Both the position numbers and the translations under genes were made by a program. A stretch of DNA of 32,304 bases from a virus. The notes beneath the pieces are model-generated. The model did no database searches, was not told the origin of the DNA, and saw only the letters and a program-made list of their open reading frames with translations. The stretch lies in IMG/VR virus record IMGVR_UViG_3300021407_000386, positions 1-32,304 of that record; one strand, given 5' to 3'. Each line of letters begins with the position of its first letter. The first letter of the stretch is position 1. Of the stretch, positions 1 to 32,304 are shown one piece after another.

Positions 1-3000
1 CACGCTGATCGTCGCCTGCGCTGTCGAGAATTGATTCTGTAGCACATACAACGGCACTTCCAGTGGATTCGCGCCGCCAGCCATCGTGGAGAACGTCGGA
101 TTCGACGGATTGATGCTCACCAGCAAGCTGTTCACCTGCGAGATACCGCCCCACAGAAAATCACCCACGGTCCCCGGCGTGATGACGCCTGTCGATGGGA
201 ACTGGCTACTTCCTTGATGACACGCTCCTACCGTATCCAATGCTCCACTCGTCGCCAGTCCTGCGATGTCTGCGAATGTGATGTTGGCCTTGTCGGGCGT
301 GCCGAAACTGACTGTGACAGTCAGACCTCCAGCACTTGCGGGCAGGCTCCCCGTGTACCGCCAGATTTCGTTCTCGATGTCTCCGTTGGTATTCGGACAG
401 GCTGCATCCTTGGTCCATGCTCCGTTGACGTTATCGCTGACTGAGCTAATTGCTCCGCTCGGTCCCGCCACGCCTGCATTCAGGCCCAGCCAGTGGCCCC
501 ACACTACGGCACCAGGATAGGTCACCGTGACGCTCGCCGTGGCGCTGGGGACGGCCTGCGCGAAGCCTGCGGAGACAGAGACCGCTGGCGCACAAACTGG
601 AGTGGGGGTGGCCGTAGGAGTCGTCGTTACGGTGGCGGTAGCGGTCGCGGTAGCCGTAGCTGTCGCCGTCGGGGTGGCAGTGGCTGTCGCTGTCGCGGTT
701 GCCGTACTTGTCGCTGTGGCTGTGACCGTACTAGTCGCGGTCGCGGTAGCCGTAGCAGTAGCTGTCGCTGTGCTGGTGGCTGTCGCAGTTGCCGTGGCGG
801 TCGGAGTAGCAGTCGGAGTCGGGACGGCACACGTCAGCGCCTGGATGACGCTCGCGCCCGCAACCAGAGTACCGCTGGAAGTCGTATTGAAAGGCCCGTA
901 GGTGCCAGCCACGGCCTCTGGAACCGACCCGATGGCTCCGCCCCAGTTCGCCCCGCTGTTGAAGGCGATGGCGTTGCCCAGCACCAATCCGCTGCCCGTG
1001 AAAGACAGCGTATCCGAGCTGCCCGAAGTGCCGAAACCGAAGCCTGCCACCAAGTAGTCATTCGCGACGCTCGTCGTAATAGCTGGCGCCGCCACCGTCG
1101 TGCCGCTCGCCTGATTGGCCTGCGTAATCGCCACACCATCGTTGCCGGTGACATTGGCGAAGGCCAGAATTCCGCCAGAGGCAAATCCACAAGAACCGGG
1201 GCAACTGGCATTAAAGCCTCCCGGTGCAAAGCTGTAGGTACTCGGCTCGCTCGCTCCCGCCGTCAATTCGTACAGTCCCAGAGCTTCAGGATGCGCCACC
1301 GAGCCACCCTTGGGATTGGCAAGCAGCGTCCATCCCGCTCCACAGCTTCCGGAGCAGGCGGGCGGGCTAACTTCCCAAGTGCCGTAATCGTAAGAGATCC
1401 ATGCGATCAGGGTATTACCTGCGACTACGCCTGCTGGCTTGACCAACGAAATCGACTCAGCCGCTCCACCAGCGACCGTCGTGGATTGCGCGAATGGCGT
1501 GCAACCAGCGGTCGGGGTGGCCGTTGGCGTTGCGGTTATAGTAGGCGTTGCCGTTGCTGTGTGAGTTGCAGTGGCTGTCGCGGTTGCCGTAGCGGTCGCC
1601 GTACTTGTTGCCGTAGCCGTGGCGGTAGCGGTTGGCGTCGCTGTGATCGTCGGCGTCGGTGTCGCGCTCGGGCCGGGGTCCATTGCCGCCACCTGGTACG
1701 GCTGGAGTGTAATGCCGCACGACTGCCCAGAGCAGGAGAATCCTGTGCAGGGGCAATCGAAGACCAAGTTCGAGTTCTCAACGTTGTCGGTCAGCCCGTT
1801 GGTAAAACACACGGCTTGGCAACTCTGAGGCACCGTCCCCGTTCCGGGGAAGGCAACTGCCATCGGCACCGCGCTGGCGGTTCCGTCCACGAGTGCGGCG
1901 GACCAGTTACCCGTCGCGCTCCCATTCGAGTTGTAGGCGTTCGCCACGACGTTGGTCGGCAGTTGCGCCGGATTGACTATGTAGTAATTCGGCTGGATCG
2001 CTCCGTTGACCACCCCCATCGCGAGAGCGGCTGGCCGGTTGTGCGGCGTGTTCGGCGGCGTGAAATCGTAGTCCTGATCGTGCGTGACGCCCCAGATCGG
2101 CCCGACTATCCCCTGCACGCCAAACTCTATCTGCCCGAAGGTGAAGACGTTCTGAATCGGCGTGCGTCCGAGTTGCTGCGCGAGCAACCATCCCTCCGCC
2201 ATGTATCCTGCCGCCGGATAGCCGCCTTCAGCCAGGTACATCTGCTCGGTAGTCGAGAACGGTCCGACGCAGGTGTTGGTGGTCCCACCGCAGTAAAAGT
2301 TAATGCTCCCCTGATTGGCGAATTCAGGGCAGGTGATCGCGCTGTTGTTCGAGCACACGCCACCGGGTGCGTACCCCGCCGCATTATTCTCGTAGATGTT
2401 GACGAAGTTGTTTGAGCCGACGGTCCCGTAGTCTCCGAATGCATTGTTGGTCTGGATACAACCCGGATTGGCGAGGTAGTGCTTCGTGTACAGACCGCCC
2501 GAGCTGAAGAAATCCGCCGCGTATTGCGACGCCTGCGACGAAAGCGACCCGCTGTGATAGACGAACGCTCCGCTCGCGTCCTGATAGTAGGGCGCATCGG
2601 CAGTGCCGTACTGATTCGTATTCGGAATCGCGAAGCCCGCCGTGTTTGCCCCTACGAGAACGCCGTTGATGACGCCGCTGTTGCACGCCTGATTGCCTAC
2701 GATGTAGTGAATGCGCGAGGCCACGCTCGGACAATTCGCCGTCGCGGTCGAACTCATGATCGAGAAATTACGTCCTGCCTCTGGACCGTAACCAGTCTGG
2801 AGCGCTGGCGCACCCCACTTCACGTCGCCCCCGTCGTCGTTCCACTCTTCGTTGCTCTCCTCGATCCAGATGGATGGGAAATTATAAGTGGTAAGCGCCG
2901 TGCAGACGTTATTGATGAAGGTATTTAGATCGGCGTCGGTGAATGTGTTCGGGAACGACACCCACGGCACCACGGGATGCCCAGTGCTGGTCGCAAGCGC

Positions 3001-4359
3001 CGCCGCGAGCGGATAAATGTCAGTCGATGAATAAAACCACTGGCCCGGAGGCTGATTGTTGCCGGTGATGGTCTGCGGCCCCTTCAGCATGTCGCAGGTG
3101 CCGGTCTGGTCCGGCGTCCCACCGCCCCACGTACATAACGGCTGCCCTTCGAATTGCGCGTCGCTGCTGCCCAACGTGTTCGGGATCATATAGCGCAGCG
3201 ATCCCGCGCTCATGCCAGTCGGTCCCAACGCCGTCAGCGTCTCGTTGCGGAACCCCGTCGCTGCGGTCGCGGCCTTGCCGATGTACATATCGTCGATGAA
3301 GATCGTCGCGCCAGATTCTGCTGTCGTGTTCGTTCCCACGATCTGAGTCTGCAACGGCGAGTTGAGATACGTCGCGAGGTCGCTGCCCGTGAACGTGAAG
3401 GGCGTGACCTGATGCCACGCGCCGTCGTTGACGAGCGTGAAGGTGTGGCTGACGGTCCAGTGGCCGATGCGGTTAAGGCTGACGGTAACTTTCGGCGTCC
3501 CCGTCGAAGTGCCGGAACCTTTCGCGTAAAAAGCGATCTCCCAGTTTCCAACTATCGGATGCCACGGTCCCGCTTGCGGCGCCGTCAGACAGGTGCCCGT
3601 GCCACAGTCCGGTGTGACGTTGGCAACGGTGCAGGGAGTCACGTTATCTTTTGAGCAAACGCCTCCTGTCGAGCCTTGGTTATCAATCTGCTCGTGGACT
3701 GTGTGGCTGTTTCCATCGGCTACGTTGATTGCTAGCGAGCCTAATCCCTCATAAGCATCCGCCGTCGAGAGCGCGCTGTTCGAGTCGTTTGCAGCCAAGC
3801 CGCCGATGGTGTTCGTCGCGATGTTGCCGCCAATGTTTACCGAAGTCAGAACTTCCGTTACGCCGACGCCAGCCGCGAGAGTAGGACAACTGGGTGAGCA
3901 CGAGCCGAAAGTGTAGGAGCCTCCCGCAGTGAACCCTGTTATCGTGAAGGTAGTTCCAGCCGCCGATCCGGTTCGCACCGACGCCTGCGCGCCGACCCAG
4001 TACCCAGAGGGTGCACCGCTATCCACGGTATCCACGAAACTGCTGCCACTTGCTCCACTTGCGACCTGAATTAAATGGCCGTCGCTAGGCGGCTCAAAGC
4101 CGGGATTGTAGAAAATGTTCTGCATGATATTGGAGTCATCTTCGGCGTTACCGTAGGCGCCGCCCATGTTCACGCCAACCCAGTTGATGCCCCACGGCGC
4201 AGCAGTCACCGATGAAGTGACCTGCGCAGTCGGCGTGGGCGTCGCGGCGTAAGCATTGAGCGGGCTTAATTGCTGGCGGAAAGGACGAGCGTAGAAAATG
4301 CTCGTAAAGACGAATGAGCATACGAATAGGAGTACGAGCAGAGCGAGTCCACGCCTCAT
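1..4359 (-). CDS. Exported multidomain glycoside-hydrolase-like protein (partial, C-terminus beyond left edge)
   Basis: The frame is open from an ATG at 4359 to base 1, 1453 codons without a stop, and continues outside the window. The start overlaps the previous stop as ATGA. Residues 1-45 look like a signal peptide or anchor (MRRG, a hydrophobic run, then AYA-AT). Residues about 50-330 are beta-rich and resemble a carbohydrate-binding sandwich. Residues about 330-760 resemble a clan GH-A barrel: WIEESNEEWN (498-507) fits the Asn-Glu acid/base motif with Glu504, and AEGGY around Glu711 could hold the nucleophile. A CxC-rich beta segment follows, then an Ala/Thr linker (about 899-951), a domain, a second linker (1180-1254) and a similar domain. 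It is probably a tail-associated or secreted polysaccharide-degrading enzyme. The hydrolase call rests on motifs only; the substrate is unknown. Confidence 0.8.
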   Translation of the reverse strand, partial: MRRGLALLVLLFVCSFVFTSIFYARPFRQQLSPLNAYAATPTPTAQVTSSVTAAPWGINWVGVNMGGAYGNAEDDSNIMQNIFYNPGFEPPSDGHLIQVASGASGSSFVDTVDSGAPSGYWVGAQASVRTGSAAGTTFTITGFTAGGSYTFGSCSPSCPTLAAGVGVTEVLTSVNIGGNIATNTIGGLAANDSNSALSTADAYEGLGSLAINVADGNSHTVHEQIDNQGSTGGVCSKDNVTPCTVANVTPDCGTGTCLTAPQAGPWHPIVGNWEIAFYAKGSGTSTGTPKVTVSLNRIGHWTVSHTFTLVNDGAWHQVTPFTFTGSDLATYLNSPLQTQIVGTNTTAESGATIFIDDMYIGKAATAATGFRNETLTALGPTGMSAGSLRYMIPNTLGSSDAQFEGQPLCTWGGGTPDQTGTCDMLKGPQTITGNNQPPGQWFYSSTDIYPLAAALATSTGHPVVPWVSFPNTFTDADLNTFINNVCTALTTYNFPSIWIEESNEEWNDDGGDVKWGAPALQTGYGPEAGRNFSIMSSTATANCPSVASRIHYIVGNQACNSGVINGVLVGANTAGFAIPNTNQYGTADAPYYQDASGAFVYHSGSLSSQASQYAADFFSSGGLYTKHYLANPGCIQTNNAFGDYGTVGSNNFVNIYENNAAGYAPGGVCSNNSAITCPEFANQGSINFYCGGTTNTCVGPFSTTEQMYLAEGGYPAAGYMAEGWLLAQQLGRTPIQNVFTFGQIEFGVQGIVGPIWGVTHDQDYDFTPPNTPHNRPAALAMGVVNGAIQPNYYIVNPAQLPTNVVANAYNSNGSATGNWSAALVDGTASAVPMAVAFPGTGTVPQSCQAVCFTNGLTDNVENSNLVFDCPCTGFSCSGQSCGITLQPYQVAAMDPGPSATPTPTITATPTATATATATSTATATATATATATHTATATPTITATPTATPTAGCTPFAQSTTVAGGAAESISLVKPAGVVAGNTLIAWISYDYGTWEVSPPACSGSCGAGWTLLANPKGGSVAHPEALGLYELTAGASEPSTYSFAPGGFNASCPGSCGFASGGILAFANVTGNDGVAITQANQASGTTVAAPAITTSVANDYLVAGFGFGTSGSSDTLSFTGSGLVLGNAIAFNSGANWGGAIGSVPEAVAGTYGPFNTTSSGTLVAGASVIQALTCAVPTPTATPTATATATATSTATATATATATATSTVTATATSTATATATATATPTATATATATATATVTTTPTATPTPVCAPAVSVSAGFAQAVPSATASVTVTYPGAVVWGHWLGLNAGVAGPSGAISSVSDNVNGAWTKDAACPNTNGDIENEIWRYTGSLPASAGGLTVTVSFGTPDKANITFADIAGLATSGALDTVGACHQGSSQFPSTGVITPGTVGDFLWGGISQVNSLLVSINPSNPTFSTMAGGANPLEVPLYVLQNQFSTAQATISV
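598..822 (-). repeat. Degenerate 6-bp repeat coding an Ala-Thr linker (second linker)
   Basis: Seventy-five codons of the left-edge gene alternate Ala and Thr with occasional Pro, Ser and Val. The amino-acid repeat is strict but the third codon positions vary, so at DNA level it is a degenerate hexamer tract. It begins and ends with PTPT-type motifs, typical of flexible linkers in secreted multidomain proteins. The opposite strand has long spurious open frames here. Confidence 0.85.
1507..1665 (-). repeat. Degenerate 6-bp repeat coding an Ala-Thr linker (first linker)
   Basis: Fifty-three codons of the left-edge gene encode alternating Thr-Ala and Thr-Pro, with one His and a few Ile and Ser. 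It separates the hydrolase-like core from the first of two similar C-terminal domains. Codon third positions vary as in the other linker, which argues for selection on the protein rather than recent slippage. Confidence 0.85.
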
Positions 4360-4757
4360 TCCGCCCCCTGTCGCATCTCGTTGTAGACGCAGGTCGCTTC
4401 CGTCTTCACGTCTCCGACGAGACTGTACATCTGGGCCTTGCCTTTGGTCAGAATCGGCTGCGGAGCAGTGCCGTTCATCCATTTGATCGTTGGGCACTTG
4501 GCGTTGGGCACAAAGGTCGGGATGAAGCCCCCCGCACAAGTCGGACTCTGGTACGCCTTGATGACTAGGGCCTGAAAGTCCAGCGGCATCGGCAGCACGA
4601 TATTGCTGTTCGCGCACATCTCAAGGACGTAGCCGCATTTCAGGCCGGGACACGCGAGCAAGGTCGTCGTCGGCTTGGTCACGACGAGACGCTGCGGGCC
4701 GACCCACGCGAACGCAGGAGAGGCGAGCAGGAGCGCGATAAACGGCCAGCGTTTCAT
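4356..4757 (-). CDS. Exported cysteine-containing beta protein, tandem paralogue of the upstream gene
   Basis: 133 residues. It starts MKRWPFIALLLASPAFAWVG: two basic residues, a hydrophobic run and an AFA/W cleavage-like site, so Sec export is likely. The mature part holds several cysteines (CPGLKCG and later pairs), which would suit disulphides. The C-terminus (GKAQMY ... VYNEMR.G.E) matches the end of the 150-residue neighbour, so the two genes arose by tandem duplication. The ATG overlaps the neighbour's stop (ATGA) and its own stop overlaps the start of the giant hydrolase-like gene. The fold resembles small fibre-tip domains seen in phages (inference). Exact function is unknown. Confidence 0.85.
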   Translation of the reverse strand: MKRWPFIALLLASPAFAWVGPQRLVVTKPTTTLLACPGLKCGYVLEMCANSNIVLPMPLDFQALVIKAYQSPTCAGGFIPTFVPNAKCPTIKWMNGTAPQPILTKGKAQMYSLVGDVKTEATCVYNEMRQGAE

Positions 4758-5206
4758 TCGGGGCCGGGCCTCATTTCGTTGTAGACCGGCGAGCCCTGCG
4801 TCGTGTAATCGACGATGAATTCGTACATCTGCGCCTTGCCGCTTGTCAGTACTGGCGCATACGGCGCACCGTTCGCCCAGTTGATTGAGTATCCCGAGCA
4901 GGCCGCGAAGGTTGGAGTGAACCCGCCTGGTGAGACTTGGAGAACCTTGAGGGTGAGCGCCTGCCCGTCCACGGCACACGGCAGCGTGAGCGTGCTCGTG
5001 CTCTGCATGCTGAGAATGTAATAGCAGGCGAAATATCCGCATCTTGGGAGCGTAAAGCTGCCGGTCGTCACAGCAAGGCGGATCGGCTGAGTCGGCGGCG
5101 GTGGCCCTACGGGGTTGCCAGTCGCATTGCTCCCGTTGGTCGCATTCTGCGCAAGCGCCAGCGACGAGAGCAACAGGCAAGCGCCAGCAATCAGCGTCAC
5201 TTTCAT
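4754..5206 (-). CDS. Exported fibre-tip-like protein
   Basis: 150 residues. The N-terminus, MKVTLIAGACLLLSSLALAQ, is a clear signal peptide with ALA-Q as a cleavage site; a Gly/Asn/Pro-rich stretch follows. The core contains DGQALTLKVLQ, then PGGFTPTF, then GKAQMYEF and a terminal YNEM. This order resembles the small beta domain often found at the tips of phage fibres, also seen in the 142-residue protein upstream. Four cysteines are present. The start overlaps the previous stop (ATGA). It is a paralogue of the next gene downstream. It could be a receptor-binding or virion surface protein, although a signal peptide is unusual for that role. Confidence 0.85.
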   Translation of the reverse strand: MKVTLIAGACLLLSSLALAQNATNGSNATGNPVGPPPPTQPIRLAVTTGSFTLPRCGYFACYYILSMQSTSTLTLPCAVDGQALTLKVLQVSPGGFTPTFAACSGYSINWANGAPYAPVLTSGKAQMYEFIVDYTTQGSPVYNEMRPGPE

Positions 5207-5562
5207 GTGGTAGTAATCACCAACAGGCCGCCGGTCGCTGAATTGATCGGAGCACCAAGCGCACCGGAAATAACGCTGACATATTCGGTAGGGCAGTTCG
5301 GTTGCGGGAAAGTTTCGTTGTTAGCGACCAACCCATTCGGGTGTATGAGTCGCGACGTTCCGAATTCGTAGGCGTACCCCGGCAATACTTCAAGTTCACC
5401 GTTAGTTCCGCAAGTCGCCACGACGCCAAACGCTATCCACATTGTCTGCTGCGACGCCGAATAATTACGAATCAGCATGTAGCGACGGTTTGAATCGGCA
5501 GGAACCACTTGCGATGCCGCAGACGTTGCATTGATGGGGAAGGGTTGAGTTGGATTTCCCAT
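5203..5562 (-). CDS. Small beta-sandwich virion protein (probable fibre or decoration)
   Basis: 119 residues, no signal peptide. The core RRYMLIRNYSASQQTMWIAFG, then LEVLPGYAYEF, is the pattern of a small beta-sandwich domain frequent in phage structural modules: a strand, a polar turn, a strand and a Pro-Gly turn. A GAGG ribosome-binding site lies 5-8 bases before the ATG, and the gene starts just after the fibre gene's stop. Position among tail genes suggests a fibre accessory or surface protein. The family could not be named with certainty. Confidence 0.8.
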   Translation of the reverse strand: MGNPTQPFPINATSAASQVVPADSNRRYMLIRNYSASQQTMWIAFGVVATCGTNGELEVLPGYAYEFGTSRLIHPNGLVANNETFPQPNCPTEYVSVISGALGAPINSATGGLLVITTT

Positions 5563-5570
5563 TCAGTACC

Positions 5571-6578
5571 TCAGTAGGCGATCCAAGCGTAGGACGTGCT
5601 GCCAGCTTCGGCGCATTGGACTTGGCACGTGTAGCAGGTTCCGCCCACCGTGCAGCTGGAATGTGTCGGGGTGGCGTTAAAACTGCATGCTGAATCGCTG
5701 TCCAATACGGTGAAGACATTTCCTGCCGTGCCGCTGCCGCAACTGGGCAGATTTGCGATGGTGCTGCTCGGGAAATGAACTCCGGTCGCGGCAACGGAAA
5801 AAGGCGACGGAGCGCCCGATCCTGAAAAGGTTGCTTTATACGCGACTTCGGCTACCGGCAACGTCTCGTCAATGATGTTGACAGGCGGTCCACTGAAAGT
5901 GCCGAGTGGTATCGTCAGGTTGGCGACGCCCGTCAGGGAATTGCCGCCCATCGAATAACTGCCAGTCGCAGTTGCCAGGTCGTTCAGATGATTCAGTCCG
6001 AACGCCAATGAATCGCCCGACCCCGTACCCGCTTCCAAACCTGTCAACTTGAAACTGTTCATCCCGTAGGTACCGGTGGGCGCTGCCAAGTTATTGAGCG
6101 ACGATTGCCCTTGCGACAGAGCGTCATCGGCAGTCGTATTCGCACCTACGTTGTAGATTCGGAAGCCCGCCGCGTTGAGAGGCCCGGTCAGCACGCCCGT
6201 TGCGATCGTAGATTGTCCTGCCAGGAGATTGGCGAAGCTGGTGCTGCTCGCAATAGGTACGTAGCCCGTCGTCGGCGAGCCGCAACCCCCGCCCTGTGCC
6301 TGACAGATCGTGATTTGCACGAACAAGCCCTGCACGAGAGCAGTTGTGCTCAGGTTGCCGTTCACATCGGTCGAACTCGTCTTGAGAATCGGATTGATGA
6401 CATTCGCGTTGACGACCTGCACGCTGCGTGAGTTGAAATAGATCGTTGCGTTCGGTACAGGATTGGCCGCTCCATCGTAGACCACCCCAGAAATCGCGCA
6501 CGTAGCGGGCGCCGTCGCGTCTGCCGATAATGCACGCACGAAAATGAAGACGGTGAGCAGTGCGAGTATTTTTCTCAT
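5571..6578 (-). CDS. Tail fibre-like protein with signal peptide
   Basis: 335 residues. I chose ATG 6578, which overlaps the previous stop as ATGA; an in-frame start 18 bases upstream lacks that coupling. MRKILALLTVFIFVRALSAD is a signal-peptide-like start. Residues about 25-70 (CAISGVVYDGAANPVPNATI) resemble a carboxypeptidase-regulatory-like Ig domain. Two repeats follow, LNNLAAPTGTYGMNSFKLTG and LNHLNDLATATGSYSMGGNS, typical of the triangular-prism shaft of phage fibres. The C-terminus is cysteine-rich (CTVGGTCYTCQVQC). The shaft repeats point to a trimeric fibre; the signal peptide is unexpected for a virion part. Confidence 0.85.
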   Translation of the reverse strand: MRKILALLTVFIFVRALSADATAPATCAISGVVYDGAANPVPNATIYFNSRSVQVVNANVINPILKTSSTDVNGNLSTTALVQGLFVQITICQAQGGGCGSPTTGYVPIASSTSFANLLAGQSTIATGVLTGPLNAAGFRIYNVGANTTADDALSQGQSSLNNLAAPTGTYGMNSFKLTGLEAGTGSGDSLAFGLNHLNDLATATGSYSMGGNSLTGVANLTIPLGTFSGPPVNIIDETLPVAEVAYKATFSGSGAPSPFSVAATGVHFPSSTIANLPSCGSGTAGNVFTVLDSDSACSFNATPTHSSCTVGGTCYTCQVQCAEAGSTSYAWIAY

Positions 6579-7003
6579 GCTGTCAAAACCCACCATTTCT
6601 TACCCGTTGCCGTTGGATCGTAAATGCAAAGCGCGGGATGTCCCGCCGTAACCGTGATCGGATTTGAAATGTTGCCACCGCCGCCGAAGCTGAAACCGTT
6701 CAAGCTCAGGAGCACAATAAAGCTCTGAAACCCGTTAGGCGGAGTGATCGTGCTGATCGTTCCCGTCCCTGAAATTCGATGCGCCCAATTCGTGACGTTC
6801 AGTGTCGCTGTCGTAGGCAGGTCCAAGCCAAACGCCTGCGTGCCCGAATTCATGTCTTGGATGATTCCTTTGAACGCTGGAATCTCGTACTGCGATAGAT
6901 GGTCGTTCAGGAATTTCGCCAAAGCATTTATGATCGTCCAGAAATCGTGTTGAGCCGGAACCTCAAAGCTCGGCGGATTGTAGTCCTGAAGCGCTTGCAT
7001 CAT
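6575..7003 (-). CDS. Tail protein with fibre-tip-like C-terminal domain
   Basis: 142 residues, cytoplasmic-type N-terminus. The first 45 residues are helical and contain an aromatic stretch (HDFWTIINALAKFLNDHL) that could dock to the tail hub encoded just upstream. The remainder is a beta domain: GTISTITPPNGFQSFIVLL, then ITVTAGHPALCIYD, then KKWWVLTA, a pattern common at the C-termini of phage fibres. The ATG overlaps the hub gene's stop (TAATG) and its own stop overlaps the next start. It probably attaches fibres or tips to the tail (inference). Confidence 0.85.
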   Translation of the reverse strand: MMQALQDYNPPSFEVPAQHDFWTIINALAKFLNDHLSQYEIPAFKGIIQDMNSGTQAFGLDLPTTATLNVTNWAHRISGTGTISTITPPNGFQSFIVLLSLNGFSFGGGGNISNPITVTAGHPALCIYDPTATGKKWWVLTA

Positions 7004-8430
7004 TAGCGGATGCCCCCCACGCGCGCTTCGTAGGCGTAACCGACAATCTCCGCAGGGCCGACAAAGTTGAACTGCACCTGATGGTAACGATCATATTGCC
7101 GAAGTGAATTCCAGTCGTCTGCGGTCTTAAAGACAGCGGCATCAAAGCTCGGTGGCTGGCCGAGAATGTTCGTATGAAATGCCTGCGCGAAATCGGTCGT
7201 CGGATAGACGTTCCACTTGGCGCGGAATCGAAGCAACTGACTCAAGTTATCTTCGTCACCCAGAAATCCCGTCGTGACGTGCCCCGTCGTCGGCACGGCG
7301 CCTGCTCCGCTATCCCACGTTTCAAGAAACGAATTGGTATCGAAGAAATAGCCTCCACCACTCGTGCCGCCATTCGCTCCCGTCACCGGCAAGGGCGGGT
7401 CCAGCGTATTCGGCACTACGTAAGTCGTGTTCAGATAGCCCGTGCTCCAGCGGCCCACGCGGACGTTAAACGCGACGTATCGGTCGAGGACGCTCGGACT
7501 CGGAGAACTCGTCGAAGTGAAGTGCCAGTAAATTACCGAGTTGAGCGAATCGTACCACCCGCACACGTTCGGGAGCTGCGAAGGGTTGGCGTTCGCGAAG
7601 AACCATTCCTTGATACTGTTGGGGATGCGCTGCGGCGTATAGCCGGTCGTGATGTAAAAGTCGTCCGTCCCAAGAAATGCGATCGAGTCCGGCAGCGTTA
7701 CCACGCATTCTTGTCCGTACGTGCCGACCTGTCCTGAAATAAGCTGAAAACTCCATGTAAACGGAGCGCCGGAGAACGTACCGACCCACGTCGCGCCTGC
7801 CTTGAATGCAATGATCGACCGATAGAGCGCTGCCGCTGCGACAATGTTTCCCGGCACGTCGTACAGCGACCCGCTCGCCGCCAAGGTCTGGATGTTCGGC
7901 ACGTAGTCGTTATCAACACCCGCCGCGCTCGAATACCAAGTCGATCCAGCGAAGAACACGACAAACCCGCCGACGGAAATGACCGTCGTGGCGCCAACCG
8001 GAGGACTCCCGCCAAGGGGTACGAAGAGCGGCGCGCTCGGCGACCACACCAGCGGTGTTATTATCGGATTGTTGGCCGTCACGATCACGTCGTCGTTGAA
8101 TTGGGTGAAGCGAAAGCGAGTTATCGGAGGCGCGATTACACCGCCAGTTACATTGACCCAACCTCCCGCCGTCAACTGAAAGATGAATCCGGCAGCAGCG
8201 TAGAACAGCGTCGGGACGCCCAACACGCTTGCAATATAGGCTCCCGGCGGATTGGCGTTGAACAGAAACGTATTCGGGATGACCACAGGGAAGTTGCGCG
8301 CTGCATAACCTTTCATTGTCGGCACTGCCGAGTTGGCGTCCAAGATAATCCCCGGCGTAGTCGGATCTTTATCCGGAGCAAAATCGGAAAAAATTACTTC
8401 CTGACCCTTCCCTATCTGGTAACTCGGCAT
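7003..8430 (-). CDS. P22 gp10-like tail hub / DNA stabilisation protein
   Basis: 475 residues, close to the usual length of P22 gp10. Visible family features are repeated hydrophobic blades such as GGFVVFFAGSTWYSS and RSIIAFKAGATWVGTF, then QVGTYGQECVVTLPDSIAFL followed by DDFYITTG, which parallels the gp10 segment with KGIAGTY and a similar DSYAF stretch. In P22 this hexameric protein plugs the portal-adaptor channel and carries the needle and tailspikes. A GGTGAG ribosome-binding site precedes the ATG. It lies directly after the adaptor gene, as expected for this family. Assignment is by remembered pattern, not by a search. Confidence 0.8.
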   Translation of the reverse strand: MPSYQIGKGQEVIFSDFAPDKDPTTPGIILDANSAVPTMKGYAARNFPVVIPNTFLFNANPPGAYIASVLGVPTLFYAAAGFIFQLTAGGWVNVTGGVIAPPITRFRFTQFNDDVIVTANNPIITPLVWSPSAPLFVPLGGSPPVGATTVISVGGFVVFFAGSTWYSSAAGVDNDYVPNIQTLAASGSLYDVPGNIVAAAALYRSIIAFKAGATWVGTFSGAPFTWSFQLISGQVGTYGQECVVTLPDSIAFLGTDDFYITTGYTPQRIPNSIKEWFFANANPSQLPNVCGWYDSLNSVIYWHFTSTSSPSPSVLDRYVAFNVRVGRWSTGYLNTTYVVPNTLDPPLPVTGANGGTSGGGYFFDTNSFLETWDSGAGAVPTTGHVTTGFLGDEDNLSQLLRFRAKWNVYPTTDFAQAFHTNILGQPPSFDAAVFKTADDWNSLRQYDRYHQVQFNFVGPAEIVGYAYEARVGGIR

Positions 8431-8433
8431 CGC

Positions 8434-9363
8434 TCACCACACATCCGGCGCAATGGGCGCTCGCACGTCCTGCTGCGATGTCTGCTGCTGGAGCACGAGG
8501 TATTCTTGCCTCGCGAGCGCGAAGTACATCTGCGCCATCTGCTCGTCGCCTATAAGAGCACGAGACATCCGCGCCTCGGCCTCGTAGCGAATGAACGCTT
8601 CGGCGGTAGTCGTCCACATATTCGAGTCGGTCGATAGCTGCGCGAGCGGCGGCGCCGTTCTGTAGGACAACGTGACCGGATAGAGACCTGCCGGATAAGG
8701 CCACAGGTAGATTTGCTGTTGATACCACGCATACCACGAGGGGTAGGTTGCCGGAGGCGTAGGCCGGATCATGTCGTAATCGCGGAGTGCTGCGTAATCC
8801 AGCGGCTGCATCTCGATGCGCTGCGTCAGCTGCCACGTCACCTCCACCCGCGTGAACGCCACGAGGTCAATCGGCATCGTGAGCTGGTTGATGTTGTAGA
8901 CAGTCGATAGCTGGGTGTAGACGCCCACGTCGGTGGTGCCGTTGTTGGCCCAGATGATGCCGTTATCGTCCACCGTGCCCGCCGTTCCGGGTGCTGGAGG
9001 CGGCTGCTGATTCTGATTGTTCCCCGACGGCACCTGGAACACCGTGCTCGGCCACACCGGAGTTCCCGCTGGCGAGGTCGCGCCTGCGTTAAGAGCCACA
9101 AAGTAGCTGGGACTCCCGCCCGCAGGCGTCGCGATGATCGTCGTCCCCTGCGTGACGATAACGTTGTTGGCGTAGCTAAGTACGGCGGTGTTATCGGTGT
9201 CGGAAAAGAAAAAGGGCTTCCGCTGGAAAAACCGCATCGCGTCTTGCAGATAGGCGGGCGCCTGCGCTGCAAGATCAGGCCGGTTCAAATCATCGAGCAC
9301 ACGTTGGATCTGTTGCCCAAAGTTCCTGTTATCGACCTGTGTACTTTGCCACTGTTGGGCCAC
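8434..9363 (-). CDS. Head-to-tail adaptor (P22 gp4 / tail tubular A-like)
   Basis: 309 residues. The start is GTG at 9363 with a very good GAGGAG ribosome-binding site six bases upstream. The N-terminal helices (IQRVLDDLNRPDLAAQAPAY, then DAMRFFQRKPFFF) and the later RVEVTWQ, YPSWYAWYQQQIYLWPYPAG and PVTLSYRTAPPLAQLSTDSN segments match the adaptor family that forms a dodecameric ring under the portal. The C-terminal ARMSRALIGDEQMAQMYFAL region is the long helix of these proteins. A proline-glutamine insertion near residues 115-130 is low complexity. Its neighbours, the coat protein upstream and hub downstream, support the call. Confidence 0.8.
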   Translation of the reverse strand: MAQQWQSTQVDNRNFGQQIQRVLDDLNRPDLAAQAPAYLQDAMRFFQRKPFFFSDTDNTAVLSYANNVIVTQGTTIIATPAGGSPSYFVALNAGATSPAGTPVWPSTVFQVPSGNNQNQQPPPAPGTAGTVDDNGIIWANNGTTDVGVYTQLSTVYNINQLTMPIDLVAFTRVEVTWQLTQRIEMQPLDYAALRDYDMIRPTPPATYPSWYAWYQQQIYLWPYPAGLYPVTLSYRTAPPLAQLSTDSNMWTTTAEAFIRYEAEARMSRALIGDEQMAQMYFALARQEYLVLQQQTSQQDVRAPIAPDVW

Positions 9364-9448
9364 TCGCGCTCCTCATAAAATTCGAGGCGGACGCCGCTCC
9401 GGGAGAGTCTTCTACGAAGCTAAACGCCCGCCCCGTGCCGCGCTTGTG

Positions 9449-9697
9449 TTAGCCAGTGGGCTTCGTCTTCGGGCTCGCAACCTGGGGCTCGCCGGGCGCC
9501 GGTCCGCCTTGGATGCCATCGGTCGTCAGCATGTTCGGCGAGTTCACCAACGATGCTTCTGCACTTGATAGCTGCGCCGCCATGCACTCTTCGTAAGTGA
9601 CGTAGATGCCCGCACCGGAGATATTCGGAGACTCGGGATCACCCGGCGCTTCGTTGTACGGATTCGGCTCAAGCATGCCGCCTTTTTTCTTGTCCAT
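9449..9697 (-). CDS. Hypothetical small protein
   Basis: 82 residues, no recognised family. It begins MDKKKGGMLEPNPYNEAPGD and is rich in Pro, Gly, Ser and acidic residues, so it may be largely disordered. The ATG follows the previous stop with no gap. The 85 bases after its stop, before the adaptor gene, hold only the adaptor ribosome-binding site; no terminator was seen there. Confidence 0.6.
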   Translation of the reverse strand: MDKKKGGMLEPNPYNEAPGDPESPNISGAGIYVTYEECMAAQLSSAEASLVNSPNMLTTDGIQGGPAPGEPQVASPKTKPTG

Positions 9698-9931
9698 TTA
9701 CTTTATATCCTCATCGCTCGGATTCTGCATTTGCTGTCTCGTCCCTTCACCGACTTGCACCGCCGCGCACTCCACCTCGTCCGTCGCGTTCTGCCCTTCG
9801 TGTCCGTGCTTCTGATTCGGGTACGGGTAGTAGGCGTCGCATACGCCTTCCGCTTCTGGCCAGCCCACGGACTGCGCCGCGTCGTGCTGCGCCTTCAGGG
9901 ACGTGCGGCTGTAGAGTTTCTTGTCAATCAT
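9698..9931 (-). CDS. Hypothetical small acidic protein
   Basis: 77 residues, no recognised family. The start (MIDKKLYSRTSLKAQHDAAQ) overlaps the stop of the probable decoration gene as ATGA, so translation is probably coupled. Two cysteines and many Glu, Asp and Gln residues are present; the C-terminus is acidic (NPSDEDIK). Its place between decoration and adaptor genes suggests a minor head or connector role, but nothing in the sequence shows one. Confidence 0.65.
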   Translation of the reverse strand: MIDKKLYSRTSLKAQHDAAQSVGWPEAEGVCDAYYPYPNQKHGHEGQNATDEVECAAVQVGEGTRQQMQNPSDEDIK

Positions 9932-10374
9932 TGCGCTTTGAACTTTACGCGAAACTCGATGGTCAGCGCCGTGGCACCGCTCGTGTTGGTCGCGACGTGC
10001 GTCGGTTTGAGGACCAGCGTCGATTGATTCGTGTAAAGATTGCCCAGTCCGCCCGACGTGACGTAGTAGTCATTCCACGTCAGCACGCCGGCCGCTTGTC
10101 CCTTGGTCGTCGATGAAATGTAAACCATCGGGGTACCGGTCGTATCCTGCAACGAAAGCGTCAGTCCCGAGCCGCCATCAATTGCGGGTAGCGCAATGGT
10201 GAAGTCGTCCAGAATGCCGTTGCCCGGAATCGCGCACAGGTTGATCACGTCGGTCGTGGAAAGAGTCGTGTTTGACACTATGACAACCGACCCGAAGACG
10301 GAAATCGGATAGACGCCGATAACGCCCTGCCCAGCCGCGATGCTCAGGTTCGAATTGTAAATCGCGTTTGCCAT
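9928..10374 (-). CDS. Probable capsid decoration / head-associated protein
   Basis: 148 residues, predominantly beta with many Gly, Ser and Thr. It follows the major capsid gene after nine bases and has a GGAGAAG ribosome-binding site. Segments VINLCAIPGNGILDDFTIAL, LTLSLQDTTGTPMVYISS and ALTIEFRVKFKAQ look like sandwich strands. Proteins of this size and style next to N4-gp56-type coat genes are usually annotated as virion structural or cement proteins. No signal peptide. The role is inferred from position and composition. Confidence 0.8.
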   Translation of the reverse strand: MANAIYNSNLSIAAGQGVIGVYPISVFGSVVIVSNTTLSTTDVINLCAIPGNGILDDFTIALPAIDGGSGLTLSLQDTTGTPMVYISSTTKGQAAGVLTWNDYYVTSGGLGNLYTNQSTLVLKPTHVATNTSGATALTIEFRVKFKAQ

Positions 10375-10383
10375 TGCTTCTCC

Positions 10384-11472
10384 TTACTGCGCGTTCGTGG
10401 CGGCGGCGTTGAGTGTGTCGATGTCGAGTCCGTAGGTGTCGATTCCGGCCACGCCGAAGTCGGTCGAATTGAACTGCACCTTAACGAGGCCCCAGATGGC
10501 GCTCACGCCGATACCGATCTGGCGACCGTAGTCGCGTAGCTCTTCCAGCCACCGGAACTTCTGCGACTCGTCCTGCCCGCGTCCGAACGCCAAAACAGCC
10601 GCCTGAGCCCCAAGGCCCAGCGCCCGCTTGGTGTTCGCCACAGCGGCGCCCGCATTCGAGACCGAATTGGTCACGCGCGAATTCTCATGGAGCAGCACGC
10701 CGTGATACATACCCAGCGATTCCCAGAAGATCGGGTTGTCGCCAACGTCACCACCGGTCATGGCCGCTTTTTCGATGTCCAGCCATTGGCCGGTCGAGGT
10801 GTTCTGTCGCATGTCGGTGGTCTGCGACGGGTGCATCACGCCGATGAAAAGCTGCTTGCCGCCTACCTTCACCGGACGTATGCCCGAAGTGAGCGCCTTA
10901 GCCGACCGCACGAACGTGTCCCAATAGGTGATCTGGAACGTGTTGGTTGAGGTCAGGTTCGCTGCGTCAGTGATACCGGAAGGCAGAATCTGCCGCGTGA
11001 TCGCCACCGGACTCTGCAAGCCCGTGTAGTTCACGTTGGTCTGCGGGGTATACGACCCGAGCTGGTTGGCCGCGCCGTGATCAACACGAGCCGCGTACCA
11101 GTCCGCCAGCCGGTTGCGACCGATCTTTCTGCGATCGAACAGCACGCGCTGGTTGCTGATCGGCCCGACCAGCAGCACCGCGTGAGCGAGTTCCGATACC
11201 GTCAGCGCATCGCTGTAGGTGATCGGCGCCTCTTCGTTGCCGGTCAGCGTCTGCAAGTTCAGCACGCCAGCGCCTTGCAGCAACTGCGAGATGCCGAACG
11301 TAACCTGGTCGCCTGCATGCTTCTGCAAGTCGTCCAGAATCTGGATCGCTGAACTATCTTCCTTGGAGGCGATGCGCATGAAAAACGCGGTCTGCGCGAC
11401 CTGCGCCATCATTTGCTTCGCCCATCTTTTTACGGTAAGTGCGTCCCCTGTCTGGTAGACCCATTCGGCCAA
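10384..11472 (-). CDS. Major capsid protein, N4-gp56 family
   Basis: 362 residues. Family features are the N-terminal arm (TGDALTVKRWAKQMMAQVAQ), GDQVTFGISQLLQGAGV, the segment NEEAPITYSDALTVSELAHA, and RVLFDRRKIGRNRLADWYAA. The coat protein forms the icosahedral shell with an HK97-type fold. The best start is TTG at 11472: a GGGAG site lies eight bases upstream, and no ATG or GTG is found in frame near it. It has its own 197-bp leader with a promoter-like element and two inverted repeats. A probable scaffold gene upstream and decoration gene downstream agree with the call. Confidence 0.9.
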   Translation of the reverse strand: MAEWVYQTGDALTVKRWAKQMMAQVAQTAFFMRIASKEDSSAIQILDDLQKHAGDQVTFGISQLLQGAGVLNLQTLTGNEEAPITYSDALTVSELAHAVLLVGPISNQRVLFDRRKIGRNRLADWYAARVDHGAANQLGSYTPQTNVNYTGLQSPVAITRQILPSGITDAANLTSTNTFQITYWDTFVRSAKALTSGIRPVKVGGKQLFIGVMHPSQTTDMRQNTSTGQWLDIEKAAMTGGDVGDNPIFWESLGMYHGVLLHENSRVTNSVSNAGAAVANTKRALGLGAQAAVLAFGRGQDESQKFRWLEELRDYGRQIGIGVSAIWGLVKVQFNSTDFGVAGIDTYGLDIDTLNAAATNAQ

Positions 11473-11512
11473 TGTAGTATCTCCCTCGCGGCGGCAAATC
11501 GTTAAACCAGAG

Positions 11513-11537
11513 GCGAGAAGCTTCAGAAGCTGCTCGC
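11513..11537 (-). repeat. 25-bp near-perfect palindrome in the capsid gene leader
   Basis: Two 12-base arms around a central base match at 11 of 12 positions (plus strand GCGAGAAGCTTC, A, GAAGCTGCTCGC). In RNA it would form a strong hairpin about 40 bases before the capsid start codon. No U-run follows on the minus strand, so an ordinary intrinsic terminator is unlikely; an operator or a message-stabilising or RNA-processing hairpin is possible. Confidence 0.6.
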
Positions 11538-11604
11538 GCGAACACTTAGCGATGTCTCGGTTTACGCCGCCTGAGAGACCCGCGCTGGCGAGGACTGCGG
11601 GAGG

Positions 11605-11626
11605 TGTGTAGTTTGCGCCCTACACA
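11605..11626 (-). repeat. Inverted repeat in capsid leader (7-bp arms, 8-base loop)
   Basis: TGTGTAG and CTACACA are exact reverse complements separated by eight bases. The element lies just downstream of the promoter-like sequence on the minus strand, where an operator or leader hairpin could act. No known binding site was recognised. Confidence 0.45.
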
Positions 11627-11642
11627 ATGGCGATGTTCAGCA

Positions 11643-11669
11643 ATTACGCTGTTCGTATCTCAATGTCAA
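11643..11669 (-). promoter_or_regulatory. Candidate promoter for the capsid gene
   Basis: On the minus strand a perfect TTGACA -35 sits immediately after the stop codon of the upstream gene. A CGTAAT -10-like hexamer follows at 15 bases; the spacing is short and the -10 matches four of six positions. The leader to the capsid start is over 160 bases. A strong separate promoter would suit the most abundant virion protein, but this is inference. Confidence 0.35.
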
Positions 11670-12110
11670 CTAGGGCGCACTAACAGCATATGCCTCGCAA
11701 CCGTTGGTCGCGCTGCAAATGCAGTCCCACTCCGCTTGGATCATGTTCCACGTCGCATTGTCGGGAGCGTTGAAGGTCTGGCAGGTGCCGGGAAAAATGA
11801 CGATACCTCCGCCCGCCGCCGTCGGTGCAAATGTTCCGCCCGTGCCCGCTGCCCCGCATGCCATACCGCCCGCGTTAGGCGTGATGGAGCCGTTGGAGCA
11901 CATCAGCCAGTTCGTGCCGATGGTGCCTACGGTCTGCGAGCCCGTGTTGCAGATTTCCAGCGATAGGCGCGGACTGAGACAGGGCGCTACTTCGACGACA
12001 GCCGTACTGACTGCCACCGGAGCGCCCGACGAGCCTTGCGGGTTAATCGATCCGGCGTAGACGACAGCGGGCAGCAAGGCCACGAAAAGAACGGGCAGCC
12101 ATCGTTTCAT
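11670..12110 (-). CDS. Exported cysteine-rich beta protein
   Basis: 146 residues from ATG 12110, one base after the previous stop. MKRWLPVLFVALLPAVVYAG is a clear signal peptide with VYA-G as a cleavage site. The mature part has eight cysteines, including CLSPRLSLEIC and DCICSATNGC, consistent with disulphides formed outside the cytoplasm. The strand pattern (LSLEICNTGSQTVG, then a Gly-rich region and a PGTCQTF turn) resembles the small beta-sandwich of the 119-residue tail protein. It begins with the same MKRW as the 133-residue protein downstream. Sitting between scaffold and capsid genes is odd for an exported protein. Function unknown. Confidence 0.8.
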   Translation of the reverse strand: MKRWLPVLFVALLPAVVYAGSINPQGSSGAPVAVSTAVVEVAPCLSPRLSLEICNTGSQTVGTIGTNWLMCSNGSITPNAGGMACGAAGTGGTFAPTAAGGGIVIFPGTCQTFNAPDNATWNMIQAEWDCICSATNGCEAYAVSAP

Positions 12111-12111
12111 T

Positions 12112-12306
12112 TCAGCAACTCCCGCCACGCGGATTGCGCCGACGCCCTTCCTCGTTGTTGGTGCCGCGGCCTTCTTTCTTCTTCGGGTGATGCTTGTGCT
12201 TCTTGTGCAGCGGCATCGGCGCTGGCGGTGGGGTCGGCACTACTGCTGGTCCTGTAGGTCCACCGAACGGTGGCTGCGCTCCGGGGAATGGTACTCCTGC
12301 TCCCAT
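12112..12306 (-). CDS. Small proline-rich, basic-tailed protein
   Basis: 64 residues. An AGGAG site nine bases before the ATG supports the start. The first half is Pro/Gly-rich (VPTPPPAPMP), the second strongly basic (HKKHKHHPKKKEGRG, then GRRRNPRGG), ending in Cys. The basic part could bind nucleic acid or the acidic scaffold. It is encoded right after the scaffold gene. No family recognised. Confidence 0.65.
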   Translation of the reverse strand: MGAGVPFPGAQPPFGGPTGPAVVPTPPPAPMPLHKKHKHHPKKKEGRGTNNEEGRRRNPRGGSC

Positions 12307-12318
12307 TTGCTTATGCTC

Positions 12319-13350
12319 CTATCGCACGTCGAGTGCTAATACCTTCTTGTTGAAATTCTTGTCCTTGATCGCTTCCAAATAGTCCGCATCGTCCATGTTC
12401 GCGATGTGCATGGCGAATGCCTGATCGTCCATCTGCTGCCACGGCTGCTGGGCCGGTTCCTGCGCGCTCTGGACCCGCCCCTGACCTTGAACGCGCTGTC
12501 CCGCCGCTATCTGGTCGAGCTTCACGTTGCCGTTGCCGTTCACCTTACCGTTGGTCGGCTTGTAGCCCCACTGCGTCGTCATGTTGGCAACGGTGGTCAC
12601 GAGGTCGGCTCCGTTTTGCGCTGCCGACGCGACCAGCGCATATTCTTCGTTGGCGACTATCTTGCGGGCGTTCTCTTCACTGTGACCGAGGCTCATCCAG
12701 AGCTTGGTCCGCTCACCACGGGCGAAGTCTACGCGGGCGTCCCAGTCGGGATGGCGGCTTCTGCCTGTGTTGGCGATCTGCTGAACGTAGCCTTGCATTT
12801 GCTGCTGCTGGGTCCAACCCTGAAGCTCCTGCGACCGCCCATTCACAAATTCAGTCAGCCGTGCAACTTCGGCGCGGGCTGCTTTGGCGTCTTCAACCGC
12901 GTCCCACGCACGGGCACCCGCGGGGTCTACGTCGGGGTCGGGGCGCTGTGCGGCACGCTCGGCTGCAGCGGCGGCTTGCTGTGCCCGCGTCTGCGCGTCG
13001 TTGGCGAGCTTCTGACGTTCCTCCAGCCGTGCCCACCGTTCGCGGGATTCGGACGCCTCTTTGCGAATCTGCTCCAGCTCGATGCGGGTACGGTTGCGCT
13101 CGTCCACCACTTCCGAGAAGCGGTCGTAAGGGACGACGCTCGGCTTCTTGCCCTTCTTGCCGCCTTCGGCTGTCTCAGCAGGCTCCGCAGTCTGCTCGGC
13201 GGGCTCGGTCTCTTCAGCATCAGGAACGGCTTGAACGGCAGGCTCGCCGCGCTCTTCGGCGGCGGCGGCAGCCTTTTCCTCGTCGGTTAGCGCGTCTCCG
13301 GTCTCTTCGAGCATCGGGTTGAAATTAGGTGCGGCTTTAGATTTCGGCAT
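12319..13350 (-). CDS. Probable capsid scaffolding protein
   Basis: 343 residues. The N-terminal third is Glu/Ala-rich and acidic, the middle (about 80-165) is a long charged coiled coil (RNRTRIELEQIRKEASESRE and onward), and the end is Gln-rich with a short helix-rich tail (DDQAFAMHIANMDDADYLEA). Composition, length and placement between the portal cluster and the capsid gene match scaffolds of P22/N4-type phages, which template the shell and leave before DNA packaging. A GGAGAAC ribosome-binding site precedes the ATG. Long open frames on the plus strand here are a by-product of its codon composition. Confidence 0.8.
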   Translation of the reverse strand: MPKSKAAPNFNPMLEETGDALTDEEKAAAAAEERGEPAVQAVPDAEETEPAEQTAEPAETAEGGKKGKKPSVVPYDRFSEVVDERNRTRIELEQIRKEASESRERWARLEERQKLANDAQTRAQQAAAAAERAAQRPDPDVDPAGARAWDAVEDAKAARAEVARLTEFVNGRSQELQGWTQQQQMQGYVQQIANTGRSRHPDWDARVDFARGERTKLWMSLGHSEENARKIVANEEYALVASAAQNGADLVTTVANMTTQWGYKPTNGKVNGNGNVKLDQIAAGQRVQGQGRVQSAQEPAQQPWQQMDDQAFAMHIANMDDADYLEAIKDKNFNKKVLALDVR

Positions 13351-13582
13351 GTTCTCCTCTTCCTTGTCCTCTCCCTTTCCACGGAAATTTTCTTACGTCT
13401 TCGTGCATCGCAGGCGACTGTGATTCAGCCACGCAGTATAAATATGCTTCTCCGTTCTCCGAGATCCAAACCAGTTTCAGACCTCCTGAAGGTCCAGCGA
13501 ACATGGGAGCCTCCCACGTACCGCTACGAGAAGTACATTCAAGAATTGCCCATCCCAATTCTCGCTCAAACTGTGACGGCAT
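13337..13582 (-). CDS. Hypothetical small protein
   Basis: 81 residues with a strong AGGAGAGG site before the ATG. It overlaps the ATP-grasp gene by 17 bases and the scaffold gene by 14, so all three are probably co-translated. The sequence (LKLVWISENGEAYLYCVAES) suggests a compact beta protein with a basic end (KGRGQGRGEH). No family recognised. Confidence 0.65.
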   Translation of the reverse strand: MPSQFERELGWAILECTSRSGTWEAPMFAGPSGGLKLVWISENGEAYLYCVAESQSPAMHEDVRKFPWKGRGQGRGEHAEI

Positions 13583-14852
13583 AATCCTCTCCTGCGAAAT
13601 TGCTCCAACGTATTCCGAGGCTTTCCCCCTCGGTTATTGTCTCCAATGCTTTGTGCAAGGCTCCGGAATCGTAGTTGATCCCCGTTCCCTTCACCGACTT
13701 CGCCACTTCCGACGCTTCGGCCACCGCCTCTTCCATCGTGTCGCCCAACCCGAGCGCCGCGCCCAGCTCCGGTATCTCGCTCATGCTCACCGCCCAGTCC
13801 ACACCGTCGATATTGCAGTGGCCGTGAATGGCGGTCCTATCAGGCCGGTCGATTTGAACGGCGATAGGCCGCTCCTCGAAGGTGGAAGAGCGGAGAATGA
13901 TCTGCGCTCCGTAGCGTGCTCGGAATTCCGGTTCTACTATTTCGCCGTTCGCGTAGCCCCACAGGATTTCACCGAGGTTGGCGATCATCTTGCTCTGCAA
14001 CTCCGAAGGAGGCGAGCCAAACCGGCACGTCGCATCAATGAAATAAGTGCCAATACCATTTTCGCGAGTCTCTGTAGAAAACGCACCGCGATAGTCGAGC
14101 GCTTTGAGGGCGGGCCTGAGTTTCTGCTGAGTACGACGGAGCCGAGGGGATAGATAGCCTGTGCTCGCAACGAAGGCTGAGTCCTTGACCTCGTAGCCGA
14201 AGAGGGAAACTTCGGGAAAATCACCGTCGGCACAAAAGGTGTCGAATCCGATTTCGACGCACTCGCCTTCGTCGTCCGCGATCGGCTCTTCGACGACAAA
14301 TTCAGCAAGTGACCCATATGGCCCCAACTTTAGCGACAGTTCATCGAGTATGCTACGCGATAGAATCGGCCCCTGATGCTCGAAGGTCTCCCCGTCTCCA
14401 CGAAACCACGATAACTTGACATAGAGACTGCTATCGGTCTGCAACATCCTCCGCAGGTTGTCTATACCGTGCACCCCCAGACCGTTAGCAGTCTGTATAT
14501 CGAGTCGTTTGCAGACTTCTTTCAGGAATCCGCGGTCCCTTTCGAGCCGGTCGGCGTCGCCGGAGCCGAAGACCGGCATTCCTCGTGCGCGCATGAATTT
14601 CTGTAATCCCGAGTATCCCACATCAGGAAAAACCAGAAGGTCGCAGCGATCAAGGTGATCAAATAGATCGTCGATCCGTTCAATTCCGTCCAAGCCAATA
14701 CCAGGAAGAAGATCCCGAGCGCGTCGGAAGCTAGCGTCAGAAGGAGTCCAATAGAGAACTTCGGCAAAGTCATCGACGACAGCCTCCGCGAGGTGGGTAT
14801 AGTCGCCACCGAGGTCGGCGAACAGGCAGACTTTGTTACTTAGCGCTGGCAT
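13566..14852 (-). CDS. ATP-grasp protein resembling phosphoribosylamine-glycine ligase (PurD-like)
   Basis: 428 residues, the usual length of PurD. GMPVFGSGDADRLERDRGF (91-109) matches the PurD stretch around IPVFGPS-x-A-A-LE-SK. Further ATP-grasp features are YVKLSW (144-149), FVVEEPI (185-191) and the magnesium-binding region STETRENGIGTYFIDATCRF (259-278, with Glu261 and Asp273). The C-terminus (LGDTMEEAVAEASEVAKSVKG) resembles the PurD C-terminal domain. The canonical N-terminal glycine-rich GREHA and the GPE-PL motifs are absent, so the substrate has probably changed. ATP-grasp enzymes join a carboxylate to an amine or thiol. It overlaps the glycosyltransferase gene by 17 bases, which suggests a joint role in modifying a virion or surface molecule. 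Confidence 0.75.
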   Translation of the reverse strand: MPALSNKVCLFADLGGDYTHLAEAVVDDFAEVLYWTPSDASFRRARDLLPGIGLDGIERIDDLFDHLDRCDLLVFPDVGYSGLQKFMRARGMPVFGSGDADRLERDRGFLKEVCKRLDIQTANGLGVHGIDNLRRMLQTDSSLYVKLSWFRGDGETFEHQGPILSRSILDELSLKLGPYGSLAEFVVEEPIADDEGECVEIGFDTFCADGDFPEVSLFGYEVKDSAFVASTGYLSPRLRRTQQKLRPALKALDYRGAFSTETRENGIGTYFIDATCRFGSPPSELQSKMIANLGEILWGYANGEIVEPEFRARYGAQIILRSSTFEERPIAVQIDRPDRTAIHGHCNIDGVDWAVSMSEIPELGAALGLGDTMEEAVAEASEVAKSVKGTGINYDSGALHKALETITEGESLGIRWSNFAGEDYAVTV

Positions 14853-15612
14853 GCTCCACTGCGCCGTTCTTCTGCTTCGGACCTATCACGCAGCCATCTT
14901 TGAACTCGTGCTTGATCCATTCTTCGGGATGCTCTTCGCGCAGCCACATCTCGTAGCTCAGCGCATGCTTCTTGATGTGCCCGACCTGAATTCCTGCGTG
15001 GCCGTAGATGGGGAACTTCGCCGCTCGCACCCGCCGGCAGAAACTCAAATCCTCACCGAGATGATGCGTCTGGTTGTCGTCGGCATTCCACGTCTCGTCG
15101 CGGCCGAACCACGTCCAATGATCCCTAGCGTGAATCACGGCTAGTTCTTCGAACACCGAGCGATGGATGATGCAGAAGCCCATGCCAATAGCGTCGAGCG
15201 CCTGCGGCTGTCCGGCGTCCGGCTCTACCTGCTTGACGGTGGTGTACTTGCCGTTCTTCGGATCGACAAACCAGATTGGGACAAGCCGCCCTGCGGCCAG
15301 CCGCCCGAAGTAGATACCGGACACGATAGGCCGCTCCACCGGATCTGCTACCTCGTACAGCGCATAGATCATCTCGGGTCGGAAGTGAATGTCGGTGTCA
15401 AGCGAGACCAGCCAATCATCGGTGGTCTTCAGAAACTCGCGCACCATGTTGTTGCGGTTTTCTTCGATATAGAGGCCGCGAATCTTCGCTTCGTGCTGCA
15501 CGAGGCCGTTGTGCTGCTTGTCGAAGATTTGGAGGTCGCGCAGGGAATCGACGAATTCCTCTTCGCGTGTGCCGTAGCAGTAGCCGATGCAGACGGTGCC
15601 CTGATTCTTCAT
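14836..15612 (-). CDS. GT-A fold glycosyltransferase (GT2-like)
   Basis: 258 residues. DDWLVSLDTDIHF carries the DxD motif (Asp72, Asp74) that binds a metal and a nucleotide sugar. RNNMVREFL before it, GMGFCIIHRSVFEEL in the acceptor region and the GEDLSFCRR segment, resembling the catalytic ED of GT2 enzymes, fit a GT-A fold. No membrane segment, so it acts in the cytoplasm. It overlaps the ATP-grasp gene and the upstream small gene (ATGA), so the set is one operon. Phage glycosyltransferases of this kind modify capsid or tail proteins, DNA or host sugars; the position between portal and scaffold favours a virion target (inference). Confidence 0.85.
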   Translation of the reverse strand: MKNQGTVCIGYCYGTREEEFVDSLRDLQIFDKQHNGLVQHEAKIRGLYIEENRNNMVREFLKTTDDWLVSLDTDIHFRPEMIYALYEVADPVERPIVSGIYFGRLAAGRLVPIWFVDPKNGKYTTVKQVEPDAGQPQALDAIGMGFCIIHRSVFEELAVIHARDHWTWFGRDETWNADDNQTHHLGEDLSFCRRVRAAKFPIYGHAGIQVGHIKKHALSYEMWLREEHPEEWIKHEFKDGCVIGPKQKNGAVEHASAK

Positions 15613-15860
15613 CGGCTCAAATGCTTTTTCATGTCTCGCATTATCTGCTTGGTAGCGGCGGCAAGGCGATCCACTTCTTCCTCACTCATGCAACTTGTAA
15701 AAGAGGCGTAGGGATTCCCATTGTCGTGTCGGACTTGCGTCAGGTGCACTTGGACATTGATCTCGCCACTATCAATTACACGAACGCCTCCCTTGAAGTC
15801 GGCACCTTCTACGTCAAAGGCTCGGTGTTGCCTGATTGTCAAATCGATACGCTCATTCAT
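15609..15860 (-). CDS. Hypothetical small protein
   Basis: 83 residues from ATG 15860, chosen because a perfect AAGGAG lies six bases upstream; an in-frame ATG at 15902 is a weaker alternative and a longer frame overlaps the previous gene. The first half is beta (VRVIDSGEINVQVHLTQVR) and the second helical (SEEEVDRLAAATKQIMRDMK). Its stop overlaps the glycosyltransferase start (ATGA). No family recognised. Confidence 0.65.
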   Translation of the reverse strand: MNERIDLTIRQHRAFDVEGADFKGGVRVIDSGEINVQVHLTQVRHDNGNPYASFTSCMSEEEVDRLAAATKQIMRDMKKHLSR

Positions 15861-15955
15861 AGCTTTCTCCTTGAAGTCCTTTTCGACCATTCGCGCAAAC
15901 ATTCCTTTGCCTTGTGGAAACGGCACACGCTCGTTCTTGAATGTGCCGTCAATCT

Positions 15956-16324
15956 TCACGACGTAACCGGATGCGGCTCCGTTGATTCCTTGGCATTCCA
16001 TCCGCAGCTGGGGCAGGTATTCATGGCCCCGATAGGCTCGCACTTCGCGGTGCTTTCGGGACGCGGCGGCGGCACGGGACGCGGTGGCTCGACCTTCGGC
16101 ATCACCTTCGGCCCTATCAACTCCAGCGGATGCGGCTCGGCGCCAGCGATAGGGTCACCGAAGATATAGCCGCAGCCCTCCACCTGACACGCCTGCCCCG
16201 CCGATGCGAGAACGGGTGGGTGGGTGGCGCGTTTCGCCGGATCGACAACGACCGGAGGCGGCTCTTCGATGGGCGGAGTTTCAAACATGGGGGTTTCTTC
16301 CGGCTTGACTTCCTCTTCTGACAT
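15956..16324 (-). CDS. Proline-rich zinc-ribbon-like protein
   Basis: 122 residues from ATG 16324, which has an ideal AAGGAG site at six bases; an in-frame ATG at 16369 adds 15 residues but has a weak site. The first 40 residues are acidic and Pro-rich. Two cysteine pairs (CQVEGCGYIF and CPSCGW) near residues 46-51 and 103-106 could bind one zinc ion, with a Pro-rich loop between them. One of several small Cys-pair proteins downstream of the portal gene. Function unknown. Confidence 0.6.
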   Translation of the reverse strand: MSEEEVKPEETPMFETPPIEEPPPVVVDPAKRATHPPVLASAGQACQVEGCGYIFGDPIAGAEPHPLELIGPKVMPKVEPPRPVPPPRPESTAKCEPIGAMNTCPSCGWNAKESTEPHPVTS

Positions 16325-16371
16325 TGCATTCTCCTTCGCCCAATGTTGTTTCTTCCATTGTTTAGCCATGT

Positions 16372-16839
16372 TCAGATTCTCGGTATTTCAATCCGTTGAT
16401 CCGCGTCCTTTTGGGCCGTCAGCCACGTTAAAACCATATCACCCTTGACCGCGCCTTCGATGACTCGCTGGTCGTGACTGTGAAGCAGCGGCCCCATCAA
16501 GTCCCCTAGTAAGTCGCGCGCCTCAGAATAGTCTTCTTGTGTCCAATCGTCTACGCAGAGTATGCCCTCTTTCGGTACTTCAAAAATCGGCTGTCCGTTA
16601 TTGTCGTAAACCACGTCCTCAGCGATCACCTTCATCAAGGAAATGGATGCGTTCCACATCGGCGGCTTCATGTAGGTCGCGAGATGAAGTCGGAGCGCCC
16701 ACGGCCCCAAGCGAACCCCGTAGTCATCGATCAGCGCCATTCTCACATCGTAAGCAGGGTTGCACCGCGCAATATCGCGCTGGCGCTTGCACGTCTCCTT
16801 CCACTCGGCGATTTCTTTAGCGTTTAAGTTTTGACTCAC
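16372..16839 (-). CDS. Hypothetical protein
   Basis: 155 residues. I chose GTG 16839 because it overlaps the stop of a 43-codon ORF as GTGA; an in-frame GTG at 16854 is the alternative. The N-terminus is helical and charged (NAKEIAEWKETCKRQRDIAR); the middle mixes strands and aromatic residues (ILCVDDWTQEDYSEARDLL). No recognised domain. The gene belongs to the run of small coupled genes between the portal and the glycosyltransferase. Confidence 0.7.
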   Translation of the reverse strand: MSQNLNAKEIAEWKETCKRQRDIARCNPAYDVRMALIDDYGVRLGPWALRLHLATYMKPPMWNASISLMKVIAEDVVYDNNGQPIFEVPKEGILCVDDWTQEDYSEARDLLGDLMGPLLHSHDQRVIEGAVKGDMVLTWLTAQKDADQRIEIPRI

Positions 16840-16967
16840 TGCGCTTCCATCCACTCACACAAGTTGTCTGGCTTTGTCGGTATGCGCGGGATAGACCAGA
16901 TCTTCCGACCGAGCCAATTCAACTTCGCATCCGCGAGAACCATTTCGTATATCCAGGATGGAATCAT
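16836..16967 (-). CDS. 43-residue micro-protein
   Basis: An ATG at 16967 overlaps the upstream stop (ATGA), and the stop at 16836-16838 overlaps the next GTG (GTGA). The product runs MIPSWIYEMVLADAKLNWLG and ends CEWMEAQ. It is rich in Trp and basic residues. Exact coupling at both ends and the filling of an otherwise empty 120-base gap argue that it is real. No family recognised. Confidence 0.6.
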   Translation of the reverse strand: MIPSWIYEMVLADAKLNWLGRKIWSIPRIPTKPDNLCEWMEAQ

Positions 16968-17389
16968 CGTCGTATCGTGATGCTGTCGCTCGGCCCCTCT
17001 TCAGGCTCGGCGAATGGGTTTACGTTCCCGATAGTCATTTGCCGACGCGCACGCTCGATCTGAAATTCCCTGTTGCGGTCGTGCATCAGGTAGTCGCACT
17101 CTTCGCAAGTATCTTCAAGGCGCTTGTCGCAGGTCCATGCGAGTCGCTTGCAGTTGACGCACTCGACGCGCGCGATGACGATGTGGCTCGTGACGGCTCC
17201 GTGTTTGGCCGTCTTGAGCACCCAATACGGCAAATCTTCGCGCAGCACTCCGGCAAAGTTAAAATTCGGATCGATAGTCGGTGCGTGAATCGGCCCGAGC
17301 GGACGTACCGGCTCAGGCTTTCCCGTCGAAGGCGGCGGCTTCGGCATCCGCTCCATCACTGGCCGCGTGCTCTTTGGCTTTCTCGGCAT
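16964..17389 (-). CDS. Small zinc-finger-like protein
   Basis: 141 residues. The N-terminal 40 are Pro/Lys-rich (MPRKPKSTRPVMERM). Residues about 75-102 hold CVNCKRLAWTCDKR and CEECD, two close CxxC pairs that could bind zinc. The C-terminus (FQIERARRQMTIGNVNPFAE) is helical then acidic. With the first ATG it overlaps the previous gene by 77 bases; ATGs at 17356 and 17347 would shorten this. An AGGGG site ten bases before 17389 favours the first. Nucleic-acid or protein binding is possible but not shown. Confidence 0.6.
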   Translation of the reverse strand: MPRKPKSTRPVMERMPKPPPSTGKPEPVRPLGPIHAPTIDPNFNFAGVLREDLPYWVLKTAKHGAVTSHIVIARVECVNCKRLAWTCDKRLEDTCEECDYLMHDRNREFQIERARRQMTIGNVNPFAEPEEGPSDSITIRR

Positions 17390-17648
17390 TTAGCAAGTAC
17401 CCCTCTGCGAACAGGTATCCTTCCGCTGGGGTGAGGATGCCTTTCTTGACGAGTTGCGTGCCGTAGGTCGGTGCGTCGGGCGCGTCGTCGAAGTCGTAGC
17501 GCTCCGCCAGGTTCGCGAGGATCGCCATTGCACTGCGCATCCCCACCTTGCCAAGCATGCCCCGATTCCAGCAGTGCAAGGTGAGTATCTCATTGGCCGA
17601 TATCTCCAGCTTCGTCGCTATCCTCGCCAAGCACTCCAACAGTTCCAT
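17313..17648 (-). CDS. Hypothetical helical protein
   Basis: 111 residues. An AAAGGA site eight bases upstream supports ATG 17648, although this makes a 59-base overlap with the preceding gene. The N-terminal half (ECLARIATKLEISANEIL, then MRSAMAILANLAERYDF) is helical and of normal protein-like composition; a short acidic Ala-rich tail follows. No recognised family. Confidence 0.6.
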   Translation of the reverse strand: MELLECLARIATKLEISANEILTLHCWNRGMLGKVGMRSAMAILANLAERYDFDDAPDAPTYGTQLVKKGILTPAEGYLFAEGYLLNAEKAKEHAASDGADAEAAAFDGKA

Positions 17649-18198
17649 TAGTTATTCCTTTGAGCGGATCGAACATCTTGGGTTCTTCGGCGGCGTTCGG
17701 ATGAATTACTATCTTGCCTTGCGGCGGCGGAAGTAGCGCGGCGTTGGGTTGCGGGACAACGGGCTTCTGCCTTGACTTAGGCGGAGCGGCATTGAACATT
17801 TGCGCCGCTATATTTTGTCCCTGCCGATCCTGCGCGGCACCACCGAGTTCGTATTGCCCGTGCACTTCGCAGAGCCAGCCGGTTTTCGTCTCATTCATCA
17901 CAACACCCTGCCGCCCGCAATAGATACACGGATTTTGCACTATGGGTGCTGGAATTGGTGGCGGCGGGTTGCCTGTGAGTAGCGTCGCCGTATCGTGCGT
18001 GCGTGAAACCTTGAAGCCTTCGGCGCGGAGCAACCGCGTCAGTTCTTCCAACTGCTCACCCACATATTCCAAGACGGCAACCTTACGCGCTTCGATGGCT
18101 GCCTGCTTCATCTGGTCAGTGGCGCGGGCGCGTATCTTCGACTTCACCGACTTGCGCCGACGACGGACGATCTTCAGTTTGGGTTCAGAGTCCGCCAT
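17590..18198 (-). CDS. Basic, Cys-motif protein after the portal
   Basis: 202 residues, overlapping the end of the portal gene by 14 bases. The N-terminus is very basic (KLKIVRRRRKSVKSKIRARA), followed by a helix, a Pro-rich loop (NPPPPIPAPIV) and CIYCGR ... CEVHG, which looks like a zinc-binding knuckle (Cys2-Cys-His). The C-terminal half is Gln/Pro-rich and acidic at the end. The basic head and the finger could bind nucleic acid. No named family. Confidence 0.7.
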   Translation of the reverse strand: MADSEPKLKIVRRRRKSVKSKIRARATDQMKQAAIEARKVAVLEYVGEQLEELTRLLRAEGFKVSRTHDTATLLTGNPPPPIPAPIVQNPCIYCGRQGVVMNETKTGWLCEVHGQYELGGAAQDRQGQNIAAQMFNAAPPKSRQKPVVPQPNAALLPPPQGKIVIHPNAAEEPKMFDPLKGITNGTVGVLGEDSDEAGDIGQ

Positions 18199-20182
18199 TG
18201 TCGTTCACCTGCGGTGGCCCCTGCATCTGCTGCTTGGCCTTTGCGATTCTGTCGTGTAACAGCTTTTGGTGATCCAAATTCTTTTGATGAGAAAGTTCAG
18301 AACTCTTTAGTAGCGTAGTGGACGTGAGTTCCGCAATATCGAGGTTCGACTTTCTGTCTATGGCCTTCGCCTCGGCGAGCGAGCGCTGCGTGTCGGCGTC
18401 CAACTTCTTGATCTTCGCCTGCGTCATGTTCGGATCTTCAGTCTTACCCTGCTTTTGCGGCTTCTGCGGCTGCTGACCGGCCTGCTGCGCCAACTCCTGC
18501 AACTCCGCCACGATCTGCGCGGGCAGCGGGCTGAACTTCATTGCTTTAAGCAGGAATTGTTGCCCGATAGGCGATTTCATCAGCGGTCCCGCTATTTGTA
18601 GCAAATCGGTCCAAATCTGCTGCTTGAGATTCGGGTTGTGACGAATCGAATCGTCCAGAATCATGTCGTACTGGTCTTGCGCGGGCAGTTCGGACTTTAA
18701 CAAGGGGATTGCCTTGGAGTTGAACTGCCCCCCGACGCGGACCAACTGCCCGTAGCTCCAATACTCTCGGACGAAATCGAGCACGGTGGTGAACTGCTGC
18801 TTGCGGAATCGGGAAATGTTGTCCCAGAACCAGCCGAGAATAATCAGACCACCCTGAACACGGGCACCGATAGTCGGTCCCGTAGATTCGCCTGTCGCGA
18901 TGCCGAGCATTTCGTCGCTCACGCCGCTGATCCGCGACATCGAAGTCTTCGCTTCCTGAAAGAGCATCGGCGGCACTTGCGAGATTTGCGTTGGTTGTCG
19001 CTGCACGATGTCGGTTGCGATAGTCGCTTCCGGATTTACTTCAATCCAGCTGTCGGGCTTCGCGTATTGGTCCTTAGCTGAATTCACGTCAGCAAAAGTT
19101 CCCGTCTTGAAGAACACGCCGCCTTTCGCGTTTGTGATGTACTGAGTCACCAACGACGAGATGGCCTTGTTCATCGTGTTCTGCGGGTCCTTCAGAGACC
19201 GCACGATGCCGTACCAGGTTTTCTTGACTTCGTCGTACTGACCCGTGCAGCAATGGAACGACCACTGCCCCGGCAACACGACTTCATCTTCGAGCACGAC
19301 GCCTAGCGACACGTAGACTTGCTTGTAGAGCGGTTTGAGTTGGCGCACCGCCTTGGGCATCGGCTGGCCCGCGAGCTGGTTGCGCTTTTCGAGCGCGCCC
19401 CATTCGTCTTCGGTGAGAGTTTTCAGTCCTTGCGGGTCTTGCGGGTCTGCGATTCTCCAGATAGGCACCATGTCGCGCCACTGGTACTGGATCACCGAGA
19501 GAGAATTATTTACGTCGCTACGCTGGCCGACCTGTGGGTTAGCCTGCTCGTTCGCGCGAGAGTAGTAAGGCGTGACGAGTTCGTACTTGTTTACGTCGTT
19601 CTCTTCGTAGTAGACGGCGGCTTCGTCCACCTTCTCGATCATGCCGGGGAAGCGCTTCTTGAAATCTCTTCGGGACCAATCCTTCTTGCGCGCACGCCAC
19701 TTCGAGTCGCCGAGATTTTCCTGCGTTGCCTTCGTATCCCAATACATTTCTTCGTAGGGGATTCGGCGAACGACGATTCTCCCGTCGGGGTCGTCATCGT
19801 AACTGGTGCTCGTTTCGCCCCAGCCCATACCAACGACTGCCGTGTCCTTGAAGATGCCAGAATCTTCCATCTCGCCGTCGCACATATCCATCGCGGTCGC
19901 TACTGCTTCGCTCGCGAGGTCGCCAGCGGCGTCGTGAATTATGTCTGAATCGATCTGGCGGGAGACGGCGTGAACGTCCTGCCGGTTCAATCGTTCAAGG
20001 CCAGAGATGGCGTCTATCTTGTCGCCGATTTCGTTGAAGACGAGCGCAGGACGGCGAAGCTGCTCCATCCGCATGCGGTCGAGGTCGGGCCACTGGTGCC
20101 CGTGATAGTAACGCGAGTCTTCTTTAGCGGAGTTGCGAAACGTGTTGACACCAGCGCCCGAAGACGCCATGTCGCGCATCAC
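18185..20182 (-). CDS. Portal protein (P22-like)
   Basis: 665 residues from the first standard start (GTG 20182, then ATG 20179). Family features are YYHGHQWPDLDRMRMEQL followed by RPALVFNEIGDKIDAISGLE, then VVRRIPYEEMYWDT, and the RSLKDPQNTMNKAISSLVTQ helix, all typical of P22-type portals. The dodecameric portal forms the DNA channel at one vertex and docks terminase and adaptor. The C-terminal 130 residues are Gln/Lys-rich coiled coil. The frame is open a further 43 codons upstream to the previous stop, with coding-like composition and a strong ribosome-binding site before an ATC codon, so the true start may lie at 20299. Confidence 0.9.
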   Translation of the reverse strand: MMRDMASSGAGVNTFRNSAKEDSRYYHGHQWPDLDRMRMEQLRRPALVFNEIGDKIDAISGLERLNRQDVHAVSRQIDSDIIHDAAGDLASEAVATAMDMCDGEMEDSGIFKDTAVVGMGWGETSTSYDDDPDGRIVVRRIPYEEMYWDTKATQENLGDSKWRARKKDWSRRDFKKRFPGMIEKVDEAAVYYEENDVNKYELVTPYYSRANEQANPQVGQRSDVNNSLSVIQYQWRDMVPIWRIADPQDPQGLKTLTEDEWGALEKRNQLAGQPMPKAVRQLKPLYKQVYVSLGVVLEDEVVLPGQWSFHCCTGQYDEVKKTWYGIVRSLKDPQNTMNKAISSLVTQYITNAKGGVFFKTGTFADVNSAKDQYAKPDSWIEVNPEATIATDIVQRQPTQISQVPPMLFQEAKTSMSRISGVSDEMLGIATGESTGPTIGARVQGGLIILGWFWDNISRFRKQQFTTVLDFVREYWSYGQLVRVGGQFNSKAIPLLKSELPAQDQYDMILDDSIRHNPNLKQQIWTDLLQIAGPLMKSPIGQQFLLKAMKFSPLPAQIVAELQELAQQAGQQPQKPQKQGKTEDPNMTQAKIKKLDADTQRSLAEAKAIDRKSNLDIAELTSTTLLKSSELSHQKNLDHQKLLHDRIAKAKQQMQGPPQVNDNGGL

Positions 20183-20299
20183 CTGCTCGGAAATTTTCTG
20201 CTTTTCGGGATCTTCGTTCGCAGTGAACGCGAAGCTAAGTTTGCTCGACGGGGAATCCTGACCTTGGTCGGTCAGGGAGCGTAAAAGATCCTCGGCGAT

Positions 20300-20313
20300 T
20301 TCCTTCTCTCCTC
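20300..20313 (-). promoter_or_regulatory. Strong ribosome-binding-site-like sequence before a non-standard portal start
   Basis: Directly after the upstream stop, the minus strand reads GAGGAGAGAAGGAA followed by ATC GCC GAG GAT in the portal frame. It is the best Shine-Dalgarno match in this region, yet no ATG, GTG or TTG follows within range. Either ATC (20297-20299) is used or a base differs from the original (ATG). Confidence 0.5.
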
Positions 20314-20890
20314 AGTGCCCGATGCAGATACATCCGAACGTGTCGCCCGACGTGAGTCCACTCACGGTGATATTCACGCCTGTGCTGTAGGCGACTTTCA
20401 ATCCTGCGGCTGTCGTATTGTCCGAGCAAGTACACACCGGCTGCGCAGTGTAGGCCGTATTGAAAATAACTGTGCAGGCTGTCACCGCGCCCGCTGCCAC
20501 CTGAAACGCCGTGTCGGTCGAGGTCGCTGTGACTGTATTCGTGCCGCAACTCGATGTGGTCGGAATTGTCGCCGTTCCCAACTGCGAGTTCAGGTGCCCG
20601 CCATTGGTCAACGAGACGGTGCGGTCTGTTGTTCCGGTGAATGTCGCGCTAGTAGCCGACAACGTAGTCACGACCGAAGACGGCGCTACGAATGCCGTCC
20701 CGTTCCAGACGTAAAAGGCCCTCGCCGTGCTGTCGAGGCAGAACGCTTTGCCCGCAGCCATCGGCGGCGTCTGCGGAACATAACTCGTGCAACTTGATTC
20801 GCTGTAGTACCAGTTGTCGAAAATGAAGGCGTTCGCACGCCCGCAAAGCGCGAAGAGAACCAGCGCGACGGCGATTACTCGGATCTTCAT
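20312..20890 (-). CDS. Exported beta-rich, cysteine-containing protein
   Basis: 192 residues. MKIRVIAVALVLFALCGRAN followed by AF is a signal peptide (cleavage near ANA-F). The middle contains Thr/Ser-rich beta repeats (TTLSATSATFTGTTDRTVSL) and the C-terminus a Cys-rich beta domain (VTACTVIFNTAYTAQPVCTC and GDTFGCICIGH), similar in style to C-terminal domains of phage fibres. The ATG follows the previous stop without a gap. Virion or surface role unknown; the signal peptide implies export. Confidence 0.8.
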   Translation of the reverse strand: MKIRVIAVALVLFALCGRANAFIFDNWYYSESSCTSYVPQTPPMAAGKAFCLDSTARAFYVWNGTAFVAPSSVVTTLSATSATFTGTTDRTVSLTNGGHLNSQLGTATIPTTSSCGTNTVTATSTDTAFQVAAGAVTACTVIFNTAYTAQPVCTCSDNTTAAGLKVAYSTGVNITVSGLTSGDTFGCICIGH

Positions 20891-21370
20891 TTACATCGGA
20901 CCGGTGATCACGTACGTCATCCAGCCTACCGTGCCGGTCGTGCTCGCACCGCTCAGGATGCAGAGACTATTGCCAACCGTGCTGGTCAGCGTCGATGCGA
21001 CTGGCGGAACAACTAGTGACGAAGCGCCAGAGGCATTAATCGACAGCACCGTCGATGCCGGAATCGCGCCGGTCAGGGCTGTGGCCGCTGCTGCCGTCGC
21101 GCACGAGGTTCCCGTGCCGTACTCGATGGTCGAAGTGCCGCCAATCGAATCCAGCCACCATGAGCAGACATACACTGCTGAGTTCTGATTCGACGTGTTG
21201 TTGATGATGCGCGTGGTTGTCGCTGTCGCGATCGAAATCGGCACCGTGGTTTTCGAGTAGGTATTGCACGGGTCCTGGGAAATATTCGGCACCGCCTGCC
21301 CCATCGCGAGAGCCACATAGAACAACACCGCGAATACGACACCCGCCCCTGCCATCTTTTTGCCTGTCAT
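20891..21370 (-). CDS. Exported beta protein of phage fibre type
   Basis: 159 residues. The start (MTGKKMAGAGVVFAVLFYVA) is a signal peptide with cleavage near AMG-QA. The mature part (VPISIATATTTRIINNTSNQ, VYVCSWWLDSIGGTSTIEYG and GTSCATAAAATALTGAIPAS) resembles a small beta domain often carried by phage structural genes in which a strand with YVCS is followed by a Gly-Thr-rich hairpin. Four cysteines. Its ATG overlaps the stop of the 1001-residue protein (ATGA). It could be a surface attachment protein. Confidence 0.8.
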   Translation of the reverse strand: MTGKKMAGAGVVFAVLFYVALAMGQAVPNISQDPCNTYSKTTVPISIATATTTRIINNTSNQNSAVYVCSWWLDSIGGTSTIEYGTGTSCATAAAATALTGAIPASTVLSINASGASSLVVPPVASTLTSTVGNSLCILSGASTTGTVGWMTYVITGPM

Positions 21371-24300
21371 GCCGTTGCTCCTTGTTGCGCCATTATAGAC
21401 TTCAATTTTTGCATCGCAATAGCCATCTGCTTCGGATCGGTTGTTTTTGCACTGTCTTGGAGATGCTGCGCCAATGCTGAGAGGCCAAGTTCTCTCTCGC
21501 TTGGATCGGCAACAGCGAACGCATCTACCGCCTGCACTGGACTCATGCCTTGGAAGAGCCCTGCCACTCCGCCCTTATCCGGCTGCACCATCTTGGCGAT
21601 GTCAGTGTGCGTGAGCCTGCCGTTGCGGAGGTCGGCGTGAACCTCGGGCTCCTTGCCTTCGGCGATGTCCTTGTTCAAATCTTCGATACGCGAGGTGCGG
21701 GCTGGCGATACCGCTCCACGGGGTCCAGCGATGTTGACGGCCTTCTCATGCTCGACTTGCTTGACCATCGGGCCGGGGCCTTTCGATGGCGTGGGCTCGG
21801 ACATCGGACTTCCGCCGTGCTGAGTGATGTAATTCGTGATTCCGGCATTCACGGCGCTCTGTGCAAAGGTGTGAAGCGCAGCGGGCGTACCAGGATTTTG
21901 CAACCCACGGTAGAACGCCGCCGCCGCTTCTGGACTTTCCTGAATTGACGAGCGCCACAGCGCAGCGATTCCTTCGCGACCGAGCACAGCACCCGCACCG
22001 ATGCCACCTTCAACCAGCATGGGCGGGATGCGTCCCGTCATCGCTCCGTAGCCACCACCACCGATGGCACCGAAGGCTGCACGGCGCATAAGATAGCCTG
22101 CCCACTTGCCGCGAGCGGGACTGAATTCCTGAATCGCCTTCGCTGCCGCAGCCTGCGCATCTTGCGGTTGAAAGTTCCTCGCTGCCATCTGCGCATCGCG
22201 CGGCGCTTGAGACATCGACTGATACGCTGCGCCACCCGGAGTCTGCTGTCGTGCGGCCATGCCGCTCACGACCTGATTCGGATCAGGCGGCAGCGGTCCC
22301 TGCCCACGCCCAACATCCTGCGCCGCTTGTGCGGGCTGAATGTTGTTGAATTCCTGAATCGCAATCTGCGCTTTCTCAGCAGGCGTCTTGGCCGCGTCCA
22401 TTTTCAGCTTGATGCGAGCGCCGGTCGCCCCAAGCGCATTGGCGTCCTTATAGCCCTGCTTGATTACGTCGTTGTTGAACTGTATTTCAGCGTCGGCCTT
22501 CGCCTGCTGAATCTGTTGCTGCAACTTCGCTTTCGCATTTGGAGACGTGGCGAATATCTCATCCAGATTCTTCGCCTGCTTGTCGGCGTATACCCACGCT
22601 TCGGGCTTCGTGAGCGGTCCCTTAAAACCAAGTTGCGCGAGTATCGGCGCGTGGTCCGGACTGATTTTGCCACCCGTATTGATGTAATCCGCATACAGAT
22701 CGCGGAACTGCGGCTTCTCTTCAGGCGTCAGGCGCTTGACGAAATCCATGCCACGTTGCGGATTGTTGAATATCTCGCCAGAGACGTTGTGAAGTTCGCC
22801 TGCCTTTGGTTGCGACACTTTGCCGAGAAAATCGTAATCACCAAGTCCGCCGTTACGGAATGCTCGATAGCGATTATTCAGTTCCTTGAGCCGTGGCACG
22901 TTTGCGTTGTCGAGATCCTTCAGGACTGCCTCGCGCATCTCCCGTGCGACCAGACCGTCGTAGCTACCGGAATCGCCAGCCTGAGCACCCCATTTGCTGT
23001 TGAGTCCGATAGTCTTCCCGACAGTAGTACCCGTCGGCGCTTCTTCAGTCGGCGGCGTCGCCGCTGTTGGCCTGTTACCCTCAACCTTTACCAAGCCCGG
23101 TCGAATCCCCGGACCTTCAACGCTGGACTTGAGCTTTGCGGCATTCTTTAGCGTCAGCGCCTGCTCGGCGGGAGACATCGCCTTCCACTGTTTCGGCTTG
23201 ATGCCAAGCGCCATCGGACTAGGGGCGTCCGCCTTCGCTGCGCTAAGCTGATCCGATTCATCCAGCAGGCGTCGCGTCGATGCGCTCAACGCCCAATTCC
23301 CCGCTGTCGCTTGCGAATTCAATTTCTTGATCGCTGCGGCAGTGTTGGTCAGCGCAATAGGCTTGTCCCTGAACTGGCCCCGCACATCTTCGTATTCTTT
23401 GTTATATTCAGCGGTAGCTTCGTTGCTTTTCTTGAACAGAATGTCCCGTTTCACCGCTTCGTTCTGAACGAAGTTCGGATCAAAGCGAGACGAGCGTGTT
23501 TGTCCCGGTGTCTTGTTGAGCGTGCCCGCTACGGTCTCCTGTCGGGCTTCGGGAACGATTTGCTCCTGCAATTTGCCAGAAGTTTTCTGGAAATCTGCAT
23601 CGGCCTTTGCTTTCGCTTCATCGTGCGCGCGTGAAAATTCCGCCTGCTTGTCAGCGGCCTTTTGCGCTGCTGCTCGCCGTTCGCCGATTTGACCCGCCGT
23701 CGCGTTCTCGCGATCCTTCTGGGCCTTCTCGTAAGCATTCGCACGAGCGGCAAGATTCTTCTGCCCCGTCTGTTCAGCGGCGCCTCTCGCCGTAGCCTTG
23801 TTCGACGCCATCTCTCTGTTGGCTGCTTCGTCGAGTTTGGCTTGTTTATCAGCATTCGCCTGCTCGGTCGCTTGGGCAGCGCTGGCGCCAACGTCGCCCA
23901 GTTCCGATTTGCCCACCAACGAATCGAAGATCGGATTGACGATGCCGCCTGATATGACGCTGGCGGGTCCGCTCATGCCTTCGGTCGCGGCACCTACCGT
24001 GCCTTCGTAATTCGCTTCCTTCACTGTCGGCTCGGGCTGCTTGCTGCCGACCAGCTTGCCCATGTAGTAGCGCGCGGTGGGAGAAGCCATCGCCCCCAAC
24101 CCAGCCCCGGCCATCGCGCCCAGCGGAACAGTGACAATATCTCCGACCCCAAGTCCGCCGCCCGCGCCGAGTAACGCGCCCGTTTCTGCGCCTGCGATGA
24201 TCGGAGCCATGCCTGCGCCCTGCACGGCAACGTTCTGGCCCGCTTCTTTGGCGATCTGACCGTAGCTTTCAGACTTCTTGGGCGTAGCCGAGCCTATCGG

Positions 24301-24372
24301 CACCCACTTTCCGCCCTTCGGCTTCGTTGGGTCAGGATTAGCAGACGGGTCGTCTATCGCTACCCACGGCAT
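21367..24372 (-). CDS. Large internal virion / DNA-ejection protein
   Basis: 1001 residues from ATG 24372, preceded by GAGAG ten bases upstream; a TTG 129 bases further up has no ribosome-binding site. A Gly/Ala-rich hydrophobic segment (about 52-97, GAETGALLGAGGGLGVGDIV) could enter a membrane. A long charged Ala-rich coiled coil follows (about 145-250), then a helical middle, and a second Gly-rich hydrophobic stretch (AAFGAIGGGGYGAMTGRIPP) toward the C-terminus. Size, composition and the neighbouring Gln/Gly-rich proteins match the ejection proteins of podoviruses, which leave the head to form a channel through the envelope. No lysozyme motif was seen. Confidence 0.75.
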   Translation of the reverse strand: MPWVAIDDPSANPDPTKPKGGKWVPIGSATPKKSESYGQIAKEAGQNVAVQGAGMAPIIAGAETGALLGAGGGLGVGDIVTVPLGAMAGAGLGAMASPTARYYMGKLVGSKQPEPTVKEANYEGTVGAATEGMSGPASVISGGIVNPIFDSLVGKSELGDVGASAAQATEQANADKQAKLDEAANREMASNKATARGAAEQTGQKNLAARANAYEKAQKDRENATAGQIGERRAAAQKAADKQAEFSRAHDEAKAKADADFQKTSGKLQEQIVPEARQETVAGTLNKTPGQTRSSRFDPNFVQNEAVKRDILFKKSNEATAEYNKEYEDVRGQFRDKPIALTNTAAAIKKLNSQATAGNWALSASTRRLLDESDQLSAAKADAPSPMALGIKPKQWKAMSPAEQALTLKNAAKLKSSVEGPGIRPGLVKVEGNRPTAATPPTEEAPTGTTVGKTIGLNSKWGAQAGDSGSYDGLVAREMREAVLKDLDNANVPRLKELNNRYRAFRNGGLGDYDFLGKVSQPKAGELHNVSGEIFNNPQRGMDFVKRLTPEEKPQFRDLYADYINTGGKISPDHAPILAQLGFKGPLTKPEAWVYADKQAKNLDEIFATSPNAKAKLQQQIQQAKADAEIQFNNDVIKQGYKDANALGATGARIKLKMDAAKTPAEKAQIAIQEFNNIQPAQAAQDVGRGQGPLPPDPNQVVSGMAARQQTPGGAAYQSMSQAPRDAQMAARNFQPQDAQAAAAKAIQEFSPARGKWAGYLMRRAAFGAIGGGGYGAMTGRIPPMLVEGGIGAGAVLGREGIAALWRSSIQESPEAAAAFYRGLQNPGTPAALHTFAQSAVNAGITNYITQHGGSPMSEPTPSKGPGPMVKQVEHEKAVNIAGPRGAVSPARTSRIEDLNKDIAEGKEPEVHADLRNGRLTHTDIAKMVQPDKGGVAGLFQGMSPVQAVDAFAVADPSERELGLSALAQHLQDSAKTTDPKQMAIAMQKLKSIMAQQGATA

Positions 24373-24390
24373 TTTGCTATCGCTCTCAGC

Positions 24391-24570
24391 ATGAAGACAT
24401 TTGCCGCAATCGTTATGGCCGTACTGTTCGCTTCCTTTTTGAGGTGGAATTTCGCAGCGCCAAGGTCCTATCACTACGTCCGCGCGACAGGGACCAACCA
24501 AGGTCGTGTTTGCGTGAACGGAGATCCGGCACGAGGATGCTGGTATCCAATGGTAAAAGTCGCGGATTAG
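24391..24570 (+). CDS. Small plus-strand protein with signal peptide (candidate)
   Basis: 59 residues, on the opposite strand to every other gene. It fills the 194-base gap between two minus-strand genes and its TAG overlaps their TAA stop. MKTFAAIVMAVLFASFLRWN is a good signal peptide or membrane anchor; the rest has two cysteines (RVCVNGDPARGCWYP). Against it: no clear ribosome-binding site precedes the ATG and no plus-strand promoter was recognised. It may be a late-acquired or independently expressed small gene, or chance. Confidence 0.4.
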   Translation: MKTFAAIVMAVLFASFLRWNFAAPRSYHYVRATGTNQGRVCVNGDPARGCWYPMVKVAD

Positions 24571-25670
24571 GGTTCATAGCGATGCGGCACGCCGTTCGGA
24601 TCGACGGCAATAGGCATTCCACTCGCATCGTCGTAGTCGTAGTGCCAGCCGGATTCAATCGGCGGTAACGCTCCGCCACTTTTCGGATCGATACCGTGCG
24701 CAGCCGTGAACTTCTCAAAACTCGGGACGCCTCGCGTGCTGGCGAAATATTCCGAACCGCCGCTCTTGTCGTAAAGGGCGCGTAGCTTGGTCAGCGTCGC
24801 GAGTCCGTCGGGCGCTTTATCTTTCGGCTCGCTCGATACCAACTTATCGGTCGGTTTGCGTTGGTCGCCGCGATATTGCTGCCCCGTCGTCGGGTCATAC
24901 CAATCAGCGACGTTTTTATCTTCTGGCGGTGCCGCTGCTTTCGTGGCTTCAGCATTCGCCCGTCCCGTCTCCGCTTGTCGCAACGCCTCTTCAGACGGAA
25001 TCGCTGCCGTTTCAGCTTCGGACTTCTTACTCGCGGCTACCTCGGCGTCGGTCTGTGCCTTGATTTGACCCTCTTTAAGCGGTTCCTGGTAGATGACATT
25101 GTTCGCTTCGGTCCAAGTGTGTTGCGTATAAGCGTCGTTCGCTATCGCATTCGCGTACCGTTCCGCGCGCTGTGCTTGAGTTGGCGTCATCGTTGGAATG
25201 GCGGCATGGACTTGAGCCGCGAGGTCGGCATTAGCTACCGGTATTCCAGCGAGTTGCTGCGCCTTACCTTGAGCGAGGGCCGTCTGCGCACCATATAATT
25301 GATTCTTAGCTTGGGTTCCCTGAAGCGCGGCTTGCGCCTGCTGCTGTCTCGTTTGGTTTGCTTCCGCAGCGTTGAATCCGCCGAGCGCACCGAGACCGCC
25401 TGCCGAAATGCGCCCACCGAGACCGGCCAGTCGCGGACTTCCCGCCGCTGAGAAATATCCCTGCAATGCCGCTTGCGTTAGCGGACTGCCGAGAAAGCCT
25501 GTGAGTCCACCGCCCGATTGCGGCGTCGGAGGGTTCTGCTGCATCTGCTGCGCGCCGGGAAATCCCGCACTCGCCAAGTTGCTGATTTGCTGAGACTGCG
25601 GCGCGGGCTGTTGCTGGCCTTGCCCAGTAATTGCAGCCGCCAACGTTTGCAAATAAGTGCCCAAGCCCAC
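24567..25670 (-). CDS. Probable internal virion protein
   Basis: 367 residues from GTG 25670, one base after the previous stop, with a GGAGG site about 11 bases upstream. The first 80 residues are Gln/Ala/Gly-rich; residues 80-250 are helical with many Ala and Glu (TRQQQAQAALQGTQAKNQLY), and the C-terminus is globular (SEYFASTRGVPSFEKFTAAH, DYDDASGMPIAVDPNGVPHR). It stands in the ejection-protein cluster and probably enters the head. No named family. Confidence 0.75.
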   Translation of the reverse strand: MGLGTYLQTLAAAITGQGQQQPAPQSQQISNLASAGFPGAQQMQQNPPTPQSGGGLTGFLGSPLTQAALQGYFSAAGSPRLAGLGGRISAGGLGALGGFNAAEANQTRQQQAQAALQGTQAKNQLYGAQTALAQGKAQQLAGIPVANADLAAQVHAAIPTMTPTQAQRAERYANAIANDAYTQHTWTEANNVIYQEPLKEGQIKAQTDAEVAASKKSEAETAAIPSEEALRQAETGRANAEATKAAAPPEDKNVADWYDPTTGQQYRGDQRKPTDKLVSSEPKDKAPDGLATLTKLRALYDKSGGSEYFASTRGVPSFEKFTAAHGIDPKSGGALPPIESGWHYDYDDASGMPIAVDPNGVPHRYEP

Positions 25671-25671
25671 G

Positions 25672-26184
25672 TTATGACGAACCTCCGAGGAGCTTGGCGA
25701 TCATCGCCTGCATGGACTGAGCATTCTGAGGCGGCTGCGCCATTTGCGGCACGGGCGGAGCGGGATTCGGCTTGGGCGCAGCCATCTGCTGTCCCATGTT
25801 TTGCGGCGTCACGGGCGGTCGTGGAGCGTACTGCGGTTGCTGCTGGGGCTTTTGCGAACCACCCATCATTTGCGAAATCAGTGCCGGACTCGTCGTCGAG
25901 GGTGAGCCGGGACTAGCGGTCGATTGCACTCCCCCTGCCATGAGCGGCAAGCCCGCTTGAGGATTCCCCATTGCGGTAGAGCCAATCCCTGCTGCGATGG
26001 CTGCCGGGCCTGTGATGTCCTGCAAAGCGGTATTGAAGGGTTGCATCTCTTTGCTCAGGCCACCGAAGAAGCCAAGGCCAGCGCCACCCGGTTGTCCCGC
26101 CGAAGGCGTCGTGCCCGGAACGGCAGGACCAGCGAACGGCGACCCACCAACCATGCTTGTCAATGCGTCTGCTGCGCCGCCCAT
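25672..26184 (-). CDS. Low-complexity virion protein
   Basis: 170 residues, Gly/Pro/Gln/Met-rich. It begins MGGAADALTSMVGGSPFAGP and contains a GFFGGLSKEMQPFNTALQDI segment and a hydrophobic glycine-rich patch (ITGPAAIAAGIGSTAMGNPQ) before a Pro-Gln region. Its ATG follows the previous stop directly. The shared MGG start and composition tie it to the two upstream genes. A structural or ejection role is inferred from position only. Confidence 0.7.
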   Translation of the reverse strand: MGGAADALTSMVGGSPFAGPAVPGTTPSAGQPGGAGLGFFGGLSKEMQPFNTALQDITGPAAIAAGIGSTAMGNPQAGLPLMAGGVQSTASPGSPSTTSPALISQMMGGSQKPQQQPQYAPRPPVTPQNMGQQMAAPKPNPAPPVPQMAQPPQNAQSMQAMIAKLLGGSS

Positions 26185-26745
26185 CTACTTGCCCAACTGC
26201 CCCGACTGAAACATCGACGCGAGCGGATTGCTACCTGCGGCCTGCGGTCCCGACGATTGCTGTAGCCCGGGATAGAACTGGCTCAACTGATTGTATGCCG
26301 GAGGCGAGAACATGGCCTGCACACCCGATGGATTCTGCCCGTATTGCTGCTGCCAGTAGGGGGTGTTGATGGCTCCGCCGAGTAGCGATTGATTCTGATT
26401 CGGTGGACCGGAGGGCGTCGAGCCGCCGGGACCGCCACTCGAAGGCGGAAGGCCCGGAGCACCTCCGCCACCGCCTCTCGTGCCACCGCCGCCACCAAAG
26501 CTGTTTAAGCCTGACGTTGCGTTAGCCGTCAGCGGAGCAAAACCCGCGCTCTGATTCGTTGATCCGCCGTAGCCGTTCGAGGCTTGCGGTCCGAGCGCCT
26601 GATTCATGTTCATCGGCGTCGTTCCCATCGAACTGCCGCCCATCATGCCCTGCGCGCCCGCGCCCTGCGGCATGCCGCCGCCCCACGACCCGCCGCCGTA
26701 AGAACTGGCTGGCGTTGCGCTCGGACTTTGTGGTGTTCCGCCCAT
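26185..26745 (-). CDS. Glycine-rich virion protein
   Basis: 186 residues with extreme Gly/Ser/Pro/Asn content, including a poly-Gly patch (NSFGGGGGTRGGGGGAPGL). The C-terminal third is aromatic and Gln-rich (NTPYWQQQYGQNPSGVQAMF). It starts MGGTPQSPSATPASSYGGGS, after a GAGGGTG ribosome-binding site. Low complexity makes homology calls unsafe. Its place in the ejection-protein cluster is the only guide to function. Confidence 0.7.
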   Translation of the reverse strand: MGGTPQSPSATPASSYGGGSWGGGMPQGAGAQGMMGGSSMGTTPMNMNQALGPQASNGYGGSTNQSAGFAPLTANATSGLNSFGGGGGTRGGGGGAPGLPPSSGGPGGSTPSGPPNQNQSLLGGAINTPYWQQQYGQNPSGVQAMFSPPAYNQLSQFYPGLQQSSGPQAAGSNPLASMFQSGQLGK

Positions 26746-26756
26746 CTAAATCACCC

Positions 26757-27524
26757 TCACTTGGATGTCGCTGCGGGATTGGTCCCCGTGGAGATTGTCG
26801 TTCCTGAGTTGCCGATGGCCTGTCCGATCGTCGGCCCGAACATCTGGAGCGCCGTGTACGGCCACATTCCCTGCTGGGTCTGGTTCTGGTAGCCGGTCTG
26901 CAATACGTCCTGCGCCTGCTGCTGCTGCTGTCCGCCGATACCCGTCAGCATTTCGGACGGCGTGTATTGCGCGGTCGCAAGTCCCGGCGCATTCCCGATG
27001 GCTGCCGTCTGCTGGCCGAGTCCCGTTTCGTAAGCAGGCTCGTAAATGTTCGCGGCAAGATTGCCGAGTTGCTGACTGAGCTGAGATTGAGCATTGGAGA
27101 ATGCCTGCTCGCTGCCCGACGATCCGAGTCCACCAGCGGCTACCGCGTTACTGAGAATATTCGGCGCTACCGCCTGCTCGTAGTTTTGGATGACCGGCTG
27201 TGCGGCGGCGTTGTAGTATTGCTGGAGGTACTGATTAGTCTGGGGGTTGAGATTGGCACCGGCGGCGATGTTGGTGTTCGCGCCTTGCGCCGTGCCGAGC
27301 GCGCCCTGAGCGCCTGCGGTTTGCTGCTCGCCGAGTTGCATGCCCGCTTCCTGTGCTTGCGTGAAGGGGGCGACTTGCTGATTCGGGAGCGGAGACGGCG
27401 CTATCTGCCCGCCGGGAAAGTACTGATTGCCTGCGGCCCCAAGGAATTCCTGAGCGGTTCCCGTTGCCCATTGCGGCAGCTTCGATGTCGTTGTGGAGGA
27501 TGTGGTGCTCGGACTTCCGCCCAT
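26757..27524 (-). CDS. Gln/Ala-rich helical virion protein
   Basis: 255 residues. ATG 27524 was chosen because AAGG lies seven bases upstream and the product then begins MGGSPS like its neighbours; a start 30 bases upstream is also open. After a Thr-rich head comes a segment SKLPQWATGTAQEFLGAAGN, typical of a phage protein family in which LPxW opens a long helical region. A long Gln/Ala-rich helix follows (TQAQEAGMQLGEQQTAGAQG). It is probably one of the ejection proteins. Confidence 0.75.
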   Translation of the reverse strand: MGGSPSTTSSTTTSKLPQWATGTAQEFLGAAGNQYFPGGQIAPSPLPNQQVAPFTQAQEAGMQLGEQQTAGAQGALGTAQGANTNIAAGANLNPQTNQYLQQYYNAAAQPVIQNYEQAVAPNILSNAVAAGGLGSSGSEQAFSNAQSQLSQQLGNLAANIYEPAYETGLGQQTAAIGNAPGLATAQYTPSEMLTGIGGQQQQQAQDVLQTGYQNQTQQGMWPYTALQMFGPTIGQAIGNSGTTISTGTNPAATSK

Positions 27525-27595
27525 AGTGCCGCCTTGTAGGGAGCGCGGCAGCACCCAGATGGAATAGAAGAACGCTAATTATGGAGCATTGTCAA

Positions 27596-28042
27596 TCACG
27601 CGCGCACGAAATACCGCACCCATCGCGGTAGCGAATCTTTCAGTTCCGTTCTTCCCAAATATTTGCCGTGCTCTAGCGCGCTGTCAATCTTTCGCTGGAT
27701 TTCGTCGTTTCGCTCGCGCGCCCATCGAACCTGCATTTCCGGCGTCACGTCTCGATAGGTCGCCGTATCCGCAATGATGTTCTCGGGTATCGGACTCCAC
27801 CACTCATTCGAGCCACCCTTCCCGTTACCGTTCTGCGCGGCGGCGTTCACGATAATCGACTGTTCGTCCAGAATTTCGCACGCTCGATGGAGCACCTTGA
27901 TTTGCCACTTCTGGCTGCGCGGATTCATCCCGCCCAAGAGCGCTTCATCGGCTCTGCCATAAGCGTCGGCAAATTTGTGAATCGCCGCTCGCAACTCTGC
28001 GGCTTCGCGTTCGATTGATTTGGCACTTATCTTTCGCGGCAT
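27596..28042 (-). CDS. Hypothetical helical protein
   Basis: 148 residues with a good AGGAG ribosome-binding site at seven bases. It starts MPRKISAKSIEREAAELRAA and is basic and helical, with a middle loop (AAQNGNGKGGSNEWWSPIPE) and a C-terminal helix (MQVRWARERNDEIQRKIDSA). No domain recognised. Seventy-one bases follow before the next start; they show only that gene's ribosome-binding site. Confidence 0.7.
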   Translation of the reverse strand: MPRKISAKSIEREAAELRAAIHKFADAYGRADEALLGGMNPRSQKWQIKVLHRACEILDEQSIIVNAAAQNGNGKGGSNEWWSPIPENIIADTATYRDVTPEMQVRWARERNDEIQRKIDSALEHGKYLGRTELKDSLPRWVRYFVRA

Positions 28043-28052
28043 GATGACTCTC

Positions 28053-28514
28053 CTATACCGGCATCTCCCACGTAATAAACGTCTTGCGGAATCCGAATAG
28101 AGCGTAGCTGGGTCTACGGCTCAGCGTCACGATGCGATCGCAGCCCAAGGCTCTCGCCTGCTGGTGCATGAAGTCGATGGATAACGCTACCGCCTCCGGA
28201 ATGTTGTCGTCGGGAAGGCGCTCGCGCAAGGGCAGCGTGTAGGTAGCCCAGTTGAAGTATTCGAGCTTGTTGGAGAAGGGACGGCGCATTGTCTGCACGA
28301 CGAAGAAGCCGAGCATACGGGGGCCGCGCGATACCATGTAGAGCTGCGCGTGGTTGAAGCGGATGGCGGCGTAAACGTCTTCCATGATGAAGTCGGGGCG
28401 AGCCTTTCGAATCACGGCGTCCATGCCTATCTTCACCCATTGCCAGACAGCGTGGAGTTCCTGCGGCTGTACCTGGAGGATGCTGACAGGGGCGGGCGTC
28501 TGCGGGATGTTCAC
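28053..28514 (-). CDS. GNAT-like protein
   Basis: 153 residues from GTG 28514, which overlaps the upstream stop (GTGA). The order of elements fits a GNAT acetyltransferase fold: N-terminal helices, EDVYAAIRFNHAQLYMVSRG, a strand MLGFFVVQTM, then a helix with EAVALSIDFMHQQARALGCD followed by IVTLSRRPSYALFGFRKTFI. The pyrophosphate-binding QxxGxG/A motif is not clear, so catalysis is uncertain. Similar small proteins appear near terminases in other phages (general knowledge). Confidence 0.65.
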   Translation of the reverse strand: MNIPQTPAPVSILQVQPQELHAVWQWVKIGMDAVIRKARPDFIMEDVYAAIRFNHAQLYMVSRGPRMLGFFVVQTMRRPFSNKLEYFNWATYTLPLRERLPDDNIPEAVALSIDFMHQQARALGCDRIVTLSRRPSYALFGFRKTFITWEMPV

Positions 28515-28585
28515 GCGCGCACGATTATGTAAATGCTCGTAGCCAGCGCGACGATGAACAGCGTGCCCGCAATAAGAGCAAACAT
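28511..28585 (-). CDS. 24-residue single-span membrane protein
   Basis: From ATG 28585 with an AGAAGG site eight bases upstream, the product MFALIAGTLFIVALATSIYI plus VRA is almost wholly a membrane segment. Its stop overlaps the GTG of the next gene. A longer frame upstream lacks a ribosome-binding site and overlaps another gene. It could be a holin-like or spanin-related peptide, but size alone cannot decide. Confidence 0.6.
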   Translation of the reverse strand: MFALIAGTLFIVALATSIYIIVRA

Positions 28586-28651
28586 GCGATCACCTTCTGG
28601 TGTCTGCTCGGGGCTGAAGAATCGCAACAGACAATCCAACAAGAATCCTTG

Positions 28652-28680
28652 ATTACGATATGGCAGGCGACAGTTCACAA
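28652..28680 (-). promoter_or_regulatory. Weak promoter candidate
   Basis: The minus strand shows TTGTGA, 17 bases, then CGTAAT. The same CGTAAT hexamer is found before the capsid gene. It lies in an 89-base gap ahead of the small membrane protein, one of the few gaps in the cluster. Matches are four of six at each box, so this is tentative. Confidence 0.2.
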
Positions 28681-29016
28681 CTTCTTCGCAGCGTCGAGCA
28701 CTTCGCCAATTCCCAAATCTCCCGCCAACCAATCTTGAACAGAAGGCGTCTCTTCCGCGAAAGCCATCATCATCGCCGTCCTTCCGCCAAATATGACTCG
28801 TGGCGGAGGACTATAGAGCGGAAGCGCCATTGACGGCGGGTTGGTATCAAATAGGATGCGAGGCTTCTCTCGTTCTGGTTCTTTCTCGACAAGCGGAACT
28901 CGCAACTCCGATAACTTCAGATCGCGGCACGCTTTAATCCTTCCGCTCAACTCATGTGCGCTGATCATTTGTCGCGGAAGACTGTAATTCCACTCTGTAT
29001 TTAGCCAGTCCGCCAT
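28675..29016 (-). CDS. Hypothetical protein
   Basis: 113 residues from ATG 29016, one base after the previous stop; the longer open frame would overlap the neighbour by 110 bases. It begins MADWLNTEWNYSLPRQMISA and has a helix (HELSGRIKACRDLKLSELRV), a charged middle and a C-terminal helix. No family recognised. Confidence 0.7.
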   Translation of the reverse strand: MADWLNTEWNYSLPRQMISAHELSGRIKACRDLKLSELRVPLVEKEPEREKPRILFDTNPPSMALPLYSPPPRVIFGGRTAMMMAFAEETPSVQDWLAGDLGIGEVLDAAKKL

Positions 29017-29017
29017 A

Positions 29018-29584
29018 TCACTTCGCCCACGCGCTGCCGATGGTTTCCTTACGCGCCCTTTCAGCGTCTCTCTCGTAATCCATCGGTTCAACATCGACGG
29101 TCGCCTGCGCATCTTCGGAAACCGCAACTTCGCGCTTCGTGAACAATTTGCGCCACCACGATTTCTTCGCTTGCGTTCTCTCGGCGCGTAACTGCCTCAC
29201 TTCGTCCGTGAGATATTGCATCTGCCGTTTCAAGTCGGTGAGATTCGCCGCAAGCGGTCCTACCTTTTGCAATTCCCGAACGACTGTCTCAGTACCCGCG
29301 ACGAGGTGCGCAAACTTGGAGTCGTCGCGCGTCATCGCGCCCGCCATCTGGCTCATCTGCTCGGTCATGTGCGTAAAGAACACGGGCCACGCATCGTTGA
29401 GCGAGCCGCACTTGCGCAACTCGACTATTGCCCTGCGCGTCTCGAACGGAGTCTGGGCGGACAAATCGCGCGTCTCAGCCCATACGTGATTGACTTCTTC
29501 CTGACTGACCTCGCCGCGTTCGATGCGGAGCGCCAGAGCCTTGTCGGGATGAAGTTCTACCAATTCGTTTATTCGCTCAGCCAT
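29018..29584 (-). CDS. Coiled-coil protein next to the terminase
   Basis: 188 residues with an ideal GGAGG site six bases before the ATG, overlapping the terminase end by 16 bases. The N-terminal half is helical with a possible winged or helix-turn-helix shape; residues about 108-140 form a coiled coil (NLTDLKRQMQYLTDEVRQLR), followed by a Lys/Trp-rich patch (KKSWWRKLFTKR) that could touch membrane or DNA. Function unknown. Confidence 0.7.
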   Translation of the reverse strand: MAERINELVELHPDKALALRIERGEVSQEEVNHVWAETRDLSAQTPFETRRAIVELRKCGSLNDAWPVFFTHMTEQMSQMAGAMTRDDSKFAHLVAGTETVVRELQKVGPLAANLTDLKRQMQYLTDEVRQLRAERTQAKKSWWRKLFTKREVAVSEDAQATVDVEPMDYERDAERARKETIGSAWAK

Positions 29585-31176
29585 GAACCGCCTCCGCCTT
29601 CATAGTCACTGTCGCCAAACTTCCGCGAACCTTCGCCTTGTGCATAACTTCGCGGATAGACAATGTTCAACTCAGGGTCTTTGAGCAGCGCCATCGAATC
29701 GAGTCCGTCCTTGTATCGCGTAAACGGGAACGGCGTGTATTCCTTCTCAATGAAGTATTCGATCAAGTCGATTTGTTTACCACTCTTCTGCGTGAACTTG
29801 ATGCCGCTCTCCGGGAGAAGAATCAAGCCGCCACGGAACTCAGGCACCAGCCGCTCGTAAATCTTGTTGTCCTTTTTCATCTGATTGCTGCCGAGCGGAA
29901 TGATCGTGAAGCGGAAATTCTCTCGGTCCATCCGTTCCTTCAGGTAGTCCACGTCGGCTTGCATGGCGAATTTCTCGTAACCAACCTTCAGCACCGAATC
30001 GTACTCGCGCATGAGTCGGAACAGGTGGTCTCCGCGCTCGGACAGATTCATCTTGTCCAGCGCGCCGTCGAGTATGTACTTGCGCTTGTCGAAGTTGAGA
30101 CCGATCACCCACATGGCGCATTGCGAATCGGTCTTGATGCTGTCGCCCGCCGGATCGACGACGATATACTTGTTGAGGCTGCGGATGTTGGGGATCGTCT
30201 TGTAGCGCTGGAGCCACTCGACACGGAAGCCTGATTCCTTGGTGGCTTCGGTTGGGTCAAGCAGGATTTGCATGGCGAACGTTCTGGGACTCATCGCCTG
30301 CTTCTTTTTCGATAAGCCCTCTTCCGAGAGCAGGAGGCTCAGCCCGTTGGCGACGATAGGACGTTTCCGCACGGTGCCGAACTTGCGTTCCATCATGACG
30401 TGGTAGGTATCACCTTCGTCGTAGAAGGTGCCTGCCACCCTGAACTTGATGGGGTCCGTCGCGGAAAGATTCAGCGACTGCTCCCACATCTTCGTCACCT
30501 TGTCGATCATGTCGGGACCGGTAACGGCGCGCTCTTCGATCACGTCGTCGTAAATCAGATGGCTGAAATGTTTTGAGGTCGGCTGTCCGTCCGTGAGGCC
30601 CCACGCTTCCACAGTCGATTCCTTGGGGTTGCCCTTGCGCTTGACGATAATGCCGTCGTCTTCGCTCCACTTCGATGCTTCCAGCTTAGGCTGTTCGTAG
30701 AGAATGTCGGGGAAGAGTTTTACGAGAATGTCGTTCTTCTCGAATTCGCTTTTGATCTGACGGAGAAACTGCTTCGCTATCGGTCGCGTGTGCGAGAAGA
30801 TGCCGAACGTCACTTCGGGGTCGATGAGAATATCCTGAATCGTCTTCCCGTAGGTGATGATGGTGGACTTGCCGCCGCCCCTGCTCCAGAAATCCAGATG
30901 GCAGTCAGGGTCCTGCTGCACCTCAGCGCATCTGTCGAAGTACCACTGGTGTTGAAGGAACGTGGCGTTGAGCAGATGCACCAGCAGGAAGAACAGGTCG
31001 TTGCGGGCGAGCCAGCGGAGATGGTCGATGCGGCGGTCCTGTGGACACTTCTGGACGGTCTCGGCCCATAAAGATGCTTCGTCGATGGAGCGCGAGCGGG
31101 CAAGTGGTGGATGCGAGGCACAGGCGCCAGCGCGAAGTACGGAGTCGCGGAGTTCGCTGATGGGGTCACGCGGCAT
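29569..31176 (-). CDS. terL: Terminase large subunit
   Basis: 535 residues. The ATPase has Walker A at 98-105 (SRGGGKST), Walker B at 206-215 (HLIYDDVIEE) and a coupling-motif-like GTFYDEGD near 249. The RNase H-like nuclease has Asp341 in VVDPAGD, Glu401 in VGYEKFAM and Asp490/Asp493 in YKDGLDSMALL as likely metal ligands. The enzyme packs DNA through the portal and cuts it. The ATG overlaps the upstream stop (TAATG). The set of motifs is complete, so the enzyme is probably active. Confidence 0.95.
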   Translation of the reverse strand: MPRDPISELRDSVLRAGACASHPPLARSRSIDEASLWAETVQKCPQDRRIDHLRWLARNDLFFLLVHLLNATFLQHQWYFDRCAEVQQDPDCHLDFWSRGGGKSTIITYGKTIQDILIDPEVTFGIFSHTRPIAKQFLRQIKSEFEKNDILVKLFPDILYEQPKLEASKWSEDDGIIVKRKGNPKESTVEAWGLTDGQPTSKHFSHLIYDDVIEERAVTGPDMIDKVTKMWEQSLNLSATDPIKFRVAGTFYDEGDTYHVMMERKFGTVRKRPIVANGLSLLLSEEGLSKKKQAMSPRTFAMQILLDPTEATKESGFRVEWLQRYKTIPNIRSLNKYIVVDPAGDSIKTDSQCAMWVIGLNFDKRKYILDGALDKMNLSERGDHLFRLMREYDSVLKVGYEKFAMQADVDYLKERMDRENFRFTIIPLGSNQMKKDNKIYERLVPEFRGGLILLPESGIKFTQKSGKQIDLIEYFIEKEYTPFPFTRYKDGLDSMALLKDPELNIVYPRSYAQGEGSRKFGDSDYEGGGGSWLSE

Positions 31177-31361
31177 TATCTAAATCTCGGTCGCAGCGGA
31201 TACTTTTCTTCGCCTGTGTACTGATTGCATCGAGGGCACGTCGGCGGATCGCCGCTAAGGTGCATCGTGCCTGCATGAACGTCGTGCCATTCGTAGCCGC
31301 AATTTGAGCACTTCATGTTATCGAGACTCTGGTTCAATAACGGATGCTCTGCCTTTTTCAT
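31176..31361 (-). CDS. Small zinc-ribbon protein
   Basis: 61 residues. MKCSNCGYEWHDVHAG and then PTCPRCNQYTG give two CxxC pairs 25 residues apart, a classic zinc ribbon. The ATG directly follows the stop of the 28-residue protein, and the end overlaps the large terminase start by one base. It could help terminase, bind DNA, or act on host transcription; the sequence does not decide. Confidence 0.75.
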   Translation of the reverse strand: MKKAEHPLLNQSLDNMKCSNCGYEWHDVHAGTMHLSGDPPTCPRCNQYTGEEKYPLRPRFR

Positions 31362-31448
31362 CTACGCACCCCAGATAGCGAGCATGAAGGTCCAGTCGTC
31401 TTCGCCCATGTCGCCATCTTCGATTATGAAGTATGCCGCCCAACTCAT
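31362..31448 (-). CDS. 28-residue acidic aromatic micro-protein
   Basis: ATG 31448 overlaps the stop of the putative small terminase (ATGA) and the TAG is followed at once by the next ATG. The product begins MSWAAYFIIEDGDMGEDDWT and ends AIWGA. Exact packing at both ends makes it likely to be translated. No family recognised. Confidence 0.55.
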   Translation of the reverse strand: MSWAAYFIIEDGDMGEDDWTFMLAIWGA

Positions 31449-31933
31449 CCCGTATTCCCCTCGTGCTGCGCCTCGTCGAGTAACAGTAACAGTTCCTCTT
31501 TCACTTCAGGATGGTCAACCGCAAACTTCGAGAATAGATGCACGAGTCGTGAGAGGCGCGGGTCGCGGGCGTCGCCGCCCTGATTGTACGCTCCTGCCAA
31601 CTTGGCCTTTGCTTCAACCACATTTCTTATTTCCTTGAGGCAGGTCAACGCATCACGCTTCCCTGATTCTTTTTCTGAACTTGAGAAGTCGGCGAGTAGG
31701 TTCAGCAGTTCCTGATGCACGAAGTCGAGGTCGCCGTGATACGAGTCGGGAGTCCCGATCACCGCCACAGCCTGATTCTTCGTATGCCCTTCCCGTCGGT
31801 GGTGGGCTAGCTGGTTGATGGTCAGGTTCACGTCGCGGGCTATCTGGCCTAGCGGCTCGTTGCGGGCGAGGCGGTCGTCTACGCCGCCACGGACGAGACG
31901 GGGAAGCTGGCAGACGGGGCAGTTCCTAGCCAT
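31445..31933 (-). CDS. Putative terminase small subunit
   Basis: 162 residues, two small genes before the large terminase. CPVC at 5-8 and a helix-turn-helix-like stretch (EPLGQIARDVNLTINQLAHH, about 25-44) would suit DNA recognition; a coiled helical region follows (KRDALTCLKEIRNVVEAKAK) and an acidic helical tail (HPEVKEELLLLLDEA). Small terminases bind the packaging start and feed DNA to the motor. Assignment rests on position and helix-turn-helix character. A transcription regulator is the main alternative. Confidence 0.6.
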   Translation of the reverse strand: MARNCPVCQLPRLVRGGVDDRLARNEPLGQIARDVNLTINQLAHHRREGHTKNQAVAVIGTPDSYHGDLDFVHQELLNLLADFSSSEKESGKRDALTCLKEIRNVVEAKAKLAGAYNQGGDARDPRLSRLVHLFSKFAVDHPEVKEELLLLLDEAQHEGNTG

Positions 31934-31939
31934 TCTCGC

Positions 31940-32023
31940 TCACGGCATCGCCAACGCCAGCATCACCATGAACAGGCCCCATCCGAACGACACGGCAATG
32001 AACATCATCTGCGGATCACTCAT
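31940..32023 (-). CDS. 27-residue single-span membrane protein
   Basis: ATG 32023 overlaps the previous stop (ATGA) and the TGA overlaps the next gene by eight bases. MSDPQMMFIAVSFGWGLFMV plus MLALAMP is a single hydrophobic helix. As with the 24-residue protein near 28550, a role in lysis or membrane targeting is possible but unproven. Confidence 0.6.
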   Translation of the reverse strand: MSDPQMMFIAVSFGWGLFMVMLALAMP

Positions 32024-32304
32024 GGCCTTTCTCCTCGCGTAGGGCGTAACCCCGCTTCATAAAGAGCGTCAACCAAATTCTGCGCTTCCTCTTTCGTAAA
32101 GAACGTAGTCGCCGACTCGTTGCCCTGCATCTGTTGTTGACCCATGATGCAGCGTCCCGTCGGAATCAGTGCGTGGATGTGCAGTTCGTCCCGCATCACT
32201 GCTTTGGTGAACACGATGCTCACAACTCTCCCATAGTCCATGCGATCCACGAAGAACCGCCACGGCCCGACGACTTGTCTGTCCGTCATTTCTATCTCAC
32301 TCAT
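32020..32304 (-). CDS. Hypothetical protein at the right edge
   Basis: 94 residues from an ATG at the very last bases of the window; the true start may lie beyond the edge. It contains a strand-rich half (VGPWRFFVDRMDYGRVVSIV) and a helix (TKEEAQNLVDALYEAGL). No family recognised. Its stop overlaps the start of the 27-residue membrane protein. Confidence 0.65.
   Translation of the reverse strand: MSEIEMTDRQVVGPWRFFVDRMDYGRVVSIVFTKAVMRDELHIHALIPTGRCIMGQQQMQGNESATTFFTKEEAQNLVDALYEAGLRPTRGERP

Follow-up and report, generated by a model that had tools for sequence, protein, structure and literature searches.

A stretch of viral DNA of 32,304 nucleotides (here, the window), from an SU10/P22-like soil podophage, encodes within its virion operon seven proteins with strong predicted Sec/SPase I-type signal peptides (SPs). 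Since they carry SPs, these proteins are probably exported by the infected cell rather than built into the virus inside it. Our best reading is that an exported fibre/depolymerase cassette replaced cytoplasmically assembled long tail fibres, and we favour exported proteins acting alone over proteins that dock on virions after lysis. To our knowledge, known tail fibres, which count among the most thoroughly studied of phage proteins, fold and assemble in the cytoplasm.

Signal peptides in a virion operon

We scored N-termini with a rule-based SP scorer, taking 9 as the cut for a positive. Seven minus-strand genes, with ATG at 4359, 4757, 5206, 6578, 12110, 20890 and 21370, scored 9.2–12.2; these are the seven starts named in the original prediction, and no other operon gene reached the cut. 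The non-SP genes in our hand-made list (41 genes including the seven) all scored 6.7 or less, and a doubtful 83-codon ORF from the automatic gene call (14522–14773) scored 8.1, under the cut. All seven N-termini have a basic n-region, a hydrophobic h-region and a small-x-small site followed by a soluble mature part, and the n-region, h-region and A-x-A pattern was found again across unrelated proteins. No lipobox was noticed in the seven.

Internal windows used as a negative control never scored 8 or more (0 of 1,034), and 37 of 20,000 composition-matched random N-termini reached 9. In calibration on Escherichia coli K-12, nine known exported proteins scored 8.4–10.3, and 9 was reached by none of 69 cytoplasmic proteins and by 2 of some 29 membrane or secretion proteins. 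On these controls we rejected a chance origin of the seven SPs. In prophage relatives, used as a further background, SPs occur in 7 of 383 genes that lie downstream of the capsid gene. Judged from these sequence features, the SP proteins are very probably exported from the cytoplasm.

The SP genes are coupled to virion genes, as had been proposed: in five of the seven the start overlaps the upstream stop by 4 bases, and in the other two it lies within 1 base of the upstream gene end. Within 60 codons downstream, no in-frame start in any of the seven has a convincing ribosome site. With coupled starts and no competing start, there is no support for initiation beyond the hydrophobic segment, and we rejected both downstream true starts and dual-start cytosolic isoforms. 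The feature is gene-specific, because a non-SP gene (5203–5562, minus strand) lies inside the group and serves as an internal control.

The mature parts contain no second hydrophobic segment (maximum 19-residue Kyte–Doolittle mean 1.46) and are rich in cysteine, with 31 (truncated gene), 6, 4, 9, 8, 8 and 4 cysteines after residue 24, in order of the starts above. The prediction that most carry paired cysteines agrees with these mostly even counts and with those of the wider set, where 31 of 42 mature SP proteins have an even number. Across SP-bearing relatives, cysteine makes up 2.22% of mature SP proteins vs 0.37% of co-operonic non-SP virion proteins (p = 6e-20, a value that ignores kinship among the sequences); in tail proteins of an SP-free clade of relatives it makes up 0.2–0.8%.

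Gene map of the window

The virion genes, all on the minus strand, include the terminase large subunit (29569–31176; phrog_38, 3.3e-36), the portal protein (18185–20182; PF16510 P22_portal, 1.7e-72), a scaffold-like protein (12319–13350) assigned by position and composition, which is kept in relatives and has no PHROG match, the major capsid protein (10384–11472; PF13252, 8.9e-55), an SU10-type adaptor (8434–9363; PF24175, 1.4e-10) and a tail/head-closure protein of the Hc3 class (7003–8430; phrog_3287, 1.1e-33; phrog_578, 1.4e-4). After Hc3 comes g142 (6575–7003), a short tail protein without an SP that looks fibre-like by eye, is kept at this place in relatives and has no useful Pfam or PHROG match. 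It is a candidate virion receptor-binding protein; that it is the sole receptor binder is a guess.

Beyond g142 the minus strand continues with the cassette. Its tail-fibre orthologue (335 aa; 5571–6578; SP 11.6) has an SP, an Ig-like N-terminal domain, shaft-type repeats and a Cys-rich tip. The Ig-like domain weakly resembles tail-fibre N-termini (PF08400, 0.006; phrog_2636, 0.003) and might serve for docking; the protein itself has only weak matches to fibre profiles; its close orthologue G020_3 matches a tail spike profile (phrog_4636, 2.5e-9). The non-SP protein at 5203–5562 (119 aa; phrog_22789, unknown) travels with the cassette, with homologues G020_4 and G019_39. It is followed by two small exported-type paralogues (46% identity): one of 150 aa with 4 Cys in the mature part (4754–5206; SP 10.4), which shares 72% identity with its counterpart in G019, and one of 133 aa with 6 Cys (4356–4757; SP 10.1), which has a 93% identical copy in G019, a phage that is otherwise distant.

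The last of these genes encodes a giant exported-type protein of at least 1,453 aa (1–4359, minus strand; SP 9.2) that runs off the contig end. It consists of an SP, a large N-terminal region and then globular domains with Thr/Ala/Pro linkers, and has 32 Cys. Cleavage is likely after N-A-Y-A at about residue 38, and the N-A-x-A site is also present in G020 and G019, whose related proteins (G019_42, 68%; G020_6, 48%) both have an SP. The C-terminal part matches phrog_15511 (7.8e-12); searches gave no Pfam match and no PDB sequence match, and AlphaFold, run on two sequences, gave no usable fold (pLDDT 28). A glycoside hydrolase-like motif picked out by eye (ESNEEW) makes glycoside hydrolase activity possible.

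Three further minus-strand SP genes lie among the head genes. Between the scaffold and capsid genes, 11670–12110 encodes 146 aa with 8 Cys (SP 10.7), with an SP-bearing orthologue in G001 (59%). The 192-aa protein of 20312–20890 (SP 12.2; 8 Cys in the mature part) has a C-terminal half homologous to residues 892–994 of a 994-aa SP fibre of G002 (blastp 8e-11). Next to it, 20891–21370 encodes 159 aa (SP 10.9), a member of a family with four cysteines invariant in alignment; in L007 the family member precedes the adaptor gene, whereas in the window it lies upstream of the portal gene. Its model is jelly-roll-like at low confidence (pLDDT 63); we treat as weak both its best viral matches, to phage virion structural proteins (E ~1e-5, TM ~0.5), and its best PDB match, a Bacillus Ena appendage subunit.

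The cassette in related phages

The same arrangement, sought in related contigs, recurs. SP genes of relatives follow the head-closure and short tail genes and precede the lysis genes; the window contig ends earlier. In G002 (62 kb) the short tail protein is followed by a run of eight genes, every one with an SP. In the essentially complete G011, where the contig ends cut the tail gene in two, the stretch from the short tail protein to the lysis genes consists wholly of exported-type genes. Neither of these near-complete contigs showed a non-exported long fibre. G007 has non-exported fibre-like and exported-type proteins together, and the short non-exported fibre-like protein is kept in all relatives.

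Among the cassette members are orthologues of the tail fibre, a polysaccharide lyase, pectate-lyase and beta-helix proteins that resemble tailspikes, and giants with PT linkers. SP proteins of relatives contain Polysacc_lyase (1.3e-29), Beta_helix (2.5e-7) and Pect-lyase_RHGA_epim (9e-11) domains; the enzyme-type Pfam matches are PF14099, PF13229, PF02449 and PF12708, the last found in G020_5 together with phrog_2234. The original prediction had offered attachment to virions after export or lysis, a shed depolymerase/adhesin layer, or remodelling of the infected cell surface; these domains support the depolymerase/adhesin layer and do not settle the choice among the three. We rejected a spanin or SAR endolysin identity, given the lack of a noticed lipobox in the seven and the separate, SP-less endolysin gene of G011 (PF07486).

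In a nested clade of relatives, alignment with the SP orthologues shows the Ig-like N-terminal domain at an identical start and without an SP. The other fibres of this SP-free clade (those of G006, L011, L013 and L014) have a common N-terminal domain, which we infer to be a virion anchor and which was found in no SP-bearing genome. Among the SP proteins of any one genome, no common docking domain was noticed by eye or by pairwise blast. Methylobacterium prophages, from cultured hosts, have SP tail fibres near the capsid gene. In L095, the prophage of Methylobacterium fujisawaense DSM 5686, which encodes a 498-aa SP fibre, L095_16 is an SP protein with a Gp53-like_C domain (PF21882). The tail-protein match in L096 starts at residue 46 vs profile position 110, so that the usual N-terminus is missing. 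By tblastn, isolated phages gave no match to the fibre, the 21370 protein or three SP proteins of relatives, and a genome scan found distant capsid relatives only (≤48%), mostly in Proteobacteria.

Proposed mechanism and alternatives

The sequence supports SPs, coupling, tail-fibre kinship, the cysteine pattern, recurrence and exchange between phages; export, disulphides, late timing, site of action and enzymatic activity belong to the model that we build on them. In this model the cassette stands in for long tail fibres, and further SP genes are inserted singly near the capsid and portal genes. Its translation, coupled to that of virion genes, points to synthesis late in infection. Each SP would take its protein across the inner membrane, and disulphides would then form between the paired cysteines. 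Once mature, the proteins appear to consist of shafts and tips of fibres, of small modules rich in beta structure and of large domains connected by linkers, to which relatives add putative polysaccharide-degrading enzymes. Most likely these proteins work beyond the cytoplasm and separately from the capsid: they would gather in the periplasm, be secreted or be released when the cell lyses, and would go on to bind surface glycans or cut them, which would keep progeny from being trapped by matrix, by debris or by receptors already occupied. For adsorption the phage would depend on the short non-exported tail protein (6575–7003). Taken as a whole, this mechanism of a Sec-exported cassette acting off the virion is tentative, with a chance we put at just short of even.

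We lean to off-virion action because the fibre domain of the SP-free clade is absent, we noticed no shared docking domain and all relatives keep the short fibre-like protein that is not exported. The truncated L096 match and the mixed protein set of G007 point the same way. Docking after export stays alive because the fibre locus and the Ig-like N-terminal domain are shared. The SP fibres could be real long tail fibres that are exported, disulphide-folded in the periplasm and attached to fibreless virions as the cell lyses or afterwards; the virion would then be completed outside the cytoplasm. In extracts, tail-less P22 particles can accept added tailspikes, and the SP fibres occupy the usual long-fibre site between tail and lysis genes, with no non-exported long fibre seen in G002 or G011. 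They also share start and N-terminal domain with SP-free orthologues, are mutually exclusive with the fibres of the SP-free clade, and lie near the capsid gene in Methylobacterium prophages. The missing clade domain and the lack of a noticed common docking domain speak against docking, as does the flexible giant with PT linkers, an odd virion part, and the conserved short protein could serve adsorption; we consider docking somewhat unlikely, though a serious contender.

It is improbable that the hydrophobic N-termini go unused for export and are instead virion parts, either docking helices or membrane-active segments, of fibres made in the cytoplasm in the ordinary way. Their neighbours are indeed all virion genes, but the tripartite pattern with its A-x-A site recurs in unrelated proteins, scores match real E. 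coli signal peptides, cysteine is enriched sixfold with mostly even counts, and the segments are carried by enzymes typical of secretion. Even less probable is a role in lysogenic conversion or superinfection exclusion on the surface of the infected cell or lysogen, in the style of lambda Lom/Bor or T5 Llp. There is precedent for tail loci that encode exported phage proteins, as with Lom among the lambda tail genes (PMC12309495), and small SP proteins occur at several positions, as the 21370 family does in L007 and the window; against this stand the coupling to virion genes, the lack of a noticed lipobox in the seven and the absence of an integrase among ten G011 genes scanned, which included RecT, a nuclease and a primase.

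A fibre locus made up wholly of SP genes, beside sister phages in which the corresponding N-terminal domain has no SP, provides a natural experiment on the ability of fibres to function, or to be attached, extracellularly. Under ordinary annotation these genes would be labelled as auxiliary metabolic genes, as hypothetical proteins or as tail fibres, and the pattern would go unnoticed. The 'auxiliary' polysaccharide enzymes of soil phages may belong to an exported fibre cassette. Should the docking reading be true, a tailed phage would complete its virion beyond the cytoplasm with Sec-exported, receptor-binding long fibres. The Methylobacterium prophages open the question to culture work.

Comparison with known systems

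A full-text literature search, in which subscription journals were thinly covered so that absence is weak evidence, returned no report of tail-fibre genes with SPs. The cassette resembles podophage long fibres and tailspikes (T7 gp17, P22 gp9, SU10 long fibres) in its gene position after the tail genes, in the Ig-like N-terminal domain of orthologues with and without SPs, in shaft repeats, in beta-helix and pectate-lyase-like domains and in exchange between phages; it differs in its N-terminal SPs, in its high and mostly even Cys content and in lacking the N-terminal domain of related phages' fibres. The MAT fibres of Bdellovibrio bacteriovorus are exported adhesins with an SP, a conserved beta-rich domain and a mosaic phage-fibre-like shaft and tip (PMC10769870). 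The likeness is one of architecture only (SP, beta-rich domain, fibre): MAT fibres are encoded by a predatory bacterium, whereas the cassette is phage-encoded, and we found in it no counterpart of the S74 domain that most MATs carry. XepA of prophage PBSX, exported during phage development and absent from mature particles (PMC6834076), is a precedent for an exported non-virion phage protein, but it is a lytic-cassette protein of a Gram-positive host and not part of a fibre set. Lambda Lom, the SP protein encoded among tail genes (PMC12309495), is a single outer-membrane beta-barrel, whereas here many soluble fibre and enzyme proteins fill the fibre locus.

Signal-peptide genes in a podophage virion operon

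The window (32,304 bases) is a linear virus record from IMG/VR; it contains no host sequence, and every gene of its virion operon lies on the minus strand. A terminase (phrog_38), P22-type portal (PF16510), capsid (PF13252), SU10-type adaptor (PF24175) and Hc3-class (tail/head-closure) protein identify it as an SU10/P22-like podophage. Its capsid is 28–39% identical to those of isolates (Rhizobium phage RHph_Y1_10, Bcep22-like phages and others) and 60–96% identical to those of a set of uncultivated contigs. Two genes lie between the portal and scaffold genes: one (13566–14852), kept in most relatives, encodes a 428-aa protein lacking PHROG or Pfam matches and ATP-grasp-like by eye only; the other (14836–15612) encodes a glycosyltransferase-like protein (phrog_34859).

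The original prediction placed seven signal-peptide proteins within this operon, and all seven start positions (4359, 4757, 5206, 6578, 12110, 20890 and 21370) were correct. Using our own rule-based scorer, with hand-set matrices checked on only about 100 E. coli genes, the seven scored 9.2–12.2 and the remaining genes of a hand-made list at most 6.7; automatic gene calling added one doubtful 83-codon ORF (8.1). In calibration, known exported E. coli proteins scored 8.4–10.3 and 0 of 69 cytoplasmic proteins reached 9, but two membrane-type proteins also reached 9, so the scorer alone cannot exclude membrane anchors. The mature parts of all seven contain no second hydrophobic segment. Five starts share a 4-base overlap with the upstream stop and the remaining two lie directly next to it; further downstream in frame, none of these genes has a start with a convincing ribosome site. 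The six complete proteins have 6, 4, 9, 8, 8 and 4 cysteines after residue 24. A gene embedded among them (5203–5562) has no signal peptide. The giant protein starting at 4359 extends past the contig end; its complete counterpart in the related contig G020 has 1,429 aa and a signal peptide, with more signal-peptide genes behind it. A plus-strand 640-codon ORF (493–2415) and an Ala-Val repeat ORF were rejected as genes because they mirror, on the opposite strand, the codons of the giant's Thr/Ala/Pro linkers.

The exported-type cassette in related phages

Genes of related contigs were called automatically with a small hexamer gene finder, and a few starts are probably wrong (for example, G012_24 and G007_22). 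In G002 (62 kb), the short tail protein is followed by eight consecutive signal-peptide genes (994, 148, 621, 199, 215, 499, 476 and 1,772 aa). In G011 (62.8 kb; L189–L192), one part of the Hc3 gene lies at each contig end, so the genome is essentially complete; this record, classed as linear in IMG/VR, is probably a complete permuted genome. Every G011 gene between the short tail protein and the lysis genes encodes an N-terminus of signal-peptide type, including that of a 606-aa protein that lacks a basic residue and was missed by the scorer. Exported-type proteins of the signal-peptide-bearing group include fibre, pectate-lyase-like, beta-helix, Polysacc_lyase and GH42-like proteins. Cysteine makes up 2.22% of their mature sequences versus 0.37% of same-operon virion proteins without signal peptides, and the count is even in 31 of 42 mature proteins.

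Two different exported-type proteins (L213:13717–14643 and G019_43 in L212) end in similar residues, GLHVSCGGF or GLHVSCNGGF, placed behind a Pro/Thr linker; this C-terminus may be a signal for sorting or binding. A small exported-type, coiled-coil-like protein adjoins fibre genes in three relatives (G011_89, 79 aa, L191; G004_33, L055; G005_11, L053), with a conserved C-terminus, DPPKSGATK.

The virion of G019 (L211/L212) differs from that of the window (portal 25% identity, Hc3 26%), yet the stretch at 27.4–33 kb of this contig holds much of the window cassette: the 4757 protein is 93% identical, the 5206 protein 72%, the giant 68% and the 119-aa gene without a signal peptide 44%, and two DNA stretches of 2.0–2.5 kb align at 75–78% identity. 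These comparisons indicate that phages with unlike virions have exchanged the exported set; the cassette therefore seems to be passed on as one block, in the manner of receptor-binding modules. Homology also links the C-terminal half of the 20890 protein to the tip of the G002 fibre, so tips are reassorted among exported-type proteins of large and small size.

Four relatives (G006, L011, L013 and L014) form one clade in the capsid tree (support 100/100), nested among signal-peptide-bearing phages and adjoining G002 (support for the join 90/88). Their tail regions contain no signal peptides. Three keep an orthologue of gene 6578, as does G006 after its start was re-called; in these the same Ig-like domain occupies the same position, with no signal peptide ahead of it. 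Fibres of this clade have another N-terminal domain in common, which we infer to be a virion anchor; a profile built from it matches nine or ten proteins, all inside the clade and none in any signal-peptide-bearing genome. The more distant G007 combines non-exported fibre-like proteins and exported-type enzymes within one operon.

Among prophages of cultured Alphaproteobacteria and others, signal-peptide genes downstream of the capsid gene are rare (7/383), with Methylobacterium prophages as the exception. L095 (M. fujisawaense DSM 5686) encodes a 498-aa signal-peptide protein (11745–13241) with tail-fibre matches (phrog_4209, 1.8e-28; Gp53-like_C, 8e-13), L077 one of 569 aa (11746–13455; phrog_2631, 5.6e-27) and L096 a tail-protein-like one of 565 aa (6013–7710). 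The L096 match begins at residue 46 versus profile position 110, as if a signal peptide stood in place of the usual N-terminus. These cultured prophages offer the best setting for experiment.

Possible site of action

The signal peptides, their coupling to virion genes, the kinship with tail fibres and the disulphide-type cysteine pattern are well supported. Cassette products would be made late, exported through Sec, folded oxidatively and act on glycans. Docking of the predicted exported fibres on virions after lysis would fit their locus, their orthology to ordinary fibres and the mutual exclusion of the two kinds, but we consider it rather unlikely. We tentatively favour, at slightly below even confidence, action off the virion, because the proteins lack the N-terminal domain common to related fibres and share no docking domain that we noticed, because those with several PT-linked domains resemble proteins secreted in free form, and because a short fibre-like protein that is not exported is conserved throughout. 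Such off-virion action has a precedent in XepA of PBSX (PMC6834076), and exported fibre-like adhesins have one in the MAT fibres of Bdellovibrio (PMC10769870).

Follow-up and report, generated by a model that had tools for sequence, protein, structure and literature searches.

The window, that is, the whole stretch of 32,304 bases taken from an IMG/VR record, carries a head module on its minus strand in the order putative large terminase (followed after an interval by) portal, small ORFs, glycosyltransferase (GT), ATP-grasp protein, an 81-aa ORF, a scaffold-like ORF and major capsid protein (MCP) (Table 1). An earlier sequence-only reading had proposed the ATP-grasp and GT genes at this spot, and both ORFs were confirmed, as was the length of the former. 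The two had also been described as fused by overlap; the overlap is present, but the reading frames differ and these are two genes, not a fusion. Their placement between portal and scaffold holds, the portal being identified by PF16510 and the scaffold-like ORF by position and composition. Neither the scaffold-like ORF nor the 81-aa ORF had a family match in Pfam or PHROGs, and the latter had no tblastn match in the other loci; the 144-aa ORF on the upstream side of GT had no Pfam or PHROG match above cut-off.

Table 1. Features of the window and examples of the HExxE protein in related loci
Feature	Coordinates	Strand	Basis
SU10-type head-tail adaptor	8434-9363		PF24175, 1.4e-10
Major capsid protein (MCP)	10384..11472	-	PF13252 8.9e-55, phrog_334
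Scaffold-like protein, 343 aa	12319..13350	-	position and composition; homologue 3' of ATP-grasp in close relatives
81-aa ORF, between ATP-grasp and scaffold	13337..13582	-	ORF list
PurD-clade ATP-grasp protein (probable ligase), 428 aa	13566..14852	-	ORF list; 67 distinct relatives; AF2 model; PurD fold
GT end/ATP-grasp start overlap, 17 nt, different frames	14836..14852	-	ORF coordinates
GT-A-type glycosyltransferase, 258 aa, DxD at 72-74	14836..15612	-	phrog_34859 1.3e-23; Pfam GTs below cut-off
144-aa ORF, adjoins GT on upstream side	15609..16043	-	ORF list
Portal protein	18185..20182	-	PF16510 1.7e-72, phrog_156
Putative large terminase	29569..31176	-	position and order; no Pfam match
HExxE protein, examples	L034:5114-5491, L035:7588-7962, L037:7588-7962		also in loci L054-L133

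In the closest relative (L001), the order GT, ATP-grasp, scaffold is kept with a GT/ATP-grasp overlap of 4 nt, and the ATP-grasp protein is 82% identical to that of the window. Comparison of the two (NG86; rough values, with dS high) gave dN/dS of about 0.11 for ATP-grasp, about 0.21 for GT, 0.14 for portal and 0.05 for MCP, and the first two values indicate that both are real genes. The assignment of the second gene as a DxD glycosyltransferase was borne out by D72-T-D74 and the phrog_34859 match, which place it in the GT-A class; a profile of the protein gave chance matches only against PDB sequences.

A PurD-like fold with a changed active site

As a single query, the ATP-grasp protein matched no Pfam or PHROG family, and it scored 25.1 bits against the NCBIfam purD model (TIGR00877), for which the cut-off is 288. 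That model was matched by 19 of 29 family members (best E 2.1e-9), and the profile of these 29 sequences (alignment A8) found PurD best by far among PDB sequences (2yw2, 1.3e-13; PurK, E 0.05; biotin carboxylase, 0.66). An AF2 model built from A8 reached a pLDDT of 91.6 and a pTM of 0.91 (an alignment of 5 sequences gave a pLDDT of 46). Its top Foldseek match is again 2yw2 (E 5.7e-21, TM 0.73), and VIA-align gave Z scores of 31.1 and 31.0 to PurD across residues 5-407 (PDB 2yw2 and 3lp8; 371 aligned residues at an rmsd of 2.9 for 2yw2). PurT, PurK and biotin carboxylase share the ATP-grasp fold but score lower (24.8, about 24 and about 22, respectively), with no profile match at E<=0.001. A search of BFVD found no close structure (best TM 0.48). 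Thus the superfamily fold spans the whole protein, and the proposed PurD-like core is upheld by profile, fold and residue comparisons. The suggestion that canonical N-terminal motifs are lacking is right for the sequence but not for the domain, since the model can be superposed on PurD from residue 5-7 onwards; the domain is there without its PurD motif.

In a PurD of 423 residues, ATP is contacted by Lys103, Lys143, Glu185, Glu192 and Lys214, and glycine by Asp212, Arg287 and Glu292 (PMC8880213); by count, these numbers fit the 2yw2 chain in the HMMER alignment. This alignment pairs Lys103 with R107, Lys143 with K146, Arg287 with R277, Glu292 with P282, and the metal pair E283-x-N285 with D273-x-T275. 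The middle region lies outside it, and E200, E221 and K223 were placed by spacing from a DG turn shared with E. coli PurD; on this placement, Asp212 and Lys214 would correspond to E221 and K223. At 14-18% identity to PurD, the phage enzyme retains the ATP-binding Lys143 and Lys214 as well as Arg287, has Arg or Lys for Lys103 and Glu for Asp212, replaces Glu292 with P, S or A, and presents D-x-T where PurD has E-x-N as Mg ligands. Among 67 distinct sequences of at least 300 aa, R107 (R/K), D273 (D/E) and R277 are conserved in 100%, E200 in 94%, E221 and K223 in 91%, E261 in 90% and K146 in 88%, so that the ATP and Mg residues expected of the superfamily are kept at 88-100%. Conversely, position 282, that of the glycine-binding Glu292, is never E (most often P, 43; S, 9; A, 7; V, 3; I, 2). 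By inspection, neither GGREHA nor NTGGMG of E. coli PurD has a counterpart in A8. The phage enzyme also has a conserved E261-x-R263 where PurD has G-L-M; in E. coli PurK and AccC, too, a Glu precedes the metal acid by 12 residues, as E261 does D273.

The active-site comparison thus did not find the full PurD substrate set, in keeping with the earlier suggestion of a PurD-like protein that is not a purine gene. An ordinary purine auxiliary metabolic gene encoding a true PurD would fit the profile and fold results, in which PurD is the closest known family, and 'purD' has been reported as a viral auxiliary metabolic gene (PMC11360552, PMC11097641), but the TIGR00877 score, the loss of the glycine Glu and of NTGGMG and GGREHA, and the lack of purM and purN in all 30 ATP-grasp records (many of them fragments) argue for a PurD-clade ligase and make a purine gene very improbable. 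Some of the viral genes called 'purD' may likewise not be purine genes. A catalytically dead fold that serves as a structural or assembly factor would suit the late head position and a glycine loop, RGDxET, unlike that of PurD; retention of the ATP and metal residues across 67 divergent sequences speaks against it, and we think it hardly likely. From sequence and model, it is highly likely that the phage protein is a member of the PurD clade other than PurD itself and probably an active ligase. Conservation of R277 and E221 suggests that an amino acid or similar molecule may still be bound, and a different reaction partner is suggested by the missing Glu292 and phosphoribosylamine motifs.

Two other groups of phage ATP-grasp enzymes were compared. 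The R2K clade of phages and CDC123 is predicted to modify proteins (PMC4431377); it retains an ExR motif where the phage enzyme, in a strand assigned by eye, has E200-x-G202, it is linked to host take-over and not to a late head position, and no R2K Pfam family matched at E<=5 among the 29 members. LUZ24-like phages also encode an ATP-grasp enzyme, in a set with an amidoligase and an amidotransferase (PMC3890496), but that ATP-grasp protein has about 291 aa, different companions and a place in the early region.

Head modules and co-divergence

The presence of a modification-type enzyme in a head module had been pointed out as unexpected, and it proved to be conserved there across divergent phages. 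To our knowledge, head assembly does not normally involve enzymes that form C-N bonds. Group 1 comprises phages with the capsid type of the window (MCP 63-96% identical; window, L001, L008-L012, L017, L021-L024, L028 and L029, with some contigs present twice under different locus numbers and with L008, L009, L023 and L029 being cut). The ATP-grasp gene is found in every group-1 locus that covers the spot, and the next recognised gene is the scaffold homologue. In group 2 (L027, L030-L038, L042 and L045), it lies 3' of a gene of about 750 aa, directly or after a gene for a HExxE protein, and, in contigs that extend far enough, upstream of a presumed scaffold gene and a presumed capsid gene. The 750-aa gene, the presumed portal, comes after a terminase-like gene in some contigs. 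These group-2 names come from position and motifs read by eye, with no support from Pfam, PHROGs or hhalign, and hhalign did not connect the portal, scaffold or capsid clusters of one group with those of the other. Outside both groups, the gene 5' of ATP-grasp matches a PHROG portal in L040 (E 3.9e-4) and L043 (2.4e-10). In L025, L039, L041 and L046, the neighbours are ejection-type or uncharacterised large genes and not a scaffold; for instance, a gene for a DNA-ejection protein (phrog_598, 2.2e-27) lies upstream of the one in L025. Read from its first start, the L025 ORF itself (L025:7626-9245) encodes 539 aa, which adds about 120 residues at the N-terminus; it has no Pfam match.

ATP-grasp distances track those of the group-1 head genes (portal, r 0.85; MCP, r 0.81; scaffold, r 0.86; p 0.0002 each, 9-11 phages), and in group 2 they follow those of the presumed portal (r 0.63, p 0.005). 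Constant place and co-divergence fit an inherited core gene better than a passing cargo gene. More distant capsid relatives (RHph_Y1_10, MW202512) gave no ATP-grasp match, which indicates that this capsid type does not generally require the enzyme.

Companion genes and proposed reaction

The sequence-only reading had treated ATP-grasp and GT as a functional pair. The comparison does not support this pairing: the phrog_34859 family occurs in 6 of the 30 ATP-grasp records, far away in one of them, and GT adjoins ATP-grasp only in the window and L001, so that the two genes rarely occur together. In L010, L011 and L017, GT lies just 3' of the capsid gene. A weaker form of the claim stands, in that modification genes lie near the group-2 presumed portals. 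Genes of GT-like, methyltransferase or radical-SAM type are found upstream of the presumed portal in L027, L032, L035-L037 and L042, including GT9-, GT2- and Anp1-like genes, CmcI-type and C-methyltransferases, and a radical-SAM enzyme; L043 carries a GT2-like gene. In L042 (2432-5201), a radical-SAM enzyme and a deoxysugar-type C-methyltransferase adjoin the presumed portal on its upstream side. These group-2 genes hint at sugar chemistry close to the head. GTs with predicted virion glycosylation and a suggested capsid target have been described, for example in mycobacteriophage Maravista, and the abstract of that report names no ATP-grasp partner (PMC11256854).

ATP-grasp and GT could still act jointly to decorate a virion protein or a surface glycan with a sugar linked through an amino acid or peptide. 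The overlap in the window and L001, the same GT family 3' of the capsid gene in three loci and the modification genes of group 2 are consistent with this, but the family went undetected in most ATP-grasp records, and the records of L012 and L024 (59-63 kb) have no PF00535, PF13704 or phrog_34859 match. Joint action is thus unlikely, and the best reading of GT in the window is an optional accessory to ATP-grasp.

The commoner partner is the HExxE protein, which has about 125 aa with invariant H48-E49-x-x-E52, D70, H97 and E104 and is a neighbour of ATP-grasp in many loci of group 2 and elsewhere. It occurs in 17 of the 30 ATP-grasp records, including that of L001, where an ORF resembling the putative terminase of the window lies directly 3' of it; the window gave no match. 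The protein has no Pfam or PHROG relative, and a PDB profile search gave chance matches only. It is common in uncultured phages (268 contig hits). A bait search recovered 80 loci, 61 with an ATP-grasp match within 4 kb, a proportion biased upwards by a bait built from ATP-grasp loci and a list ranked by similarity to it. An obligate partnership was rejected, as 19 of the 80 loci have no detectable ATP-grasp; the protein also occurs, without ATP-grasp, beside terminase-, ParB-, MazG- or polymerase-like genes.

Our main reading, with a probability of roughly 0.5, is that the gene belongs to the core of the late head module and represents a phage-specific branch of PurD-clade ATP-grasp enzymes, whose product would act as a C-N ligase on a virion component. 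The enzyme would bind Mg-ATP and convert a carboxylate into an acyl-phosphate, the substrate probably being an amino acid or a small acid of that kind; transfer of the acyl group to an amine would then form a C-N bond. Glycinamide ribonucleotide would not be made. The acceptor would most likely be a virion component, either a head protein or a glycan that it carries. We infer this target from the constant late position, for which it is the most economical, although a place in the late operon does not prove it. A narrower form, in which the PurD-derived ligase attaches a carboxylate such as an amino acid to portal, scaffold or capsid protein as an inherited assembly step in several unrelated phage lineages, often together with the HExxE protein, is possible and is put forward tentatively.

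PurD, PurT and PurK act on small molecules, and the phage enzyme might do the same, producing a modified nucleotide, a polyamine conjugate or a counter-defence metabolite, with its late position incidental. The LUZ24-like set (PMC3890496) and the ParB-, MazG- and polymerase-like neighbours of the HExxE protein are in line with such a role, whereas the constant head-module location and the co-divergence with head proteins are not, and the LUZ24 set sits in the early region; we hold a small-molecule ligase to be doubtful. The kept active site, the portal and scaffold neighbours in unrelated head modules and the in-step divergence together point to an undescribed covalent virion chemistry.

Family extent and insertions

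In all, 67 distinct ATP-grasp sequences were collected from IMG/VR, and scans of viral contigs gave 32 loci with the gene; nearly all are metagenomic fragments. The gene is carried by a large number of uncultured tailed phages. A tblastn search with four main-group members had no match in 50,697 phage records, and two scans of bacterial genomes found no relative, with two short patterns each and hence a weak test of absence from bacteria. The family is phage-only in the sense of what was found, collections other than IMG/VR having been probed with single sequences or short patterns. Seven of the 67 sequences (L093, L104, L117 and others) form a divergent subgroup that differs at several active-site positions, and without them the main group is almost uniform there. 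The subgroup (L104 and others) retains a GPNTGCAG loop resembling that of PurD. A tblastn search with one of its members matched MW202796 and, in other records, genes annotated as or likely to be bacterial PurD. The relative in the complete phage record MW202796.1 (42386-43438) is unannotated. This second PurD-like phage subgroup, which with its GPNTGCAG-type loop is nearer PurD, is seen in L079, L080, L085, L093, L104 and L117, and it is also paired with the HExxE protein.

Mobile elements enter the ATP-grasp gene at two sites. In L010 (181-2000) and L011 (6309-8128), an HNH_3 endonuclease ORF lies at the 5' end; its start copies the first ATP-grasp residues (MTDLSKKTVLIWD / FWD) and a complete ATP-grasp gene follows, so that it is a homing-type insertion. 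In L026 (6567-8963), a LAGLIDADG intein splits the protein exactly at the conserved RGD/SET loop, between D and S (PF14528, 1.7e-5; PF14890 only 0.003, below its cut-off). A pseudopilin-like ORF upstream in L026, DUF1559-like by eye, hints at a planctomycete host.
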